From Clostridium sp. BNL1100 (lineage in GTDB: Bacteria; Bacillota; Clostridia; Acetivibrionales; DSM-1351): a stretch of 64,000 nt of DNA. Positions within the stretch are counted from its first letter, which is position 1, and each line of letters starts with the position of its first letter. Below, piece after piece: positions 1 to 64,000 of this stretch. The notes under the pieces are model-generated. The model was not told the origin of the DNA, made no database searches, and worked only from the letters and a program-made list of their open reading frames with translations. The DNA lies in the NCBI RefSeq assembly GCF_000244875.1, contig NC_016791.1:4159001-4223000 (forward strand). Direction: 5' to 3'. The translations under genes and the position numbers were made by a program.

Positions 1-650
1 TTCCTATGGTAGGCGTAGCCACTAAGTTGATTATGGGCAAAACCCTTAAAGAATTGGGTTATAAAAATGGCCTTGCTAAAGAAACCGATTTTTACGCAGT
101 AAAAGCACCTGTCTTTTCATTTGCAAAGCTGACTACAGTTGATACATTCCTAGGGCCTGAAATGAAATCTACAGGCGAGGTTATGGGTGTTGACAGAGAT
201 TACTACAATGCGTTGTACAAGGCAGTAGCTGCTTCCGGTACTAAGATACCATCCGGCGGAAATGTTCTTTTGTCGGTTGCTGACAGGGATAAAAATGAAT
301 GCAGAGATATAGCCAATAAATTACTGGAGCTTGGATTCAGACTATCGGCTACAAAAGGAACATATGAAGCATTAAAGTATGCAAACCTTCCTGTTGAATT
401 TATTGAAGATGAAAAAGTTCTTGATTTGATAAAGGAAGATAAAATTACACTGGTTATTAATACTCCAACAAGAGGTAAAATGCCTGAAAGAAAAGGTTTT
501 GTCCTCAGAAGAACCGCAATGGAATACAATATTCCGTGCATAACTTCTCTGGATACAACCAATGCGGTTTTAAGTATTTTGGAACGTCTCATAGCAGACA
601 ATAAGGCCGACGTTTATGCCCTTGATGAATATTCAGTATATAGAGGTTAA
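1..650 (+). CDS. carB: Carbamoyl-phosphate synthase large subunit, C-terminal part (partial at window edge)
   Basis: This is the last ~215 residues of the large subunit of carbamoyl-phosphate synthase, which makes carbamoyl phosphate from bicarbonate, glutamine-derived ammonia and two ATP for arginine and pyrimidine synthesis. The frame is already open at base 3; the first codon read is Pro before MVGVATKLIMG, which fits the end of the second ATP-grasp half. From about residue 75 onward the sequence fits the MGS-like allosteric domain, including the segment VINTPTRGK. The gene stops 27 bp before argF on the same strand, so the two are probably co-transcribed, and carbamoyl phosphate made here would be the substrate of the next enzyme. 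The 5' part lies outside the window. Family assignment is firm. Confidence 0.95.
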   Translation, partial: PMVGVATKLIMGKTLKELGYKNGLAKETDFYAVKAPVFSFAKLTTVDTFLGPEMKSTGEVMGVDRDYYNALYKAVAASGTKIPSGGNVLLSVADRDKNECRDIANKLLELGFRLSATKGTYEALKYANLPVEFIEDEKVLDLIKEDKITLVINTPTRGKMPERKGFVLRRTAMEYNIPCITSLDTTNAVLSILERLIADNKADVYALDEYSVYRG

Positions 651-677
651 AATCTATTTAATGGAGGTAATATTGTT

Positions 678-1595
678 ATGAAACATTTATTAAGTCTTAA
701 TGATTTAAGCACTGATGAGATACATGATTTATTAAAGCTTTCTGGAAAGCTCAAGAGGCAGACCAAGGAAGGAGTGCAGCACCATCTTCTAAAGGGTAAG
801 ACACTTGGAATGATTTTTACAAAGTCATCCACCAGAACCAGGGTTTCCTTTGAAGTTGGTATGTATCAACTGGGTGGGTATTCCCTCTTTCTAAGCTCAA
901 ACGATATACAGCTTGGCCGGGGTGAGTCTATTTTTGATACTGCTAATGTTCTGTCCCGTTACATAGACGGAATTATGATAAGAACCTTCAAGCAGAGCGA
1001 CGTTGAAGACCTTGCAAAGTACGGAACTATCCCGGTAATAAACGGTTTAACTGATGAAATGCATCCGTGTCAGATACTTGCAGATCTGCTGACTGTTTAT
1101 GAACACAAAGGGAAACTTGAGGGTCTGAAGCTTGCATATATAGGTGACGGGAATAATGTTGCCCACTCCCTGCTACATGGCTGTGCCAAAACGGGAATGG
1201 ACATTGCAATAGCTTCTCCTAAAGGCTATGAATGTGACAGCAGATATGTGGATGAAGCAAAAGAAGCTGCAAAGTCCAGCGGTTCCAAGGTAGTACTAAC
1301 TCAAGACCCTGTTGAGGCAATTGCTAATGCGGACGTTGTTTATGCAGATACATGGATAAGCATGGGTCAGGAAGACCAAAAGAAAGAAAAGCTTAATATA
1401 TTCATGCCCTATCAGATTAATTCCCAGTTGTTTGCTAAAGCAAAGGAGGACGCAATATTCCTCCACTGCCTGCCGGCATACAGAGGCTACGAAGTAACCG
1501 ATGACGTTATTGACGGAGCTCAATCAGTTATTTTTGACGAAGCAGAAAATCGTCTGCACGCTCAGAAGGCAGTGATGGCAACCCTAATAGGTTAA
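678..1595 (+). CDS. argF: Ornithine carbamoyltransferase
   Basis: Cytoplasmic enzyme that transfers the carbamoyl group from carbamoyl phosphate to ornithine, giving citrulline in arginine synthesis. It is 305 residues, the normal family length. Visible signatures are the carbamoyl-phosphate loop STRTR (51-55), HPCQ (129-132), the ornithine-binding DTWISMG (224-230) and the HCLP loop (263-266). The ATG at 678 is preceded by GGAGG at 663-667. It lies directly behind carB and 20 bp ahead of a GNAT gene, forming the end of an arginine operon that closes with the hairpin at 2109. Confidence 0.97.
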   Translation: MKHLLSLNDLSTDEIHDLLKLSGKLKRQTKEGVQHHLLKGKTLGMIFTKSSTRTRVSFEVGMYQLGGYSLFLSSNDIQLGRGESIFDTANVLSRYIDGIMIRTFKQSDVEDLAKYGTIPVINGLTDEMHPCQILADLLTVYEHKGKLEGLKLAYIGDGNNVAHSLLHGCAKTGMDIAIASPKGYECDSRYVDEAKEAAKSSGSKVVLTQDPVEAIANADVVYADTWISMGQEDQKKEKLNIFMPYQINSQLFAKAKEDAIFLHCLPAYRGYEVTDDVIDGAQSVIFDEAENRLHAQKAVMATLIG

Positions 1596-1615
1596 AATCA
1601 GAATGAGGGATTAAC

Positions 1616-2092
1616 ATGAATTATTCATTTATTATCAGAAAAGCTACTATAGAAGATGCCCCTGCTATTGCAACTATTATACAGGAAGCTTTTAAGAAAT
1701 ATATGCAGGATGCAGGTTTATCTGTAATGATGGATGCTTTGACAGAAAGTATCGATACTATAGAAGCCGATATTGCTGAAAAAGAAGTTTACATAGCCCT
1801 TATTGACAATAATCCGGTAGGTACTATCAGGATTAAGATATTGCCGGATAAATCAGCGTATATAAGCCGTTTTGGAGTCATGCTTGATTACCACAATATA
1901 GGTATTGGAAAATCCCTTATGAACCTTGCAGATAAGATTTTAAAACATCATGGGGTAAAAAAGGTAAGCCTCCATACTGCCTCAAAATACCGTGACCTTA
2001 TTCGCTTTTATTACGGCAGAGGCTTTTATGTAGAATCTATCAGTACAGACAGGGGCTACATAAGAGCATTACTGGTAAAAGAATATAATTAG
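1616..2092 (+). CDS. GNAT-family N-acetyltransferase
   Basis: A 158-residue protein with the GNAT fold: an N-terminal strand-helix start (RKATIEDAPAIATIIQEAF), an acetyl-CoA-binding core (HNIGIGKSLMNLADKIL, a variant of the Q/RxxGxG/A loop) at about residues 96-112, and a C-terminal FYYGRGFYVE segment typical of the last strands. It should transfer an acetyl group from acetyl-CoA to an unknown amine. It follows argF by 20 bp and ends just before a strong terminator, so it is the last gene of the arginine operon. A role as a glutamate or arginine-pathway acetylase is possible from context but is not shown by the sequence. Confidence 0.8.
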   Translation: MNYSFIIRKATIEDAPAIATIIQEAFKKYMQDAGLSVMMDALTESIDTIEADIAEKEVYIALIDNNPVGTIRIKILPDKSAYISRFGVMLDYHNIGIGKSLMNLADKILKHHGVKKVSLHTASKYRDLIRFYYGRGFYVESISTDRGYIRALLVKEYN

Positions 2093-2108
2093 GATGTATA
2101 TAAATTTA

Positions 2109-2150
2109 GGGGGTATGAAAGTCCACAATAACTTTCATACCCCCTCTTTT
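2109..2150 (+). terminator. Rho-independent terminator of the carB-argF-GNAT operon
   Basis: A near-perfect 14-bp hairpin (GGGGGTATGAAAGT paired with ACTTTCATACCCCC at 2131-2144) with a short loop is followed by TCTTTTGTTT. It lies 17 bp after the GNAT stop and separates this operon from the convergent SPOCS gene. Confidence 0.85.
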
Positions 2151-2179
2151 GTTTATTCAGTTATTTTAATCTTATTTTT

Positions 2180-2782
2180 TTATGGGCATATATTACATTT
2201 TTCAGGTTTTACAGTTATTTGTATATGCCTTAGTACTTTAAGGTCAATCTTTACGATAACCTTTTCTCTTAATTTCTTATACTGCTTAACTGAACCTTTT
2301 TCCCAAATTGGATCTTCCAGAATATCTATCTCGCAGGAATCTTCTACGTCAGCATATTCTATTTCAAAGTCATCACCGGGGCGAGCTCCGGGAACTTCTA
2401 TAAAACATGCAAATGGTATATTAACTGCAACATGCCTTACGTCTCCGTAATAGCTATCGTATTTCTGATAACCGCAATAAAAATCACATTTACCTTCATA
2501 AGTTTTGTAGTTGATATTCTTATGCAAAATACCGTTAATAAGAACCTTGTTTTTACATACGTGTACTATGAGGTCCCTTACCTCCTTGTGAATATCCTTA
2601 ATTTCAACAGCCGGATACTGCTCAGGAAAAGGAATAACACACTCCACTAATGTCTGGCAATTGTTTCTACCAATGACCTCTGGTACTTTAATGCACTTTT
2701 CACCAATTTTTTTTCCTCCGTCATAATCAAATTCTTCGCCACCACAACACTGGCTTTTCTGATTAATTTCAAATTGTGACAT
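2180..2782 (-). CDS. SPOCS (DUF3794) domain protein
   Basis: A 200-residue protein without a signal peptide or membrane segment. The middle (about 60-140) has the pattern of a SPOCS/DUF3794 domain: DLIVHVCKNKVLINGILHKNINYK followed by a beta-rich stretch with VAVNIPFACFIEVPGARPGDD. SPOCS domains occur in spore-coat or spore-morphogenesis proteins such as SipL in clostridia, so a coat or coat-assembly role is inferred. Cysteine pairs occur at both ends (QCCGG and CNIC), which could give disulfide cross-links. The ATG at 2782 follows AAAGGAT. The gene stands alone, convergent with the arginine operon. Confidence 0.7.
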   Translation of the reverse strand: MSQFEINQKSQCCGGEEFDYDGGKKIGEKCIKVPEVIGRNNCQTLVECVIPFPEQYPAVEIKDIHKEVRDLIVHVCKNKVLINGILHKNINYKTYEGKCDFYCGYQKYDSYYGDVRHVAVNIPFACFIEVPGARPGDDFEIEYADVEDSCEIDILEDPIWEKGSVKQYKKLREKVIVKIDLKVLRHIQITVKPEKCNICP

Positions 2783-2972
2783 TTTATTAATCCTTTCTAA
2801 AAATTTTGTTCCTAATATATACTATTTTTCATAATATAAAAAGTTGCATTATGTTAACTGATTTTTTTACAAATTTTTTATATTTTATATAAAGTCATAT
2901 GTATAACTCATGCATACAGAAATCCATAATTGTACAACATATATATGAAATTACAATTTAGGAGGCTTTTTA

Positions 2973-5105
2973 ATGTCAGATAAGGATATAAAAAACTCTT
3001 TTGAAAAAAGTGCTGAAACTATGAGGGGAGATAACACAACCTTCGGTTCAAAGCTTACAAAAGAAGACTCAAATGATCCCAACACTCACTCGGATATTCA
3101 TAATCGTATCAAGATTGATTATGACAAGATTGAAAAATCTCCGTCAATGGAGGAAGTTCACAAGTGGCAAAGAGAGCATATTAAGAAAAATGACCAGTCC
3201 AAGGAAGGTTATCCTCTTAATGTTATTATCGACCCTGCTATGAGAGAAATGTACCAGGTTGTCCACGACTCGGGAATGACCAATGTATTTGACAGGTTCA
3301 GTCAACAGCAGCCAATTCAATGTAAATTCTGTATTGAAGGCCTTTCCTGTCAGCTTTGCGCAAACGGCCCTTGCCGTATTAATGACAAAGTACCTAGAGG
3401 AACCTGTGGTGTTGACGCACACACAATGGTAGCCAGAAACTTTATGTATCGTCATGTAACAATAGGTACTTCCGCAAATATATTTCACTGCCATCAAGCA
3501 GCAAGAGCTTTGAAGGCTGCCGGAGAACACCCTGATAGCGGACTTAAAATAAGAGACCCTGAAAAGTTAAAGAAATATGCCGATATGGCAGGTCTAAACG
3601 CTAATCAGCCAATTGAAAAACTGGCTATAGAGTTTGCCACATGGGTTATGGATGATATCCACGCTCCGTTCCATGTTCCGTCAAAAGCTGTAGAGGCCTT
3701 TGCTCCGACTCAGCGTAAGGAACTTTGGAACAAGCTGGGTTTGTTCCCCGGAGGCGGTTACAGCGAAGTTGCCTATGCACAGACACGTTGTATGACAAAC
3801 TTTACTTCAGATCCGGTTGAATTTCTCTTAAACAGTGTACGTCTTGGTGTTGCAAATGAATATCAGGGACTGTTCCTCTTGGATATTTTACAAGAAATCC
3901 TCATGGGAACTCAGGAAATTGCCCAAAAGAAGCAGAACATGGGACTGCTAAAGGAAAATATGATAAATGTTGTTACAAACGGACATATGCCATTGCTTGC
4001 CCATGTTGCAATCGATCTGGCATCAACTGATGAGTGGCAACAAAAAGCCAAGGCCGCAGGTGCAGACGGAATTCAGATACTGGGCCATGTATGTGAAGGC
4101 CAGCAATTGATGAACTATCAGGGAACACACAACCAGAAGGGTTATGGAGGGCAGGAAGGTGAATGGCTTTCGCAAGAATATCTCCTTGCAACCGGGGTTG
4201 TTGACCTTTTCATGTTCGACTATAACTGTACGGTAGCTACCATGCCTTTGTTTGCAAAAAGATTTGGTACAAAACTTTTAAGTACCCACCCTGTTATACA
4301 GCTTCAGGGAACAGAAACATTGGACTTTGTTCCCGAAAAAATGAACCAGCAGGCTTCAAAAGCATTGGATATGGCAATCGATGCCTTCAAGCAGCGTAAA
4401 TCAGAAAACAGGAAAACCTATATTCCACCTCATGTATCCGATTGTACTGTCGGTTTCAGTACTGAACCTATAAGAAATGCTCTTGGAGGAAGCTTTGACC
4501 CTCTTATTGAACAGATAGCAAACGGTAATATCAGAGGTATTGCGACCATAGTTGGATGTACCACAGCCCGCTTTGGTCAGGGAGGAAGCAATATATTCAA
4601 GATAACGAAAGGGCTTATTGCCAATAACATTCTGGTTCTTTCAGGGGGATGTACTTCTTCTGTAATGGAATACACCGGGTTAACAGACCCAAAGGCTGCC
4701 GACGAATGCGGCGAGGGTTTGAAGGCAGTCTGCAAACAGCTTGGAATCCCTCCGGTACTTTCATATGGTGCTTGTGTGGATATCGGAAAAATGACTCATA
4801 CCGCAAAAGAGCTTGCAGATGCCCTCAAAGTGGATACAGACAAGCTGCCGCTGGTAATCGGAGCCCCTGAATACCTTGAACAAAAGGCTGTGGCAGACGC
4901 ATGTACCGCAGTAGCTCTTGGCTGGCTTGTGCATATCGCTCCTGTACCTTCTATTACTGGTAGCGATGTAGTTGTAAAAACCCTTACCGAGACAACAGAA
5001 ACTCTTGGTTTAGGTAAGGTAGTAGTAGAACTGGATGCCGAGAAAACTGTTCAAATTTATGTTGACCACATTGAAAAGAAACGTAAAGAACTGGGCTTGA
5101 ATTAA
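2973..5105 (+). CDS. cooS: Divergent CooS-type Ni-Fe carbon-monoxide dehydrogenase
   Basis: A 710-residue anaerobic CO dehydrogenase catalytic subunit, cytoplasmic and expected to be a homodimer interconverting CO and CO2. It is longer than usual (about 630-640) because of an extra N-terminal region of roughly 80 residues. Cluster cysteines are at 117, 120, 126, 129, 134 and 145. The C117-x2-C120 spacing, with Ser125 where classical enzymes have the second D-cluster Cys, resembles the [2Fe-2S] D-cluster type described for Desulfovibrio. Probable C-cluster ligands are His338, Cys374, Cys419, Cys529, Cys560 and Cys601, with the catalytic Lys near 638. Against my memory of CODH-II, catalytic His93 aligns with Asn169 and the CCTGNE segment is VCEGQQ. 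No cooC, cooF or ACS gene adjoins; a cupin gene follows 32 bp later. A GGAGG lies at 2961-2965. Family certain, activity less so. Confidence 0.9.
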   Translation: MSDKDIKNSFEKSAETMRGDNTTFGSKLTKEDSNDPNTHSDIHNRIKIDYDKIEKSPSMEEVHKWQREHIKKNDQSKEGYPLNVIIDPAMREMYQVVHDSGMTNVFDRFSQQQPIQCKFCIEGLSCQLCANGPCRINDKVPRGTCGVDAHTMVARNFMYRHVTIGTSANIFHCHQAARALKAAGEHPDSGLKIRDPEKLKKYADMAGLNANQPIEKLAIEFATWVMDDIHAPFHVPSKAVEAFAPTQRKELWNKLGLFPGGGYSEVAYAQTRCMTNFTSDPVEFLLNSVRLGVANEYQGLFLLDILQEILMGTQEIAQKKQNMGLLKENMINVVTNGHMPLLAHVAIDLASTDEWQQKAKAAGADGIQILGHVCEGQQLMNYQGTHNQKGYGGQEGEWLSQEYLLATGVVDLFMFDYNCTVATMPLFAKRFGTKLLSTHPVIQLQGTETLDFVPEKMNQQASKALDMAIDAFKQRKSENRKTYIPPHVSDCTVGFSTEPIRNALGGSFDPLIEQIANGNIRGIATIVGCTTARFGQGGSNIFKITKGLIANNILVLSGGCTSSVMEYTGLTDPKAADECGEGLKAVCKQLGIPPVLSYGACVDIGKMTHTAKELADALKVDTDKLPLVIGAPEYLEQKAVADACTAVALGWLVHIAPVPSITGSDVVVKTLTETTETLGLGKVVVELDAEKTVQIYVDHIEKKRKELGLN

Positions 5106-5137
5106 TACCATTTGCAACATTGGAAAGGAGAACCGGA

Positions 5138-5482
5138 ATGGAATTGAAAAATATTCAAGATAGTATGGTTTTTAATGAAAAAAATCTGACCAAGAGAATA
5201 CTATTTGCCAACCCGAAAGTACTGGCTTTTGTACTGAATTTAAAGGCGGGACAAACCCTCCCAGTTCACAAGCATGAAAATTCAGAACTCATTTATTATG
5301 TTCTCACAGGCAGTGGTGAAGTCAGGATCAATGATGATGTTTCTGAAATCTCTTTCGGTTCGGTAGGCACTGCCAGTGGTCAGGACGATTTCAGTGTTCC
5401 TTTAGTAAAAGAGGATTTAAGTCTTTATGTTACCATCAGTCCTAATCCGACAAATGAAATGTACTCAAAAGGAATAGAGTAA
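5138..5482 (+). CDS. Small single-domain cupin protein
   Basis: A 114-residue single beta-barrel cupin. The first motif is GQTLPVHKHENSELIYYVLTGSGE, with two His and a Glu that would bind a metal; the second motif lacks the usual His (FGSVGTASGQDD), so binding may rest on the first half only. The ATG at 5138 is chosen because GGAAAGGAG lies at 5122-5130; an upstream in-frame TTG at 5120 has no ribosome site. It starts 32 bp after cooS on the same strand and before a terminator, so the two form a transcription unit, suggesting a sensor or accessory role linked to the CODH. The ligand is unknown. Confidence 0.75.
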   Translation: MELKNIQDSMVFNEKNLTKRILFANPKVLAFVLNLKAGQTLPVHKHENSELIYYVLTGSGEVRINDDVSEISFGSVGTASGQDDFSVPLVKEDLSLYVTISPNPTNEMYSKGIE

Positions 5483-5492
5483 TACTGCAAAG

Positions 5493-5540
5493 AATAATAA
5501 CCGTTTATCTTCATTTTGAATTTAAACGGTTATTATTTTT
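5493..5540. terminator. Bidirectional terminator between cupin and yitT genes
   Basis: A perfect 15-bp hairpin (AATAATAACCGTTTA at 5493-5507 with TAAACGGTTATTATT at 5523-5537) is followed by a T run on the + strand and preceded by A residues, so it can end both the cooS-cupin unit and the convergent yitT gene. Confidence 0.85.
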
Positions 5541-5545
5541 TTCAT

Positions 5546-6457
5546 TTACTTTGAAACAGTTCCTGTAAACCCTTCTCCCAGAACCTCCCTTACATCGGTA
5601 AGTATCATAAAAGCGTTTTTATCAATCTCATGTACGATCTCTTTCAGCTGTTGAACCTGCGTCCTTGCTGCTACACACAGCAGTACATTTTTGTCTTTTC
5701 CCGAATAAACTCCTCTACCCTTTAATTCAGTAACTCCTCTGTCAAGTTCTACAAGTAGTCTTCGTGATATTTCATTCTGCTTTTCCGAAATTATAAAAAT
5801 AGCTCTGGCGTAGTCTACACCCTCAACAATAGCATCAATTACTTTAATAGTGATAAAAAGGCTTACAAGCGAATATAACCCTATTAGAATACTGTTAAAG
5901 ACAATAATAGCAAACATAATTATTATTGCATCTATGGCAAGCAGCATTTGTCCTATTGTCAGACTGTGAAACAGCCTGTTCAAAAGTTTTGCAGCAAGTT
6001 CAGTTCCTCCAGTGGTAGCATCCATTTTTAGAACAATGCCAAGTCCGATTCCACTTAAAAAACCTCCGATTATACTATATAACAGTATATCGGGAGCCAC
6101 AGAACTCGATGTTCCGTCAAGCAGAAGTTTTTGTGCAATATTTCCGATATATTTTTCAGTTGCATCGATGATTACTGATAAAATAACCGTTCCGTACACA
6201 GTTCTTATAAAAAATTTTCTTCCTATAAACTTGTAACCCATGAGAAAAAGGGGCACATTAATTGCAAGCATTGTAATTCCTATACTTAGTTTCCCGTTTG
6301 TCAGATAATAGAGAACCGTTGCAAGTCCGCTGAGTCCTCCGGGTGCTATCTTGTAAGGAACAAGAAATATATTTATTGCTAAAGCGGTTATTACTGCCCC
6401 AAATGTTATCAGCAAATAGCTTTTAAGCGTAGATAGTACTTTTCCCATATTCAACAA
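5546..6457 (-). CDS. YitT family membrane protein (first of two in the window)
   Basis: A 303-residue integral membrane protein with about five or six transmembrane helices (starting near residues 10-30, LITFGAVITALAINIFLV) and a C-terminal cytosolic DUF2179 domain (about 215-300, RAIFIISEKQNEISRRLLVELDRGVTELKGRG). The conserved YitT segments NIFLVPYKIAPGGLSGLA and TGGTELAAKLL are present. Transport function is not established for the family. The likely start is a TTG at 6457 behind GGGAG; an ATG three codons later is the alternative. A paralogue lies at 52215-53060. Confidence 0.85.
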   Translation of the reverse strand: MLNMGKVLSTLKSYLLITFGAVITALAINIFLVPYKIAPGGLSGLATVLYYLTNGKLSIGITMLAINVPLFLMGYKFIGRKFFIRTVYGTVILSVIIDATEKYIGNIAQKLLLDGTSSSVAPDILLYSIIGGFLSGIGLGIVLKMDATTGGTELAAKLLNRLFHSLTIGQMLLAIDAIIIMFAIIVFNSILIGLYSLVSLFITIKVIDAIVEGVDYARAIFIISEKQNEISRRLLVELDRGVTELKGRGVYSGKDKNVLLCVAARTQVQQLKEIVHEIDKNAFMILTDVREVLGEGFTGTVSK

Positions 6458-6480
6458 CTAACTCCCATCTGAATAAAGAT

Positions 6481-6512
6481 AAAAAAACATATATACATAA
6501 TATATGTTTTTT
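6481..6512. repeat. AT-rich palindrome between yitT and tagA
   Basis: AAAAAACATATA (6481-6492) pairs with TATATGTTTTTT (6500-6512). It lies between two divergent genes, where a terminator would be unexpected, so it may only mark promoter-region AT richness. Confidence 0.4.
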
Positions 6513-6585
6513 TAGATTATATAAACAGTTATTTTATTTACAAGAATATTCTGCCACAAGTTTTTTTAAGGGGATTTGCACAACA

Positions 6586-6614
6586 TTGACAAATAAATAT
6601 AGATAATCTAAACT
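6586..6614 (+). promoter_or_regulatory. SigA-type promoter of the tagA-like gene
   Basis: A consensus -35 TTGACA at 6586-6591, a 17-bp spacer, and -10 TAAACT at 6609-6614 lie 42 bp upstream of the chosen ATG. The same -35/-10 pair with the same spacing precedes wecC at 14689. Confidence 0.65.
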
Positions 6615-6655
6615 TTAAAGTGTTTTTAACAAACAATGGAGGTTATTTATTTTTT

Positions 6656-7399
6656 ATGAGGAAGCTGGTTAATATAGCAGGAATTAATATAGATAATATA
6701 ACTATGGAACAGGCGGTTGAAAGAGTTTACGAATTTATACAATCAGGCCAAAACCATTCAATATATACACCCAATGCAGAAATCATGATGGACGGAATTA
6801 CAAACAAAGAACTTAAAGAAATTCTTAATACTGCAGACATGTTGGTTGCAGATGGTGCTGGGGTAGTTCTTGCCTCAAAAATATTGGGAAAAAGTGTTGC
6901 AGAAAAGGTGTCCGGCTTTGATCTGGCTAAAAATCTCCTTATAGCTTCATCAAAAAGACCTATAAAGTTTTTCCTGTTCGGCGGAAAACCGGGTATACCT
7001 GAAAGAGCCAATGCCAATGTCATATGTGATTATCCTGGAGCTGAAATCGTAGGTACCAGAAACGGCTACTTTTCAAAGGAAGATGAAAGCGAAATAATTA
7101 ACCAGATAAACAATTCAGGAGCCGATGTCCTTTTTGTCTGCCTTGGAGCTCCGAAACAGGAGGAGTGGATTCATCAACACAAGGAACAGCTTAAGGTTAA
7201 GGTATGCATGGGGTTAGGCGGTACAATTGATATTCTGGCCGAAAATGTAAAGCTCGCACCTGATTTTTTCAGAAACCATGGTTTAGAATGGCTATATAGG
7301 CTTTACAAAGAACCATGGCGTTTCAAAAGAATGTTGAGACTTCCAAAATTCATATTTTATATTTTAGGTGTAAAATTGGGATTTATTAAGATTAAATAA
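6656..7399 (+). CDS. WecG/TagA/CpsF family glycosyltransferase (GT26)
   Basis: A 247-residue cytoplasmic-face enzyme of the WecG/TagA/CpsF family, which typically adds N-acetylmannosamine from UDP-ManNAc to GlcNAc-PP-undecaprenol at the start of wall teichoic acid or secondary wall polymers. Family features are YTPNAEIMMDG, ADGAGVVLASKILGK, the SGFDL segment, FLFGGKPG and LGAPKQEEWI. The start at 6656 (MRKLVNIAG) is preferred over 6620 because TGGAGGT at 6637-6643 sits upstream of it. It is a single-gene unit with its own promoter; wecC about 8 kb away makes UDP-ManNAcA, so the two may feed one ManNAc-containing wall polymer. Confidence 0.85.
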   Translation: MRKLVNIAGINIDNITMEQAVERVYEFIQSGQNHSIYTPNAEIMMDGITNKELKEILNTADMLVADGAGVVLASKILGKSVAEKVSGFDLAKNLLIASSKRPIKFFLFGGKPGIPERANANVICDYPGAEIVGTRNGYFSKEDESEIINQINNSGADVLFVCLGAPKQEEWIHQHKEQLKVKVCMGLGGTIDILAENVKLAPDFFRNHGLEWLYRLYKEPWRFKRMLRLPKFIFYILGVKLGFIKIK

Positions 7400-7403
7400 C
7401 TAA

Positions 7404-7662
7404 CTCCCGTATAAAATTATATCAATGATTGCTTCCAAGATATTTGCAAGAGTTTATAGCGGCTCATCTTTGGATATTTTACCGTCGCTCACATTCATCG
7501 TCCATGATTCGTTGTGTCGCTAAAACCTACATCGTGATAGGTTTTCCGGTAAAATATCCGTGTTCGTCGGTAAACATCTTCAAATATCTTTAACCAAGCT
7601 TCCATTGATACATTTTATACTCCTTAGTATAGGTTAAGAAAGATAAAAATTAATTTTGCAAC
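7404..7662 (+). repeat. Dispersed 260-bp fold-back repeat, copy 1
   Basis: This 259-bp stretch recurs at 19940-20195 with roughly 85-90 percent identity by eye. It is an imperfect nested palindrome. GTATAAAATTATATCAATG near the left end pairs with CATTGATACATTTTATAC near the right; AAGATATTTG pairs with CAAATATCTT; TGGATATTTTACCG (7471-7484) pairs with CGGTAAAATATCC (7547-7559); an inner AAAACCTA/TAGGTTTT hairpin sits near 7522-7544. It contains no convincing gene. Both copies lie after a rightward gene and before a leftward one, so it could act as a two-way terminator, a miniature mobile element or a structured RNA. Confidence 0.8.
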
Positions 7663-7688
7663 ATCCTCATTTAGTTCCTTCACATAAC

Positions 7689-9566
7689 TTATTTCAAGGC
7701 CTTTCCCGTTATCTTCTCTATAGCCTTTACAGCAGCATAATACATTTCTGAGTATTCTACATCTGATTTATTTCTAAGCTTCTGTATAAGAGTATCGTCA
7801 ATAAGTCCCTGTTTGCAGGCTTCATCATAATATTTTTTATCTGCAACCTTCTTTCCTGACACATCCAAAAGTATTTGTGCCAGCTTATCCTTGGTTAAAG
7901 GTTCATCCTTTAAATACACTCTGAGGGTAGCATCAAAATCATAGTTATACTTATCCGGTGCGGTTCTAACCACTCCATTTAATATTACGTATGCAAAGTC
8001 CTGACTTTTAGCCTTCTTGTTGAATTTAAGATCATTTGTAATTCCTCCGCTGAGCAAACCTATATTAAGTAGCTTTTCAGCATACTGATAACTCCAGTTT
8101 GCAGTAAGACTTGTTAAGTCCTCTTTTACATCTGACATAAATATTCCCTTTTTCCGTAACACCTTTTCTATTTCAGCCTGAGTATCCAGATTATAATCCT
8201 CAACTATATGAGGAATATCTATTTTCTTTGAAATGCTGTAGGCGGAGATTATTCCTGCGGCATACCCAGAACCCGATTTACTGGAATTTGAATTTATAGC
8301 ACTCTGGACCAAAGACGAGCAGGAAATTTTATCACCTGTCATAAGAACATTGGTTAAACCTTGAGGAATCATTGAGCGCAGCGGAATATAAAATATCTTT
8401 GGACTGCAGATGATATACCCGTTTCCGTCCTCCATAGTCATTGTGACGGGTCTCGACGCAGTGCTGATTCTGTCGCTGAATCTCTTACCGGTAAGTATAT
8501 CTCCAAGTGTTAAATTATAAAGTCCTTTGAAGTGATATGCCGAAGGCCTGATAAATTGTGCTGCAATGCTTAATCCTCCGGCATTTTTAAACGGCTCCAG
8601 ATTTAGCTTTAGAAATTGAAACAAGTCCATACATTCTTTTGAAGCAATATTATAATACTCCTGAATCTTCTTTTCATTTTGTAAATCAACATTTTTAACG
8701 GTAATTCCTTCAATAAGAACCTTTTTGTCTCCTTGATCTGATACATTAAACCCTGACACGGACACATTTGAATTACTTGTATTATATTGTTTCAATAGGC
8801 TGCTAATAAGCATTTTCTGCTCATCCATTAATTTTTCAATCTGTTTGTAATCAACTCCCGATATCATGAAATTAAGATATACAGGGGGGAACAAATTTTC
8901 AACGCCAATATCGCTATATCCTGTGCTATACGGCACATTGCCCTGTTTAAGTATTTCTCCCTCTTTTGTAGCGTCAATGTACTGTTTAGCGGTTATTGTT
9001 CTTTTTCCCTTGGAAGTATTAAACTCTATTTTCTGAATCCGGCCATTTTGAATTGCCATTTCAGTAATCTGGGAATCATACATTACATCAAGGTTTTTTT
9101 CCTCTGAGACCATTTCCTTGACTGTTTTTAGATAATTACCTATGTTTATAGCTTCTCCTGCTTTGTACCTGATTTCTTTAAATATGTCTGAGCTTACGTT
9201 GTTTCCTGTTGGAGTAACATCCGGTGACCAGCTTGTGTCATAGGAACCTCCCATCTGACTCCCAAGTTCCTTATCAGAGCATACCAGAAGGGTTTTAGCT
9301 CCCACATCCGCTGCTCCCAGCGCTGCACTGATTCCATCAATACCGTCGCCGATAACTGCTATATCATAATTATCCGAACCTTTGTCACTTCCCAAATTTT
9401 CAAGAGTAACATCATTGCCGGTTTCAAAATAATAGTCTTTTTTAAATATCATTGGCCGGATTGCGAAGAAAAAGACTATTATGGCAATTGTCAGAACTAA
9501 CACGACCCTGACCAGAATATCAATCCTTTTATCCAGTTTGGTTGATGGCTTGGTTTTCTTTTTCAT
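7689..9566 (-). CDS. Membrane-anchored FAD-dependent oxidoreductase with SLH-like C-terminus
   Basis: A 625-residue protein. Residues 17-40 form one transmembrane helix (LVRVVLVLTIAIIVFFFAI) with a basic N-terminus, so the bulk should lie outside the membrane. Residues about 65-100 carry a dinucleotide-binding start (NYDIAVIGDGIDGISAALGAADVGAKTLLV), placing it in the pfam12831-like FAD_oxidored family, and there is a second flavin-family segment SAINSNSSKSGSGYAAGI. The last ~140 residues (MSDVKEDLTS..., NWSYQYAEKLLNIGLLSGG, FNKKAKSQDFAYVILNGV) look like one or two degenerate SLH domains, which would bind wall polysaccharide. Substrate unknown. It may be an extracytoplasmic dehydrogenase tied to the wall; family placement is firmer than the SLH call. 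Confidence 0.65.
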   Translation of the reverse strand: MKKKTKPSTKLDKRIDILVRVVLVLTIAIIVFFFAIRPMIFKKDYYFETGNDVTLENLGSDKGSDNYDIAVIGDGIDGISAALGAADVGAKTLLVCSDKELGSQMGGSYDTSWSPDVTPTGNNVSSDIFKEIRYKAGEAINIGNYLKTVKEMVSEEKNLDVMYDSQITEMAIQNGRIQKIEFNTSKGKRTITAKQYIDATKEGEILKQGNVPYSTGYSDIGVENLFPPVYLNFMISGVDYKQIEKLMDEQKMLISSLLKQYNTSNSNVSVSGFNVSDQGDKKVLIEGITVKNVDLQNEKKIQEYYNIASKECMDLFQFLKLNLEPFKNAGGLSIAAQFIRPSAYHFKGLYNLTLGDILTGKRFSDRISTASRPVTMTMEDGNGYIICSPKIFYIPLRSMIPQGLTNVLMTGDKISCSSLVQSAINSNSSKSGSGYAAGIISAYSISKKIDIPHIVEDYNLDTQAEIEKVLRKKGIFMSDVKEDLTSLTANWSYQYAEKLLNIGLLSGGITNDLKFNKKAKSQDFAYVILNGVVRTAPDKYNYDFDATLRVYLKDEPLTKDKLAQILLDVSGKKVADKKYYDEACKQGLIDDTLIQKLRNKSDVEYSEMYYAAVKAIEKITGKALK

Positions 9567-9630
9567 TTCGTCATTATCCTCTTTAATATTTTTATTTTTA
9601 TATATACGGTTATCTTGTTTTTAAACAAAC

Positions 9631-9675
9631 AAAAAAAGAAGCTATTTATAATATCGACTATAAGCTTCTTTTTCT
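9631..9675 (-). terminator. Terminator after the alr-endoA-9707 operon
   Basis: AAAAAGAAGCT-AT pairs with AT-AAGCTTCTTTTT around a short loop. Read leftward, the stem is followed by a T run, 30 bp after the stop of the gene at 9707, so it ends the leftward operon. Confidence 0.75.
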
Positions 9676-9706
9676 TAATAATTGTATTTTATATGTAAGT
9701 TTAACA

Positions 9707-10237
9707 CTATTTGATTGTATATGTACCTTTTATCATTATATCTGCAGGTGCATTTGCCTTAATACCTCTTCCGTCAGCTTTGGGTATGAGAAGAAGCTGA
9801 TTGTCGGGTATCGTCTCGCCGTTTTTAATATCTCTTCCTGATATCAGATTTGAAACTCCACCTGTTGCTGTGGAAGATACATAAGCAACAACTTTGTTTT
9901 TAGTCCTGACAATAATTTCACAACTTTCACTGCCAATAAGGGTCTGTCCTGCCTGAAGCTTGATTATTTTGAAAATCATACTAGCTTTCAGATCAGCAAT
10001 CTCTTTTTCAAGCTCCACTACCTTTTTTTGTGCATCGCTTGTCTGTATAAGAGTTTTTAATTCGTTCTCCAAAGCATCTATGTAGGTTTTGTCATACAAA
10101 ACTGGGGAACTGCTTGTTGAAGTTGGCGTTGTAGCAGCCATAACAGCAGGAGCAATATGTAGCAATGCGAATCCGCCAATCAGTATTAGAGCTGTAATTA
10201 TATACTCTTTTTTTATTCTCTTAAACAATCCTCTCAT
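9707..10237 (-). CDS. Secreted or anchored coiled-coil protein of unknown function
   Basis: A 176-residue protein I do not recognise. Basic start (MRGLFKRIKKEY), a hydrophobic helix at about 13-33 ending AVMAA (signal peptide or anchor), a Thr/Ser/Pro linker, a coiled coil (about 50-90, ALENELKTLIQTSDAQKKVVELEKEIADLKA), then a beta-rich domain with GQTLIGSESCEIIVRTKNKVVAYV and a C-terminal repeat of hydrophobic strands. It lies 28 bp after endoA on the same strand and before a terminator, so it is the last gene of the alr operon. An envelope role is plausible. Confidence 0.6.
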   Translation of the reverse strand: MRGLFKRIKKEYIITALILIGGFALLHIAPAVMAATTPTSTSSSPVLYDKTYIDALENELKTLIQTSDAQKKVVELEKEIADLKASMIFKIIKLQAGQTLIGSESCEIIVRTKNKVVAYVSSTATGGVSNLISGRDIKNGETIPDNQLLLIPKADGRGIKANAPADIMIKGTYTIK

Positions 10238-10265
10238 AAAATACCTCTCTTTCGTATATTAATGT

Positions 10266-10616
10266 CTATATTTCAGAAAGTCCGAAGCTAACCTCCAGAG
10301 CATTGTTGACTTTTGTCATAAGGTCATCATCAAGGTGCCCTATTTTTTCCCTTAGTCTCTTCTTGTCAATAGTTCTTATCTGTTCAAGAAGAATAACAGA
10401 ATCTTTTGCAAGACCGTATTCCAGAGCACCGATTTCAATATGAGTCGGCAACTTAGCTTTATTAATTTGAGAAGTAATTGCAGCAGCAATTACTGTAGGG
10501 CTGTATTTATTGCCAACATCGTTCTGTACAATTAAAACCGGCCTTACGCCGCCCTGTTCTGAGCCAATAACCGGGCTCAGATCAGCGTAATAAATGTCTC
10601 CTCTTTTAATTACCAC
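10266..10616 (-). CDS. ndoA: EndoA/MazF-family mRNA interferase
   Basis: A 116-residue toxin of the MazF/PemK family, a ribosome-independent endoribonuclease. The classic beginning [31 protein letters not shown] is intact, including the Arg in GVRPV and the downstream Thr in AAITSQ that contribute to the active site in B. subtilis EndoA. It overlaps the antitoxin gene by 7 bp (10610-10616), so the two are translationally coupled. The alr-antitoxin-toxin order is conserved in Firmicutes. Confidence 0.92.
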
Positions 10617-10894
10617 GTTTCCTCCATCTCCCCAAGCCGTTCCTCATACTTGCACTGCTGCTCGTTGTCGGCTGCAAGGCAAACCTCCGCCAGCTTAAGA
10701 TTTATTTCAGCCATTTCTTCGTAGCCAAGCTTCATTTCTTCCCTCAAACGAATTTTACGTCTTTCCCTCAAATAAAGTATCATCGCTTCTCTGACGAGTT
10801 CACTTCTATTGGTTTTTTCGACGGTAACCATGTTATCTATTTCCTCAAGTAAATTATCCGGAATACTGACCATTATCTTTTTATATTGAGACAA
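10610..10894 (-). CDS. ndoAI: EndoAI-type ribbon-helix-helix antitoxin
   Basis: A 94-residue antitoxin with an N-terminal ribbon-helix-helix ([42 protein letters not shown]) and an acidic helical C-terminus that would wrap the toxin. Besides neutralising EndoA, such proteins usually repress their own promoter. It lies 150 bp downstream of alr and overlaps the toxin. Confidence 0.88.
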
Positions 10895-11046
10895 TTTAAA
10901 CCCCCACTCTCTACTTTAACCCTTTATATTATTTTATGCGGTTCAAAGAAGATAATTATAGTTTATGTTATCATATAGTAGTATTATAATATTCCGACAT
11001 ATGCGAGGTCAAATTAAGTTTTTATTACCAAATCCTCCAAATCCGC

Positions 11047-12216
11047 TTATATCAAATAATTCAGGATTTTCGATATCTTTCCATCTTTGACAAAAGCCCT
11101 TGGAATTCTTTTACCAACTATACAAACCAATTCATAATTAATCATACCGATTGTGTGGGCAACATCCTCTGCTGTAATATTATTTTGTCCCTGAGAACCA
11201 ATTAATACAATCTCATCTCCTACTTCAACGTTACATCCAATATCAGTTATATCCACCATACACTGGTCCATACATATCCTTCCGACTACAGGTGCAAACT
11301 CACCGTGAATAAGTACCTTCCCCTTATTGCTTAGCATACGGTTGAATCCGTCAGCGTAACCGATGGGTATTGTAGCAATCTTTGAAGTTCTGCCGGTTGT
11401 AAATATCCTGCCGTAGCTTATGGAGGTGTTTTTTTCGACTTCCTTTACCATAATTACATTTGCTTTAAGGGTCATAGCCGGTTTTAAATCAATCTTTGAC
11501 TTATCAACTTCATCAGAAGGGTACATGCCGTAAAGTATTATCCCCGGCCTGACCATATCAAGATGCATCTCAGGGTATTCAATGATTGCCGCACTATTTG
11601 CACAGTGCTTAACCGGAATATGTATACCTATTCGCTGAAGCTCACAGCAAATACTCATAAACCTTTCAAACTGAGTATAGGTGTATTCCCTGTTTTTTTC
11701 ATCGGCAGTAGCAAAATGTGTAAACAGCCCTTCAATTATGATATTGGGGAGACGGCTTATTTCAACAACGTTTTTAACCGCGCTGTACCCAGGCAGAAAT
11801 CCTATTCTGGACATTCCGGTATCAATCTTTATGTGGATTTTTACCTTTTTGCCCTGCCTCACTGCTTCATCGGATAAGGCCTGCGCCAAATCATGGCTGA
11901 ATACCGACTGTGTCACATCATTTTCTATTATTTCACTGGCTCTTATAGGATCAGTAAATCCAAGAATAAGTATAGGAACCTCTATACCTGCTCTCCTTAA
12001 CTGTATTGCCTCATCCAGCATTGATACTGCAAACCGTGATGCCCCATTCTCAAGTAGGGTTTTTGCCACCTCCATTACTCCGTGTCCATAAGCGTCTGCC
12101 TTGACTACTCCCATTATCTCAGCATTTTTGCCGGTAATTTTCCTTATTTCTCTAATATTGTGTGCAATATTATCAAGGCTTATTTCAGCCCATGCCCTGT
12201 TAAGTTTGTATTCCAT
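11047..12216 (-). CDS. alr: Alanine racemase
   Basis: A 389-residue PLP enzyme that interconverts L- and D-alanine for peptidoglycan. Motifs: the PLP lysine segment MGVVKADAYGHG near residues 35-45, an N-terminal TIM barrel with HIKIDTGMSRIGF, and a C-terminal beta domain with the second catalytic tyrosine in NTSISYGRIF. I place the start at 12216 (MEYKLNRAWAEISLDN), which matches the family N-terminus; the 37 extra residues from 12327 are unlike any alr and overlap the end of nnr. Only a weak GGGGGC ribosome site precedes it. Part of the nnr-alr-endoAI-endoA operon. Confidence 0.95.
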   Translation of the reverse strand: MEYKLNRAWAEISLDNIAHNIREIRKITGKNAEIMGVVKADAYGHGVMEVAKTLLENGASRFAVSMLDEAIQLRRAGIEVPILILGFTDPIRASEIIENDVTQSVFSHDLAQALSDEAVRQGKKVKIHIKIDTGMSRIGFLPGYSAVKNVVEISRLPNIIIEGLFTHFATADEKNREYTYTQFERFMSICCELQRIGIHIPVKHCANSAAIIEYPEMHLDMVRPGIILYGMYPSDEVDKSKIDLKPAMTLKANVIMVKEVEKNTSISYGRIFTTGRTSKIATIPIGYADGFNRMLSNKGKVLIHGEFAPVVGRICMDQCMVDITDIGCNVEVGDEIVLIGSQGQNNITAEDVAHTIGMINYELVCIVGKRIPRAFVKDGKISKILNYLI

Positions 12217-12304
12217 TTTACTCTTGCCCCCACAAAACTTTATCTTTATGTTTTTTCTATCTTTTAGTATATCCAAATAATGTTTTTTGAAAACATATTG
12301 TCCA

Positions 12305-13855
12305 TCAAATTGTTTCAAGTATTGCATTAGGTATATTTTCTACTATATCCATTGCATTAAGTCCGTATTCACCTTTCGAACGTGCAGCTATATCTCCTGC
12401 CAGTCCGTGGAGATACACCCCTGCGATTGCAGCATAGACGGAATCGGCTCCCTGTCCCACCAAAGACGCTATTATGCCTGTGAGGGAATCCCCGCTTCCG
12501 GCGGTAGCCATACCCGCATTTCCCGTAGAATTAATATATACATGCCCTTTTTTATCTGCAATAACCGTTCTTGCACCCTTAAGTACAACAGTAACACCCC
12601 ATAGTGCTGCAAACTTTTTTGCCACGTCAATACGGTTATCCTGTATATATGAAATATTAAGGCCTGTAAGTCTTGACATCTCTCCGGGATGTGGAGTTAC
12701 AACAACCTGATTTTTGAAAACCCCAAACAGTTCGGTATTTTGTGCAATTATATTCAAAGCGTCGGCATCAAGAATCATAGGTAAACCGGATGTCTCTGCC
12801 AACCTTTTTATTATATTATATAAACTTTTTTCGGAAGAAAGACCCGGGCCTATAGCGGCGACATCACATTTTTTTAATAATTCAGTTATTTCATCAAGAT
12901 TCTTTTCGCTGATTATGTCACTGCTGTCAGCAAGGTTGACCGCCACTGCTTCGGGTACAACCGTTTGGCAAACATTTATAAGATTTGACGGAATGGCCAT
13001 ATATACAAGTCCTGAACCTGTACGTAGACAAGCCTTGGCAGTAAGACAGCCGGAGCCGGCCATGCCTGTTGAGCCTGAAACAACTGCAACCTTGCCGCAG
13101 TTGCCTTTATTGTATTCTGCTTTTCTAGATGGAATCAAAGATTTGACATATTCACGGTCAACCCATGTTGTTGTCTCAGTTATATATTCAACCGCCTGAC
13201 TTGGCATACCAATGCCTTCAACTACCAGTTCCCCCGTATAGTCCGCCCCGGGATAAACCAGCTGTCCTATTTTCGGAAGCTGGAAGGTAACGGTTTTGTC
13301 TGCCTTTATACATGCATCCGAGGTTTTGCCCGTAGCTGAATCAATACCTGAGGCAATATCTATGGAAATAGTATGACGAGAGTATCTGTTTACAATATCT
13401 GCAACCTGCTTTATTATTCCTTGGATTTCTCCTCTGAAGCCCGTTCCGAAAATACCATCCAAAACCAACTCTGCTTTCTCAATATCCGTGCAAAGCTCTT
13501 CTTGTGTTGAGTTGACACCTAAATATTTTACGGGTACACCCATAGTCTCCAGTATCTCAAAATTCACCTTTGCATCACCTGTTAAAGCTTCCTTACCAAA
13601 AAGGCAATACAACTCTATTTTTTCGTTCTGAATCCAAAGGTGCCTTGCTGCTGCAAAAGCATCCCCGGCATTGTTTCCTTTTCCTGCTATTATTACTGCA
13701 TGTATTGGTAAACGATGTTCCTTTTCCAGATATAAGTTTACATGTTTTACTACTTTTAAAGCAGCGTTTTCCATAAGTACAATACCGGGTATCCCAATAT
13801 TATCAATGCAGTACTTATCTATCATTCCCATTTCTTTTCCGGTAACAGCTTTCAA
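12305..13855 (-). CDS. nnr: Bifunctional NAD(P)H-hydrate epimerase/dehydratase
   Basis: A 516-residue fusion that repairs hydrated NADH and NADPH. Residues 1-215 are the YjeF_N epimerase (VVIAGKGNNAGDAFAAARHL; FGTGFRGEIQG; SIDIASGIDSATG), and residues about 235-510 the ADP-dependent dehydratase with YNKGNCGKVAVVSGS, VVTPHPGEMSRLTG and GSGDSLTGIIASLVGQG. The start is TTG at 13855, supported by AGGTGA six bases upstream. It lies 20 bp behind the coiled-coil gene and 88 bp ahead of alr, an order common in Firmicutes. Confidence 0.93.
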   Translation of the reverse strand: MKAVTGKEMGMIDKYCIDNIGIPGIVLMENAALKVVKHVNLYLEKEHRLPIHAVIIAGKGNNAGDAFAAARHLWIQNEKIELYCLFGKEALTGDAKVNFEILETMGVPVKYLGVNSTQEELCTDIEKAELVLDGIFGTGFRGEIQGIIKQVADIVNRYSRHTISIDIASGIDSATGKTSDACIKADKTVTFQLPKIGQLVYPGADYTGELVVEGIGMPSQAVEYITETTTWVDREYVKSLIPSRKAEYNKGNCGKVAVVSGSTGMAGSGCLTAKACLRTGSGLVYMAIPSNLINVCQTVVPEAVAVNLADSSDIISEKNLDEITELLKKCDVAAIGPGLSSEKSLYNIIKRLAETSGLPMILDADALNIIAQNTELFGVFKNQVVVTPHPGEMSRLTGLNISYIQDNRIDVAKKFAALWGVTVVLKGARTVIADKKGHVYINSTGNAGMATAGSGDSLTGIIASLVGQGADSVYAAIAGVYLHGLAGDIAARSKGEYGLNAMDIVENIPNAILETI

Positions 13856-13875
13856 ACTTAATCACCTGCTTTTTC

Positions 13876-14502
13876 CTATTTGCTAAAATAAATTTCATCC
13901 AGTTTTTGCAACTCATCTTTTCCGAGCAAATCATGAAAGTATGAATATGTGTCAGAGTAATCTTCTGCCAGAAGCTCCCTCTCCTCAATCATTTTTTTGA
14001 GGCTTTCTTTAGCTTCCGCAATCAGCTTGTCAAGTTCCGAGACCCTCACCTGATTTTCCCTTATTGAAAAGTACACCTGCTTTACAGTGTACTCCAAAAG
14101 CTGCAGATTTTCCTCCCTGATTTCCTTCGGGATATCCAGAAGCCTTTCTTCATTTTCTTCCACTTTCTTATTTATAGCTACTATGGATTTTTCACATTCC
14201 TGCATTTTAGTATGTGCTTCCTTGTTGTTTTTGTCAAAAACCTCTGTTGTAAGCCTAATAATGCTGTCCATACATTCTTTCTTTTTTATTGAAATTTCCT
14301 TGGATTCTGTGATTAATCGGGATTGTTCTTTTAAAAGCTCCTTTATACGATTTTCACATTCTATTATATCATTGGTTTTTTCCATGTTTTTAAAAAGTCC
14401 GTTCCATCTTTCGTCAAGTGTAAGCAATGAGATATCGTTTTTGAAAAGAACCTTTAAGTCAAAACCGTGAGCTCTATTCTTTTTATTAAAAATGTTCCAC
14501 AT
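13876..14502 (-). CDS. Coiled-coil protein of unknown function
   Basis: A 208-residue cytoplasmic protein not recognised as a known family. After a short N-terminal segment (WNIFNKKNRAHGFDLKVLFKND) almost all of it is predicted helical, highly charged coiled coil with heptad-like runs, for example at about residues 45-120 and 130-185. There are no membrane segments. It is the first gene of the leftward nnr-alr unit, 20 bp ahead of nnr. Confidence 0.6.
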   Translation of the reverse strand: MWNIFNKKNRAHGFDLKVLFKNDISLLTLDERWNGLFKNMEKTNDIIECENRIKELLKEQSRLITESKEISIKKKECMDSIIRLTTEVFDKNNKEAHTKMQECEKSIVAINKKVEENEERLLDIPKEIREENLQLLEYTVKQVYFSIRENQVRVSELDKLIAEAKESLKKMIEERELLAEDYSDTYSYFHDLLGKDELQKLDEIYFSK

Positions 14503-14688
14503 TTCAGCCTCCGCAGCATTAAGCCTTATCCCCTAACTACAATAAACACGCATTTTCAAATTATACATCAATAGTCAATCGAAAGGATTAATTTAGTATA
14601 TTAAATATATCGGTATAAATAGGAAAATGTTTCACTTTTTAATATTTATTAATTTAATGTAAACATCATATACATGGCCCCTTAAAAT

Positions 14689-14717
14689 TTGACATTGAAA
14701 AATGGAAATGTTAAACT
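14689..14717 (+). promoter_or_regulatory. SigA-type promoter of the wecC polysaccharide cluster
   Basis: TTGACA at 14689-14694, a 17-bp spacer and TAAACT at 14712-14717. The transcript would have a leader of about 80 bases before wecC. The rest of 14503-14688 is AT-rich and holds no gene I can support. Confidence 0.65.
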
Positions 14718-14739
14718 ATTGTAGTGTCAAAATATTGTC

Positions 14740-14765
14740 AATACTCGTTTTTGGAGTATTTTTAC
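14740..14765 (+). terminator. Terminator-like hairpin in the wecC leader
   Basis: AATACTC pairs with GAGTATT around a T-rich loop, followed by TTTTA, located between the promoter and wecC. It could attenuate transcription of the polysaccharide cluster. A direct repeat of TGTCAA-like sequence lies just ahead. The stem is only 7 bp, so this is tentative. Confidence 0.4.
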
Positions 14766-14803
14766 ATTAAATTTTGATGTTCATTTTTTAAACAATAAGG
14801 GAA

Positions 14804-16078
14804 GTGATTGTCATTAACAATAAGAAAAAAATATGTATTATCGGTCTTGGTTATATCGGACTTCCAACTGCCGCTATGTTCGCAACACACGGACACAGTA
14901 TTGTAGGAGTTGACGTAAAAAAAGAAGTTGTTGATTCACTTAACCAGGGGAGGATAATCATTGAGGAACCTTATCTGGACATTATGGTACAGGCAGCTGT
15001 CACATCAGGGAATTTGAGAGCACAGCTCACTCCTGAGGAAGCTGATGTATTTATTATATCGGTACCGACACCAATCAATGCTGACAAGACAGCAGATATG
15101 AGGTTTGTACGCTCGGCAACCGAATCTATTGTGCCTTACCTGCGTGAAGGCTGCGTTGTAATATTGGAATCTACATCACCACCGGGAACTGTTGAAGGTC
15201 TGATGCTTCCTATTTTAAAGGAATCAGGTCTTGAAATAGGAACCCAGCTTTTGGTTGCACACTCTCCTGAGCGTGTATTACCTGGTAAAATTCTGGTTGA
15301 GCTTGTAGAAAACAATAGAATTGTCGGAGGTATAAATGCGGCATCCAGCGAAGCTGTACGTGATCTCTACAGAACTTTTGTAAAAGGAGAAATTTTCCTT
15401 ACCGACGCTACAACCGCTGAAATGTGCAAGCTCATGGAAAACACATTCAGAGATGTTAATATTGCTCTGGCTAATGAACTTGCGAAGCTTTGCGAAAAAA
15501 TGGGGATAAATGCATGGGATGTTATTAAATATTCTAATAAACACCCTAGAGTTAATCTTCACCAACCCGGCCCCGGCGTTGGAGGACACTGCCTTGCAGT
15601 TGACCCTTGGTTTATTGTTGAAAAGGAACCTGAGCTTGCAAAGATAATCAAACTCAGCAGAACAACCAACGACAGTATGCCTCATCACGTATTCAATCGC
15701 TCAAAGAGTATTCTTTCAGCGGTTGACGGAATTAAAAAGGTTATAATCCTGGGTGCAACCTACAAACCAAATATTGACGATATGCGTGAAAGCCCGGTTA
15801 TGGAACTGGTTGAACTGTTTGAACAGGACCCAGGTTTTGATGTTTGTATTTATGATCCTCATATTGCTTCACATAAGCTTATCTGCAACGACCTTGAAGA
15901 AGCAGTAAGCGGAGGACATCTGATTATACTTGGTGTTAACCATGATGAATTTGCTAAAATCAACTTTTCCAAGCTGCAGCCGCTTATGGCACAAGCCAAC
16001 ATATTTGATACAAGAAACTTCTATGACAGATCGGCCTTGATAGCAGCAGGCTTCAATGCTTATCTGCTTGGAGCATAA
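14804..16078 (+). CDS. wecC: UDP-N-acetyl-D-mannosamine dehydrogenase (WecC-like)
   Basis: A 424-residue NAD-dependent nucleotide-sugar dehydrogenase oxidising UDP-ManNAc (or a similar UDP-HexNAc) to the uronate. N-terminal Rossmann signature CIIGLGYIGLPTAAMFA, PTPINADKTADM, ESTSPPGT, catalytic Cys263 in GVGGHCLAVDPWF, and a C-terminal UDP-binding domain with GATYKPNIDDMRESP. Start is uncertain: GTG at 14804 has AAGGGA almost abutting it, while ATT at 14813 has better spacing but is a rare start codon. The first gene of the rightward polysaccharide cluster. Confidence 0.88.
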   Translation: MIVINNKKKICIIGLGYIGLPTAAMFATHGHSIVGVDVKKEVVDSLNQGRIIIEEPYLDIMVQAAVTSGNLRAQLTPEEADVFIISVPTPINADKTADMRFVRSATESIVPYLREGCVVILESTSPPGTVEGLMLPILKESGLEIGTQLLVAHSPERVLPGKILVELVENNRIVGGINAASSEAVRDLYRTFVKGEIFLTDATTAEMCKLMENTFRDVNIALANELAKLCEKMGINAWDVIKYSNKHPRVNLHQPGPGVGGHCLAVDPWFIVEKEPELAKIIKLSRTTNDSMPHHVFNRSKSILSAVDGIKKVIILGATYKPNIDDMRESPVMELVELFEQDPGFDVCIYDPHIASHKLICNDLEEAVSGGHLIILGVNHDEFAKINFSKLQPLMAQANIFDTRNFYDRSALIAAGFNAYLLGA

Positions 16079-16090
16079 AAACAACAGACT

Positions 16091-16122
16091 GCCCTTCGGT
16101 TTTTAGGCTCCGGAGGGCTTTT
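16091..16122 (+). terminator. Hairpin between wecC and the GT4 gene
   Basis: GCCCTTCGG (16091-16099) pairs with CCGGAGGGC (16110-16118) with one G-T pair, followed by TTTTC. It may reduce read-through into the downstream glycosyltransferase genes. Confidence 0.55.
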
Positions 16123-16143
16123 CTTGAATTTGAAAGGATTCTC

Positions 16144-17391
16144 ATGAAAAAAGTACTTATGATCGCACACCAGTTTCCTCCTATTGGCGGCTCAGGTGTT
16201 CAAAGAACTGTAAAATTTGTTAAATACTTGAGAAATTTTGATTATGAACCTGTTATACTAACCAGAGATGCCTTGAAAGCGGCTTTAAAGGACGAAACAC
16301 TTTTAAAGGACATTCCTCAGGGGATAAAGGTTATCAGAACAAAGGCTTGTGATTTTGCTGCTCTTCCGGGAATATTCAAATACTTCGGGAAGGTGGTAAA
16401 CAAGCTTCTAGTACCCGATTCAGAGAGAGTGTGGCAGCATTTTGCCCGTAAACAGGCTTTGGCTGCAATAAAAGATAACAAAATAGATGTAATATATACC
16501 ACGTCGGCCCCCTACAGCGATCATCTACTTGGTGTGTACCTGAAAAAGCACTACCCTGAAATTCCACTGGTTTGTGATTTCAGGGACGAATGGACCAATA
16601 ACCCTTACCATGTCAGAAAAGGGCTAAGGGCAAAAACTGAACGTAATCAGGAAAAAATGGTTCTCAAGTATGCTGACTGTCTTATTACCAATACTCCGGT
16701 AATGCTTTCAAACTTTTTGAGGGACAACCCTGAAACCAAAAGTAAATTTTATGTAATACCAAACGGCTACGACGACGAAGATTTTGATGGTATGGAAAGT
16801 ATTGTACCTTCAAATGACAAGTTTACACTGACCTATACCGGGCTTTTATACGGCAAGAGAAAACCAGACAATTTCTTTGAAGCTCTCAAAAGAGCTATTG
16901 ATGAAGGGAGTGTGGACAAGTCAAAAATAAATGTCAGGCTCATTGGAAATTATAAGGTTGAGCAGCTGCAAGCAGTTATAGACAGCTACAAATTAAATGG
17001 AATTGTTTCACTTATGCCATACATGAAGCACAGAGAATGTCTTTTAGAACTCATTAAATCTGACGCTCTTCTGCTTATAGAACCGTCTGGCCCCGGTGCT
17101 GAAGCTTTTTATACCGGCAAGGTTTTTGAGTATATGAACACCAAACGGCCCATACTAGCTTCAATTCCCGAGCATGGTGCAGCAGCACAGCTCATAACAG
17201 ATACAAAAACGGGTCTGGTTTCAGACTTTAATGATATTGAAACTACCAAAAAGAACCTTATTGAACTTTATAATTGCTGGACTAACGGCACGAACCCGGT
17301 AAACCCGGTAATTGCAGAAGTTAAGAAGTTTGAAAGAAAAGAGCTTACAAAGGCACTGGTAGAAGTATTAAATAATTCATTTAAAAAGTAA
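16144..17391 (+). CDS. Glycosyltransferase family 4 protein
   Basis: A 415-residue GT-B glycosyltransferase. The N-terminal half has the acceptor-domain opening KVLMIAHQFPPIGGSGVQRTVKFVKYL with a Gly-rich loop, the middle has a VCDFRDEWTNNP segment, and the C-terminal donor domain has FTLTYTGLLYGKRKPDNFFEAL and the E-x7-E-like region EAFYTGKVFEYMNTKRPILA. It should transfer a sugar from a nucleotide donor on the cytoplasmic face; the donor is not readable, though adjacency to wecC makes a uronate-containing polymer likely. The next gene starts 17 bp after its stop. Confidence 0.82.
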   Translation: MKKVLMIAHQFPPIGGSGVQRTVKFVKYLRNFDYEPVILTRDALKAALKDETLLKDIPQGIKVIRTKACDFAALPGIFKYFGKVVNKLLVPDSERVWQHFARKQALAAIKDNKIDVIYTTSAPYSDHLLGVYLKKHYPEIPLVCDFRDEWTNNPYHVRKGLRAKTERNQEKMVLKYADCLITNTPVMLSNFLRDNPETKSKFYVIPNGYDDEDFDGMESIVPSNDKFTLTYTGLLYGKRKPDNFFEALKRAIDEGSVDKSKINVRLIGNYKVEQLQAVIDSYKLNGIVSLMPYMKHRECLLELIKSDALLLIEPSGPGAEAFYTGKVFEYMNTKRPILASIPEHGAAAQLITDTKTGLVSDFNDIETTKKNLIELYNCWTNGTNPVNPVIAEVKKFERKELTKALVEVLNNSFKK

Positions 17392-17407
17392 CTTGGAGGA
17401 TTTTAAC

Positions 17408-17902
17408 ATGAAACTAATTGATGAAAAAGGCAGATTATTCGGGAAGGTTAACATTATAGATCTGGTAGTGGTTTTACTGGTTCTGTTATTGGTAGCAGCA
17501 GTTGGATACAAGGTTTTAAGCCCCAAAATAGCTACTTCTCCTACTGCACAGGGAGAAGTAACTGCAGTTGTAAAATGTACTTTCAGAACCGATACAGTTA
17601 TTAGTCAGGTTAAGGCAGGACAACAGCTTGTTTTTGGCACTGACTACATTCCAAATGCAACCATTGCAGAAGTTAAAGCCGTCCCCTCCGATTATTTGAC
17701 AACAGATGCACAGGGTAAGGTTCATATGGAGAAACATCCTACTTTAAAGGATATCTATATAACAGTAAAAGCAAAAGTCAATACAAATGCAGCAATATTA
17801 AAGGTTGGTACACAGGATCTTTGTCTTGGTAAGAAATTTACAGTAAAGACACAAACTATGGAAATGGACGGTAACGTTGAAAGGGTCACTATCGCCAAAT
17901 AA
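17408..17902 (+). CDS. DUF4330 domain membrane protein
   Basis: A 164-residue single-pass protein: short cytoplasmic start MKLIDEKGRLFGKVNIID, one transmembrane helix (about 19-37, LVVVLLVLLLVAAVGYKVL), and an extracellular beta-rich domain. The beginning matches DUF4330 proteins, which sit among exopolysaccharide genes. The ATG at 17408 is chosen over 17393 because GGAGG at 17396-17400 precedes it. Its job is unknown; position between a GT4 and an O-antigen ligase suggests a role in polymer assembly. Confidence 0.7.
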   Translation: MKLIDEKGRLFGKVNIIDLVVVLLVLLLVAAVGYKVLSPKIATSPTAQGEVTAVVKCTFRTDTVISQVKAGQQLVFGTDYIPNATIAEVKAVPSDYLTTDAQGKVHMEKHPTLKDIYITVKAKVNTNAAILKVGTQDLCLGKKFTVKTQTMEMDGNVERVTIAK

Positions 17903-17936
17903 TCAGTTAACTTAATTTGAACAGGTGGTGATATAT

Positions 17937-18458
17937 ATGGAACAACTTACCAGTACAAGTGTTATTTTCAGAACAGCCAACGGCTTAACCCGCTGGTTTA
18001 AAGCTTCAGTTTTATTTAGTGTAATGTGTGTCATATTGGGATGGTGCAGAAACAGCCAGATAAACCGTTTTATTTTGTGGTATCTGGGGAGAGATTCTTC
18101 TTTGAAGTATTCTGCAACCTACAAGGTTTTTTCACGGATTTTCGGATTATTTGACAGGCTTTGGGACAAGTTGTGTGACTTTGGTGCAAATTGCGGAAGT
18201 TCCAGTGCTTTTATTTCCTTCATAAGAAATGCTTTTTCAGGTTCCGGCAGTTTTGCCTCCTTCTCCCTTATGATACTGTTTTTCAGTATAGGATTTGGAG
18301 TAACAACTTTGGCTTTAGGAACATTTAACACGATGAAAGCTGCTTTTATTATATTGGGAATAGTCGTGTCCCTGCTACTTTTACCCGGCAGGAGAAAATG
18401 GAAAGCTTGCCTTGAAAACAGCATGTTCTGGCACTTTGTGCAATACATTTTTGATTAA
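17937..18458 (+). CDS. Membrane protein of the polysaccharide cluster, unknown function
   Basis: A 173-residue protein not recognised. It has a hydrophobic segment near residues 24-40 (ASVLFSVMCVILGW) and two more near 105-150 (SLMILFFSIGFGVTTLAL and AAFIILGIVVSLLLL), with a Gly/Ser-rich linker between. ATG 17937 is preferred because AGGTGGTG at 17923-17930 precedes it. It sits 26 bp ahead of the O-antigen ligase gene and is probably a partner of it. Confidence 0.65.
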   Translation: MEQLTSTSVIFRTANGLTRWFKASVLFSVMCVILGWCRNSQINRFILWYLGRDSSLKYSATYKVFSRIFGLFDRLWDKLCDFGANCGSSSAFISFIRNAFSGSGSFASFSLMILFFSIGFGVTTLALGTFNTMKAAFIILGIVVSLLLLPGRRKWKACLENSMFWHFVQYIFD

Positions 18459-18484
18459 ATAGTCAGTAAGGATAAACAAATACT

Positions 18485-19861
18485 ATGAATAAAAAAACTG
18501 CTGTAATATTATTGATATTGGGATTACTGGCAGGGGTGTGCGGAGCTTTTGCACCGACCTTTCTGCTGGTTGCATTTATTGCAGGCGTAATATTTACTGC
18601 TGCAATGATGTTTGATTATTCAAAATTCTTATATGTTCTGGGGTTTTATGTGTTAATTGACTACGTATTAAGGTATGTCATATCAAGTGCTTTGCTTGCA
18701 AGCTTCTGGGATGAACTGCTGTTTGTATTTGCACTGTGTCTGTGGCTGTACAAATGGGTGGTTTACCGTAAACAGGACGGCTATGTTGCAACACCTTTAG
18801 ATATACCCCTTGTATTTTTCGTGGTAATCTCTATATGTTTAGTTCTGGTTAATTCACCTATAATGCCAATCGGTATTGCCGGCTTCAGACAAGTTGTACA
18901 GCAGATGCTTTGGTATTTCGTTGTTGCACAACTTGTAACCTCCAGTAAGAACATTAGATGGTTTCTGTACATTATGGTATTTATCGGTGGAATTCTGGGA
19001 CTTCATGGAATCTACCAATATGTTACCCATGCAGAAATGCCCTCCTACTGGGTTGACAGGCTTGAATCCGGGATAACAACAAGAGTTTTCTCAATAATAG
19101 GAAGTCCTAATATTCTGGGAAGCCTTATGGTATTGCTGATACCCGTTGCAATTTCCTTTGTTTTCAGTGAAAGGAAAATTTTTAAGAAAATTGTATTTGC
19201 CGGAATAACCCTTGCAATGTCTGCAACTCTTATATTCACATCTTCAAGGTCTGCCTGGATTGGCTTTGTGGTAGCAATGGGCGTGTATTTCTGGCTTAAA
19301 GATAAGAGACTCATTTTATTGCTGGCTCTGCTGGTTGTTGCCGCATATTTTGCAGTACCTACCATTGCACACAGAGTAAACTATCTGTTAAGTCCTCAAT
19401 ACATGGTAAGCAGTGCAGCCGGAGGAAGAATCGCAAGATGGTCTATAGGTATTGCAGCACTAAAACAGCACCCTTGGTTCGGCCTTGGACTTGGACAATT
19501 CGGTGGCGCAGTTGCTCAGAACTTTAAGATACCGGGTGCATTCTACGTTGACAGTTATTTCTTAAAGATTGCTGTTGAAATGGGTCTTGTAGGCTTTGCA
19601 TCATTCTGTATTCTAATATATAACGCTCTGGCATGGGGTATCCGTGCGGTTAAGAGAACAGCAGACCGACAAAGCCTCAGCATGGCGCAGGGTGTTTTTG
19701 CAGGAATGGTTGGCGTTGTGGTTCCTAACTTTGTTGAAAATGTGTTTGAGGTTCCAATGATGACAGCCTATTTCTGGATGTTTGCAGCCGTCCTTATAGC
19801 CCTTGGTTTTACCATACCTAATCAGGGGTTGAAACGCCTTAACGTGGGAAGTATAAGATAG
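18485..19861 (+). CDS. O-antigen ligase/polymerase (Wzy_C) family protein
   Basis: A 458-residue polytopic membrane protein with about 12 helices. The central periplasmic-type loop and following segment (SSRSAWIGFVVAMGVYFW; GGRIARWSIGIAALKQHPWFGLGLGQFG) match the Wzy_C/O-antigen ligase domain. It should polymerise or ligate lipid-linked glycan on the outer face of the membrane. The last gene of the wecC cluster, followed by a hairpin and then the second 260-bp repeat. Confidence 0.85.
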   Translation: MNKKTAVILLILGLLAGVCGAFAPTFLLVAFIAGVIFTAAMMFDYSKFLYVLGFYVLIDYVLRYVISSALLASFWDELLFVFALCLWLYKWVVYRKQDGYVATPLDIPLVFFVVISICLVLVNSPIMPIGIAGFRQVVQQMLWYFVVAQLVTSSKNIRWFLYIMVFIGGILGLHGIYQYVTHAEMPSYWVDRLESGITTRVFSIIGSPNILGSLMVLLIPVAISFVFSERKIFKKIVFAGITLAMSATLIFTSSRSAWIGFVVAMGVYFWLKDKRLILLLALLVVAAYFAVPTIAHRVNYLLSPQYMVSSAAGGRIARWSIGIAALKQHPWFGLGLGQFGGAVAQNFKIPGAFYVDSYFLKIAVEMGLVGFASFCILIYNALAWGIRAVKRTADRQSLSMAQGVFAGMVGVVVPNFVENVFEVPMMTAYFWMFAAVLIALGFTIPNQGLKRLNVGSIR

Positions 19862-19900
19862 CTGAAGATGATATTAAATGAAGATGATATTAAAAAAGAG

Positions 19901-19937
19901 CTGGTGCAAAACAGAAAGTTTTTTGTTTCAACACCAG
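19901..19937 (+). terminator. Weak hairpin after the O-antigen ligase gene
   Basis: CTGGTGCAAAACA pairs imperfectly with TGTTTCAACACCAG. There is no strong T tract; it immediately precedes the fold-back repeat and may act together with it. Confidence 0.45.
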
Positions 19938-19939
19938 TC

Positions 19940-20195
19940 CTCCCGTATAAAATTATATCAATGATTGCTTCCAAGATATTTGCAAGAGTTTCTAGCGGCT
20001 CATCTTAGGATGTTTTACCGTCGCTCACATTCATCGTCCATGATTCATGGTTTCGCTAAAACCTACATCGTGATAGGTTTTCCGGTAAAATATCCATGTT
20101 CGCCGAGAAACATATCAAATATCTTTAACCAAGCTTCCATTGATATAATTTATATTCCTAAATACTGGTTAAAAAAATAAAAATCAATTTGCAAC
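19940..20195 (+). repeat. Dispersed 260-bp fold-back repeat, copy 2
   Basis: Second copy of the element at 7404. The inner stem is retained with a base change that keeps G-U pairing on this strand (GGATGTTTTACC against GGTAAAATATCC), and the outer stem is tighter than in copy 1 (ATATCAATG against CATTGATAT). It lies between the convergent O-antigen ligase and GT39-like genes. Confidence 0.8.
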
Positions 20196-20227
20196 AAGCC
20201 CTTTGGCTTTTAGTTCAGCGATTGCAT

Positions 20228-21691
20228 TTATATCTCATATCTCTTTCCTGCTTCAAGAAAACCTGTCCCAAAGACTATCAGAAGCGGGATAACCGGCATA
20301 TGGTATCTGGACTGAACTTCCAGAAACGTGTATGAAAGCAGCAGTCCTCCAAATATCATTAATATAATCAGGGAATCATACCGTTTCTCCTTCAAAGTGT
20401 AAAAGCAAGTACAAACAGCCATAAGAATAATCAGAATATAAAATACCTGTGACACGGCATAGAATATCCTTGGATGTGACTTTAGCGCATTTTCAGCTTT
20501 GGAGCCCTGTGATGATATTGTACTCCAGTAATACCCGTAATTCTCATTTCCCCATTGTATTTCAAATTTTCTAAGTGCAAGTTTTGCAAAACCAACGGGA
20601 TCGTTTTTTATTCTGCTAAAGGCTATGTCCTTGGCTTCTTTCTGAACTTTTTCAAAATCAAAATTATTCTTCTCGATTAATGAAAAATCTTCATTGTTAA
20701 ACATTCCATTAGCTTTACTATTTGTACCTATCATCAGATTAAAGCCTGAATCCGATTTAGTAATGTCAACACCTGTTGCCTTCTGTATTGGCAAGTTTAT
20801 AAGGTTAACAACTGCAAAATATACTGCTATAAAAAGCACTATTGACTTAATACCCAATACCAAACTGGTAAAGTTATCAGCTCTGTATCGTTTATACAGA
20901 AGTATAAACACTGCAAAAACAGGCAGCATAATCATTGCCATAGGTCTTATTAGCTGAGCTAAAGCGGTAATAAAGCCTGCTCCCAGTAACATAAGGTTTC
21001 CATTCCAAAATCCATGATTTTTGTAAGTATATTTCTTAATAAAATAAAGTGTCAGCAATACCGCACCAGTAAATAGCACCAGAAACACATGCTCGGAGGC
21101 AATAACAGAGGTATACATAATCTGTGCAGGCCACAAGGCACACAACAATGAAGCCACTCTTCCCGCCCTCTCACCGTAAAGCATTTTACCCCCCGCATAG
21201 ATAATAAATACAAGTGCCAATGAAAGTAGAATATTAAAGATTTTTATTGTCCATAAACCTGAACCGAAAATTGAAAAAAGTCCGGCCAATACCATTCCAA
21301 AACCGATTTTAAAAGGAAATACTGCATAGAAATCTGCAAATCCTTTGAAATCTCCCTGACTTGCATTAACACCATAGTTATATAAGTGCAAAAAGTCTGA
21401 AAAAGGCTGAGTCTGAATATACCAATTCCATATCAAACGAGGCACTACAGCAGCCATGGCCAGCGAGATTACGAAAACTGCCTTATTTATCTTTGTCAGA
21501 ATATTCAGCCTATATATTGCGAATAAGCCCACACCTGCACCTATAAAATATACAATCCCAGCGATTAAAGGCAGTTTCAGCGCAGAGGGCCCTGATTTAA
21601 AAGCAGCAATCAAAGCTACTGCTGCCAGAAGTCCAATAGCACCAAATACTATAATATAAAATATTATGTCCTTGATTTTTGTTTTTTTCAA
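20228..21691 (-). CDS. GT39/ArnT-like membrane glycosyltransferase
   Basis: A 487-residue polytopic membrane protein with about 10-12 helices. It has the layout of the PMT_2/GT39 family: an acidic first external loop (NWYIQTQPFSDFLHLYNYGVNASQGDFKGFADFYAVFP), a Glu-His helix start (SVIASEHVFLVLF) and C-terminal helices. Such enzymes move a sugar from polyprenyl phosphate to a protein or glycan outside the membrane. I place the start at TTG 21691 (LKKTKIKDI) because AAGAGGAG lies eight bases upstream. It is leftward and alone, facing the polysaccharide cluster. Confidence 0.7.
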   Translation of the reverse strand: MKKTKIKDIIFYIIVFGAIGLLAAVALIAAFKSGPSALKLPLIAGIVYFIGAGVGLFAIYRLNILTKINKAVFVISLAMAAVVPRLIWNWYIQTQPFSDFLHLYNYGVNASQGDFKGFADFYAVFPFKIGFGMVLAGLFSIFGSGLWTIKIFNILLSLALVFIIYAGGKMLYGERAGRVASLLCALWPAQIMYTSVIASEHVFLVLFTGAVLLTLYFIKKYTYKNHGFWNGNLMLLGAGFITALAQLIRPMAMIMLPVFAVFILLYKRYRADNFTSLVLGIKSIVLFIAVYFAVVNLINLPIQKATGVDITKSDSGFNLMIGTNSKANGMFNNEDFSLIEKNNFDFEKVQKEAKDIAFSRIKNDPVGFAKLALRKFEIQWGNENYGYYWSTISSQGSKAENALKSHPRIFYAVSQVFYILIILMAVCTCFYTLKEKRYDSLIILMIFGGLLLSYTFLEVQSRYHMPVIPLLIVFGTGFLEAGKRYEI

Positions 21692-21836
21692 AACATCACT
21701 CCTCTTATTAAAATATTCCAAATATTAAGAATACAATTTATTTTAACATAACCGGGTAAATAATACCTTATAATTTGATTTTCATATATTCATATGGTAA
21801 GCTAAAGCTTATTATTTATTTTTGAGAGGTAAGCTT

Positions 21837-22673
21837 ATGCGTACACAGAATATATACAAAAATTATGAACCTGCCGTGACCGATGTTAATAAAGATTTCA
21901 AATGCGGCTACTGGTTTGTTTTTTGTTCAAATAAACTCTTGATTTCAAATGAAGAAAGTGGTGCAAAAATTCCGGTTTACAGTGAATTAGCGGGACTTAG
22001 CCAAGTATTAACTGCCCCGTTGTATCTGGGGAAATTTTACGGTCAGCCTGCATATTGTATCGCTATTACCGACAACACACGAGCTCCGTCGGGAATGTCT
22101 TTTTTAGATTTGAGGTCAACCTTCGGAGTACTGGATGAAGACTCTTTTTTGCTGGCAAGTAAGGCTGTACAAGTAATTGCTTGGGAGCAAACCCACCGTT
22201 TCTGCGGGAAATGCGGTTCTTTAACACAAGACCTCACTGGCGAACGTGCAAAGGTTTGCCCTGAATGTGGTTTTATAAGTTATCCCAGAATTTGTCCAGC
22301 AGTAATTACCACAGTTTTTAAGGGAAATAAGATATTGCTGGCTCACGCACGTTCCTTCAAAGGTGACATACACAGCCTGATAGCCGGTTTCGTGGAGGCC
22401 GGTGAAACACTGGAGGAAGCTGTTGAAAGAGAGATAATGGAGGAAATCGGTATAAAGGTTAAAAATGTAGAGTATTGGGGCAGCCAGCCATGGCCTTACC
22501 CAAACTCACTAATGCTTGGTTTTACAGCAGAATATGAAAGCGGAGAAATAAATGTGGACGGGGTTGAAATATCCCATGCTGAATGGTACGACGTTGAAAA
22601 CCTTCCGGAACTGCCGCCCAAGGTCAGTATTGCCAGAAAGATAATAGATTGGTACTCACAAGGGCGTCCCTGA
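21837..22673 (+). CDS. nudC: NAD(+)/NADH pyrophosphatase, Nudix
   Basis: A 278-residue Nudix hydrolase that cleaves NADH or removes NAD caps from RNA. It has an N-terminal domain, a four-Cys zinc ribbon (CGKCGSL...CPECG), a full Nudix box GX5EX7REUXEEXGU (from GFVEAGETLEEAVEREIMEEIG) and the NudC signature SQPWPYPNSLMLGF. ATG 21837 (MRTQNIYKNY) is preceded by GAGAGGT at 21824-21830. A single-gene unit ending at the hairpin at 22694. Confidence 0.93.
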   Translation: MRTQNIYKNYEPAVTDVNKDFKCGYWFVFCSNKLLISNEESGAKIPVYSELAGLSQVLTAPLYLGKFYGQPAYCIAITDNTRAPSGMSFLDLRSTFGVLDEDSFLLASKAVQVIAWEQTHRFCGKCGSLTQDLTGERAKVCPECGFISYPRICPAVITTVFKGNKILLAHARSFKGDIHSLIAGFVEAGETLEEAVEREIMEEIGIKVKNVEYWGSQPWPYPNSLMLGFTAEYESGEINVDGVEISHAEWYDVENLPELPPKVSIARKIIDWYSQGRP

Positions 22674-22693
22674 GTATAAACTTATATATATTG

Positions 22694-22740
22694 AAAAATG
22701 GCTGCAACCCCATATATTACTGGGTTGACAGCCATTTTTA
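22694..22740. terminator. Bidirectional terminator between nudC and hsp20
   Basis: AAAATGGCTG-CAACCC pairs with GGGTTG-ACAGCCATTTT around the loop CATATATTACT, with T residues on both outer sides in the respective reading directions. Confidence 0.8.
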
Positions 22741-22743
22741 TTT

Positions 22744-23181
22744 TTATTGAATCTCTATCCTATTATTAACCTTTTTGGTTTCACTTTTTGGAAGAACAAT
22801 TGTGAGAATTCCATTTTCATACTTTGCGGAAACATCCTCATTTTTAACATTTTCAACATAGAAGCTTCTGCTGAAGGAGCCGTATCTTCTTTCTTTTCTT
22901 ATATAATTGTCTCTCTCTTCCTTTGACTCCTGATTCTGTTCAACTGCGATAGTAAGTGTATCGTCTCTTAAATCCAACTTGATATCTTCTTTTGCAACAC
23001 CCGGAATTTCCGCTTCTACGATGAATTCCTTTTCGTTTTCCTTGATATCTGCTCTTATTGGGGTTCCTCCTGTAAATCCTAAAAAGGAATCATTGAAAAA
23101 ACTATTGAACATATTTTCAATATCCAACAGGCTTCCTCTCTCCTGCACTTTGTTGTTTCTGAATGGTACTATTCCAAACAT
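22744..23181 (-). CDS. hsp20: Small heat shock protein, Hsp20/alpha-crystallin family
   Basis: A 145-residue ATP-independent chaperone that binds unfolding proteins. The alpha-crystallin domain spans about residues 45-140: PIRADIKENEKEFIVEAEIPGVAKEDIKLDLRDDTLTIAVEQ, RRYGSFSRSFYVENV, and the closing AKYENGILTIVLPKSE; the C-terminal IxI-type motif is RIEIQ. The N-terminus has the usual clostridial MFGIVPFRN start. It is a single gene with a promoter flanked by two CtsR boxes, so it should be derepressed on heat shock. Confidence 0.95.
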   Translation of the reverse strand: MFGIVPFRNNKVQERGSLLDIENMFNSFFNDSFLGFTGGTPIRADIKENEKEFIVEAEIPGVAKEDIKLDLRDDTLTIAVEQNQESKEERDNYIRKERRYGSFSRSFYVENVKNEDVSAKYENGILTIVLPKSETKKVNNRIEIQ

Positions 23182-23228
23182 ACAAACACCTCCGAAATAA
23201 TAATTAATTTTATTTGTTTTATTTTGAT

Positions 23229-23245
23229 TTTGACTTTCTTTGACC
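23229..23245 (-). promoter_or_regulatory. CtsR operator 1 of hsp20
   Basis: Read leftward it is GGTCAAAGAAAGTCAAA, an exact fit to the CtsR direct heptad repeat RGTCAAA-NAN-RGTCAAA. It lies just downstream of the -10 element, over the likely transcription start. Confidence 0.85.
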
Positions 23246-23255
23246 TTGTGATTAT

Positions 23256-23284
23256 ATTTTACCCGTATATCTCTGATCTTTCAA
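23256..23284 (-). promoter_or_regulatory. hsp20 promoter
   Basis: Reading leftward: -35 TTGAAA (23279-23284), 17-bp spacer, -10 TAAAAT (23256-23261), overlapping a second possible -10 TATAAT at 23251-23256. Confidence 0.65.
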
Positions 23285-23292
23285 TATCATAT

Positions 23293-23309
23293 TTTGACCT
23301 TCTCTGACT
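23293..23309 (-). promoter_or_regulatory. CtsR operator 2 of hsp20
   Basis: Read leftward AGTCAGAGAAGGTCAAA, a CtsR heptad repeat with one mismatch, placed just upstream of the -35 element. Confidence 0.7.
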
Positions 23310-23355
23310 TTAGTGTATTACAAAATCCAATCACACTTAAATATATCGTAAATCC

Positions 23356-24927
23356 TTATCCTTTCTTAAAATTTCTCACTTTTTTACTTCTAATCCCGAA
23401 CAACTGCAATATTTCACGCCAGTCTATAGCGCCGACTAAAGCCATTAGAAAAACAGCTATTACAATATATGCACATACTGCGAATAATGTTTGCCATGCT
23501 ACCGAAAGATTCATAAAATTGAAAAAACTATATATATATTTGCTGGATAAAACAAGAACTGCAGTTACACCCGCGGGCAGCACTACCCACTTTCTCAAGT
23601 CAATCACCATTCCGGTATTTTTTGTTATTATTATGAAATTAAGGATACAGAATATGAAATAGCTGATTATAATACCAAAAACATATGCGGGTATCCCATA
23701 AACAGGTATCAGATAATATACACAGAGGATTCTTATAACCGACCCTATTATTGAATTTGTAAGTAAAAGGCCCTGCTTCCCTAACCCGTTCATGATTCCG
23801 GTCAGTATCTGCTGAAGATAGATGAATATACATGTAAAGGACAATAAAAACATTGTGCTTCCAACGTTCTGCCCAGGGTATACCAAGTTTGATATTTTGC
23901 TTGGATAGCAGGCAAACAAGGCCATAAATACAAAACCAACCACCATCGTAATCTGAATTGATTTTGATATTCTGAAATTAACCCTGCTGTAATTCTTTAG
24001 TGAGATGGATTCAGAAATAGCAGGAACAAGTGTTGTTGCAAGTGATGTTGTTACCAATGCAGGAAAAAATATCAGCGGCATTGCCATCCCGGCCAGTTTA
24101 CCATATTCCTCCATACATTGTATGTAATTCAGCCCTCCAACAAGAAGTCTTCTTGGAATTAGAATTACTTCTATCGCCTGCATTACGGACATTATAAACC
24201 TGTTAAAGGAAATGGGTACTGCACAGTTCAGAATGGATTTTACCAGTTCCCTTTTTCTGGTACGGCCTTTATTGTTTTTTATAATAGTATGAGGATATTT
24301 CTTATAACGGTAATAAATGGCCAGGACAAATAAATTTGACATTTCCCCCAAAGCCATACCCAATGTAGCCAAAGCACATGCATATTCTAGCCCTGCTTTT
24401 AAAAACTGTGAGGCAAATATCAATACTATACCTATTTTAACAAGCTGTTCAACTATCTGGGATACGGCTGTAGGCGTCACTTCCTGAATCCCATAAAAAT
24501 AGCCCTTGTAAGCTGAAGCTGCTGCAATAAAAGGTATACACGGTAGTAATATCCATACTGAAAAATATGTTCTGCTGTCTTTTAATAAAATGTTTACTAT
24601 AAAATCAATATTAAAATATAGTACTATTGATACAAATATACTTGTAACAAAAACTGCAAACAACCCTACTTTAGATATGCGTTTTATGTTAACAGCATTT
24701 CCTTTTGCAAGTTCCTCAGCAACCATCTTTGAAACTGCAATAGAAACGCCTGAAGTTAATGTCAGAATTATCAAAGTGTAAAGCGGTACAATAAGTTGAT
24801 AAACGCCCATTCCCTCAGCACCGATGAGGTTTGACAGATATATTCTGTAAACAAAACCGATTACTCTTGTTACCAAGCCTGCGGCCATCAAAATTATTGC
24901 ACCTGTTATAAACGTTTTTTTGGTCAT
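23356..24927 (-). CDS. spoVB: SpoVB-like polysaccharide/lipid flippase
   Basis: A 523-residue MOP-superfamily membrane protein with about 14 helices. The N-terminal KTFITGAIILMAAGLVTRVIGFVYRIYLSNLIGAEGMGVYQLIVPLYTL is characteristic of the SpoVB/YtgP-like group. SpoVB is needed for spore cortex peptidoglycan and probably flips lipid-linked precursor in the forespore or mother-cell membrane. The gene stands alone on the minus strand. Other MurJ-like or Wzx-like assignments are possible; sporulation membership is by similarity of the N-terminus and length. Confidence 0.85.
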   Translation of the reverse strand: MTKKTFITGAIILMAAGLVTRVIGFVYRIYLSNLIGAEGMGVYQLIVPLYTLIILTLTSGVSIAVSKMVAEELAKGNAVNIKRISKVGLFAVFVTSIFVSIVLYFNIDFIVNILLKDSRTYFSVWILLPCIPFIAAASAYKGYFYGIQEVTPTAVSQIVEQLVKIGIVLIFASQFLKAGLEYACALATLGMALGEMSNLFVLAIYYRYKKYPHTIIKNNKGRTRKRELVKSILNCAVPISFNRFIMSVMQAIEVILIPRRLLVGGLNYIQCMEEYGKLAGMAMPLIFFPALVTTSLATTLVPAISESISLKNYSRVNFRISKSIQITMVVGFVFMALFACYPSKISNLVYPGQNVGSTMFLLSFTCIFIYLQQILTGIMNGLGKQGLLLTNSIIGSVIRILCVYYLIPVYGIPAYVFGIIISYFIFCILNFIIITKNTGMVIDLRKWVVLPAGVTAVLVLSSKYIYSFFNFMNLSVAWQTLFAVCAYIVIAVFLMALVGAIDWREILQLFGIRSKKVRNFKKG

Positions 24928-25306
24928 GTGTACCTCAGTATTTTTAATCTTAAACTATAATATTGAGGTTGTTAACCTTTTATGACTCTAGGTTTCCGGC
25001 TGCATGGCATTTATTTCAGGTTGATACTCAGGAACAGGTCATTTATAATAACCACATCAGCTGCTAACACACTAGCCATTCGGTGCAAGCAGTCTACAGC
25101 TTATATAAGCAGACAGGCCTTTAGCCTTAAACTTAATCCAGTGAACACTTTGTTCGTCACGAAGCAGATCAAGTTGTTTGAACATTTATTTAATTTAATA
25201 ACAGTCATTTAGATATAGAGAAAGACGATGACAGGGATAAAAATAACCCCGGGTTTCATTTGCCTTATTTTTTTATGCTTTGGAACAGGGGTAAATGGAG
25301 GTCAAT
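24928..25306. other. Intergenic region between spoVB and the NlpC/P60 gene
   Basis: No supported gene. A 76-codon rightward frame (24982-25212) lacks a ribosome site and recognisable features. The divergent promoters of the two flanking genes must lie here; TATAAT occurs at 24956-24961, but no convincing paired -35 was found. Searched by eye for a c-di-AMP riboswitch, which often precedes NlpC/P60 genes, and none was recognised. Confidence 0.5.
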
Positions 25307-26083
25307 ATGATTAATCTTAATAAAAGGTTTGTATCAGGCGTTATAGCTTTGTCTTTATGTGCAGTTACTGCTGTACCTATTTACAATCTTGCAGCAGTAA
25401 AAAGTGAGAAAATTGTTATTCCGGAAACAGAGTCATACATGTCTGATACCGAAAATGCAGTAAAATCAGAACGTCAATTATTATATAGCAATTTAAACTA
25501 CTCGGCGTCGGCAGCGCCTAAAACAGAACTGACACAAGCGGTAACTAAAGCAGCCCCGGCAAAAAAAACTGCAAGTAAGGCTAAAACAGCAACCACAAGT
25601 ACAACTAAAAAAACAGCTACAGTAAAAAAAGCAACTGCCTCACCGACCAAAAGAAAAACTGCCGCAAAACCGGCTACAAGCAGAAGCTATGCAAGTACGG
25701 CTCCTGCAACAACTTCAAGGGCAGCTGCAATAATATCTACTGCAAAGAATTATATAGGTGTACCGTATGTATGGGGTGGTACAACTCCAAGTGGGTTTGA
25801 CTGTTCCGGTTATACTAAATACGTTTTTGGAAAGCACGGAATTAGTCTTCCTAGAACAGCTGCAGAGCAATACAATGTTGGTTCATATGTTTCAAAGGCA
25901 AATCTTAAAGCCGGAGACTTAGTCTTCTTTACAACATATAAGGCGGGTCCGTCCCACTTGGGTATTTATATGGGTAACGGAAGTTTTATTCATGCAAGTT
26001 CTTCTAAGGGAGTTATTATCTCCAGCCTTAGTAACAGCTATTTTGCAGAAAGATATATAGGGGCAAGAAGAGTAATACGATAA
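25307..26083 (+). CDS. Secreted NlpC/P60 peptidoglycan endopeptidase
   Basis: A 258-residue exported cell-wall hydrolase. Residues 1-32 form a signal peptide, residues 70-140 an unusually long Ala/Thr/Lys-rich linker (repeats of KKTA and similar) that should be extended and basic, and residues 140-258 the NlpC/P60 domain with catalytic Cys166 (GFDCSGYT), His217 (PSHLGIYMG) and His229 (FIHAS). Such enzymes cut the gamma-D-Glu to diamino-acid bond. ATG 25307 is chosen because ATGGAGGT lies just upstream. The gene ends before a strong terminator. Confidence 0.9.
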   Translation: MINLNKRFVSGVIALSLCAVTAVPIYNLAAVKSEKIVIPETESYMSDTENAVKSERQLLYSNLNYSASAAPKTELTQAVTKAAPAKKTASKAKTATTSTTKKTATVKKATASPTKRKTAAKPATSRSYASTAPATTSRAAAIISTAKNYIGVPYVWGGTTPSGFDCSGYTKYVFGKHGISLPRTAAEQYNVGSYVSKANLKAGDLVFFTTYKAGPSHLGIYMGNGSFIHASSSKGVIISSLSNSYFAERYIGARRVIR

Positions 26084-26110
26084 CCGAATTTGTGTTACAC
26101 AAATTTTACA

Positions 26111-26140
26111 AAAAGGTTGCAGATAACTGCAGCCTTTTTT
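26111..26140 (+). terminator. Terminator of the NlpC/P60 gene
   Basis: AAAAGGTTGCAG pairs with CTGCAGCCTTTTTT around ATAA, followed by a T run; classic rho-independent structure 28 bp after the stop. Confidence 0.9.
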
Positions 26141-26192
26141 GTTGTTCTTATGGTAGAATGATAATATGTCGCTTTTTAACGGAGGATTACAT

Positions 26193-26945
26193 ATGAAAAT
26201 GGGTAAACTGATTGAAAAATTAAGCCGTAGACTTAGTCATAAAAATCTTATAACTATGATAGTTATCCTTTCAGTATCCATTATTGCATTATTAGGGGTT
26301 ATTTTTAGAAACGATATTATGTTACCTCTCAGCAATCTCACATCCCCCAGTGAAGATTCCAATGCGGCTTCATTGCCTCCTTTGGTGTTAATAGACCCCG
26401 GACATGGAGGAAGCGAACCCGGTGCAGGCAGCGGTAAAATTAACGAAAAAGACATTACTCTGGCTATTTCATTGGAAGTAGAAAAAATCCTCAATGAAAA
26501 ACATATTGATAATATACTTACAAGAAGGGATGATACTGCTGTAAGTCTGGAAGACAGAACAAAGCTTGCCAACGAAAAAAAATGCTCACTGTTTATAAGT
26601 ATTCATAATAATTCTTTTACTGATCCGGCTTCTCATGGGATACTTACAACATATAACCCATATTCGCCTACAGGTGAGAGTAATGCGGAAATTATGCAGT
26701 CAAAGCTTAAAACACTTGGCATGTTTAACAGAAAAATCGTTCCACGCCCGAATTTGTACGTTCTACGTCGAACAGAAATGCCATCACTGCTTCTGGAAAT
26801 AGGTTTTATTTCTAATAAGAATGATTTAAAACTCTTAACCTCTTCCGATTTCCAGAAGAAATGTGCCGTTCAAATTGTAAAAGGTATAGAAGAAATTCTG
26901 GAGGCAAATGCTACTGCCTCATCAGAAAGCTCTTTAAAAGACTGA
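26193..26945 (+). CDS. N-acetylmuramoyl-L-alanine amidase (Amidase_3)
   Basis: A 250-residue zinc amidase anchored by one N-terminal helix (about 18-37, NLITMIVILSVSIIALLGVIF). The catalytic domain starts at about residue 63: VLIDPGHGGSEPGAG supplies His71, Glu85 lies in KINEKDITL, His138 in FISIHNNS, and the catalytic Glu in SLLLEIGFIS. It removes stem peptides from glycan strands; CwlC/CwlD-like roles in sporulation are possible. ATG 26193 follows GGAGG at 26181-26185. Its last 35 bp overlap the end of dusB on the opposite strand. Confidence 0.92.
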   Translation: MKMGKLIEKLSRRLSHKNLITMIVILSVSIIALLGVIFRNDIMLPLSNLTSPSEDSNAASLPPLVLIDPGHGGSEPGAGSGKINEKDITLAISLEVEKILNEKHIDNILTRRDDTAVSLEDRTKLANEKKCSLFISIHNNSFTDPASHGILTTYNPYSPTGESNAEIMQSKLKTLGMFNRKIVPRPNLYVLRRTEMPSLLLEIGFISNKNDLKLLTSSDFQKKCAVQIVKGIEEILEANATASSESSLKD

Positions 26946-27873
26946 TAATTTCTTCTTTATCTGTCATTTGGAATATTTTTTGTTTTGTATACGCGGCATC
27001 CCTCATACCTTTTATATACCAGGCTATGTGTGAACGCATTTCCAGTATACCGGTTCTTTCACCTTTTAAGTCGATGAGCATATTCATGTGCCTTATAATT
27101 GTTTCAATTTTTTCTTCAGGAGATGGGTCAGGAATTATTGTTCCATCCTCAAGAAACCTGACTATTTTTTTAAATATCCACGGGTTTCCCTGTGCTCCTC
27201 TTCCAACCATTATTGCATCGCACCGTGTTTCTTCCAGAAGCTTTTGGGCTTCTCTTGGGCCGGTTACATCACCGTTTCCTATTACAGGTATTGAAACTGC
27301 CTCTTTTACCTGTCTTATAATGTCCCAGTCAGCTTTTCCGCTGTAGTACTGCTCCCTGGTTCTTCCGTGCACAGCAACGGCACTGGCCCCGTTTTCCTCA
27401 GCGATGCGTGCTATTTCAACCGCATTAATACGGCTATCATCCCAGCCCTTTCTTATCTTTACGGTTACAGGTTTTTGGGAAGCAGATACAACCGCTCTGA
27501 TTATTTCTGCAATCAGTTCAGGATTTTTCATCAGTGCACTGCCCTCACCGTTTTTAGTTATTTTCGGAGCAGGACAGCCCATATTGATATCAATTATCGC
27601 TGCATCTGAAGCGTTCAGCTTCTCTGCAACCTCTGCCATGATTGTTGGATCAGAACCAAAAATCTGAACAGCCCCAGGCTTTTCTATCTCATGCATCAAT
27701 GTAAGCTTATTGCTTTTATCATCATCATAGTGCATGCCTTTTGCACTTACCATCTCAGTATATACAAGACCACATTCCTGTTCCTTGCAAAGTACACGAA
27801 AAGGCATGTCTGTTACTCCAGCCATGGGAGCTAAAAATATATTGTTTTTTAATTCAACATTACCTATTTTCAA
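26911..27873 (-). CDS. dusB: tRNA-dihydrouridine synthase
   Basis: A 320-residue flavoenzyme that reduces uridines in tRNA D-loops using NADPH. The TIM barrel shows FLAPMAGVTDMPFRVLCKE, the catalytic cysteine segment DINMGCPAPKITKNGEGSALM, VTVKIRKGWDD and GRGAQGNPW for flavin phosphate binding. The start is TTG at 27873, with GAGGGT nine bases upstream. It converges with and overlaps the amidase by 35 bp. Confidence 0.93.
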   Translation of the reverse strand: MKIGNVELKNNIFLAPMAGVTDMPFRVLCKEQECGLVYTEMVSAKGMHYDDDKSNKLTLMHEIEKPGAVQIFGSDPTIMAEVAEKLNASDAAIIDINMGCPAPKITKNGEGSALMKNPELIAEIIRAVVSASQKPVTVKIRKGWDDSRINAVEIARIAEENGASAVAVHGRTREQYYSGKADWDIIRQVKEAVSIPVIGNGDVTGPREAQKLLEETRCDAIMVGRGAQGNPWIFKKIVRFLEDGTIIPDPSPEEKIETIIRHMNMLIDLKGERTGILEMRSHIAWYIKGMRDAAYTKQKIFQMTDKEEIISLLKSFLMRQ

Positions 27874-27991
27874 AAGTAGTAACCCTCATTTAATTTATTA
27901 TTATATGAATATTATCTGTTGTAATCGCAATGATATTATAGCAATTTATGTGTTTCGGGTCAAAAGGATGATATTTAGAGCAATAGCTATA

Positions 27992-28615
27992 CTATTTCTT
28001 GCATTTTATCAATAAAAACTTCATAGGAGGTTTATTTTCATTATCACTGTCTATTTCGTCAATCTCTGAGAATTCTACAAGTGCATATTGTTGAAAATCA
28101 TTTTTTATTGACTCAGAATCATAAAAAAAGATTTTTACTCCTTCCATTGTTTCATAATAGCTTTCATTAAGTTTTTTGCCTTTTCCAAACATAGGAGCTT
28201 TTTTTGAAATAGCTGTAAATATCATATATCCACCTGGTTTTAATTGCTTATAACAATCGCTAATAAATTTTTCCCTCTCACTTTCGTTTAATAAATGGAT
28301 AAGTGCATAGCTAAATATCCCTCCATAAAGCTTGTCTTCAAAAGGCATATCTTCAACTGAACCATGATAAATATTAATATTAATCCCATTTTGTCTTGCC
28401 AAAGTAATAGCTGTTTTTGAGATTTCGATTCCTGTAACATTTATGTTATTATCAATAAATATCTTTGCATTTCTTCCATAACCAATACCCGGTATTAATA
28501 TGTCTTTTATGTTATTTGTAACAAACAAATCTTTTGCAATAATCGCTGATTCTGATGGCTTAAAACCCCACATTGTTTGTTTTTCTAAGAAATTTTTTTC
28601 CCAAAACTCCGTCAT
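27992..28615 (-). CDS. Class I SAM-dependent methyltransferase
   Basis: A 207-residue methyltransferase. SAM-binding motif I is DILIPGIGYGRNAKIFI (about 38-54), the acidic residue after strand 2 is in VTGIEISKTAITLAR, and post-motif segments include GSVEDMPFEDKLYGGIFSYALIHLL and LKPGGYMIFTAISKKAP. It is closest to the small, stand-alone Methyltransf_11/TehB-like group; the substrate cannot be read. RBS CGGAGAC precedes the ATG. It is the last host gene before the integrated element. Confidence 0.8.
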   Translation of the reverse strand: MTEFWEKNFLEKQTMWGFKPSESAIIAKDLFVTNNIKDILIPGIGYGRNAKIFIDNNINVTGIEISKTAITLARQNGININIYHGSVEDMPFEDKLYGGIFSYALIHLLNESEREKFISDCYKQLKPGGYMIFTAISKKAPMFGKGKKLNESYYETMEGVKIFFYDSESIKNDFQQYALVEFSEIDEIDSDNENKPPMKFLLIKCKK

Positions 28616-28864
28616 ATTTAAGTCTCCGTATTCTTTAATTTGCTTTAATAATGTTTGAATTACTTATATTATAGACTGAAATTGTATTGAAAAAATGCAA
28701 TATAGAAATATATTTTTGTAAATAGCCACCGTAGAGATTAATAAAGTTCTACTTTTTTCATTTTAACACTCCTGCCAAATTATATATGCATACATTTACA
28801 GTATTTACACTTTTATACAAGCAGCTAATTATTTAGGCTTGGACATGTCGGTGCTTATCAAAGT

Positions 28865-28896
28865 ATAAAAAATACCAGTACCCTTTCGGATACTGG
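28865..28896 (-). terminator. Former tRNA-Arg terminator, displaced by the integrated element
   Basis: Reading leftward, CCAGTATCCGAAAGGGTACTGG forms a 6-bp stem followed by TATTTTTTAT. It lies 12 bp beyond the duplicated tRNA 3' end, where a terminator of tRNA-Arg would be before integration; the intact tRNA is now 16.6 kb away. Confidence 0.65.
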
Positions 28897-28907
28897 CATT
28901 CATAAAA

Positions 28908-28970
28908 TTTTGGCGTCCCGGACAGGAATCGAACCCGCATCAGTGGAACCGGAATCCACCGCTTTATCCA
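28908..28970 (-). repeat. attL: displaced 3' fragment of tRNA-Arg
   Basis: 63 bp identical to 45515-45577. It contains the CCA end, acceptor 3' strand, T arm, variable loop and anticodon arm, but the sequence diverges within the D arm, so no functional tRNA can be made here. It marks the left junction of the element. Confidence 0.9.
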
Positions 28971-29026
28971 AATCCTTGAAAGTCTTATTATAAGCGAATT
29001 TGCCAATTTTGTATTCATTACGGAAC

Positions 29027-29034
29027 AGTGGACT
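29027..29034 (+). promoter_or_regulatory. Putative integrase arm-type site AGTGGACT (left, +)
   Basis: One of four octamers AGTGGACT near the two attachment sites: 29027 (+), 29075 (-), 45435 (+) and 45602 (-). Three of them are followed by NATCA/NATCG-like bases. Arrangement in opposed pairs at both ends suggests recombinase or directionality-factor binding. Confidence 0.45.
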
Positions 29035-29074
29035 AATCATTTTTTAATAACCAAAAAGTATTTAAAATTAATTA

Positions 29075-29082
29075 AGTCCACT
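29075..29082 (-). promoter_or_regulatory. Putative integrase arm-type site AGTGGACT (left, -)
   Basis: Inverted partner of the site at 29027, about 105 bp inside the attL core. Confidence 0.45.
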
Positions 29083-29157
29083 GACATTATAACATGATTT
29101 TATCAAATATAAAATATAAGAAATACTCCTACCATTTACATATAGCAAACCTCTCCA

Positions 29158-29400
29158 CTATTTAAATAAATGGCTCTGAATAGCATAAAAAAAGAACCCT
29201 ACAAGAGAAGTTCCAAACATTCCTACCACTATTCCTATAAGCCATTTTAAAGTACCTACAAGGTTTGATATTTGACCGCATAAGTTCTTGATTTCATTCG
29301 TATTAGTTGCATCTGATTTTTCCAAAACATCAATCTTTTTATCATGTTCATCAAGCCTCTTCTCATGCTGATTAAATTTATCCTTAATTATTTCATCCAT
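29158..29400 (-). CDS. XhlA-like phage membrane protein (holin-associated)
   Basis: An 80-residue protein: a charged N-terminal coiled coil (DEIIKDKFNQHEKRLDEHDKKIDVLEKSDATNTNEIKNLCGQISNLVG) followed by one C-terminal transmembrane helix (LKWLIGIVVGMFGTSLVGFFFYAI). This layout is that of XhlA, which acts with a holin in phage lysis in Bacillus. No holin XhlB or endolysin is found next to it. It is the last gene of the element before attL, with only a weak GGTGAT ribosome site. Confidence 0.7.
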   Translation of the reverse strand: MDEIIKDKFNQHEKRLDEHDKKIDVLEKSDATNTNEIKNLCGQISNLVGTLKWLIGIVVGMFGTSLVGFFFYAIQSHLFK

Positions 29401-29421
29401 AATATCACCGTCACTTTCTTA

Positions 29422-30549
29422 TTACCATGCAGCACTAAGCGTAATATAAACGTCTATGTAATTATTAGAACTATCAGTATTTTTTGTATCAATACATCTG
29501 ATTTTCACCTGACCAGATGTATATTGATTTAGATTCTGAATACTAAATGTATTTGCACTCGTTATTGCAAATTGATAGTAACTAGAAGGTACAGAAGTTC
29601 CTGTAATATTTTGAATATTCCATGTTGTGGCTGTTAAAATCCCATCAACATACTTATTGCATGTAAATATTATTTTATCACCTTGTAGTATCTCTCTATC
29701 TGAAGGTGTAACTGTATAAACTGGCACTAGATTCTTCTTTTTGATTAAAAATGTCTTTGTCACTGTATAATAAGAATTTTCATTAATTTTTACTATTACA
29801 TTAACCGCACCTTCTTTTATTCCAGATAATACCCCTGCGTCTGAAATGGTCGCAATGCTTGTATCATCTACAAAATAACTAAAACTAACAGTTTTTAAAG
29901 CAGTATCACCTTGTTTAAATTCTGCTATTATTTGCAATGATTCTCCTTCATTAACTTCAACTACAGTATTGATAATATTTAATGTATAAGAAGATTTATT
30001 TGCAATTTCATTTGCTAAATCATCGTCAGCAGCAACACTATCTAATGAGCAAGTAAGAATTATTAAATTATCCTTCGTCCTATCAATCCCAGTAACTTTC
30101 CATGCCCTACCAGTATTTATAAATCTATCATTTATATCTATTGTCTTTGTAAAATCCGTTACTGGGATAGTGAGTAATATCGTACCAGTAGGTAATGATA
30201 TATATTGTCCACTGGTAACATCCATAACTTTACTTTCAAATGTTGAAGGAATTGATTTTAAAATACCTTTTATAATAAAGTTGACATTATACTGACATTT
30301 CTTAATAACAACCTTTTCATAAACTGCATTAAATGAAATCCCCTGAGATACAGCCAACCAACAATATCCATCATATTCAACTATATCTCCCTGCTTGCAG
30401 TTACCTAAACCGATAAACATATACTTAGTATCTTCACTGGCTTTATCTTCTATCTCCTTGAAAAATGCTTTCTGTTCACTACCATTTACTTTTACTGTCT
30501 TATAATTGCTTTTCATATGTTCCTTAAAGATATCTAGCAAAGTATTCAT
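29422..30549 (-). CDS. Phage structural protein with Ig-like (BIG2-type) domain
   Basis: A 375-residue protein. The N-terminal ~175 residues (MNTLLDIFKEHMKSNYKTVKVNGSEQKAFF..., IVEYDGYCWLAVSQGISFNAVYEKVVIKKC) resemble small phage head-closure or neck proteins that fold as beta barrels; residues about 190-270 form an Ig-like repeat (SYTLNIINTVVEVNEGESLQII..., SIATISDAGVLSGIKEGAVNVIVKI), and a second one covers 275-370. It is probably displayed on the particle. GAGGGTGAAAT precedes the ATG. Head-closure function is an inference; the Ig domains are clear. Confidence 0.6.
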   Translation of the reverse strand: MNTLLDIFKEHMKSNYKTVKVNGSEQKAFFKEIEDKASEDTKYMFIGLGNCKQGDIVEYDGYCWLAVSQGISFNAVYEKVVIKKCQYNVNFIIKGILKSIPSTFESKVMDVTSGQYISLPTGTILLTIPVTDFTKTIDINDRFINTGRAWKVTGIDRTKDNLIILTCSLDSVAADDDLANEIANKSSYTLNIINTVVEVNEGESLQIIAEFKQGDTALKTVSFSYFVDDTSIATISDAGVLSGIKEGAVNVIVKINENSYYTVTKTFLIKKKNLVPVYTVTPSDREILQGDKIIFTCNKYVDGILTATTWNIQNITGTSVPSSYYQFAITSANTFSIQNLNQYTSGQVKIRCIDTKNTDSSNNYIDVYITLSAAW

Positions 30550-30678
30550 ATTTCACCCTCTTTCTTCATTATAAAATGAATAATTATTGATGTAAATTCC
30601 GCTTTAAGTAGCAGGGTAATATAATTAATACCCCTAAAAAAACAAACGGAATTTAGGTCGTTTTTCTATCATTTTTAC

Positions 30679-31017
30679 TTACTTTCTGGTAAACATTAAA
30701 CTGAATGGACTATACTCTTCATTTACATCAGGAATTGAAGCAATTCTATCCTTTAAATCCTGAATTCTTTGTTTTAAAAACTTGGCTGCATCTGTAGTTG
30801 TTAGAAATTCTGTTTCAACCCTTCTCATAAGGTCAACATTGTTTGATACCGCTTCCAGAATGTCAATCACAGCAAATAATAATGATTTCTGCATAGTAGT
30901 TTTATCATAATTATCTGTGGCGGTAAGATTGTTTTCCTGTAAGAATGTAGTATATTCTTGGTCTGTAAAATACTCTTTGTTTGATAATTCAAGTTTTAAT
31001 CGTTCTAATACTGTCAT
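30679..31017 (-). CDS. Probable phage head-tail connector protein
   Basis: A 112-residue, largely helical protein starting MTVLERLKLELSNKEYFTDQEYTTFLQENNLT, a pattern often seen in gp6-like head-completion or connector proteins, which bind the portal. I do not recognise it with certainty. AGGAAGG precedes the ATG. It is followed by the Ig-domain gene after a 129-bp gap that includes an AATTCCG/CGGAATT inverted repeat. Confidence 0.45.
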   Translation of the reverse strand: MTVLERLKLELSNKEYFTDQEYTTFLQENNLTATDNYDKTTMQKSLLFAVIDILEAVSNNVDLMRRVETEFLTTTDAAKFLKQRIQDLKDRIASIPDVNEEYSPFSLMFTRK

Positions 31018-31073
31018 AAATTTATTTCCTTCCTTTCATAATTTTATATTTGATATAGTTTAAAAATAAGCAT

Positions 31074-31099
31074 AAAAAAACCTCTAACTAAAGAGGTTT
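31074..31099 (-). terminator. Terminator between the 31109 gene and the connector gene
   Basis: AACCTCT (31079-31085) pairs with AGAGGTT (31092-31098); read leftward the stem is followed by TTTTTTT. It closes the two-gene block 31109-31815 and isolates it from the late structural genes. Confidence 0.75.
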
Positions 31100-31108
31100 A
31101 AATTGATT

Positions 31109-31471
31109 TTATAAAAACATTTTATCAATATCTATTTTTGATATTGGTAATTGCTCGTTATACCAAATTTTCTTAAAACTTCTAAAATTATTGTATTCAT
31201 AAATCATAGCATTGAAAAAAGTATTAAAATCAATTGTATATAAATATTTACTGACCCATCCAAAACCATTTCCTAACTCTTTTAGCCTTTCTTTACTAAG
31301 AAATGAAAATATTAAAATATAGCCATTTTCATAGCTATCCCTTAGTGCTTCTGTTCCTAAAAGAGTACTATTATTATAAGGATGGTCAAGAAATTCTGCT
31401 CTTATTTTTTTCCATTCTTCTAAATATTTATCATTACCCATTGGATAATGATGACCTAATTCTAAAAACAT
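31109..31471 (-). CDS. Unknown small protein of the element (cargo pair, second gene)
   Basis: A 120-residue soluble, aromatic-rich protein (MFLELGHHYPMGNDKYLEEWKKIRAEFLDHPYNN..., GYILIFSFLSKERLKELGNGFGWVSKYL). No known motif recognised and no membrane segment. Start 31471 is chosen because AGGAGG lies nine bases upstream; an in-frame ATG at 31489 overlaps the stop of the upstream gene (TAATG). The tight coupling to the 31489 gene and the terminator behind it suggest a two-protein cargo module. Confidence 0.55.
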   Translation of the reverse strand: MFLELGHHYPMGNDKYLEEWKKIRAEFLDHPYNNSTLLGTEALRDSYENGYILIFSFLSKERLKELGNGFGWVSKYLYTIDFNTFFNAMIYEYNNFRSFKKIWYNEQLPISKIDIDKMFL

Positions 31472-31488
31472 ATTTATACCTCCTGACA

Positions 31489-31815
31489 TTATCTAAGTTT
31501 ATTTAATTCCTTAAAATAATCTTCTAAGTCCTGTTTTTCTTCTACTAAAAAATCAACAATTTCAACATCAGGCAAAGTCATTTTATCATCAAAAGTAAAT
31601 ATACCTATTCTGCTGTTAGGTATGAATTCACTTTTTGTAAAATAATTTTTTTGTTCTTTTCTACCTTTAAAAGGTATGTAAACAACTGCATAAGTTTTAT
31701 TATCATCTATTACAATATTTTTTAGTTTATTCATTATCTCAATCCAATGCTTATTATTCATCTTAGCAAGGAATTGTTCTTTTTCCCAATATTCATAGTC
31801 ACTCATTTTTTCCAT
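31489..31815 (-). CDS. Unknown small protein of the element (cargo pair, first gene)
   Basis: A 108-residue protein, acidic, mixed helix-strand (MEKMSDYEYWEKEQFLAKMNNKHWIEIMNKLKN..., TYAVVYIPFKGRKEQKNYFTKSEFIPNSRIGIFTFDD). Not recognised. GTGGAGG precedes the ATG at 31815 with eight bases spacing; an ATG at 31860 has no such site. It is translationally coupled to the next gene (stop and ATG overlap). The pair sits between replication-type and structural genes, a typical place for accessory functions. Confidence 0.5.
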   Translation of the reverse strand: MEKMSDYEYWEKEQFLAKMNNKHWIEIMNKLKNIVIDDNKTYAVVYIPFKGRKEQKNYFTKSEFIPNSRIGIFTFDDKMTLPDVEIVDFLVEEKQDLEDYFKELNKLR

Positions 31816-31886
31816 AATCCATTCCTCCACACTTAAGACTATCATTTCTATATTTTTCAATGATTTTATTATAATAAGCCAATATA

Positions 31887-32249
31887 TTATTTTTTTATTT
31901 CTTTTATATATAGCTTATATGGTTGTCCCTGCTTAATCTTTCCTCGTTCAATTAGATTAAATTCTACTAATTCATCAATCTTCTTTCTTACCGTATCACC
32001 AGTAGTAGTTCCTACAATATTGGCGATATCTTCTCCTGTTATAGTCACATAAAGACCGTTTTCGTCTTTTTCATTTTCTTTTTTTGATATTATTAAAAGC
32101 ACACCATACAATATAGCCGAACTTTGGCTTACTCTTTTTCTATCACCTGCTCCGTTATATCTCGGATTAACAAGTAACTCAATAGGAACTGGAATAAATT
32201 CACCATAATACTCTAATAATTCCTTAATAAGAGAACCATCTTTGTTCAT
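31887..32249 (-). CDS. RepA-like winged-helix protein
   Basis: A 120-residue protein whose first half (GEFIPVPIELLVNPRYNGAGDRKRVSQSSAILYGVLLIISKKEN) resembles the N-terminal domain of RepA_N replication initiators, with the second half a winged helix (YVTITGEDIANIVGTTTGDTVRKKIDELVEFNLIERGK). The usual long C-terminal part of full RepA is missing, so it may be a replication initiator fragment, a regulator, or an antirepressor. It lies between the serine recombinase and the small cargo pair. Confidence 0.6.
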   Translation of the reverse strand: MNKDGSLIKELLEYYGEFIPVPIELLVNPRYNGAGDRKRVSQSSAILYGVLLIISKKENEKDENGLYVTITGEDIANIVGTTTGDTVRKKIDELVEFNLIERGKIKQGQPYKLYIKEIKK

Positions 32250-32385
32250 AATTCTTTCTCCCCCTCATTAACATTTTTTACCTATATTGTATTACTATTA
32301 CACAAATTTTTCAATAAAATGTAAAATTTTCTCTGTGGGGATTTTTTGTGTTTGCTATATTTTCATTTTGAAAAATGGGGTAATG

Positions 32386-32413
32386 AAAAAGCCAACCATT
32401 TACTGATTGACTT
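32386..32413 (-). terminator. Terminator of the serine recombinase gene
   Basis: AAGTCAATCA pairs imperfectly with TGGTTGGCTT around GTAAA, reading leftward, then TTTTTC. It overlaps the very end of the recombinase gene. Confidence 0.65.
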
Positions 32414-33002
32414 TCTCTTTTTTTAGTATCTTAATGTACTTATCTAATGATGGTCTTGATATATCGCACATTCTAGCACATTCAGTTTTATTTATTTTGC
32501 CGTTCTTCAGTAGGTCATATGCTTTAATAACGCTTGCAGGTATATCTTCAATTGTAGTTGTAGGTCTACCAACAATAGAACCTTTTGCTTTAGCATTTGC
32601 CATACCGCTCTTTACCCTTTGACTTATTATGTTTCTTTCAAGTTCACTAAAGACACCCATCATTTTCAGCATACCTTCCGTCATTGGGTCAAGTTCCTTA
32701 CTGCAATCAACAATAAAGTTACCTAGAATTAATTTAATTTTTCTATCCTTGGCAAACTCTATAATCTCACATAGTTGCTTAGTTGAACGAGTGATTCTGG
32801 ATACCTCAGTTGCAACAATAGTATCACCACATTCAACTTTATCCATAAGCCTCTTCAATTGTTCTCTATCTGCCTTAGTCCCTGATTCATATTCCAGATA
32901 TATATTACTCTCGGTCACTCCCTGTGACTTCAATTCTCTTGTCTGCCTAGTAATATCCTGCTTAGTTTCATTAGTTGAGCATCTTGCGTATCCATAAATC
33001 AT
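32400..33002 (-). CDS. Small serine recombinase (resolvase/invertase family)
   Basis: A 200-residue serine recombinase. The N-terminal catalytic domain has Ser9 in YARCSTNETKQDITRQ, the conserved Arg segment EVSRITRSTKQLCEII, and LERNIISQRVKSGMANAKAKG at the end of the long helix; the C-terminal ~45 residues form a DNA-binding helix-turn-helix (KINKTECARMCDISRPSLDKYIKIL). It is too short to be a phage large serine integrase; it probably resolves dimers or inverts a segment. Its own promoter lies at 33041-33069. Confidence 0.9.
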   Translation of the reverse strand: MIYGYARCSTNETKQDITRQTRELKSQGVTESNIYLEYESGTKADREQLKRLMDKVECGDTIVATEVSRITRSTKQLCEIIEFAKDRKIKLILGNFIVDCSKELDPMTEGMLKMMGVFSELERNIISQRVKSGMANAKAKGSIVGRPTTTIEDIPASVIKAYDLLKNGKINKTECARMCDISRPSLDKYIKILKKEKVNQ

Positions 33003-33040
33003 ATCGTTTACACCTCTTTGTTATTAGTTTCCTCTCCTAT

Positions 33041-33069
33041 ATATTACCATAGGATTGGTAATTTGTAAA
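33041..33069 (-). promoter_or_regulatory. Promoter and overlapping palindrome upstream of the serine recombinase
   Basis: Read leftward: -35 TTTACA (33064-33069), 17-bp spacer, -10 TAATAT (33041-33046). The spacer and -10 are covered by an inverted repeat (ATTACC-8-GGTAAT), which would be a good site for autoregulation by the recombinase or a repressor. Confidence 0.55.
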
Positions 33070-33513
33070 CAAAAAGGTATAGATAATTTTCTTTACAACT
33101 TTTCAATTAAAAATGGTCTGAAACATTGAAAATTCGTGATACTGTCAGTAGAATTATTCAACTCACCGATGTAAAGGATAACATTTGTTTTCTTTTACAT
33201 ATTTAGAATATCACTTTGCTGATATCGCAAAGTCAACATATCAGTAATCGTATCATTAATATCACCACTAGGTTACTGTTGTTGCTGATTTCGGCTAAAA
33301 CTGTTAATAATAGTTGGGGGTTGGGTTTTCCGCATAAGAGTATGGGGGGCGGCTTCATCTATAACAGGGCAGTTTTCGTTGATAAAACTTAATCCCCTAA
33401 ACTCAAAATAATTAACCTGAAAAATTAAAGATTTTTCTCAACTTTCTGAGAAACGGAAAACCCTTATATTTCAACTATTTTAGTACGAATTTCTAAATGA
33501 TAATCACTTTCAT
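33070..33513. other. Gene-free region between serine recombinase and portal
   Basis: No supported gene. It includes a 10-bp inverted repeat GGGTTTTCCG (33323-33332) / CGGAAAACCC (33455-33464) flanking an unusually G-rich tract (TATGGGGGGCGGC), and AATATCAC/GATATTCT-type palindromes near 33205-33270. A leftward frame reading through 33270-33430 is open but lacks any start codon. Composition and hairpins suggest a packaging site, a replication origin or a recombinase res site. Confidence 0.45.
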
Positions 33514-34815
33514 TTACTCTTTATTCTCTCCAGTGTCAGAACCTTCTTTTTGAATCCTCTCCATTTCCATTGAAACATTATTGGTTAGCGGTGACTTCTC
33601 AATTATTGTCTGTTTACTTATAGCACCCATATCAAACTGAGTTTTCAAATTACTGATAACCTCTCCTGTTGCTACAGGAATACTATAATTGAACTCTACA
33701 TCAACATACTCCCCTGTACTAAAATGTACTCCCTGCATATCTAATATTTTTGTTATTACATCAAACCTCTTCCTGAATCCCTCTTTCAACCATTTTTCAC
33801 TTTGCATAGCCTTAACGCTTGCTAAATGGAATAATAATTTTAAACTAACCTCAGAAACATTGGCAACATTGCTATTACTTGAAATGATTCCAGGTATGCA
33901 AGCAATATCATTAAGCATCTGCTTTAAGTTATCAAGATATAATTTGATGGTATTATAGTCCATGTTAGTGGATACTACCTTGTAATCTCCCGCATCAAGA
34001 TTAATGACATAACCTACTGCATCGGCAGGAATACTGCTTTCAATTCGTTGTCCAATAGCAACATTCATTGGATTTAAACTATTAGTATAAATAGAATCTC
34101 CCAACTTTGAATATATATCTTCCAGTTCGTCAAGAATCGGCTTAATATCATCCAATTCGCTCTTACCGAAATTATCATCCCAATCTGAATAATTATGATA
34201 ATGAATCGGCAACCCCGCAACATTAATTTTAGTATCAATTAAATGAAGTTCTCCTCCCTCATTGCTCCAATGCTCTACATATGTAGGATAGTAAACATTA
34301 TAGAAACTAATATTACTTACGGCATCTGTCCAATGCTCAACAAATCCGATATATTCTCCTGTATCATCTGAATATACAGGGAAACCATCTTCACTATTTA
34401 TAAGTTTAGATTTTATGACTCCATCATTTATATATATAACTTCATAGCAATCAGCAAATTTATTTACCTTGTCCAATATTAGGAAATCCGTATTGTTAAA
34501 CTGTCCTAACCTATAAACATTATTAAATTCCTTGACCATATTCTCAGTACCGCTCAATGATACTGACTTACCCAACAAGTATGTACTATGAAAATTCAAG
34601 ATGGTCTTAGCATACTGGAGAATAATTTTTCTAGTAATAAATTCCTTGCCTTTATACTTAGCATCCTCTCTTAATAATACTTTATGAATACCTTTTAAAT
34701 AGTTCCTATTATCAATAACCTTAGATATTCTTTCTATATGAAATCCCTTCTTAACCTCTTCGGAAAACCATTCCGTTGGGTTATCGTATTTATTTATATA
34801 ATCTTGTAATGTCAT
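33514..34815 (-). CDS. Phage portal protein (SPP1 gp6 type)
   Basis: A 433-residue portal of the SPP1 Gp6-like family, which forms the dodecameric DNA gateway of the capsid. Early residues RNYLKGIHKVLLREDAKYKGKEFITRKIILQYAKTILNFHSTYLLGKSVSL match the family beginning, and the long helix region near residues 270-330 (DNLKQMLNDIACIPGIISSNSNVANVSEVSLKLLFHLASVKA) matches the clip/stem. It follows the large terminase by 125 bp on the same strand. The C-terminus is acidic (GSDTGENKE). No MuF-like or minor head gene follows, which is unusual. Confidence 0.85.
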   Translation of the reverse strand: MTLQDYINKYDNPTEWFSEEVKKGFHIERISKVIDNRNYLKGIHKVLLREDAKYKGKEFITRKIILQYAKTILNFHSTYLLGKSVSLSGTENMVKEFNNVYRLGQFNNTDFLILDKVNKFADCYEVIYINDGVIKSKLINSEDGFPVYSDDTGEYIGFVEHWTDAVSNISFYNVYYPTYVEHWSNEGGELHLIDTKINVAGLPIHYHNYSDWDDNFGKSELDDIKPILDELEDIYSKLGDSIYTNSLNPMNVAIGQRIESSIPADAVGYVINLDAGDYKVVSTNMDYNTIKLYLDNLKQMLNDIACIPGIISSNSNVANVSEVSLKLLFHLASVKAMQSEKWLKEGFRKRFDVITKILDMQGVHFSTGEYVDVEFNYSIPVATGEVISNLKTQFDMGAISKQTIIEKSPLTNNVSMEMERIQKEGSDTGENKE

Positions 34816-34939
34816 GGCTTATACCTAACCTTTCTAAAAGTTTTGTACAAATAAAAAAAGCCTTATAGAAAAAACAATTTTGCAGTAGTAATGTAAATTT
34901 ACTTCCACGCACAAAAGTTTTTATAAGTACCTTTTTGAA

Positions 34940-36511
34940 TTAAAATGAATAATAAAAGGGTGACTTCATTCCTGCAATTGCAAGACACAAACTCATTACC
35001 AAGTCATCATGTCTACCAGAAATAGCACCCATTTTACCTGTATCAGATATTGAGAACACCTTCATTTCCTCTAATATCTCCTTGCTATTCAGTTGTATTT
35101 GCCCACACTCAAACATTTCACGGCAGTCATTTACAATTATACTTTTTGTCTTATTATTGGTATCAAATCCGACCTGCCACCTCTCACGATTAAATTCATC
35201 ATATGACTTATATTTGTGCATATTCATGTAAGAATAATCGTATCTGAGCCTCTCCAATACAGAATGACCTCCACTGGCTTTCTCTACCGTCAATAATGCT
35301 TTGTTATAATAACGTCCAATATCATTGATAATCCCTGCAAATTCATATGGCTTGATTTTATTGTTCTTAAACATGGCAACTTCTTTTCCGTCTTTATCTA
35401 GGACAATAGCACAGGAACTATCAGAACCAATACCCTCTGAGCAATCCACACCAACATAATACCTTTGATTAGGTTTTGTTATATCATAAATAAAAAATGA
35501 CCTGCCGTAATGATTCTGCAAGGTCACTGGTAATCCAGATATATTTGATTTTGGTATGTACCTCTCTTTTTTCTGGATAATTGACTTTTCAACCATATCA
35601 ATTCTTTTATTATCAAAGATATTTGCTCCAGTGTTTATGAAGCACTCAATATCAGTCGATGGATATTCAACGTGGAAATCTTCCAAACTACTATCATTTA
35701 TCTTATCCCTACGCCAAATTAATTGTTCAATGGTTGCTCCAAGTTCCAGTAGTTGATTTTCCTCTTCATCCAGTTCGTCAACTGTAAGCAATTTACCGTG
35801 TCTGGCTCTATATTTTTTTACTGCCTGTTGATACTGTTTTTCAAATAACCCTCTCCCGTTAATCCAGTTAAAGAAGAATGACTTATAACTATTTTCACTG
35901 TTCTTTGCCTGATAGTATGTATCTGCAAACATATTCAAACCACAAGCAGTAGATTCAATAAGAATCCTACCACTTTCTGATACGGCTTGAGTGATACTGT
36001 TTAATTGTTTCTCTGGATTCTTCCAAAATGCAAATTCTGATAAATGGACAATTCCATTTAAAGTATCCCCTCTCCCCAAATCTTGATTTCCTGCTGTTGT
36101 ACAGGTGATTTTTGAACCATTTGACATCTTTAATTCCTGACGGTTATTGGTCATTAGTTTCGGTTTGATAAAATCAGGTACACTATTGAATTGTTGCTTT
36201 AATTTATCAAATATAGTATTTGTAGATTTTTGACTATGGCTCACCAGTAGACAGGTTGTATTAGGATGGACAATGCAAGCCCTGATACTAAGTGCTACAA
36301 CTATAGATGATATTCCTAATTGTCTGCTTTTAAGGACTATGGATTGATTCTCCATTTCCTCTACAAACTTTCGTTGTTCATCTGTCGGTATAAACGGTAC
36401 TATTTTACCACTCTTATCTGCAATCTTTATAAATGTCTTTATCCAATCAATCTCGTGTCCGTCCTGCCATAAGTATTCCAACTTCTTCATATCATCTGTA
36501 GATAGTGGCAT
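34940..36511 (-). CDS. Phage terminase large subunit
   Basis: A 523-residue packaging motor: an N-terminal ATPase with a Walker A-like loop KSRQLGISS (61-69), Walker B-like NGIVHLSEFAFW where Ser replaces the usual Asp, a coupling motif ILIESTACG, and a C-terminal RNase H-like nuclease with YYVGVDCSEGIGSD and later HDDLVMSLCLAIAG. Start ATG 36511 fits GGCGGTGAG upstream and leaves a single base after the small-subunit stop; GTG 36520 is the alternative. It should act with the portal to fill the capsid. Confidence 0.9.
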   Translation of the reverse strand: MPLSTDDMKKLEYLWQDGHEIDWIKTFIKIADKSGKIVPFIPTDEQRKFVEEMENQSIVLKSRQLGISSIVVALSIRACIVHPNTTCLLVSHSQKSTNTIFDKLKQQFNSVPDFIKPKLMTNNRQELKMSNGSKITCTTAGNQDLGRGDTLNGIVHLSEFAFWKNPEKQLNSITQAVSESGRILIESTACGLNMFADTYYQAKNSENSYKSFFFNWINGRGLFEKQYQQAVKKYRARHGKLLTVDELDEEENQLLELGATIEQLIWRRDKINDSSLEDFHVEYPSTDIECFINTGANIFDNKRIDMVEKSIIQKKERYIPKSNISGLPVTLQNHYGRSFFIYDITKPNQRYYVGVDCSEGIGSDSSCAIVLDKDGKEVAMFKNNKIKPYEFAGIINDIGRYYNKALLTVEKASGGHSVLERLRYDYSYMNMHKYKSYDEFNRERWQVGFDTNNKTKSIIVNDCREMFECGQIQLNSKEILEEMKVFSISDTGKMGAISGRHDDLVMSLCLAIAGMKSPFYYSF

Positions 36512-36512
36512 A

Positions 36513-36914
36513 TCACTCACCGCCTTTTTTCTTTAAAGCAGGAATATCTACATTTCTTAAAAAGTCATGTATTTCATCTGTTGACTCATTAAAAAATTCC
36601 GATTTACTAAATGATTCAATCCATTTAGCACTATTCACATCACCTTGTAATGCCTTTTCCAATTGTTTCTGATATATCTTAACCATATTAAGCGTTTTGG
36701 TTTTCTTCAAATAGAATTGCATTGCTTCCTGAACGTCTTGCCTTTTTATCCATTCCTTGGTGACTTCAAATGGCACATCCTGTAGATTTTTACGTGACAA
36801 TTCTTCAAAAGGAATCCGTTCCTCCTCTGGTGTCATCCACCATTCCACAAAATAAGCTATTCGATTTGGTACAATTTCTTTTAATTGTGTTGTTAATGAA
36901 AACTCCTTTTTCAT
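36513..36914 (-). CDS. Probable terminase small subunit
   Basis: A 133-residue, mostly helical protein directly before the large terminase, the usual place for the DNA-recognition subunit. It lacks an obvious N-terminal helix-turn-helix; the middle (EVTKEWIKRQDVQEAMQFYLKKTKTLNMVKIYQKQLEKALQGDVNSAKW) resembles the oligomerisation part of small terminases. ATG 36914 is used because GAGAGGA lies ten bases upstream. Function assigned mainly from position. Confidence 0.6.
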   Translation of the reverse strand: MKKEFSLTTQLKEIVPNRIAYFVEWWMTPEEERIPFEELSRKNLQDVPFEVTKEWIKRQDVQEAMQFYLKKTKTLNMVKIYQKQLEKALQGDVNSAKWIESFSKSEFFNESTDEIHDFLRNVDIPALKKKGGE

Positions 36915-36990
36915 ATTAATTTCACTTCCTCTCAAAAATAGAAAAAGGACTCCTATTTAGAAGCCCTCCAATAATGAAGGATGGACTGAT

Positions 36991-38976
36991 TTAGTCCACC
37001 CTCATAATAATAAAAGGATATCCGTCTGTAGATATCCCAAGTTGTTCCTTTATTTCTTTGTTGACTCTGATTCGTTTGAATCCAAGTTTCTCTAATTGAC
37101 CTCGCATTTTACGCAACTGTATTTCCGTTACTTCCCACCGATATTCCTTTGAAAGATACATAATCAATTCTTTTTCAGTTGTGTATCTTTTATCTTTTAT
37201 TAATACCTGAATACAACTGGTAATCTTATCAACTCTCTCAGTACTTTTTTTGCTAGTTGTTCTATCAGTAATTTTTGTTATTATTTCACCAGTATCAATG
37301 TTTATAAATTCAGTTGCAACTTTTTTATGTTGTGGGTAAATATGTTGTGCAACTTCAAGTCCCTCTCCACGGTAAAACATTTCATATGAAGCACCTTTTA
37401 CAGTATATCCATTATTCTTCCACTTAATCCCTTGTTGCTCAACGATGTTCAATTGTTCAAATACCCATGAAGGGATCGAATAGAAGTTTATTCTTTTGTC
37501 TGTACCCTTATCAATAGATAATGCCTGTGCCTTTTTAAGCATAACCTCTGGAATTTTATCATCATCAAGTTTTCTAACTAAATCATGGTAAACCAGCACC
37601 GCTATTCTTTGGCTTAACTTATTAAGATTATTAGCATAAGTTTTTGTAATCTTAGCCAACTCACTTAATGAAATAAAGAAAACAGCATCGCCATCAGAAT
37701 TCATATAGTTATCTCCATAGATATTATCTTTAGCTATATGAACCAGTGTACAAAATAAATCCTTGACGTATCGTATATTTTTATCTGCCACTGGACATAG
37801 TTCTGCAAAAATATTCATATCCAATTTATAAAGGATACTGTCTAAGTTGGCTTTCTGCTCAATACTCCAACTGCTTTCCTTTATTGATAAATTGTAAATA
37901 TTTTTAATGAATTCTATTGCCTTATACTCGCTCTTGAAATTACCTAACTTCTCAATCAGTTGCTTTACATTCATGGTAAGACCACAATTATCACTAAAGC
38001 ATTTATAAAGCCATACACCTTCGTCATTTTTGAATACGCTAGCAGAAGGGCTATTGTCTTGGTGGAATAAACATTTAATTGATTTAGGATATTTTAACTC
38101 TAATAATTCAACCATATTGATATTATGATAAATGTAATACCAGAACTCAGAAACATTATTAAATTCAATAGGATTATTATTGATTTTTTCTTTAAGGTAA
38201 TCAGCATTTCTTTCTCTTAATGCCTTTATGTTATAGTATTCTGTAGTGTTTTTAGAAAGGGGTACTAATATATTAGATAAGTTATTATATTCATTTAATA
38301 TATTGGTACCCTTTTCTTGAACCTCTTTATTACCAACCTTTTTAGATACTTTATTGGTTGTATAGTTATTAATTTCTATATCCTTAGACATATTGATTAA
38401 AAAATCTGAATCAATAATGTTACCACTATCAAATACAATATTATTTCCTGCATAATAAAATCTATTGAGATTCTTACATTGTTCATCAACCTCTCCAATA
38501 GTATTCATAATATATAACTGTATCTTTTTAGCAGTAATAAAATCATCAATTGGCTTATCGAGAATGAATACTAATCTCATTTTATGCCAATTATCTTTAT
38601 GACTAAAAGATGTATATATTAGGGTAGGAATAAGATTAATTTGTTTACAATAATCAATAATATCATCATATGTCCTATGTTTATTTATAAGATATTCTTT
38701 GCATAGTACCTGATAATCACTTTCACTCATTCCTTTTGGTCTTGAAGGTTTATTATCAATATCTATCATAAACATCTGCTGGGATTTCCAAGAATCCTCT
38801 TTTCCACCACAATATGATGGTCTTATTGTTTTCCCTTGTAGAATACTTTCCTTAATTTCATCTATTGAATACTCACTAGCAGTTTCTATACTCATCCTAT
38901 TTACTATTTTTCCAACCTCGAAGCCAGAAGGTTTTGAGGTAAATAATTTATTATCTATTACGCATTTTATTTTCAT
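36991..38976 (-). CDS. Replication primase with AEP-like and zinc-finger domains
   Basis: A 661-residue protein. Residues about 60-190 look like an archaeo-eukaryotic primase core: motif I hhDhD in FMIDIDNKP (Asp72, Asp74) and downstream YTSFSHKDNWHKMRLVFILDKP. Residues about 300-332 form a CHC2-type zinc finger (Cys302, His305, Cys326, Cys331). The C-terminal ~200 residues are helical with a winged-helix-like end. It should prime replication of the element. No helicase domain with Walker motifs is seen, so host or helper helicase would be needed. ATG 38976 follows GAAAGGAA; an upstream in-frame start at 39021 is poorer. Confidence 0.65.
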   Translation of the reverse strand: MKIKCVIDNKLFTSKPSGFEVGKIVNRMSIETASEYSIDEIKESILQGKTIRPSYCGGKEDSWKSQQMFMIDIDNKPSRPKGMSESDYQVLCKEYLINKHRTYDDIIDYCKQINLIPTLIYTSFSHKDNWHKMRLVFILDKPIDDFITAKKIQLYIMNTIGEVDEQCKNLNRFYYAGNNIVFDSGNIIDSDFLINMSKDIEINNYTTNKVSKKVGNKEVQEKGTNILNEYNNLSNILVPLSKNTTEYYNIKALRERNADYLKEKINNNPIEFNNVSEFWYYIYHNINMVELLELKYPKSIKCLFHQDNSPSASVFKNDEGVWLYKCFSDNCGLTMNVKQLIEKLGNFKSEYKAIEFIKNIYNLSIKESSWSIEQKANLDSILYKLDMNIFAELCPVADKNIRYVKDLFCTLVHIAKDNIYGDNYMNSDGDAVFFISLSELAKITKTYANNLNKLSQRIAVLVYHDLVRKLDDDKIPEVMLKKAQALSIDKGTDKRINFYSIPSWVFEQLNIVEQQGIKWKNNGYTVKGASYEMFYRGEGLEVAQHIYPQHKKVATEFINIDTGEIITKITDRTTSKKSTERVDKITSCIQVLIKDKRYTTEKELIMYLSKEYRWEVTEIQLRKMRGQLEKLGFKRIRVNKEIKEQLGISTDGYPFIIMRVD

Positions 38977-39068
38977 ATGTACATCACGATTCCTTTCAAT
39001 GCAAAAGGCAACTACCAACATTGAGTCAGTAATTGCCCTTGTCGTTTTGTCTATGTGTTTTTTTGTTA

Positions 39069-39221
39069 TTACTTTAAGTAATCGAGTACAAACAAATCTT
39101 TTCTACAATAACCTTGTAATAACAAATTTTCTCTTACTTCAAGCACCTTATCTATGAATTTTTCAATCAATTCACAGTATTGTTTATGCGAAAGTTCATT
39201 GTTATTACTAAACGAACCCAT
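39069..39221 (-). CDS. Small open frame, possibly the end of a frameshifted gene
   Basis: 50 codons from ATG (MGSFSNNNELSHKQYCELIEKFIDKVLEVRENLLLQGYC...). Upstream the same frame continues as TTFGFNRAIDKY but loses its start at a run of six A residues (39256-39261); one more A would join it to ATGGATAAAAAA and give a coherent ~65-residue protein. No good ribosome site is seen. It could be a real slipping gene, or a decayed one. Confidence 0.35.
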   Translation of the reverse strand: MGSFSNNNELSHKQYCELIEKFIDKVLEVRENLLLQGYCRKDLFVLDYLK

Positions 39222-39285
39222 GTATTTATCAATGGCTCTGTTAAAGCCAAATGTTGTTTTTTATCCATTCTATTTTTTGGACATG

Positions 39286-39316
39286 AAAAAGACCTCCGTT
39301 TTTAGGAGGTCTTTCA
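39286..39316. terminator. Terminator downstream of the 39333 small gene
   Basis: AAAGACCTCC pairs with GGAGGTCTTT around GTTTTTA. The perfect 10-bp stem with flanking T and A runs can work in both directions; in the element's leftward direction it follows the gene at 39333 by 17 bp. Confidence 0.75.
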
Positions 39317-39332
39317 TATATTGGCTCCCTAT

Positions 39333-39503
39333 TTAATAAATGTTTTGCATTTCTTTTCTTGTACCTTCATTATCTGTATACATGAGATACTTCGGATAAT
39401 CTTTACCCTTACCTTTTATGAATATATATGTTGTCGTCCAATTCTTTTTCCTAAATTTGTTTAATTGTATTTGCATTAAAAACAATATTAATTTATTTAG
39501 CAT
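39333..39503 (-). CDS. Small unknown protein of the element
   Basis: 56 codons (MLNKLILFLMQIQLNKFRKKNWTTTYIFIKGKGKDYPKYLMYTDNEG...), with GGGGGGAACTACTT before the ATG giving a plausible ribosome site and a terminator 17 bp after the stop. It is basic with a hydrophobic start. Not recognised. Confidence 0.5.
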   Translation of the reverse strand: MLNKLILFLMQIQLNKFRKKNWTTTYIFIKGKGKDYPKYLMYTDNEGTRKEMQNIY

Positions 39504-39537
39504 AAGTAGTTCCCCCCTATTTAAGCAATAATTAACA

Positions 39538-39693
39538 CTACATGTTCACATCTTTTTTTTTAATATCGTTTGAAAGCATTATAATATTTAAATCTTCATT
39601 GATTTTATTTAACCTTTTAATATTTTTTTTAATTTGTATATCGTTAATATTCCATCGAATATTTCTTATAAATCTTTTTATTTTATAAATCAT
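39538..39693 (-). CDS. Small lysine-rich unknown protein of the element
   Basis: 51 codons starting 17 bp after the DHH-like gene (MIYKIKRFIRNIRWNINDIQIKKNIKRLNKINED...). Strongly basic amphipathic helix character; GGTGATATT precedes the ATG. Probably co-translated with the gene upstream. Function unknown. Confidence 0.45.
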   Translation of the reverse strand: MIYKIKRFIRNIRWNINDIQIKKNIKRLNKINEDLNIIMLSNDIKKKDVNM

Positions 39694-39709
39694 AATATCA
39701 CCATATCCT

Positions 39710-40555
39710 TTACATATTTAATAATCGTTGACTATAATTGAAAAAATCTTTTCTTGTCAATGCACAACTGAATATATTCTCTGAAATATCTTGCTTTGAG
39801 ATATTAAGATTACATTTAGGTAATGATACTGCCTTATTCGTCAGTTCTTTACAAATTAAGAAATCAGTTTTGGGCATAAAAAAAGGAAGGTCAAATTCCT
39901 TCCTTAATCCTTCTAAATCAATATCTGTATTAAGTTTTTTATCCCATATTTCAATATTTTTATGTAGATTATATTTGTAAATAATCTTGTTGAAATCCTG
40001 TTGCGTATGTCGTTTAAGAACCTCATACAGTTCAGGAAATCCCATAACCTCTACCAAGTAATGTTTGTTTGAGATTTTATCATTTTGAAATGTACTATAA
40101 AAACCTTTATATGTGCTATCAATAGCAAGTAATATCATTTTACCCTCTTCGCTTTTGGGTAAAGGAATGTCATATAATGCCCATACAAGCAATAATGTAC
40201 TACCGCAATATTTCTGGAAGTAATTACTTCTGCTTACCTTGTCGGCAACATTGAAATTTATACTCTGCTCATTACAATAATCATCTGTTGAAAGCATCAC
40301 AACGTGATTATCAAAGCATTTAAAGTTCTTTATATTTACCGCTATATCTACACCTATTGGTCTTTTGCTTATATCCGCCTCATCTGTTACATAAACATTT
40401 GAGAAGTCATAAAAATATTGAATATCCCATCCTTTTACCTGCTTCAGTATTTCACATGAAAACAAACTATCAATATCATTACTTAAAATTAAGTCATAGT
40501 AATTCCTTTCTTTCCACCACTCAGGAAATTTATTTATGTAGTCGACCTTTATCAT
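39710..40555 (-). CDS. Degenerate DHH-like phosphoesterase of the element
   Basis: A 281-residue soluble protein. It has features reminiscent of the DHH fold: motif I-like LILSNDIDSLFSCEIL (about 22-37), motif II-like GVDIAV (68-73) and DNHVV (about 82-86) in place of the catalytic DHH. A C-terminal DHHA1 domain is not recognisable. DHH proteins are nucleases (RecJ, NrnA) or cyclic-dinucleotide hydrolases (GdpP). If the relation holds, the enzyme could degrade a nucleotide signal or single-stranded DNA. This is inferred from a few motif positions only. Confidence 0.4.
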   Translation of the reverse strand: MIKVDYINKFPEWWKERNYYDLILSNDIDSLFSCEILKQVKGWDIQYFYDFSNVYVTDEADISKRPIGVDIAVNIKNFKCFDNHVVMLSTDDYCNEQSINFNVADKVSRSNYFQKYCGSTLLLVWALYDIPLPKSEEGKMILLAIDSTYKGFYSTFQNDKISNKHYLVEVMGFPELYEVLKRHTQQDFNKIIYKYNLHKNIEIWDKKLNTDIDLEGLRKEFDLPFFMPKTDFLICKELTNKAVSLPKCNLNISKQDISENIFSCALTRKDFFNYSQRLLNM

Positions 40556-40892
40556 TTTGCATATTTGTTAGTTATTTGTTGCTATCTGCTCGCATATGTC
40601 CTACCTTGTATCTCCAGTAGTGCCTTATAAATAATTTTCACCTACTTTCCCATGTGCTTGTCGGGTTGTATCGTCAACCCCTAGAAGAATAACTTTCAAA
40701 TTATTCAACTCCTTTCGTCATATTAGTTTTATATATGAAATAAGCACTAAACCAATTGTTCAGTGCCTCTCCAAACCATTATTACTCATGAACTTCAATA
40801 AAATCATCTTTAGATAATAAAAAACGGACTAGAATCATTTGAACTTTCTTGTTTTTTTAAGCTTTACAAACATGAATTAATCTCCTTCGATT
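40556..40892. other. Gene-poor stretch between the DHH-like gene and the HTH gene
   Basis: Only very short frames occur. One leftward frame (ATG at about 40873, behind GGAGA) reads 12 codons, then a run of seven A residues where a one-base slip would extend it by about 14 codons. No structural RNA or repeat recognised. Confidence 0.4.
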
Positions 40893-41099
40893 TTATTTCT
40901 TTTCCTCTTCAAATTGCCGAATATACTCGTTATAATTTGATAAAATATAATCATCAATGTTCGTTTTACCGTTTTCCCACCTTGACAATAATGACTCACT
41001 GCAACCGCAGTACTGACTTATATCAATAAGCCGTACCCTGTTCCTCTTCCTCCATATTTGATATTGCTCACGTTCTTGTAAATTTGTTATTACTGGCAT
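40893..41099 (-). CDS. Small XRE-family helix-turn-helix protein
   Basis: A 68-residue DNA-binding protein with a Cro/C1-like HTH: EREQYQIWRKRNRVRLIDISQYCGCSESLLSRWENGKTNID. ATG 41099 is chosen because AAGAAGG precedes it with eight bases spacing. It follows a terminator and a palindrome TCAAAAATTTTTTGA (41118-41132) that might be its operator. Confidence 0.75.
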   Translation of the reverse strand: MPVITNLQEREQYQIWRKRNRVRLIDISQYCGCSESLLSRWENGKTNIDDYILSNYNEYIRQFEEEKK

Positions 41100-41117
41100 A
41101 ACTAAACCTTCTTCCAT

Positions 41118-41132
41118 TCAAAAATTTTTTGA
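41118..41132. promoter_or_regulatory. Palindrome TCAAAAATTTTTTGA, copy 1 (possible operator)
   Basis: A 15-bp AT palindrome identical to 43091-43105. Each copy sits just after a terminator and just before a new transcription unit of the element, the expected place for an operator shared by two promoters. Confidence 0.45.
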
Positions 41133-41137
41133 TTAAT

Positions 41138-41195
41138 AAAAAAGAAGAGTCAAATGGGTAACTGATATATATAAGCACCCTAACCCCTCTTCTTT
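41138..41195 (-). terminator. Terminator after the 41180 HTH gene
   Basis: Reading leftward AAGAAGAG near 41187-41194 pairs with CTCTTCTT near 41142-41149 with inner pairing GGGTTA/TTACCC-like, then TTTTTTATT. It overlaps the 3' end of the HTH gene. Confidence 0.6.
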
Positions 41196-41428
41196 CCTGG
41201 TTTTTTCTTTTTTTCTTGTATGATTTCTTGTTCAATTTCTTTTGGCTTTGGAACAATGATTCCGTTCAGAGCATCTATCCACAGTGGATATAATTCTTCT
41301 GGTATTGCTTGCTTTTGCCCCTCCAACATTGATATGTAATTTTTGCTGACATTTAGACAGTCGGCAATATATTGTTGTGTCATGTCCTTATGTAATCTCA
41401 ACATCTTTAACTTAAACCCTGATAGCAT
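41180..41428 (-). CDS. XRE-family helix-turn-helix protein
   Basis: An 82-residue protein with a canonical HTH_3 domain (KLKMLRLHKDMTQQYIADCLNVSKNYISMLEGQKQAIPEELYPLWIDAL) and a very basic C-terminus (KKKKPGKKRG). It probably regulates the element, perhaps via the repeated palindromes. It is 68 bp downstream of the capsid gene, an odd location because phage repressors usually sit next to the integrase. Confidence 0.85.
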   Translation of the reverse strand: MLSGFKLKMLRLHKDMTQQYIADCLNVSKNYISMLEGQKQAIPEELYPLWIDALNGIIVPKPKEIEQEIIQEKKKKPGKKRG

Positions 41429-41496
41429 ATTCCACCTGCTTTCTCAAATTTTATAGTAAGAGGAAGTCAAAATGACTTCCCCATACTTGGTTATAC

Positions 41497-42327
41497 TTAC
41501 GCTATTGTCTTTTTAAGAACTACAACGCCGTCGTCTGCAATTAGCTTAGTAGCATAAATAAAGTCACCTACAACATCAGTTGCTTTAAGTAATGCCTGTC
41601 TCTGTAACTCAATGTTAATATCCCTCTTTGTCATATAAGCAAGTGCATTTTTCTTCACTACAAGAGTTATACACTCATTAAGTGTTGAATCGTATGTACC
41701 ATGGTCAGCACAAAATACAGGTATGTTCCTGTAGTAGCCAATAAGACCATTTCTTATAATTCCGTTTCCATCTGTAGTATAAGTCTTATTCTTATCAACA
41801 AATTCATTCATTGCATAAAATGAATCAAGCAATAGAGAGTTAATAACTATACCTGCCATATCCTCTGTATCCTGTTCATCAGCAAATAAATTCATTCCAG
41901 ACGCCAATTCAGCAGCCGTAATTGCTTTTGCATCTGCTGTTGATTTCTTTAAAGAAGTAGTTAATGCTTCAGTAATCAAATCTGTATCAAGTTTTCTCGC
42001 AAATACAATACCTTGCTGAGTTGCACTTTCATTTACTTGGTCTCCGAAGGCAGTAATGTCATCAATATCGAATACTCTAACCGCTTTACCAATCTGCTTA
42101 ATTGTTGCTTGACTCTTATCTTGATCAAGACTCTCAGGTACAAGTGGAGTACCTTTTGTCATTACAGTTGCCTCTCCAATGGTCTTAAACTTAGGAAAAG
42201 TTACTGTATCACCTACAGTTGTATTTTTAAGAAATCCCAAATCAACTGCAAGATTAGCAACCTTTACTTTTCCTGCAAACTTTTCTCTTACAATTCCTGC
42301 GTAAACCTCTGTAATAATTAAACTCAT
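41497..42327 (-). CDS. Phage major capsid protein (N4-gp56 type)
   Basis: A 276-residue capsid protein of the HK97 fold, N4-gp56-like family: VGDTVTFPKFKTIGEATVMTKGTPLVPESLDQDKSQATIKQIGKAVRVFDIDD is the typical N-terminal part, FARKLDTDLI and GNGIIRNGLIGYYRNIPVFCADHG the later conserved segments, ending with VVLKKTIA. ATG 42327 follows AAGGTGA; the GTG three codons earlier overlaps that site. It lies 87 bp after the scaffold gene, the normal order for capsid assembly. Confidence 0.85.
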   Translation of the reverse strand: MSLIITEVYAGIVREKFAGKVKVANLAVDLGFLKNTTVGDTVTFPKFKTIGEATVMTKGTPLVPESLDQDKSQATIKQIGKAVRVFDIDDITAFGDQVNESATQQGIVFARKLDTDLITEALTTSLKKSTADAKAITAAELASGMNLFADEQDTEDMAGIVINSLLLDSFYAMNEFVDKNKTYTTDGNGIIRNGLIGYYRNIPVFCADHGTYDSTLNECITLVVKKNALAYMTKRDINIELQRQALLKATDVVGDFIYATKLIADDGVVVLKKTIA

Positions 42328-42413
42328 AATATTCACCTTATCCTTTCATTTAATCAACTTCTGTTATAAAAATGGGCATAAAAATACCCTAGTCATCATT
42401 CTAACTAAGGTTG

Positions 42414-42935
42414 TTATGCTAGTTTCTTATAAAGTTCTGGATTAGTTTTAAACAATTCCATACGCTGAGCGTAATTCATTTTTTGAAATTGTTCTTTTGT
42501 AATCCCTTCATTCTTTTGATGCGTTGATGGCTTGAAACTCCCTGATAATAAATGAGTATTTAAAATCTCAGTTACTTCTTTAGCCATACCCTCTACATCA
42601 TCAGAATTAAGATATTTAGCCAATCCTGCAGGTAAATTATTCTTAGTTAATGCATCCTGAATAAGATACTGTTTTTCTTTGGCTTTTAACTCGGCTTCTT
42701 TTGCTAAAAGTTCCTGTTGTTTTGCTTCCAGTTCTTTTTCTTTGGGTCTAAGTTTAGCTAATTCATCTTCAAGTATTTTCTTTTCTTGTACATACTTGGT
42801 TCTGATTTTATCCGACTCACTCTGTAAAGCTTTTTCAAAGTCCTCTTTACTCAAAAGTCCTTCTTTAGCCATATTCTGTGCTTCAACCATAGCACTTTCA
42901 AATTCTTCCTTGCTTAAATTTTCTTTCCATTCCAT
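42414..42935 (-). CDS. Phage capsid scaffolding protein (DUF4355-like)
   Basis: A 173-residue acidic, largely coiled-coil protein with a central run of EKELEAKQQELLAKEAELKAKEKQ and a C-terminal NYAQRMELFKTNPELYKKL tail typical of phage scaffold proteins, where it binds the capsid shell. It stands directly before the major capsid gene. Together they would build procapsids. Confidence 0.82.
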   Translation of the reverse strand: MEWKENLSKEEFESAMVEAQNMAKEGLLSKEDFEKALQSESDKIRTKYVQEKKILEDELAKLRPKEKELEAKQQELLAKEAELKAKEKQYLIQDALTKNNLPAGLAKYLNSDDVEGMAKEVTEILNTHLLSGSFKPSTHQKNEGITKEQFQKMNYAQRMELFKTNPELYKKLA

Positions 42936-43112
42936 AAATAAACCTCCATTTCATATTTAGTTGTCCATATTTGCCCTGTAGACCAGTTCAAACTGTGACA
43001 CCTATAAGTTTGTTATATAAGTTTGTTATTGTATATATTTAAAGGCTCATAAAGCCGATAAACCAAAATTAAAGTAAACTCCATCATTACTCAAAAATTT
43101 TTTGAGTATAAA
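42936..43112. other. Leader region of the scaffold-capsid unit
   Basis: Contains a tandem 13-bp repeat ATAAGTTTGTTAT (43004-43016 and 43017-43029), a TCAAAAATTTTTTGA palindrome at 43091-43105, and no gene. The promoter for the scaffold-capsid genes should be here; no unambiguous -35/-10 pair was found. Confidence 0.45.
43091..43105. promoter_or_regulatory. Palindrome TCAAAAATTTTTTGA, copy 2 (possible operator)
   Basis: Identical to 41118-41132 and again directly downstream of a terminator, upstream of the scaffold-capsid unit. Confidence 0.45.
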
Positions 43113-43156
43113 AAAAGAAAGATATAAGCGGTCGATACTCATATCCTTCTAATATG
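43113..43156 (-). terminator. Terminator of the small zinc-module array
   Basis: Reading leftward AGAAGGATATGAG pairs with CTTATATCTTTCT (two mismatches or G-T pairs), followed by TTTTTTTATA. It separates the array from the scaffold and capsid genes. Confidence 0.75.
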
Positions 43157-43239
43157 ATGATGATGGAGGTGTAGCCCCAAAATTTATTTTATTATTATAT
43201 ACCATAAGTTAAAAAATTATATTTATGTCTGAAATCTAC

Positions 43240-43375
43240 TATCCATGCATGTTTTCGGAGTTTTCTATTACTTCACATATTTTAGAACGTGCCTTTTTCA
43301 TAGATTCTCTTTGGTATTGTAATTGCATTTCTCTAGCACACTCATCACAATATTTTTGTTTATTGTTTTTTTGTA
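43240..43375 (-). pseudogene. KYCDEC module without start codon
   Basis: Open frame reading NKQKYCDECAREMQLQYQRESMKKARSKICEVIENSENMHG. The upstream part that would match the neighbouring unit (RDTRDGEGYKK) is out of frame by one base at a run of seven A residues; with eight A residues, as in the next unit, it would be continuous. Confidence 0.5.
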
Positions 43376-43434
43376 TCCTTCTCCATCTCTAGTATCTCTT
43401 GAAGGTGTTTTATAATTGGCTGTTTATGCGTGTT

Positions 43435-43700
43435 TTAAGAATTTTCTATTTTTCTTCCAGTCCAATTTTCACGTTTCCATTGATTTTTTTGCTTTTGTTT
43501 AATTTCTTTAGCACAATCATTACAGTACTTGGTTTTGTTATTTTTTTTGTATCCTTCTCCATCTCTAGTATCTCTTGAAGGTATCCTGAAACTAACTATA
43601 TATGCATGTTTTAAGGGTTTTCTATTTGCGAGAATCTTAAATATCTTTCTTTTTGTATAATTTTGTTGCTTTTTATGTTTCCCTTAAATACCATTAAGAC
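43435..43700 (-). pseudogene. KYCNDC module, longest open frame but no ATG
   Basis: About 88 codons are open after a TAA near 43701, ending KYCNDCAKEIKQKQKNQWKRENWTGRKIENS. The frame includes HAYIVSFRIPSRDTRDGEGYKK, giving the fullest version of the module, but it lacks an ATG, GTG or TTG start near its beginning. An overlapping frame from ATGGAGAAGG is open for 38 codons as well, so coding is ambiguous. Confidence 0.4.
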
Positions 43701-43814
43701 AAATTTATATAAACCTTAAAAGTATTGATTTTAAAGGGTTTTAAAATATACATAAATTGAAAAACGGCTAGAAGTAGCTTATATTAATAGTTTTAGCTCT
43801 GCTAACATTTTCTT

Positions 43815-43905
43815 TTTTTTCTCATTAGTTCTTTTTGATAATTATTTCTATGCTCTTTAAAACAACTATCACAATATTTTTGTTTTGTTGTTTTTTTGTA
43901 TCCTC
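43815..43905 (-). pseudogene. KYCDSC module fragment
   Basis: Frame GYKKTTKQKYCDSCFKEHRNNYQKELMRKKRKC follows a very strong GGAGGAGG, but the reading frame has no start codon after its upstream TAA. Either decayed or expressed by a non-standard route. Confidence 0.4.
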
Positions 43906-43972
43906 CTCCATATTAGCCTCTCTTGAATGTGTTCTAAAAGGTACTAATATCAATAGTTATAAGGAAATCACG

Positions 43973-44074
43973 TTACTTCACTGAATTGTTTCTTGCTTTT
44001 TTCATACTTTCTCTTTGGCATTGTAATTGCATTTCTCTAGCACAATCTTCACAATATTTTGTCTTATTATTCAT
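43973..44074 (-). CDS. 33-residue Cys-pair microprotein
   Basis: ATG-initiated frame MNNKTKYCEDCAREMQLQCQRES... ending KKARNNSVK. It has one CxxC pair (a half zinc knuckle) and a basic helix. No strong ribosome site. One of only two array units with an intact start. Confidence 0.4.
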   Translation of the reverse strand: MNNKTKYCEDCAREMQLQCQRESMKKARNNSVK

Positions 44075-44274
44075 AATAGAAAAATTATTGTTATACTTTG
44101 AAAACCATTATTCATAGGTGTTTTAAGAGTTTTCTATTTCGTTAGATTTCACAGAGACGTGTATCACCACATGACATACTCAAAATTTATTTTATTATTA
44201 TATACCATACTAGTATCTCTTGAAATATATCTCAAATACAGCCATATCAATGGTTTAAAGCATTTTAAAAAATT

Positions 44275-44403
44275 CTAGTGGTTATTACTCCACCATTCTC
44301 TTTTTGATTTTTTTTCATTCTCTTTACTACATTCTTTACATAATTTATGATTTTTCCCTTGAATCTTTATTAATTTACCGCCCCCAATATTCATTCTAGC
44401 CAT
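44275..44403 (-). CDS. 42-residue Cys-pair microprotein
   Basis: ATG frame MARMNIGGGKLIKIQGKNHKLCKECSKENEKKSKREWW..., first unit of the array behind the integrase. One CxxC pair plus a basic, Lys-rich tail suggests nucleic-acid binding or a zinc-bridged dimer. A GGTG lies ahead of the ATG. Unknown family. Confidence 0.45.
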   Translation of the reverse strand: MARMNIGGGKLIKIQGKNHKLCKECSKENEKKSKREWWSNNH

Positions 44404-44438
44404 ATTCACCATAAGCATAATCTTCTTCGAAATTGACA

Positions 44439-45362
44439 TTACTTTTTAATCTTTCTTATATTCGTTTTTTTATGAGGTAAAATGTTTCTTATTGGAGTAA
44501 ACGAAGTGTGACTATCTTTAACATCAGTATCAGATAAAGCAACATATTTACGGGTCATATCCATCGTGGTATGTCCCATTATTTTTTGCAAGGTTAGTGC
44601 ATTTCCACCATTGCGTAAATAATATAGTGCAAAACAATGTCGTAATGAATATGGAGTTATGTCTGTACCAAGTGTCTTTGAATACTTTTCAAAACGTCTT
44701 GATACAACGTCTGCATTTAATTTCTCTCCTGTACTACTAGAAAATACTGGCACATTTTCATCCCAATCATCAGGTCTTAAATTGATAATTTTCGTAATTG
44801 GTCTTATTGTATCAATACTTAGTGGTAAAGTTCTCGCCACTCCTGTTTTTGCTACTTCAGCAGATACAGTAACGCAATTATGCTTTAAATCAAAATCTGA
44901 TATTTTCAAAGATAATGCTTCTTTGGGTCTAATTCCATTGTCTAGCATCATAAGCATTAATGCAAAATCTCTTAGACCCACAAATGTAGTTTTATTAGGG
45001 ATAGTTAATAGTTGTTGAAATGTATCAATCGGAATATCAATTATTTTGTCTTGTACTTTTCTTTTTGATAGTTTTTCCATTGGGTTAGAAGATATTAAGT
45101 CCTCTTCCTTCAAGTAGTCAAAGAAATTTTTTAAATATGACCGCCGAAGATTATAAGTTGCAGGTTTAATATCCTCTCCCATATATTCCATTACGGATAC
45201 TTCAAGTTGCTGAATTGCATTTGGATGCCTTCTAAAAAAGATATTTACATGTTTGTCATAATCTCGTATTGTTCTTTCACTTACTCCTTGTGCCTTTTTG
45301 TACAATAAAAAATCTTTGAGTTCCTTTTCCCAATCGACCTTTTTAGTTTGTTTAATTTTCAT
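44439..45362 (-). CDS. Tyrosine recombinase (integrase of the element)
   Basis: A 307-residue XerC/D-like integrase. SAM-like core-binding domain in the first ~110 residues (DFLLYKKAQGVSERTIRDYDKHVNIFFRRH), then the catalytic domain with Arg in LDNGIRPKEALSL, YSLRHCFALYYL (Tyr replaces the first His of the HxLRH box), GHTTMDMTRKYVAL containing the His and the nucleophilic Tyr. ATG 45362 follows AAAGGAGG. It sits about 155 bp from the intact tRNA-Arg, as expected for the enzyme that inserted the element at the tRNA 3' end. Confidence 0.93.
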   Translation of the reverse strand: MKIKQTKKVDWEKELKDFLLYKKAQGVSERTIRDYDKHVNIFFRRHPNAIQQLEVSVMEYMGEDIKPATYNLRRSYLKNFFDYLKEEDLISSNPMEKLSKRKVQDKIIDIPIDTFQQLLTIPNKTTFVGLRDFALMLMMLDNGIRPKEALSLKISDFDLKHNCVTVSAEVAKTGVARTLPLSIDTIRPITKIINLRPDDWDENVPVFSSSTGEKLNADVVSRRFEKYSKTLGTDITPYSLRHCFALYYLRNGGNALTLQKIMGHTTMDMTRKYVALSDTDVKDSHTSFTPIRNILPHKKTNIRKIKK

Positions 45363-45434
45363 GTTATAACCTCCTTTGATTTTTAAATACAAAAGAGGCA
45401 ATCCACTTATCTCTAAGACCTAAAATTACAGGTC

Positions 45435-45442
45435 AGTGGACT
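45435..45442 (+). promoter_or_regulatory. Putative integrase arm-type site AGTGGACT (right, +)
   Basis: Lies between the integrase start and the attR core, inside the element; same octamer as at 29027, 29075 and 45602. Confidence 0.45.
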
Positions 45443-45474
45443 CATCGTATTATATTACAACTTTCTAAAGGAAT

Positions 45475-45507
45475 CAAAAAAGCCAACAACCGCATAGTTG
45501 CTGACTT
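45475..45507 (-). terminator. Element-borne terminator behind tRNA-Arg
   Basis: Reading leftward AGTCAGCAAC pairs with GTTGTTGGCT around TATGCG, followed by TTTTTTG. It lies 11 bp beyond the tRNA CCA and replaces the host terminator now stranded at 28865-28896. Confidence 0.8.
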
Positions 45508-45514
45508 TCAGGAT

Positions 45515-45577
45515 TTTTGGCGTCCCGGACAGGAATCGAACCCGCATCAGTGGAACCGGAATCCACCGCTTTATCCA
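45515..45577 (-). repeat. attR core within tRNA-Arg
   Basis: 63 bp identical to 28908-28970, covering the tRNA from D arm to CCA plus three bases. Integration therefore regenerated an intact tRNA at this end. Confidence 0.9.
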
Positions 45578-45592
45578 TTAAACTACCGAGAC
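45518..45592 (-). tRNA. tRNA-Arg (anticodon CCG)
   Basis: A complete cloverleaf with encoded CCA: acceptor GTCTCGG/CCGGGAC with one G-T pair, D arm, anticodon stem GTGGA/TCCAC with loop TTCCGGT, T loop TTCGATT. Attachment site of the 16.7-kb element. Promoter at 45615-45643. Confidence 0.95.
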
Positions 45593-45601
45593 AAATTGAT
45601 A

Positions 45602-45609
45602 AGTCCACT
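45602..45609 (-). promoter_or_regulatory. AGTGGACT site in the tRNA-Arg leader (right, -)
   Basis: The octamer also occurs on the chromosomal side, between the tRNA -10 box and the tRNA 5' end, so the element's arm sites may mimic, or derive from, host sequence. Confidence 0.4.
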
Positions 45610-45614
45610 GATAT

Positions 45615-45643
45615 ATTATAGACTATTGAAGCTCACTTTACAA
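45615..45643 (-). promoter_or_regulatory. Promoter of tRNA-Arg
   Basis: -35 TTGTAA (45638-45643), 17-bp spacer, -10 TATAAT (45615-45620), ending 23 bases before the tRNA 5' end. Confidence 0.65.
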
Positions 45644-45686
45644 CAAAGGCGATTGAATTCTTTTAATATTCGGCTATAAGTTAAAG

Positions 45687-45773
45687 TTACAAATAAACTA
45701 TTAAAATATACCCACATTCGCAATACCTGGCATTAGTTTCATGTATAGTTTTACAATTAGGACATTCTTTCAT
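45687..45773 (-). CDS. 28-residue zinc-ribbon microprotein
   Basis: ATG behind AGGGGGAT encodes MKECPNCKTIHETNARYCECG followed by YILIVYL. Four cysteines in the pattern CxxC-x10-CxC form a complete rubredoxin-like knuckle. It lies just outside the element, between tRNA-Arg and the Amj-like gene. It could be a real microprotein or the truncated head of a zinc-ribbon membrane protein. Confidence 0.45.
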   Translation of the reverse strand: MKECPNCKTIHETNARYCECGYILIVYL

Positions 45774-45813
45774 AAATCCCCCTAGAACTCTTACTCAACT
45801 TTTTATTTTATTC

Positions 45814-46617
45814 CTATATCACCCTTGCAATACTTGCTATAGCCATTGCTGCCGGAACCAATAAAAGTTGTGCCAGCATGGTTCCTACTATAAGTCCGCA
45901 CACAATGAATATAACACAGCGGCTGAAATCCAACTCTGTACACTCCCCTTTTATAACATCATCTGTCATCATTGATATGTAAGGGTCAATAAACAAAAAC
46001 ATAAGGATTGTTGCAACGCCGTTTATTGCTGATGACAAGGTACTGCAGGTTGTTCTGAACTCAGGATAGAGACATCCGGCATATAATGAAGCAAGTACGC
46101 CGACAGTTGATATAGAGGATGTGATTACATTTAACAATACTATTTTCTTTGGTATCCTTCTTAAACTTTTCAGTTGAGACAGGTTGTCCTTTTTAGGAAT
46201 AGTGATACTCCTCTTGAACTGTTCTATGCCGGACTTTGAAAATCCATGTAGAATTAGTCTGGGAACAGACCTGTAAACACTAAAAGACTCTACTGCTTTT
46301 GTAAAAACTCTTATAAAGGTAGGCAGAAGCATTGCACCGATAATTGTAGCAAGGGTGGCTGAAAGTAAAATCCACCTGAAAATATGCAACATACCATCTG
46401 TATTTCCGCCCTCAATACTTTTTTCAATGGTTTTTGCAAGCAACGGGGCCTGAAATGTATTAGCTGTCCTTGATAGGAGTGCAAATACGTTAAATATTGC
46501 AAAAGCAATTGCTATTCTCCCCGTCTTTACACCTACTATTCTGACACTGTAGGCTAGAGTTCCTACAACATATATTACAAGCGTCAATACAAGAACGGCT
46601 ATAACTTGTACGGTCAT
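45814..46617 (-). CDS. amj: Amj-like lipid II flippase
   Basis: A 267-residue membrane protein with about six to seven helices. It resembles the Amj/YdaH family (DUF2837), which can replace MurJ in moving lipid II across the membrane in B. subtilis: VLVLTLVIYVVGTLAYSVRIVGVKTGRIAIAFAIFNVFALLSRTANTFQAPLLAKTIE is the family hallmark. It stands alone on the minus strand, not near other murein genes. In Bacillus the gene is induced by SigM; no such promoter was identified here. Confidence 0.82.
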   Translation of the reverse strand: MTVQVIAVLVLTLVIYVVGTLAYSVRIVGVKTGRIAIAFAIFNVFALLSRTANTFQAPLLAKTIEKSIEGGNTDGMLHIFRWILLSATLATIIGAMLLPTFIRVFTKAVESFSVYRSVPRLILHGFSKSGIEQFKRSITIPKKDNLSQLKSLRRIPKKIVLLNVITSSISTVGVLASLYAGCLYPEFRTTCSTLSSAINGVATILMFLFIDPYISMMTDDVIKGECTELDFSRCVIFIVCGLIVGTMLAQLLLVPAAMAIASIARVI

Positions 46618-46707
46618 TTATGAATACCTCCATTATAAAATGTAAGTATTCTACATCTTTATGTCCATTACCTTCTATATAAGGTAATATATTGCACTAC
46701 CACTACA

Positions 46708-46746
46708 TAAAAAAATCCCTCTGTGCATTTTTTGCATAGACGGATA
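46708..46746 (-). terminator. Terminator after the 46769 gene
   Basis: Reading leftward ATCCGTCTATGCA pairs with TGCACAGAGGGAT around AAAAA with two mismatches, followed by TTTTTTTATG. Confidence 0.8.
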
Positions 46747-46768
46747 TTTTCTACAAGCCCTGACCTAC

Positions 46769-47410
46769 CTATAATCTCATTATAATCAGTGATAGCAAAT
46801 ATTGAATTGCAGAACTGATTAGTGCATTCCAGCAAAACACAAGAACAAACACCAGTCCTCTTACATTGTTAGATAACCTGAACAGCACGCAAAGTCCCCT
46901 GGTAATTGCACCGTTAAACCAGAAATATGACAGTATTCCCATAACGGTTGTTATAAACAAGAGAATCATTGAGTCAGTGGAAAACGTCCACCTGCTGCTA
47001 AAGTAAATTAAAATGTCCATAGGAGTTAATAGAATGTTAGCCAGGATATAAACCTTCATAACCTTTGTAATAAGGCTGGAATATGTATTCACCACAGAAG
47101 CATTATATCCCTCACTCCTCTTCTTGAAATGCTTTATAACGTCAAAAACAGGGTATGAGAAGCAAATCACATCTACAAACCCTATTATTAACGCAGTTAT
47201 AATTAAAACCGCTGCCGTTTTAAGATTAAAACTTAAATTGGTTATAAAAAAACCCTTTGGATTTTGCGGGTTAAGTATATAGAAAATAACATCCCGCAAA
47301 CCTACAAAAACTATGCCAATATAAAGCCACATACTTTTATCTGTAAGCTTTGAATAAAAGTCTTTTTGCAGCAAAAAAAGATCAATAATTGTATTGTATT
47401 TCGATTTCAT
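46769..47410 (-). CDS. Yip1-like multi-pass membrane protein
   Basis: A 213-residue protein with five hydrophobic segments: LYIGIVFVGLRDVIFYIL, AAVLIITALIIGFVDVICF, VMKVYILANILL, MILLFITTVMGILSYFWFNGAI and GLVFVLVFCWNALISSAIQYL. This layout fits the Yip1 domain superfamily, of unknown bacterial role. ATG 47410 follows TAGGAGC. Downstream of the small gene at 47494, possibly in one unit with spoIIE. Confidence 0.65.
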   Translation of the reverse strand: MKSKYNTIIDLFLLQKDFYSKLTDKSMWLYIGIVFVGLRDVIFYILNPQNPKGFFITNLSFNLKTAAVLIITALIIGFVDVICFSYPVFDVIKHFKKRSEGYNASVVNTYSSLITKVMKVYILANILLTPMDILIYFSSRWTFSTDSMILLFITTVMGILSYFWFNGAITRGLCVLFRLSNNVRGLVFVLVFCWNALISSAIQYLLSLIIMRL

Positions 47411-47493
47411 TTCTGCTCCTATCACAAAACGCATTTATCATTATATATAATATATATTATTTAACAGAGTTCAATCAATATAGCAAGATATTT

Positions 47494-47862
47494 TTAAAAT
47501 ATTTCTATTAAAATATATGCGATTGCTGCAATACTTCCGATAAGGGCAGAATTTATTATAAGAATCTTCATAAACCGAGATTCGTTAAACTTTCTGTTTA
47601 AATGTTTTTTACACGCCGACTTTTGCCTTTCTTTCGGCACAGTTGCCAAGTTACCCTTGTTTTCCTTAACATAGTTATTAATTATTGCTTCTGCCTCCCT
47701 TAAAATAAATTTGTTATTGTAAACTGAACCTCCCTCGCTTTGCTGTTTTTTTTCATTATCGCCGCTTTGTGCATCTTGTTTCATTACCAGAATAGCCTCC
47801 TCAAACAGGTTTGAATGTATGTCTCTGAGCACGATTACTTTTTTTTCCTTACCATAAAACAT
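47494..47862 (-). CDS. Small tail-anchored membrane protein, unknown
   Basis: A 122-residue protein: a cytoplasmic region with basic and acidic patches and one C-terminal transmembrane helix (MKILIINSALIGSIAAIAYILIEIF). ATG 47862 is chosen for ATGGAGGATACT just upstream. It starts 70 bp after spoIIE on the same strand, so it may be co-expressed during sporulation. Not recognised. Confidence 0.6.
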   Translation of the reverse strand: MFYGKEKKVIVLRDIHSNLFEEAILVMKQDAQSGDNEKKQQSEGGSVYNNKFILREAEAIINNYVKENKGNLATVPKERQKSACKKHLNRKFNESRFMKILIINSALIGSIAAIAYILIEIF

Positions 47863-47931
47863 AGTATCCTCCATAAAGAACATTTATGGTTAGTTTGTGA
47901 ATATTTAACATAATTATTCAATGTTAATTCA

Positions 47932-50346
47932 CTATAATGGTTTCCAAATTTTAGAAACAATAACCATCATGTCATCTACGGGTTCTTTGTCCTTACAACG
48001 GCTCAATGCTTCCTCCAGAAGATCATCTGCAATTTTTTGAGGATTCTTGCTTGTCATTTGTGAAATAACATTTTGAACCTCTATAATGCTATCATCACTG
48101 ATTTTAAAGGAATCCACAATTCCATCAGAAACCATTACAATATACTCTCCGCTATTAACATTTTTGTGAATCAGCTCAAGTTCGACATTGCTCAATATGC
48201 CTGCCGGAAGTGACGCAGCCCTTATGGTTTCAACATAATCAGCCCGTTTGATAAAGGTAGGAGCGGCACCCACCTTTACAAATTCCACTTCTCCGTCATA
48301 TAAATCCACAACAGAAATATCAATAGTAGCAAAGGATTCATCATTGGATTTAAGCACAAGAATAGAGTTTATCAGTTTTACCGTTGTGTCCTTGTCAAAC
48401 CCCGATTCCATAAACTGTTCTATGAGATTGACCGTTGCCTTGCTTTGGAGACATGCTTTATGACCTGTGCCCATTCCATCGCTTAGAGCAGCAATATATT
48501 TACCGTCACCGCTGTTAAGAAATGTATAATTATCTCCCGACACATGTTTCTCATCTTTTGCAACCCTTGCAACACCCGTTATTACCTTAAATGTTTCTTC
48601 CTTCACAAGCTTTATACTGCACACGTCCGTTTTTGGATTAAGGCCGCAGTCACTTCCGTTCTTCACCATCTTGCAGCCTATAACATCAGACACAACTTTT
48701 TCTACACAGCCTATACAGCTTCTTTTTCCTCCGCAGCCTTTATATGATAATGAAATTTCATAGTTCCCGTTTTTGTTCTCATATACAACTGCTTCAACAT
48801 TGCGTAAGCCTTTTTTGCTAAGTGCCAAAAGTATATTGTTTTCAATATCCTCCTTAAAAATAATATTTGTATTTAATTCAACTGCCAGATTGGAAATTAT
48901 TGTTGACATGCTCCTCATTTGCTGTGAAACAAGGCCTCTGCTTTCACTAATCCTGCTCCGCCAAACCATATCGACCTTGAATAATTCATAGGTATAGTTA
49001 ATAGCCTTTACAAATTCACCAATACGCTCACACCTATCCAGGAAATACTGTGGAATATCCTGCTGCTCTATCCAGCCCTTGCAGTCCAGTTTCTCAACTA
49101 TTTTAAAAAGTATCTGGTATGTATTGCAGAAATTCTGTTCCCAACAATGGCTGCACAGACTACAGTCCTTGCAAACCCTGTCTGCAACTCTATCAAAAAT
49201 GGCAGTTATGTCATGCTTTTCGGTAATTGACCTTGTTTCAGAAATTTCATCAAAGGTTTTAGCCATTTCTCCAAAGGCTTTTGAGAATTTGTTCAGCTTG
49301 TCCACAGTAATCTCTTTAATTCGCATACTGTAGCCTTTTTTGTCTCCTCTGGCTTCCAGTGCTTTATTAAATTTGTTTACCACTATATCCGTAACTTTAT
49401 TCGGTATTAACATAAACAAAATAATTGCCACAATTATTTCATACAGATATATAAGGACTTCCGTAGACCCATTGGTATAAAACGTTAAAACTGCATTTCC
49501 CATCAAAACACCCATGCATGAGCCAACTTTCCCCATCTTTCTCAAAATTCCTGAAAGTAAACCGCAAAAAGCATATGATGAAACCATAAGCGGTGACGAA
49601 TTCGACGAAATACTTATTACCGTTCCAACAATTACACCTATGGCCGCTCCGTTTCCTGCCCCGGTTCTATAGCTGAATACTAAAATTATAAGAATACATA
49701 GAATATTTCTAAGACTGACCCCAAGTACAGCCCATGTACCCAGCCCTCCGATAGAAAGTGCACAGGCTATAGCTATACTTAGAACCTCTTCGTTTGTAAG
49801 GACATGTCTCTTAGTGGTGCTGCCCATTACGTCAAGGACATTTTTAAACACAAATACAAGTGCAAAAATCAGGAACCCGTTCAGAAGGGATTTTAAAACA
49901 TCATATAGAAGAAAGCCTTGTTTATATGTAATAACCATTTCAGGTATAAGAACACCAGCAAAAGCCGTTATAGCCGTTCGCAGAGACGAGCCTACGCTTT
50001 TTTTAAAAGGAATATTTATGGCATTAAACAGTAGCATGGACACCGCAGCAGTATATATCTGGATTGTAGCTCCCGAGGTCAGCATTCCTGCAATTATCGC
50101 AAGTGCAATTAAAACCCTGCTTAAATTCAATCCAAGAGTAGCGGCATACAAAGCTATGCCAAATGGCATCAAACCGCCCATCAGGGATATCCTGCCCAGC
50201 AGAAATGCTGCCGGAATTACAATTAGATTTAATTTATTAGTCCTATTCAAATAGTCAAGCAGCGCTACTGATTTTGAACTGCTGTTTTTGTGAAGTTTCT
50301 CTCTGAATCCACCTAAATTATTGTATGGAAGTGTTTCTGTTTTCAT
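47932..50346 (-). CDS. spoIIE: Stage II sporulation protein E
   Basis: An 804-residue membrane serine phosphatase that dephosphorylates SpoIIAA to activate sigma-F in the forespore and helps place the asymmetric septum. Residues about 30-340 hold ten transmembrane helices; a central regulatory region follows with a Cys-rich stretch (CKDCSLCSHCWEQNFC); the PP2C domain starts at about 590 with ALSDGMGTGHKACLQSKATV and ends with MVSDGIVDSF and DDMMVIVSKIW. It is near the family length (B. subtilis 827). A Spo0A-type promoter lies at 50409-50441. Confidence 0.95.
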   Translation of the reverse strand: MKTETLPYNNLGGFREKLHKNSSSKSVALLDYLNRTNKLNLIVIPAAFLLGRISLMGGLMPFGIALYAATLGLNLSRVLIALAIIAGMLTSGATIQIYTAAVSMLLFNAINIPFKKSVGSSLRTAITAFAGVLIPEMVITYKQGFLLYDVLKSLLNGFLIFALVFVFKNVLDVMGSTTKRHVLTNEEVLSIAIACALSIGGLGTWAVLGVSLRNILCILIILVFSYRTGAGNGAAIGVIVGTVISISSNSSPLMVSSYAFCGLLSGILRKMGKVGSCMGVLMGNAVLTFYTNGSTEVLIYLYEIIVAIILFMLIPNKVTDIVVNKFNKALEARGDKKGYSMRIKEITVDKLNKFSKAFGEMAKTFDEISETRSITEKHDITAIFDRVADRVCKDCSLCSHCWEQNFCNTYQILFKIVEKLDCKGWIEQQDIPQYFLDRCERIGEFVKAINYTYELFKVDMVWRSRISESRGLVSQQMRSMSTIISNLAVELNTNIIFKEDIENNILLALSKKGLRNVEAVVYENKNGNYEISLSYKGCGGKRSCIGCVEKVVSDVIGCKMVKNGSDCGLNPKTDVCSIKLVKEETFKVITGVARVAKDEKHVSGDNYTFLNSGDGKYIAALSDGMGTGHKACLQSKATVNLIEQFMESGFDKDTTVKLINSILVLKSNDESFATIDISVVDLYDGEVEFVKVGAAPTFIKRADYVETIRAASLPAGILSNVELELIHKNVNSGEYIVMVSDGIVDSFKISDDSIIEVQNVISQMTSKNPQKIADDLLEEALSRCKDKEPVDDMMVIVSKIWKPL

Positions 50347-50408
50347 TTATCTAGTGACCCCCCGCCTTTTATCTTCTGTGTGATTCCCGGTTACAGCACG
50401 CAGGATTG

Positions 50409-50441
50409 ATTATAAGGCAGGAGTATAAAAATATTTGTCAC
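50409..50441 (-). promoter_or_regulatory. spoIIE promoter with Spo0A box and 21-bp spacer
   Basis: Read leftward: GTGACA (50436-50441) at -35 and TATAAT (50409-50414) at -10 with a 21-bp spacer. The -35 overlaps TTTGTCAC (50434-50441, + strand), close to the Spo0A box TTTGTCGAA. B. subtilis spoIIE and spoIIG promoters have the same overlong spacer and are activated by phosphorylated Spo0A. Another box TGTCGAA lies at 50575-50581. Confidence 0.6.
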
Positions 50442-50458
50442 TTTTGGTACTTAGGAAA

Positions 50459-50494
50459 TAAGATATTTTAGACAGTTATTTTCAAAATATCTTA
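50459..50494. terminator. AT-rich hairpin after nicotinate phosphoribosyltransferase
   Basis: TAAGATATTTT pairs with AAAATATCTTA over a 14-base loop, about 95 bp after the stop at 50587. The stem is AT-rich, so termination strength is doubtful. Confidence 0.45.
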
Positions 50495-50586
50495 CTTTTA
50501 TAACATTAATTAAAGTATATCTTCCTAAGAATAACTTTAAGTAAAATATAAATAATTACATTTTATGTCATTCATGTCGAAAACTT

Positions 50587-52026
50587 CTATCTGTTCTCTT
50601 CAATAAGTTTATGTTTAATATCCCAAAGCCTTTGAGATAAGTCTACATAATATTCATGAGGGAACTCAAAACGCTTTACTTCATCCCAAAGAGAATCAAT
50701 TTGCTCCTTGCAGTATTTTCTGGTTTCCCGGATTGACGGAACGTCATACATTTTTTTGCCGCCTATAAATATGGGTACCAAAAGTTCCCTTGCAGTAAAA
50801 TCAGTAATTGTCTTACGTTTCCATGTAGCTTCGGGATCAAAAATCTCAAGTTCCTTTGTTTGATCGATGGTTTCATCGTATACACAAAGTTGGTCTGCAA
50901 TAGCTTTGCCGGTTTCGTTTTCAAACAGGCGGTAAACTTTTTTAAAGTGGGGATTGGTTATCTTTGTTACATTTTCACTCAGTTTTATCTTTGGAATAAT
51001 TTCACCATTTTCATTTTCAATAGCACACAGCTTATAAACACCGCCGAATACAGGTTCACTTTTTGAAGTAATCAGCCGTTCTCCTACCCCAAAAATATCA
51101 ATACATGCCCCCTGTGAAATCAAATCACTGATTATATATTCATCAAGAGCATTTGAGGCTACTATTTTACATTCAGTAAGTCCTGCATTATCAAGCATTT
51201 TTCTGGCTTTTTTTGATAGATATGTCATATCACCGCTATCCAAACGAATTGCACATTTTGTAATGCCCTGCGGAAGTAAAACTTCCTTAAATGCACGTAT
51301 TGCATTTGGAACGCCGCTTTTAAGTACATTATATGTGTCAACAAGAAGTGTGGTATTATTGGGATATAGTTCACAATAGGTCTTAAAAGCCTCATATTCA
51401 CTATCAAACATTTGAATCCATGAATGAGCCATGGTTCCGCCTGCGGGTACACCGAAGAGTTTGTCTGTCATAGCGCATGAGGTTCCTTCGCAGCCTGCAA
51501 TGAAGGCAGCCCTCGCTCCAAGTACGGCACCATCTGCCCCTTGTGCTCTTCTGGAACCGAATTCCAGAACTGTTCTGCCTCTGGCTGCCCTAACTATACG
51601 GTTAGCCTTGGTAGCAATAAGGGATTGATGATTAATTGAAAGAAGTATAAAAGTCTCAATAAGCTGGGCTTCAATAACCGGTGCTTTAACGGTTATTATT
51701 GGTTCATTGGGAAAAACAGGGGTTCCCTCGGGAACCGCATATATGTCTCCGGTGAACCTGAAGTTTGTCAGGTACTCCAAAAAGCTGTCTGAAAACATAT
51801 TCAGGTCATTCAGGTATTTTATATCATCTTTTGAAAAATGCAGGTTTTCAATATATTCAATAACCTGCTCAAGACCGGCAGCGATAGCAAAACCGCCTTC
51901 ATCAGGTACTTTTCTGAAAAAAACATCAAAGTATGCAACTTTGTCGGCAAAACCATTTAGAAAATATCCGTTGCTCATTGTAAGCTCATAGAAATCACAT
52001 AAAAGAGCATAAGTTTCATCAGTCAT
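50587..52026 (-). CDS. pncB: Nicotinate phosphoribosyltransferase
   Basis: A 479-residue enzyme making nicotinate mononucleotide from nicotinate and PRPP for NAD salvage. The N-terminus DETYALLCDFYELTMSNGYF and internal VLEFGSRRAQGADGAVLGARAAFIAGCEGTS (PRPP-binding, catalytic His region), GTMAHSWIQMF and AIRLDSGDMTYLSKKAR match the bacterial type. ATG 52026 follows TGGAGG at an 11-base spacing; the track to 52056 adds ten atypical residues. Single-gene unit. Confidence 0.92.
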   Translation of the reverse strand: MTDETYALLCDFYELTMSNGYFLNGFADKVAYFDVFFRKVPDEGGFAIAAGLEQVIEYIENLHFSKDDIKYLNDLNMFSDSFLEYLTNFRFTGDIYAVPEGTPVFPNEPIITVKAPVIEAQLIETFILLSINHQSLIATKANRIVRAARGRTVLEFGSRRAQGADGAVLGARAAFIAGCEGTSCAMTDKLFGVPAGGTMAHSWIQMFDSEYEAFKTYCELYPNNTTLLVDTYNVLKSGVPNAIRAFKEVLLPQGITKCAIRLDSGDMTYLSKKARKMLDNAGLTECKIVASNALDEYIISDLISQGACIDIFGVGERLITSKSEPVFGGVYKLCAIENENGEIIPKIKLSENVTKITNPHFKKVYRLFENETGKAIADQLCVYDETIDQTKELEIFDPEATWKRKTITDFTARELLVPIFIGGKKMYDVPSIRETRKYCKEQIDSLWDEVKRFEFPHEYYVDLSQRLWDIKHKLIEENR

Positions 52027-52214
52027 AATAGTATAATCCTCCATATAATAATGCAAATAAATATTTTACATATAAAAGTCTCATTATATTCAAGAGTATA
52101 TACCAAACACCATAAAAATTACAGTAAGACCAAAATGATTGACGATTAATATTGTGAAGAATAATATTATATATTGGGTACATTAAAAATCTGCTATAGG
52201 GGCTGTAATATTTA

Positions 52215-53060
52215 ATGAAGAAAAATATTAGGGATTTCATTTTAATTAATGTAGGATTACTTCTGGTAGGTATAGGTATTTGTTTATTTAAAATACCCAA
52301 CAATTTTGCAACAGGTGGAGTAAGCGGACTTGCAATAATAGCCAGCAGTTTCTTCAAAGACATAGACGTAGGCCCTATGATGCTTATAATAAATGTAGCC
52401 CTGCTTATTGTAGGATTCATTTTTCTAGGCCCGGATTTTGGCTCAAAAACAATGTATTCCAGCTTTGCCCTTTCAGGAATAGTATGGGCTATCCAAAAAA
52501 TATATCCGTTAAAGCATTCTCTGACAGACGATATGATGCTTGAACTTATATTCTCAATTATTTTTCCTGCCATAGGCTCGGCCATTGTTTTTAATCTCAA
52601 TGCCTCTACAGGAGGAACAGACATTGTAGCAAAGATACTCAGTAAACATACGAACCTGAACATTGGAAAAACTCTGCTGCTGACTGATTTTCTCATTGCA
52701 GCCGGAGCTGGAGCGGTCTTTGGAATAAAAATAGGAATGTACTCCATTTTAGGTCTTTCTCTTAAAGCTTTTGTTATTGATCTTGTAATGGAAGGGTTCA
52801 ACGTTAGCAAGCAATTTGTTATTATCAGTTCCAAATCTGATGAGATAAAGGAATTTATTGTAACCCAGCTTCATAGGGGAGCTACTATATATAAAGCCGA
52901 GGGCGCATTCACCCACAAGACTGAGGACGTAATTTCTACCGTTCTCAGTAGAAGACAAGCGATAAAGCTCCGAACATATATACGCAGTATAGACGACTCT
53001 GCATTTATAACCATAAGCAATACTTCTGAAACCATAGGTAAAGGCTTTAGGAGTATATAA
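52215..53060 (+). CDS. YitT family membrane protein (second of two in the window)
   Basis: A 281-residue membrane protein with the same organisation as the gene at 5546: opening FILINVGLLLVGIGICLFKIPNNFATGGVSGLA, five or six helices, STGGTDIVAKIL, and a C-terminal DUF2179 domain (VSKQFVIISSKSDEIKEFIVTQLHRGATIYKAEGAF). The two paralogues are clearly diverged, so the duplication is old. Function not established. Confidence 0.85.
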   Translation: MKKNIRDFILINVGLLLVGIGICLFKIPNNFATGGVSGLAIIASSFFKDIDVGPMMLIINVALLIVGFIFLGPDFGSKTMYSSFALSGIVWAIQKIYPLKHSLTDDMMLELIFSIIFPAIGSAIVFNLNASTGGTDIVAKILSKHTNLNIGKTLLLTDFLIAAGAGAVFGIKIGMYSILGLSLKAFVIDLVMEGFNVSKQFVIISSKSDEIKEFIVTQLHRGATIYKAEGAFTHKTEDVISTVLSRRQAIKLRTYIRSIDDSAFITISNTSETIGKGFRSI

Positions 53061-53064
53061 AAAA

Positions 53065-53107
53065 GAGGATACAAAGCTTTTTATACTCTGTACCCTCATA
53101 TTTTAAT
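53065..53107 (+). terminator. Possible terminator of the second yitT
   Basis: GAGGATAC pairs with GTACCCTC with one mismatch, followed by ATATTTTAAT. The stem is short with a large loop; weak. Confidence 0.35.
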
Positions 53108-53172
53108 CTATTTTCTTGGCTCTATTATCTGTTATCCTGCTTTTAGGAGTTGGATTGTGTACTACACCATAA

Positions 53173-53648
53173 TCAGGAAGGTCTTGCCATCCTCCATACC
53201 AAGCCCTTTGATAAATCCCTCAATTCCCTTCCAAGTGAAGGTTTTTTGTAGAATATCTTTACAAGTGTTTCACTGTCAGGGTCAAGGGCTGCAATGCTGT
53301 CTATCATATATTCATCCCTGATAAACTCCTGCAAGTACTGCTGTCCATATCTTAATACTAAGGCTCTGGCTATCTCCGTAATGTGGCATCTTCTTTTATA
53401 CTTACAGCCTTAACCAGTTCAGCCAACCTCTGTTCATCACTCTTAACCCTCTTGTCCTTTTTCTGAACCTTCTCAACCTTTGGGGCTTTTAGGCAACCAC
53501 AGAACTTTGTATGCCCTTTATGTATCATTCCCTCTGATTTTATATTATTTTTATATGCAAGGTAATGGCTATCATAACTTTCTTTGATTATTAAGTGGAT
53601 AGTATGGGAATAATAAAATGCATTGCTTTGATTTTTTTCAATTATCAT
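53173..53648 (-). pseudogene. Frameshifted gene of unknown function
   Basis: Two leftward frames join across a one-base shift near 53370-53385. The first (from 53648) reads ...KGHTKFCGCLKAPKVEKVQKKDKRVKSDEQRLAELVKAVSIKED, then stops; the other continues CHITEIARALVLRYGQQYLQEFIRDEYMIDSIAALDPDSETLVKIFYKKPSLGRELRDLSKGLVWRMARPS. Together they would make about 155 residues, mostly helical and charged, of no family I recognise. It lies head to head with the membrane gene at 53669, with which it may have been transferred. Confidence 0.5.
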
Positions 53649-53668
53649 GCAGGAATAAAGGTGAGTTA

Positions 53669-54292
53669 ATGTTCAAGAAAAAGAAGAAAAAGGATAATAT
53701 TCAAAAGGTTCAAATAGTAGAGCAACAACCAGATGATATAACTGGCTCTGAGATTGACCCCCACACTGGTCATGCCTATGATACTAAGGAAAACATCATT
53801 GATAAGAAGGTATTCAATAGGAAAAGAAAAAGGTGGAAGATATTTTACTACACTCTTACTATTGCCCTTATTGTGATTTACTACCTCATATTGGTGTTGT
53901 TGGGCAAGAATGGAGTTGACATAGAACAGAAAACAAGGCATGAACTGTTTGCTACTACTATGTATCTGGTAGGATTTACATTGGCTGTATTTGTATTGAT
54001 GCTGCAATTGAGAGAAGCCAAGAACTTTGCAAAACTTAGAAGAAGTATATATTGGCACAATTTGGAAATAAGATTATATCTAACCTTGATATTAGAAACT
54101 ATAGCTGCTTTTACTGGATTGATTGATATGGTACTGAAACCATTCTTTATGCCCATGTACCTTTTAAAGCTGTCCTGTTTATTAGCCCAATTCCTGCTGT
54201 TTGTAGCAGTCCCTTATTTTCTCCTGCTCTTTCATTATAGACACTTGAAGCTTGCATTTCTGCATGATAAATCCTGTACAAACCTGTTATAG
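53669..54292 (+). CDS. Four-helix membrane protein, unknown
   Basis: A 207-residue protein with a very basic N-terminus (MFKKKKKKDNIQK), a soluble stretch of about 55 residues, then four predicted helices (YTLTIALIVIYYLILVLL; TMYLVGFTLAVFVLMLQL; YLTLILETIAAFTGLIDMVL; LLAQFLLFVAVPYFLLLFHY). ATG 53669 follows AAAGGTGAG. It is divergent from the broken gene at 53173 and sits before the tRNA cluster. Not recognised. Confidence 0.6.
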   Translation: MFKKKKKKDNIQKVQIVEQQPDDITGSEIDPHTGHAYDTKENIIDKKVFNRKRKRWKIFYYTLTIALIVIYYLILVLLGKNGVDIEQKTRHELFATTMYLVGFTLAVFVLMLQLREAKNFAKLRRSIYWHNLEIRLYLTLILETIAAFTGLIDMVLKPFFMPMYLLKLSCLLAQFLLFVAVPYFLLLFHYRHLKLAFLHDKSCTNLL

Positions 54293-54401
54293 TCCTCTTG
54301 GAGAGTAATAGAACCTGTTCCACCCCCATGACTTTTTTATAACCTTTTTACCTTCTCCATACGGCTGTTTTGTTGAAGAAATGACTTGTTTTGTAGACAA
54401 G

Positions 54402-54456
54402 ATAACAGCCCCCTGACTATGTCTTTTATTGAACATAATCAGAAGGCTGTTATTTT
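54402..54456 (+). terminator. Terminator after the 53669 membrane gene
   Basis: ATAACAGCCCCCTGACTATG pairs with CATAATCAGAAGGCTGTTAT over a short loop, followed by TTTTC. The long stem has a few mismatches. Confidence 0.7.
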
Positions 54457-54514
54457 CTGTATATAACCTCTGCGATTACTGATATAACCACCAGTCATAT
54501 ACCTTATGAAATTT

Positions 54515-54590
54515 TGGTGGGAACTATAGGGCTCGAACCTATGACCCTCTGCTTGTAAGGCAGATGCTCTCCCAGCTGAGCTAAGCTCCC
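54515..54590 (-). tRNA. tRNA-Val (anticodon TAC)
   Basis: Cloverleaf with encoded CCA: acceptor GGGAGCT/AGTTCCC, anticodon stem CTGC with loop CTTACAA, T loop TTCGAGC. Last of three tRNAs transcribed leftward from 54842. Confidence 0.95.
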
Positions 54591-54593
54591 AAT

Positions 54594-54668
54594 TGGTGAC
54601 CCATAGGGGAATCGAACCCCTGTTATCGCCGTGAAAGGGCGGTGTCTTAACCGCTTGACCAATGGGCC
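54594..54668 (-). tRNA. tRNA-Glu (anticodon TTC)
   Basis: Cloverleaf with encoded CCA: acceptor GGCCCAT/ATGGGTC, anticodon loop CTTTCAC, T loop TTCGATT. Three bases separate it from tRNA-Val. Confidence 0.95.
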
Positions 54669-54674
54669 ATAAAA

Positions 54675-54697
54675 TAAGCGATAGTCACTATCGCTTA
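54675..54697. repeat. Palindrome between tRNA-Met and tRNA-Glu
   Basis: AAGCGATAGTCACTATCGCTT forms a perfect hairpin in the spacer of the tRNA operon; possibly a processing signal or an internal partial terminator (no T run). Confidence 0.5.
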
Positions 54698-54700
54698 AAA

Positions 54701-54777
54701 TGGTAGCGGCGGTGGGATTTGAACCTACGACCTGCCGGGTATGAACCGGATGCTCTGGCCAACTGAGCTACGCCGCC
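54701..54777 (-). tRNA. tRNA-Met (anticodon CAT)
   Basis: Cloverleaf with encoded CCA: acceptor GGCGGCG/CGCCGCT (G-U first pair), anticodon stem CCGG with loop TTCATAC, T loop TTCAAAT with one A-C mismatch in the T stem. The paired first acceptor position argues for an elongator Met rather than an initiator; a TilS-modified Ile tRNA cannot be excluded by eye. Confidence 0.88.
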
Positions 54778-54812
54778 ATTTTTATGTCGCCCGTTCTCTA
54801 ACGTGCTTTTAC

Positions 54813-54842
54813 ATTATACATAAGAAACAGGACATGTGTCAA
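54813..54842 (-). promoter_or_regulatory. Promoter of the tRNA-Met-Glu-Val operon
   Basis: -35 TTGACA (54837-54842), 18-bp spacer, -10 TATAAT (54813-54818), about 35 bp upstream of tRNA-Met. Confidence 0.7.
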
Positions 54843-55097
54843 TAGGAAGTTTATATTTTTTTAAAAAAATCAAAACAACGTTAAATAGTCGTAAAAGGGC
54901 AGTAAAAAACCCTTAAACCACAAGGTATAAGGGATCTATTTTTCAGGAGGAATATATTTTAAGACCGGCCGGCGGAATAATCCGCCGACCAGAATGGATT
55001 GTTTTCAACAATACAAATTTTATAGGAAATAGTCCGATTTGTATATGTATAAATTATTTAAAATTTTTATTTAATCAATTAATTTTATTGTACATTT
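54843..55097. other. Region between the tRNA promoter and the FG-GAP-like gene
   Basis: Holds a GC-rich hairpin at about 54964-54991 (GGTCGGCGGA/TCCGCCGGCC-type stem, loop TTAT), the only GC-rich patch here, located about 105 bp behind the stop of the leftward gene at 55098. No T tract follows, so its role as a terminator is unclear. No gene seen. Confidence 0.4.
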
Positions 55098-55829
55098 TTA
55101 CTCCTGGGAACCAAAAATAGCCACGTATTGGCTTGAAAGTTCAAACTTCATGTTTTGGAACTTCAATATACTTTGTACATACCCCAGGGAATCCGCATGA
55201 TACCGTCCTGCTATTTTCTGATAACCCAGAAGCTCATACACCCCGTTGCCGTCAAAATCAACGGGATACAATCCGCTTAGCGGATCAACCCAGCCTTCAA
55301 TGGGTGCTTTGAGAATTCCCTCGTTAGTGTAAATCTCACTTAGATACTCTCTGCCTTTATATGTTATATCCAGTATGTACGTAGATTTCTCCGTCAAGTT
55401 TTGAACCGATACCTTGTAATAATTCAGATAGTTAACTTTGTATTGGTATTTATTATTGAAGTCCTCATAATTGAATATCATTGCAAGGCGGTTATTCACA
55501 TCTGAAAAGATGTAATAAAACATTATGGCGCCGCTTCCCCCGGAATTAATCCCTACTAATATATCATTAATTCTGTCTCCGGTGAAGTCACCCAAAAATA
55601 ACCCCGGGGAATAGCCCGCATCTGAAGGAAGCTTTGCGCTCTGCTTAATACCCGTTTTTCCATCCTTTATGACTAGTGTAATATCCCGCAAAAAATTACT
55701 GTCAGGTGTTTTAACAGCTGTGAGATATACATAGTCGGCAACCCTGTCTCCGTTTACGTCACCGTAGGCACTGGCAACTACGTTTCCGATATCGTTAGGA
55801 AACGAACCTGAATTGTTTGAATACAGCAT
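55098..55829 (-). CDS. FG-GAP/VCBS-like repeat protein
   Basis: A 243-residue beta-rich protein with at least three FG-GAP-like calcium loops: AYGDVNGDRVADYVYL, FLGDFTGDRINDILVGI and VDFDGNGVYELLGYQ. Such repeats form beta-propeller blades. There is no signal peptide or membrane helix, so it would be cytosolic, or packaged in the spore. Related cytosolic clostridial proteins are uncharacterised as far as I know. It stands alone beside the tRNA operon. Confidence 0.65.
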   Translation of the reverse strand: MLYSNNSGSFPNDIGNVVASAYGDVNGDRVADYVYLTAVKTPDSNFLRDITLVIKDGKTGIKQSAKLPSDAGYSPGLFLGDFTGDRINDILVGINSGGSGAIMFYYIFSDVNNRLAMIFNYEDFNNKYQYKVNYLNYYKVSVQNLTEKSTYILDITYKGREYLSEIYTNEGILKAPIEGWVDPLSGLYPVDFDGNGVYELLGYQKIAGRYHADSLGYVQSILKFQNMKFELSSQYVAIFGSQE

Positions 55830-56077
55830 TAGGTTTACCCCTTTTTCAATGTTTTGAACTGCTACTATATAATATGAAAAGCTTATATATTGGTGAAATT
55901 ATATATTTCCCATCACCCAAATATTGAATAAACAATTCTCTGCAAGGGTATAAATATTAATGCCACTTTCGTACTTATTTACAATTAGCAAAATACAATA
56001 TATATGTTCTTCAAATCAATTACATCTAATATTATTATATGGAAGTGAGTAAATTTTGTATAAGGTCAGGTGACCAT

Positions 56078-56308
56078 ATGATAATTCAATGTGAAAGAAA
56101 GGAATTTATTCAGCAGGGCGACCAATTGGCAATAACCAGAGATGACAAGCTAATAGGCTACGGTAAGGTTATCGCCCTTCTGGACGAAAACGTACTAGTA
56201 GATATTGATGATGCAGCCAGTAAATCATTATTTGAAATCTTCGCAGAAGCTATCCCTTGTGACTTTACATTCGTCAACGAAAAATATATCCCCAAAAACA
56301 TCGAGTAA
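56078..56308 (+). CDS. Small unknown protein (76 aa)
   Basis: A short acidic beta-rich protein (MIIQCERKEFIQQGDQLAITRDDKLIGYGKVIALLDENVLVDIDDAASKSLFEIFAEAIP). ATG 56078 has AGGTGA a few bases upstream; ATG 56039 has no ribosome site. Not recognised; the SH3-like or OB-like strand pattern is suggestive only. 235 bp before htrA. Confidence 0.5.
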   Translation: MIIQCERKEFIQQGDQLAITRDDKLIGYGKVIALLDENVLVDIDDAASKSLFEIFAEAIPCDFTFVNEKYIPKNIE

Positions 56309-56543
56309 ACGTCAATATCAGGTATCCCACGTTTACCGGGGTAAAATCGTTTGCTGGAAAATACCCGGCTTACGGTTACCCTGGCAGACAGGAATTGCAC
56401 TATTTTTTATATGTCATGTTAACATTTTGTTTTAAAAATCATAACAGTTTATTAACTTTTTCTTCGTAAAAAATACATAATTTACAGCTATTATATAAAC
56501 ATAAGATAACTTAAGAAATTTTAAACGATAGGAGGACTCAATT

Positions 56544-57836
56544 ATGTATAACAATAATGATGATTGGAACAATGGATACTATAATAATTCAAACTTTGAT
56601 AACAACCAAATTATAACAATAACCCCAAAAAGAAAAAAACATAAGTTTACTACCTATTTATCACTTGTACTTATAACCTCAATGGTTACCGGGGCAGCAG
56701 TTGGCGGTGGATTGTACTACAAGTTTTCAAAGGAGCTTGATCGCCAGGTGGGAGATCTTCAGAAATCAGTTGCACTCTCAGTAAAAAGCAATTCAGACTC
56801 CGGTGTAGGAACCCTTACTTCATCCTCAGCAGAATCACTGAAAGCAGCCACTCTTTTGAATACTTCGGCCGGAGACATGAGTATATCCGAAATAGCAAAG
56901 AAAGTCGGCCCCTCAATTGTAGGTGTAACAATGAGCGTTCAAAACAGTCGTTCTTCAGGATTCTACGGTTTTGGAACACCCTCCAACTCCAGTTCTGAGG
57001 GTTCAGGTATAATAATCAGTTCAGATGGATATATAATGACAAATTACCATGTTGTATCATATGCAGACCCTAAGAGCGGAGCAAAAAATACTACACTTAC
57101 AGTGTATTTACCTGATAAAAGGCAAGCAAAAGCTACATTTATAGGCGGTGATGAGGATAACGATCTTGCTGTTATAAAGATAAATCTTACTAACCTTCCT
57201 GTTGCAGAACTTGGCAGCTCCTCCCAAGTAGAAGTCGGAGATACTGCTGTAGCCATTGGTAACCCACTTGGAATGGAGTTCGCCGGCTCTGTAACCGTTG
57301 GTGTAATAAGTGCACTAAACAGGCAGGTTGATACAGGTAACGGACCTATGGACCTTTTCCAGACAGACGCTGCAATAAATCCGGGCAATAGCGGCGGTGC
57401 CCTTGTAAATTCAAAAGGACAGGTAATAGGTATAAATTCAGCCAAGATTTCCGAGGACGGTGTTGAAGGACTTGGTTTTGCGATACCAATGGACACAGCA
57501 AAACCGATAATTGAACAGCTCAAAACCTATGGATATGTTAAGGGAAAGCCTTTGATGGGAATTTCAACTCAGGAAGTTCCTGAGCAATACTCTGAAATGT
57601 ATGGAATACCGGTGGGACTTTACGTAGTAGAAGTGACTCCGGGAGGAGCCGCAGCAAATGCAGGTATCAAAGCAAAGGACATTATTATTAAGGTAGACGG
57701 TAAAAAAGTAAAAACAAATGCAGACATTGATGCAATTAAAAAACTGCATAAAGCCGGTGATACTGTGGACGTAGTCGTTTCCAGAAGCGGCCAGCAAGTA
57801 ACTCTCAAACTTACATTTACGGAAGCTAAACAGTAG
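56544..57836 (+). CDS. htrA: HtrA/DegP-like membrane serine protease
   Basis: A 430-residue envelope protease. Asn/Tyr-rich cytoplasmic tail (1-25), one transmembrane helix (about 36-58), a trypsin-like domain with His169 (TNYHVVSY), Asp207 (DNDLAVIKI) and Ser283 (NPGNSGGALV), and a C-terminal PDZ domain (about 325-425, PVGLYVVEVTPGGAAANAGIKAKDIIIKVDGKKV). It should degrade misfolded exported proteins. GGAGG at 56531-56535 precedes the ATG. Its terminator is at 57854. Confidence 0.95.
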   Translation: MYNNNDDWNNGYYNNSNFDNNQIITITPKRKKHKFTTYLSLVLITSMVTGAAVGGGLYYKFSKELDRQVGDLQKSVALSVKSNSDSGVGTLTSSSAESLKAATLLNTSAGDMSISEIAKKVGPSIVGVTMSVQNSRSSGFYGFGTPSNSSSEGSGIIISSDGYIMTNYHVVSYADPKSGAKNTTLTVYLPDKRQAKATFIGGDEDNDLAVIKINLTNLPVAELGSSSQVEVGDTAVAIGNPLGMEFAGSVTVGVISALNRQVDTGNGPMDLFQTDAAINPGNSGGALVNSKGQVIGINSAKISEDGVEGLGFAIPMDTAKPIIEQLKTYGYVKGKPLMGISTQEVPEQYSEMYGIPVGLYVVEVTPGGAAANAGIKAKDIIIKVDGKKVKTNADIDAIKKLHKAGDTVDVVVSRSGQQVTLKLTFTEAKQ

Positions 57837-57853
57837 CAATCAATTTCTAACAG

Positions 57854-57900
57854 CAAGTCAGGGCTTTAAAATATACCCCCTAAAGCCCTGACTTGTTTTT
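57854..57900. terminator. Bidirectional terminator between htrA and the GNAT gene
   Basis: CAAGTCAGGGCTTTA (57854-57868) pairs perfectly with TAAAGCCCTGACTTG (57881-57895), followed by TTTTTTA. It overlaps the end of the leftward GNAT gene. Confidence 0.92.
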
Positions 57901-58494
57901 TATTTTAAGCTTCATCTTATGAAAGAATTTTTGGCCCAGAAGTTTTAGATAAATATCCCCCATACCCTTCTTAATTGTTTCATTTAACCCGCTGATAGAA
58001 GCTGTATTAATCTGTAGAGTTTCCTTCGGTAAAATCATCAGATACATAGGAATATCCCATATAGCGTAATCAATATCCGGCAGCAGTCTGAAGCCGGCTT
58101 TTTCATAGAATTTTATCCTGTTTTCCCTTACACTGCGTTCTTTCTGCTCTAAAGCATCCTCAGGCTTTTCAACCTCAACAATAATACTTTTCTCACAACA
58201 ATATTTGCTTTTTAACATTTCAATAAATTTTGATCCGAATCCTTTTCCCCTATATTCCTTATAAACTGCCAATAAGCTTATAAGAACAAAGGAATTTGTA
58301 CTGTCTCCTGTACAAATTGAGTATGCTACATCTTTTTCGTCATTTACAAGCACAAATCCCTTTTGAATGTCTTTCTCAAGCTGATTGTATAAAACTTCAT
58401 AGGGCGGATACTCCCCCGGAGCAAAGTCATTTACTATGTTTATGTATAAATCCCTGACCTCTTGAAGATTAACAGGCCTTATATCGTATGCCAT
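57880..58494 (-). CDS. GNAT-family N-acetyltransferase
   Basis: A 204-residue acetyltransferase-like protein. The acetyl-CoA loop is KEYRGKGFGSKFIEMLKSKYC (about 91-111), followed by SIIVEVEKPEDA and IKFYEKAGFRLL, the closing strands of the fold; the substrate is unknown. It starts 3 bp after msrA, in the leftward run that begins at yqxD. Confidence 0.8.
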   Translation of the reverse strand: MAYDIRPVNLQEVRDLYINIVNDFAPGEYPPYEVLYNQLEKDIQKGFVLVNDEKDVAYSICTGDSTNSFVLISLLAVYKEYRGKGFGSKFIEMLKSKYCCEKSIIVEVEKPEDALEQKERSVRENRIKFYEKAGFRLLPDIDYAIWDIPMYLMILPKETLQINTASISGLNETIKKGMGDIYLKLLGQKFFHKMKLKIKNKSGL

Positions 58495-58497
58495 CGT

Positions 58498-59025
58498 TCA
58501 TTCCTTTCCAATGTCATTTAGGATGGATAAGTCAATGTGACAGTACCCCTGAGGATTTTTATCAAGATACTCCTGATGGTAATCCTCTGCTTTATAAAAA
58601 TTGTCAAGAGGAAGAACCTCTGTCAGGATTTTTCCTTTGTACAACTCCTGTTTGCTATTGATATAGCTATCTATAATTTCCCTGTCTTCTGGATTCTTAT
58701 AGTAAATACCTGTACGGTACTGTGGACCTATATCGTTCCCCTGTCTGTTGAGCAAGGTAGGGTCTATAATTCTGAAAAAATAATCCAACAGCTTTTCCAT
58801 AGAAATCTTAGTTTTATCATACTTTACATAAACAGTTTCAGCATGACCTGTTGACCTTCTGCAAACATCTTCATAGGTAGGGTTTTCAGTGTTTCCGTTT
58901 GCATAACCAACCTCCGTATGGATTACTCCCGGAAGTCTTGACAAAAATGCCTGAACTCCCCAGAAACATCCTCCCGCAAGCCATACCTCAGAAATGCTAT
59001 TATTTGTTTCAATCATTACAGCCAC
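58498..59025 (-). CDS. msrA: Peptide methionine sulfoxide reductase A
   Basis: A 175-residue repair enzyme reducing S-methionine sulfoxide. The catalytic motif is AGGCFWGVQAFLSRLPGV near residue 20 with the nucleophilic Cys; also GYANGNTENPTYEDVCRRSTGHAETV, DPTLLNRQGNDIGPQYRTGIYY and the closing HQEYLDKNPQGYCHI, which supplies a resolving Cys. No fused MsrB. Confidence 0.96.
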   Translation of the reverse strand: MAVMIETNNSISEVWLAGGCFWGVQAFLSRLPGVIHTEVGYANGNTENPTYEDVCRRSTGHAETVYVKYDKTKISMEKLLDYFFRIIDPTLLNRQGNDIGPQYRTGIYYKNPEDREIIDSYINSKQELYKGKILTEVLPLDNFYKAEDYHQEYLDKNPQGYCHIDLSILNDIGKE

Positions 59026-59040
59026 TCCTTTTATATATTT

Positions 59041-59322
59041 TTATCTGTCCTCAAATAAAATATCAGTTATTTCTGCTTCTGTATTTGCCTCTATAAATTT
59101 CATGACTTCATTCAGAACAGCATTTGCCTGTGCTCTGCCCGTAGACACACAGGCTGCCCCTATTACAATAGTCTGATATAAATCCTGTTCTTCTACCTCA
59201 GCTATAGATATATTAAATTTGTTTCTGGCCCTTTGCACTATACTTTTAACTATCATACGCTTGTCCTTGAGTGAATGGCACATAGGTGCATAAAGCTTTA
59301 TTCTCAAAGTTGATACAATCAT
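59041..59322 (-). CDS. DUF503 protein (YlxP-like)
   Basis: A 93-residue protein of the DUF503/YlxP family: LRIKLYAPMCHSLKDKRMIVKSIVQRARNKFNISIAEVEEQDLYQ is the full family signature. In other Firmicutes the gene sits near rbfA and infB, and a role in ribosome assembly has been proposed; here it is beside msrA. Function unproven. Confidence 0.85.
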   Translation of the reverse strand: MIVSTLRIKLYAPMCHSLKDKRMIVKSIVQRARNKFNISIAEVEEQDLYQTIVIGAACVSTGRAQANAVLNEVMKFIEANTEAEITDILFEDR

Positions 59323-59348
59323 ACAGCTTCCCTCTCCATTGAAACCTA

Positions 59349-60023
59349 TTAATAGCCCAGTTCCTCTCCAACTATTATTACCTTAATCCTGTCCTTTTGG
59401 TTCTGATATGCACTGACAACATAATTGCAGCATATTCTGTTTTGCCCGCCGCAGCCGCTTGTCATGCAGGAATTCCCGGATGCCAGTCCCATGCACTCTC
59501 CTTTTTCCGTACAATAGGATGTATAATCAAGTCGAGTGGCATTTGCAGGAGCTGCCATAGTTTTTACCCTTTTAACTGCCTCATCCAGATTTCCTACTAT
59601 TTTATTTATACCCACCACAATTACTACTGATTCCGGGCCGTAACATATAGCAGCGACCCTATTGGAATTGCCGTCTACATTGTATAGTTCCCCATTTTCC
59701 GTAACGGCATTCGAACTACTGAGATATACATCGGCAAAAAAGGATTTTCTAAAAATTTGTCTCATCTGTTCCCGGGATAATCCCTTTTCATATCTGTCAA
59801 GAAAGGTATATTTACCCGAACGGAGCAAATCTATAATTCCTGCTTCAAACAAACTCATAGAACCGCCCACAGCAACCGTATCTCCTTCTTTAAGCAATTC
59901 AGCTACCTTCCCTGCAACATCTTTTACAGTTTCAACATAATAAGGTTGCATATTATTGGCCTTCAAATTTTCCATAGTTTTCTTAATTCTTTTGTCTACA
60001 ATAGCCTTTGTATTTTTATCCAT
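59349..60023 (-). CDS. LUD-domain (DUF162) protein
   Basis: A 224-residue cytosolic protein of the LutC/YkgG-like LUD family: KAIVDKRIKKTMENLKANNMQPYYVETVKDVAGKVAELLKEGDTVAVGGSMSLFEAGIIDLLR, VYLSSSNAVTENGELYNVDGNSNRVAAICYGPESVVIVVG. A Cys-rich segment follows (NSCMTSGCGGQNRICC), which is found in stand-alone clostridial members. LUD proteins act in lactate oxidation in other bacteria, but no lutA or lutB is nearby. ATG 60023 follows GGAGGGG. Confidence 0.82.
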   Translation of the reverse strand: MDKNTKAIVDKRIKKTMENLKANNMQPYYVETVKDVAGKVAELLKEGDTVAVGGSMSLFEAGIIDLLRSGKYTFLDRYEKGLSREQMRQIFRKSFFADVYLSSSNAVTENGELYNVDGNSNRVAAICYGPESVVIVVGINKIVGNLDEAVKRVKTMAAPANATRLDYTSYCTEKGECMGLASGNSCMTSGCGGQNRICCNYVVSAYQNQKDRIKVIIVGEELGY

Positions 60024-60042
60024 TTTTAACCCCTCCATTATC

Positions 60043-60504
60043 CTATATATTTAAATCCTGCGTGCTTTCAGACTCTGATTTTATTAGCATCAGAAGTGCT
60101 TTTTCAAAGGCTTCATCATTCTCTTTTGACCTTTTTCTAATAGTGCCGGTTCTTCCTCCCGCCCTCCTGATTTTTTGTCCCAAATGTCTTTCAAATAACA
60201 ATCTGTCAATATTATTATCCGAGTATATCAAGCCGTTCTGATTCAGAACTTTTGCGCCTTTACCCAGTCCCATAGCAGCTACACCATAGTCCTGAGTGAC
60301 CACAATATCGTTCTTTTTAAGCATATTGATAAGCTTTATGTCAACACTGTCACGTGCCTTGTCTACGGTAATTACCGTACTATATCCATCATTTAGTTCG
60401 TGACTGGTATCAATAATCATTATGACTGGAATGCCATATTCCTTTGCAATCCTGATGATTATATTTTTTACCGGGCATGCATCTGCATCTACAAGTATTT
60501 GCAT
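60043..60504 (-). CDS. YaiI/YqxD family protein (DUF188)
   Basis: A 153-residue protein starting MQILVDADACPVKNIIIRIAKEYGIPVIMIID, the hallmark of the UPF0178 family, a PIN-like fold (acidic DADAC, VTQDYGVAAMGL, KKNDIVV). A nuclease role is likely by fold but not shown. First gene of the leftward run 60504 to 57880. Confidence 0.88.
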   Translation of the reverse strand: MQILVDADACPVKNIIIRIAKEYGIPVIMIIDTSHELNDGYSTVITVDKARDSVDIKLINMLKKNDIVVTQDYGVAAMGLGKGAKVLNQNGLIYSDNNIDRLLFERHLGQKIRRAGGRTGTIRKRSKENDEAFEKALLMLIKSESESTQDLNI

Positions 60505-60612
60505 ATAAGTTCCTTCCGGCTTTCATTTTATTTATTATTCTATACCAAATAATTCAATTAAATCAACCGTGGTTACATTTATATGTCTTTTTTACGAGTG
60601 CCATAGCCAAAA

Positions 60613-60660
60613 ACGGCTGTCTCCGGAAATAACTTTGTACACCCGGAGACAGCCGTCATA
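60613..60660 (-). terminator. Terminator of the GH26 mannanase gene
   Basis: ACGGCTGTCTCCGG (60613-60626) pairs perfectly with CCGGAGACAGCCGT (60643-60656); read leftward the stem is followed by TTTTTGG. It lies 28 bp after the mannanase stop. Confidence 0.9.
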
Positions 60661-60687
60661 TAGTTTTTTTATAATAAAAGCCAAAAA

Positions 60688-63600
60688 TTAATTTTGAGGG
60701 AACAAATAATCAACAAGCCACTGGGGTAATCTGTCCCGTATTTTCCATATGCGGTTAATCAACTGTCTCATTGAATAATCATTGTCAACCTTAAAGTTTA
60801 CAGTTGTAAAGTCGGTATTTACAGCCTTTATACTGTCATAGTACAGGACTGAATTCAATTTGTAGGTATCAGGATTCTGCCCCTCCGGTACAATTGTATT
60901 CAGCCATAGTCCAAAGCTGTCAATCTGACTTGGGTCAAACTTTGCATCCTTGTTATCTCTGCCTACAAAGCTTGAGAATGGTATTGTTACCAGTACGGGC
61001 TCTTTCAGATTTTTAAATCCTGCATATTCATTCAGATATACCTCAAATACATTACCGCCTGATGTAACCTGAACAACTGTTTTTTGGTTGTTTCCATCAG
61101 GCAGCATCCATAATTGCAGTGTATTCTTGTCTGACCAATCGAAACCGAGATTCTTGGTAACCCCTACATAACCTCCGGGAACAAGTGAATACTTGAACTC
61201 CAAACCATACTCGCCTTCATGGCAAGAGTTTGTTAAGGACGGTGTAACTGTACAGCCTGTTCCCTTTCCTACACTCCAACTGGTGTTAAGAACGTCATTA
61301 TCTCCGTAATAGTCCTCAAAAGTATCTACTACTGTTGGGTCAACAACGGGAACCGGCATGTTGAACTTAACATTTACGGTATTACATTCCTTTGTATCTA
61401 CAGCCAGAGTTATTGTACCTACGGTCTTACCGATACTTTGGAGCTTGCTGTCAGTAAGCACCCCCACGTATTCCTTGCCATCACCTTGTAATGCTGGTAT
61501 TTGAGCTACTACTGCACCTGCTTTATTCTTTAAAATGAATTTAACTGCCATATTATCATTCGCATTGGTCACACTGGCAATTATTCTCTGTCCCGTTAAT
61601 ATTCTGCTGCCTGACACAGGTGAGGTAATGTATCCCGAAACCTCCGTATTCTTTGCAGCAGTTACAGAAATCCCAGTATACTGCCCCATTCCGTCAGCAA
61701 ATACTGTTCTCGGGTCATTATAGAAATCTATGAAATTGTCAAGCATTTCATGTCCTGTCATAGTAGTTTCGGTTTTTTTAGTTACATAAGGAGTATAGAA
61801 GCCGGAATCAGTTCCGAAGTTTGCCCAAAGGAGGAAGTATGACGCATCTGTTGGAGAGACTGCATCAAGGATTTCATTATACCAGTCTTTTCTCTGGTTA
61901 CCTGATTTTAAAAGTGCTTGGTTATTTGCATTGGCAACTCCTGTTTCGGTTACCGCAAATAATTTGCCATGCTCTTTAGCAAATTGCTCTACAATACTCA
62001 ATTCTGTTTTAAGCTGATTTATAAAGTTATCTCCCTCAACCGGATTTTGGTGATACATGTCAAACCCTACCATATCAACGTATTCATCACCGGGATAGCG
62101 TTTTCCATAGTCTGCCACGCTTTCTGCATCACTACTGGGGCCGTATACATATATAAAATTGTGAACTCCCTTTGTATCACGGAGGTATTCAACGGTGTAT
62201 TTATAAAGATTTTTATATGCTTCCTGGTCACAGAAGGCAGCTCCCCACCAGAACCAGCTTCCAGTACATTCATGGAAAGGCCTGAACAGAACCGAGATAT
62301 TTTTCTGCTCCAGACTTTTAGCATATTCCGCTATCATATCAAGGTATGCGTTATACAAATAGTTCAAGTCCTGCCCCGGCATTATCCTTGTAACTACATC
62401 CCCGGTTGTGGTATTCGGAGTATAACCTGAAAAGTTATATGTGCCGTCTGATAGTATTCCAACCTTGTTCTGGTCTGTAGAACCCGGTACATTGTTTTCA
62501 ACTCTTTGGTCTATTACATCAAAATTAGGCATGTGAGCTGACAAAGTAATAATAGCTCCCTGCCCTGCAGCTGCCTCGGTCATTTCCGCACAAGCTGCCA
62601 CACGCTGTGAAAGTGGCTGATTCCACGTTCCCAACTCATTTCCCGTAATAGAAAGTGTATCCACTCCCACAACAGCTGATATTGAACCGGTAACATCCTT
62701 GGTATCCGAATTTGAATAGGCAGGATTCCCTGCTTTGTGATGAGTATCATTCTGATGTCCGAACAATACACTGTCGGATTTGCCCACTGCTTCTAAATAC
62801 GCATAAAGCTTTACAGCAGCAGGAATTGCTTCGTCATCAACCATTTTCACCTGTTCCGGGGTTGTAACGGTAGAACCGTTTGCCGTAATTGAATCTTCGC
62901 TTACACTGATAGCTTCTTGTGCTTCGGGCTTGAGAGTAGCATTTACATATATGTTTTCCTGACTCTTCTGACTGAATGTAATATTGTCTATGTACATAGG
63001 TCCCACATAATTTGTACTTGAACCCACTATTCCCAGTATGAAGTTGTCAACTGAATTTTTAGTACTTGCAAATTCAATTTCTGCCGTTACCTTTTTTAAA
63101 CCGTTTCCGTAGTCCTCGGCTTTACTAAGGCTTATATCTGTATTTGCTTGTATTATACCTGCTGACAGCTTTGCCTTGAATGAACCGGATGTCATATTTT
63201 GGGGATTATAAATAAAGTCAAACTTGAAATTATTATATCCGTTAAGTTCCTTTGCTGCCCCAAAAGAGTAAAGAACTTTTGCTTCACTCCAGCCTGATGA
63301 TGAGTTTTGTGAATAGTCAAGGTCCAGCTGCATTGAACCGTTTCCAACTGACGTATTATGACTAATTTTTACACCGCCGCTGTATTCGTAGCCGTCTATA
63401 GTAGACCAGCCGTCTACATCCTTAGCATTATCAAAGGTGTAAGTTACAGGGTCTACCTGTGGTATTTCAGGTTCAGGCTCCTCTTCATTGGAAATACCGT
63501 TTATCATCTTTACATTATCAAGATAAATTTTCCCCGTATAGTCGCATCTGCTTCCTGCGAGGCATGGAACTATTGACTTTATTCCTTGGACAGCCTCAAT

Positions 63601-64000
63601 CTCTGAACCAAAAGGAATGGAGACATGGGCCGTCAAGTAACCTTTTCCTGAATTCTTAAACTGATTTATTCCTATATCAGCAATGTTAGGCGACTGTGTC
63701 CATGTCCATGAACTGCCCATTTTTGTAACTGCCTGTGCTTTCAGAAGCCCATTGTAGGTACTTCCCTCCGGCAAAAGAAGGTCAAAACTCATAGTTGCTC
63801 CCTCGTAAACATTATCGTTGTAATTAAAACCCAAATCTGTCTGGAATACGGTAGTCCAATCACTTTCAGGATTTCCGACAGCATCATATTCCAATGCTTT
63901 TGTATCCCCTACACTTACTGCAGTTTCATCATTTTCAAAATCATTTGTGTAGATTTCACTGCCTGTTTGTGTGGAAGGAGTACCGTTTACAAGCTTTACA
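60688..64000 (-). CDS. Multimodular GH26 beta-mannanase (5' end outside the window)
   Basis: An extracellular hydrolase cleaving beta-1,4-mannan. The frame stays open from the right edge, so the displayed ~1100 residues lack the N-terminus and signal peptide. Order: a beta-sandwich module resembling CBM27/CBM23 (ending near 63470), a second similar module (near 63460-62960), the GH26 catalytic domain with the acid/base Glu in RPFHECTGSWFWWG (about 62245-62290) and the nucleophile in AVTETGV (about 61940-61960), an Ig-like spacer, then a C-terminal CBM-like module (about 61330-60790, VVDTFEDYYGDNDVLN). The end (RIWKIRDRLPQWLVDYLF) is not a dockerin, so it may be a free or otherwise attached enzyme. 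Terminator at 60613. Confidence 0.88.
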   Translation of the reverse strand, partial: VKLVNGTPSTQTGSEIYTNDFENDETAVSVGDTKALEYDAVGNPESDWTTVFQTDLGFNYNDNVYEGATMSFDLLLPEGSTYNGLLKAQAVTKMGSSWTWTQSPNIADIGINQFKNSGKGYLTAHVSIPFGSEIEAVQGIKSIVPCLAGSRCDYTGKIYLDNVKMINGISNEEEPEPEIPQVDPVTYTFDNAKDVDGWSTIDGYEYSGGVKISHNTSVGNGSMQLDLDYSQNSSSGWSEAKVLYSFGAAKELNGYNNFKFDFIYNPQNMTSGSFKAKLSAGIIQANTDISLSKAEDYGNGLKKVTAEIEFASTKNSVDNFILGIVGSSTNYVGPMYIDNITFSQKSQENIYVNATLKPEAQEAISVSEDSITANGSTVTTPEQVKMVDDEAIPAAVKLYAYLEAVGKSDSVLFGHQNDTHHKAGNPAYSNSDTKDVTGSISAVVGVDTLSITGNELGTWNQPLSQRVAACAEMTEAAAGQGAIITLSAHMPNFDVIDQRVENNVPGSTDQNKVGILSDGTYNFSGYTPNTTTGDVVTRIMPGQDLNYLYNAYLDMIAEYAKSLEQKNISVLFRPFHECTGSWFWWGAAFCDQEAYKNLYKYTVEYLRDTKGVHNFIYVYGPSSDAESVADYGKRYPGDEYVDMVGFDMYHQNPVEGDNFINQLKTELSIVEQFAKEHGKLFAVTETGVANANNQALLKSGNQRKDWYNEILDAVSPTDASYFLLWANFGTDSGFYTPYVTKKTETTMTGHEMLDNFIDFYNDPRTVFADGMGQYTGISVTAAKNTEVSGYITSPVSGSRILTGQRIIASVTNANDNMAVKFILKNKAGAVVAQIPALQGDGKEYVGVLTDSKLQSIGKTVGTITLAVDTKECNTVNVKFNMPVPVVDPTVVDTFEDYYGDNDVLNTSWSVGKGTGCTVTPSLTNSCHEGEYGLEFKYSLVPGGYVGVTKNLGFDWSDKNTLQLWMLPDGNNQKTVVQVTSGGNVFEVYLNEYAGFKNLKEPVLVTIPFSSFVGRDNKDAKFDPSQIDSFGLWLNTIVPEGQNPDTYKLNSVLYYDSIKAVNTDFTTVNFKVDNDYSMRQLINRIWKIRDRLPQWLVDYLFPQN

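What the first reader, a model, noticed from the sequence alone, without database searches (positions are those of the whole stretch)
28908..45577. Capsid-making, tail-less integrated element: candidate capsid-forming phage satellite
The sequence shows an element in the 3' end of tRNA-Arg with integrase, primase, small and large terminase, portal, scaffold and major capsid, but no tape measure, tail tube, baseplate, receptor-binding or endolysin gene in 16.7 kb. Known capsid-forming PICIs (described in other bacteria) carry exactly this partial set and take tails from a helper phage. The gene order is odd: integrase, scaffold, capsid, regulators, primase, terminase, portal, recombinase, Ig protein. 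Capsid and portal blocks are about 7 kb apart, which argues against simple deletion of a normal siphovirus module. If real, it would be a clostridial satellite type with a different head family (N4-gp56-like capsid, SPP1 portal).
Basis: partly seen in the sequence, partly recalled or inferred. Interest (0 to 1): 0.82.

Follow-up and report, generated by a model that had tools for sequence, protein, structure and literature searches.

The report
Tail-less capsid-building phage satellite family
A 16.7 kb stretch of DNA inserted in a clostridial tRNA gene carries genes to build and fill its own virus head but no recognised tape-measure, fibre or endolysin gene, and similarly organised relatives sit in tRNA genes of other Bacillota, so it looks like a widespread, little-described family of elements that borrow tails from ordinary phages.

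Summary
Element 28908-45577 is bounded by perfect 63-bp repeats of the 3' part of tRNA-Arg(CCG). It encodes integrase, scaffold, capsid, terminases, SPP1-type portal, a primase-like protein and an Ig protein, without internal stops; no tail or endolysin gene was recognised among 20 ORFs. A same-genus genome shows the empty site.

It is not a lone remnant. The portal profile found 28 elements in whole genomes. Of 27 examined, 16 have bounding direct repeats: 15 (window included) are 14-21 kb with no tape measure seen, 1 is a real decay product. The window's clade includes a closed 17,986-bp circle without one. Core gene order is the same in 41 of 42 contigs, and core genes are under purifying selection.

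Twist: nine relatives carry a tape-measure gene yet share head and neck genes with tape-measure-free ones, and they are spread over the tree.

Best reading: a Bacillota lineage of capsid-forming satellites that takes tails from helpers. Helper dependence is inferred, not shown; whether the Ig protein is neck or tube is open; the tape-measure profile is narrow. cf-PICI membership fails on protease and AlpA. A new variant of a known kind.

The parts
28908..28970 (.). left att repeat, 63 bp
   Evidence: identical to 45515-45577
45515..45577 (.). right att repeat, 3' part of tRNA-Arg(CCG) 45518-45592 (-)
   Evidence: empty site in G007
44439..45401 (-). tyrosine integrase, 320 aa
   Evidence: PF00589 1.3e-27, phrog_1 6e-43
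42960..44440 (.). region between integrase and scaffold with diverged direct repeats and fragments of small Cys-rich ORFs; no clear gene
   Evidence: only two short tandem arrays
42414..42935 (-). scaffold protein, 173 aa
   Evidence: phrog_172 7e-9
41497..42336 (-). major capsid protein, 279 aa
   Evidence: phrog_544 3e-27, PF25209 8.7e-9
41180..41428 (-). HTH protein that follows the capsid gene in 44 of 44 contigs counted
   Evidence: PF01381 6.4e-5
40893..41117 (-). second HTH protein, 74 aa
   Evidence: PF01381 2.3e-4, below the curated cut-off
39710..40555 (-). 281-aa family-conserved protein; its Asp and Asn-His motifs recall DHH-type phosphoesterases (recalled, matched by no library)
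   Evidence: no PHROG or Pfam match; no convincing solved relative; profile found in 39 contigs, duplicates included
36991..39021 (-). primase-like replication protein, 676 aa
   Evidence: phrog_25531 2.9e-66 (unknown function); CHC2 zinc ribbon 0.003, below cut-off
36513..36935 (-). terminase small subunit, by position and family conservation
   Evidence: no library match; profile found in 56 contigs, duplicates included
34940..36520 (-). terminase large subunit, 526 aa
   Evidence: phrog_2 2.9e-40, PF17289 6.4e-11
33514..34815 (-). portal, SPP1 gp6 type, 433 aa
   Evidence: PF05133 2.3e-61
32400..33002 (-). serine recombinase/invertase, in the variable slot
   Evidence: PF00239 1.8e-33
31109..32249 (-). 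variable cargo: HTH 120 aa, 123 aa, 126 aa
   Evidence: weak replication-initiation-like match for the first, none for the others
30679..31017 (-). 112-aa all-helical connector candidate (head-tail adaptor by position)
   Evidence: profile found in 56 contigs, duplicates included; 43-63% identical to 9 relatives; AF2 pLDDT 79; no significant fold match
29422..30549 (-). 375-aa protein with Ig domains, neck-type by position; tube not excluded
   Evidence: phrog_16444 5.8e-31; AF2 pLDDT 87
29158..29400 (-). XhlA-like small membrane protein
   Evidence: PF10779 2.3e-17

Best explanation
An integrated, mobile, capsid-forming phage satellite of a lineage of its own. The integrase places it in tRNA-Arg and takes it out as a circle (integration shown by the att repeats and an empty site in a relative; excision inferred). 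It replicates with its own primase-like protein (inferred). Scaffold and capsid build a head, terminases and portal fill it, and the 112-aa and Ig proteins close the neck (inferred from families and order). It has no recognised tape measure, fibre, baseplate or endolysin, so filled heads must take a tail, and lysis, from a helper: an unrelated siphophage such as the prophage near 597-619 kb of the same chromosome, or a tape-measure-bearing relative that shares the neck proteins (inferred).
For: 63-bp att repeats and intact ORFs; empty site in same-genus G007, 94% over query bases 83-302 across the junction. Of 27 elements examined in whole genomes, 16 have bounding direct repeats; 15 of these (window included) are 14-21 kb with no tape measure seen, 11 of the 15 at a tRNA gene. 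A closed 17,986-bp circle from two contigs, 100% identical and circularly permuted, without tape-measure match. Window clade of 12 rows, support 100/100: 11 without tape measure (window included), 1 unclassified. Core order the same in 41 of 42 contigs; HTH82 behind the capsid gene in 44 of 44; dN/dS of capsid, TerL and portal 0.08-0.24 in 8 pairs without tape measure. The profile hits only 9 distinct relatives plus a relic in G516. The host has an apparently complete siphophage prophage.
Against: No induction, particle or transfer data. The tape-measure profile is narrow: as a control it found the Enterocloster phage tape measure (2.2e-7) but not the resident prophage's 702-aa one, so other tape measures could escape it. 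About 87% of PHROGs have no function. For 67 non-core ORFs of 8 other elements only 25 of 72 matching PHROG families and 25 of 30 Pfam families were shown; none is named as tail, but the G516 relic known to be in the set was not shown either. The 7 elements of other classes were tested with the profile alone; one has an unscanned 758-aa ORF. The Ig protein aligns with tail-tube proteins. Nine relatives have tape measures. Three contigs of the window clade carry a 541-585-aa protein; the one scanned matches tail fibres. The resident prophage matches none of the six head and neck profiles tried.
Confidence: 0.67

Rival explanations
1. An autonomous minimal temperate phage: the Ig protein (and in some relatives a fibre protein) forms a short tail or another entry device, so no helper is needed.
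For: Conserved Ig protein after the connector; its residues 85-272 align with lambda gpV and T5 pb6. The 17,986-bp circle of the same clade carries a 585-aa protein matching tail fibres (phrog_1980, 5.6e-10). MiniFlayer, a Streptomyces satellite with its own capsid, shows short fibres (PMC10690885, results part 1).
Against: No fibre, nozzle, spike or endolysin was recognised in the window, nor among the families shown for 8 other elements. The Ig homologue of Enterocloster phage CB457P1 stands beside a tape measure and a 348-aa protein that matches a major tail protein, but only weakly (2.9e-5) and over 51 residues, so the neck role is a weak inference. The portal has no tblastn match at 1e-5 in 50,697 phage records.
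Confidence: 0.17
2. A defective prophage that lost its tail and lysis genes by deletion.
For: Tape-measure-bearing relatives exist, and one repeat-bounded copy, G516, is decayed: truncated portal, no capsid match, 355-aa tape-measure relic.
Against: The window has intact core genes and no relic; its clade is free of tape measures where classified; repeat-bounded elements of the same make-up lie in other classes of the phylum; core genes are under purifying selection.
Confidence: 0.05
3. A domesticated particle such as a gene transfer agent or a capsid-based defence device.
For: Head genes without recognised tail genes; variable cargo slots.
Against: Own integrase with intact att repeats, an empty site in a relative, patchy occurrence (capsid in 1 of 11 genomes of the family) and a circular form of a relative.
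Confidence: 0.03
4. A special case of the best explanation: the satellite depends on tape-measure-bearing siblings of its own head lineage and exchanges head and neck genes with them. Its odds overlap with those of the best explanation.
For: The 112-aa and Ig proteins are shared by both forms; G518 (tape measure) and G510 (20.8 kb, repeat-bounded, none) are 93% and 92% identical in TerL and portal and 88% in the 112-aa protein.
Against: No sibling was seen in the window's genome: capsid and portal searches gave one match each there. The siblings' own tail set is incompletely recognised.
Confidence: 0.2

Closest known systems
Capsid-forming PICIs (cf-PICIs)
   Same: Own capsid, terminase and portal, a replication gene, integrase; average size 14 kb (PMC10803314, passages), near the 14-21 kb here.
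   Different: No prohead protease or AlpA found; scaffold present; capsid block apart from the portal block. The host groups where PMC10803314 says they are primarily found do not include Clostridia. cf-PICI sequences were not compared directly.
Streptomyces satellites MulchRoom and MiniFlayer (PMC10690885)
   Same: 14.8 and 17.4 kb, with TerS, TerL, portal, scaffold, capsid and adaptor; MulchRoom has an integrase and was seen with long siphovirus-like tails.
   Different: Only marginal profile matches: MulchRoom capsid 4.1e-5, MiniFlayer TerL 2.6e-4 and portal 7.4e-4, none for the Ig or connector profile. Capsid and portal genes adjacent there; the paper finds no primase.
Tape-measure-bearing relatives found here (G518, G517, G527, G524, G485, G550, L035, L038, L042)
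   Same: Related portal, 112-aa and Ig proteins in all nine, TerL in all nine; capsid, scaffold and HTH82 in those where that part was held, except G485 and G550.
   Different: Carry a tape measure, 1590-2778 aa where held whole. Records of known length are 21, 37, 41 and 57 kb. G485 and G550 have an unrelated capsid candidate by position.
Enterocloster phage CB457P1 (96.6 kb)
   Same: Has the Ig protein family (phrog_16444) and a phrog_4211 tape measure.
   Different: A large phage; its Ig homologue is 23% identical.

Membership tests
cf-PICI | encodes own capsid, terminase, portal | tested here: met
   small terminase by position only
cf-PICI | no tape measure, fibre or baseplate gene | tested here: met
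   none recognised among 20 ORFs; narrow tape-measure profile negative
cf-PICI | no tail tube gene | tested here: inconclusive
   Ig protein aligns with tube proteins over 85-272, rmsd 10.8-12.0
cf-PICI | prohead serine protease (signature named in PMC10448857, passages) | tested here: not met
   no match among 20 ORFs
cf-PICI | AlpA homologue (same source) | tested here: not met
   no match among 20 ORFs; other HTH types only
cf-PICI | Pri-Rep replication protein (same source) | tested here: inconclusive
   676-aa protein with weak CHC2 match
cf-PICI | head-tail adaptor genes (same source) | tested here: inconclusive
   112-aa candidate by position; no significant fold match
cf-PICI | capsid within one of the three published cf-PICI radiations | not tested
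   the original paper is not held
cf-PICI | mobilised with helper tails | not testable with these tools
   needs experiment
MulchRoom/MiniFlayer satellites | closely homologous head module | tested here: not met
   only marginal profile matches
complete tailed prophage | tape measure, tail and lysis genes | tested here: not met
   none recognised
mobile integrative element | integrase, att repeats, empty site in a relative | tested here: met

The most novel reading that the evidence does not exclude
A Bacillota-wide, old lineage of tail-less head-building elements is the main form, and tape-measure-bearing phages have arisen within it several times by gaining tail modules (or the reverse), so that satellite and phage are interconvertible states of one head lineage and share a neck that lets tails be exchanged.
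Probability: 0.3. Interest if true: 0.87.

Novelty: new variant of a known kind. Interest (0 to 1): 0.72.

Why it matters
Capsid-forming satellites are known from few lineages. This one occurs in several classes of Bacillota, sits in many different tRNA genes and has no portal match at 1e-5 among 50,697 phage records. Its relatives with and without tape measures make it possible to ask directly whether satellites come from phages or phages from satellites, and which neck proteins decide which tail is taken.

Tried and rejected
Deletion-remnant reading: rejected for the window, accepted for G516. N4-gp56 capsid: not reproduced. Solved relatives by sequence for the 112-aa profile, the 676-aa protein, the 281-aa profile (only weak matches to one stretch) and the RNA-polymerase-like proteins of relatives: nothing convincing. 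Fold search for the 112-aa model in PDB and in the viral library: nothing at 0.001. phrog_4211 as a helper marker: unusable, it rings in 12 of 14 control genomes. PF10145 in 9 genomes with such elements: 7 matched, 5 over the cut-off; the control rings in 7 of 14, so this says little about helpers. Original cf-PICI paper and satellite survey: not held. Literature searches: judging by the titles and abstract starts listed, none describes clostridial capsid-forming satellites; longer lists were cut at 12 to 20 papers and most subscription papers are missing, so this is no proof of absence in print.
Full report
OBSERVATION. The element spans 28908-45577 of the window. Its ends are 63-bp direct repeats, identical base for base, the 3' part of tRNA-Arg(CCG) at 45518-45592 minus. 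Its G+C is 30.9% against 37.7% and 37.8% in the flanks. All main genes lie on the minus strand. In transcription order: integrase, a 1.5-kb stretch of diverged repeats, scaffold, capsid, two HTH genes, a 281-aa protein, small ORFs, a 676-aa primase-like protein, TerS (by position), TerL, SPP1-type portal, serine recombinase, cargo, a 112-aa protein, a 375-aa Ig protein and an XhlA-like protein. The 17 main ORFs have no internal stop. No tail gene and no endolysin was recognised among the 20 ORFs scanned against PHROGs and Pfam. A 303-base query that joins the flanks around one att copy matches same-genus genome G007 at 94% over query bases 83-302, across both junctions: an empty site. Of the other nine same-genus genomes, eight matched in part and one (G008) did not.

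A FAMILY. A scan of IMG/VR with a 3-sequence portal alignment gave 34 loci: the window's own record and 33 others, 46-67% identical; 25 of the 34 contigs are 10-20 kb long. Capsid scans gave 7 IMG/VR loci, own record included, and 6 loci in five named genomes: Clostridium acetireducens, Anaerophilus nitritogenes, a Clostridiales MAG, a Herbinix MAG (two loci) and Dethiosulfatibacter aminovorans. In whole genomes the portal profile matched 1 of 58 of the order, 5 of 392 drawn from the class, 18 of 178 of the family of G344 and 7 of 398 drawn from the phylum. The first, second and fourth count include the window's own genome, and the sets overlap. The portal has no tblastn match at 1e-5 in 50,697 phage records and one weak match in plasmids.

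BOUNDARIES. These searches give 28 elements in whole genomes (window included; G942 has two). I examined 27; G439, at a contig edge, was not fetched. Several are the same as IMG/VR loci (L008 = G414, L027 = G344, L033 = G518; L029 is 99.96% identical to G488). Sixteen have bounding direct repeats. Thirteen have repeats of 45-88 bp: the window; G510 (tRNA-SeC, 73 bp), G539 (tRNA-Leu, 60), G414 (tRNA-Arg, 56), G334 (88) and G427 (54), the last two without a tRNA found; and, in other classes, G611 (tRNA-Pro, 45), G892 (tRNA-Arg, 48), two in G942 (tRNA-Pro, 46; tRNA-Lys, 70), G595 (tRNA-Pro, 55), G624 (tRNA-Val, 76, with a third copy further out) and G706 (tRNA-Leu, 76). G459 has an interrupted repeat (37 + 27 bp) and a portal split by an insertion; G395 has only 25 bp and may be wrongly bounded; G516 has 122 bp but is decayed. 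The 15 other than G516 are 14.4-20.8 kb and show no match to the tape-measure profile. Six elements carry a tape measure (G518, G517, G527, G524, G485, G550). Three show none between capsid and connector, but no convincing repeat was found in the stretch held (G541, G488, G491). Two are unresolved (G344, G525). In the window's own clade, contigs of 18,113 and 18,085 bp are 100% identical, circularly permuted, with terminal overlaps of 127 and 99 bp: a closed circle of 17,986 bp, without integrase or tape-measure match.

HOW FAR 'TAIL-LESS' IS TESTED. For the window: 20 ORFs against two libraries. For 8 other repeat-bounded elements (G516 among them): 67 non-core ORFs of 60 aa or more; left out were four minus-strand ORFs and one that crosses a stretch boundary. 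None of the families shown is named as tail, but only 25 of 72 PHROG and 25 of 30 Pfam families were shown, and the G516 tape-measure relic, known to be in the set, was not among them. For the 7 elements of other classes: the tape-measure profile only; their longest unassigned ORF is 758 aa, in G892. The profile is narrow: it finds the Enterocloster phage tape measure (2.2e-7) but neither the resident prophage's 702-aa tape measure nor the MiniFlayer 1376-aa protein. Of eight long or odd ORFs from relatives scanned last, one, from the circle, matched tail fibres (phrog_1980, 5.6e-10).

CONSERVATION. After eight contigs held to be duplicates were left out, HTH82 follows the capsid gene within 700 bases in 44 of 44 contigs, and contigs with at least six core genes show one circular order in 41 of 42; the exception is G525. 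G395 and G624 are permuted with respect to their att sites. In 8 pairs of relatives without tape measure the dN/dS of capsid, TerL and portal is 0.08-0.24; over all core genes in these pairs it is 0.03-0.56, highest for the Ig and 281-aa proteins. In the 7 elements of other classes the capsid profile did not reach 1e-3; the capsid gene there is assigned by position.

THE TWIST. Long proteins in nine distinct relatives match tape-measure families (the two scanned: L042, phrog_4211, 2.4e-79; G518, 2.4e-43), the other seven by similarity to these, and L042 also has a tail protein (phrog_1887, 7.4e-23). A profile of the nine finds, beyond them and the duplicate L033, only a 355-aa C-terminal relic in G516, which also has a short portal and no capsid match. 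Of 25 further ORFs from such relatives, one matches 'tail completion or Neck1' and none a tail tube, so I call them tape-measure-bearing, not complete phages. In a quick TerL+portal tree of 48 rows (34 labelled without, 9 with tape measure, 5 unclassified) the tape-measure group needs 6 changes, against 8.4 in shuffles; 8 of 500 shuffles were as low, so the label is partly clustered. In a careful tree of 43 rows, with five long or distant rows left out (G485, G550, G525, G524, G527), the window falls in a 12-row clade with support 100/100: 11 without tape measure, window included, and 1 unclassified. There the five remaining tape-measure rows need 4 changes (3-4 in bootstraps), against 4.9 in shuffles, 56 of 500 as low. 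'Without' in these trees means none seen in the stretch held; many IMG/VR rows have no proven ends. G518 and G510 are 93% and 92% identical in TerL and portal while only G518 has a tape measure.

HELPER. The host chromosome carries an apparently complete siphophage prophage near 597-619 kb, with matches for terminase, portal, capsid, tail terminator, tape measure, minor tail protein and endolysin. None of the family's TerL, portal, capsid, scaffold, connector or Ig profiles matches it. It is a candidate helper, no more.

COMPARISON. [quoted passage not shown] Signature genes named are terminases, prohead protease, AlpA, head-tail adaptors and Pri-Rep (PMC10448857, passages); three capsid radiations are reported (PMC11389934, passages). 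The window lacks recognised protease and AlpA, so I do not file it as a cf-PICI, but it most likely works like one. The Streptomyces satellites MulchRoom and MiniFlayer (PMC10690885: outline, results part 1 and two further sections) are built alike but match only marginally.

IDENTITY OF THE HOST. I recall the genome size of 4,613,747 bp as that of Clostridium sp. BNL1100; one search shows only that this name exists.

Noticed in passing
L003 5367-8309; L005 5765-8602; L044 3008-6244: Relatives carry proteins of 945-1078 aa with a D-x-D-G/S-D motif that recalls YonO/RdRP-like single-subunit RNA polymerases (recalled). No Pfam match for the first two and no PDB match for the first or for a 1116-aa protein of L112.
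   Followed up: partly
L005 3657-5471, L112 6990-8770, L117 12156-13573: Larger relatives carry an actin-like protein (weak ALP_N match, 0.0004, in the one scanned) with a ParR-like neighbour (recalled), as in plasmids or phage-plasmids.
   Followed up: partly
window 45515-45592 and same-genus genomes G002, G003, G006: Two partial matches to the att region lie about 31 kb, 10.8 kb and 6.8 kb apart: other elements may sit in the same tRNA-Arg, a possible hotspot.
   Followed up: no
window 42960-44440: Diverged direct repeats with fragments of small Cys-rich ORFs between integrase and scaffold; possibly decayed genes or a replication region.
   Followed up: partly
G459 C1 1151945-1154481: The portal gene of an otherwise intact-looking element is split by an insertion with two ORFs; transposase families were among the matches of that ORF set.
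   Followed up: partly
G541 and G539 capsid genes: Capsid only 32-33% identical to the window's while TerL is 63-64%: the capsid block may be swapped on its own.
   Followed up: no
G942 C1 397121 and 2324326: One genome holds two related elements in different tRNA genes, Lys and Pro.
   Followed up: partly
L003 11588-13345: A circular relative has a 585-aa protein with a Peptidase_S74 chaperone end that matches tail fibres.
   Followed up: partly
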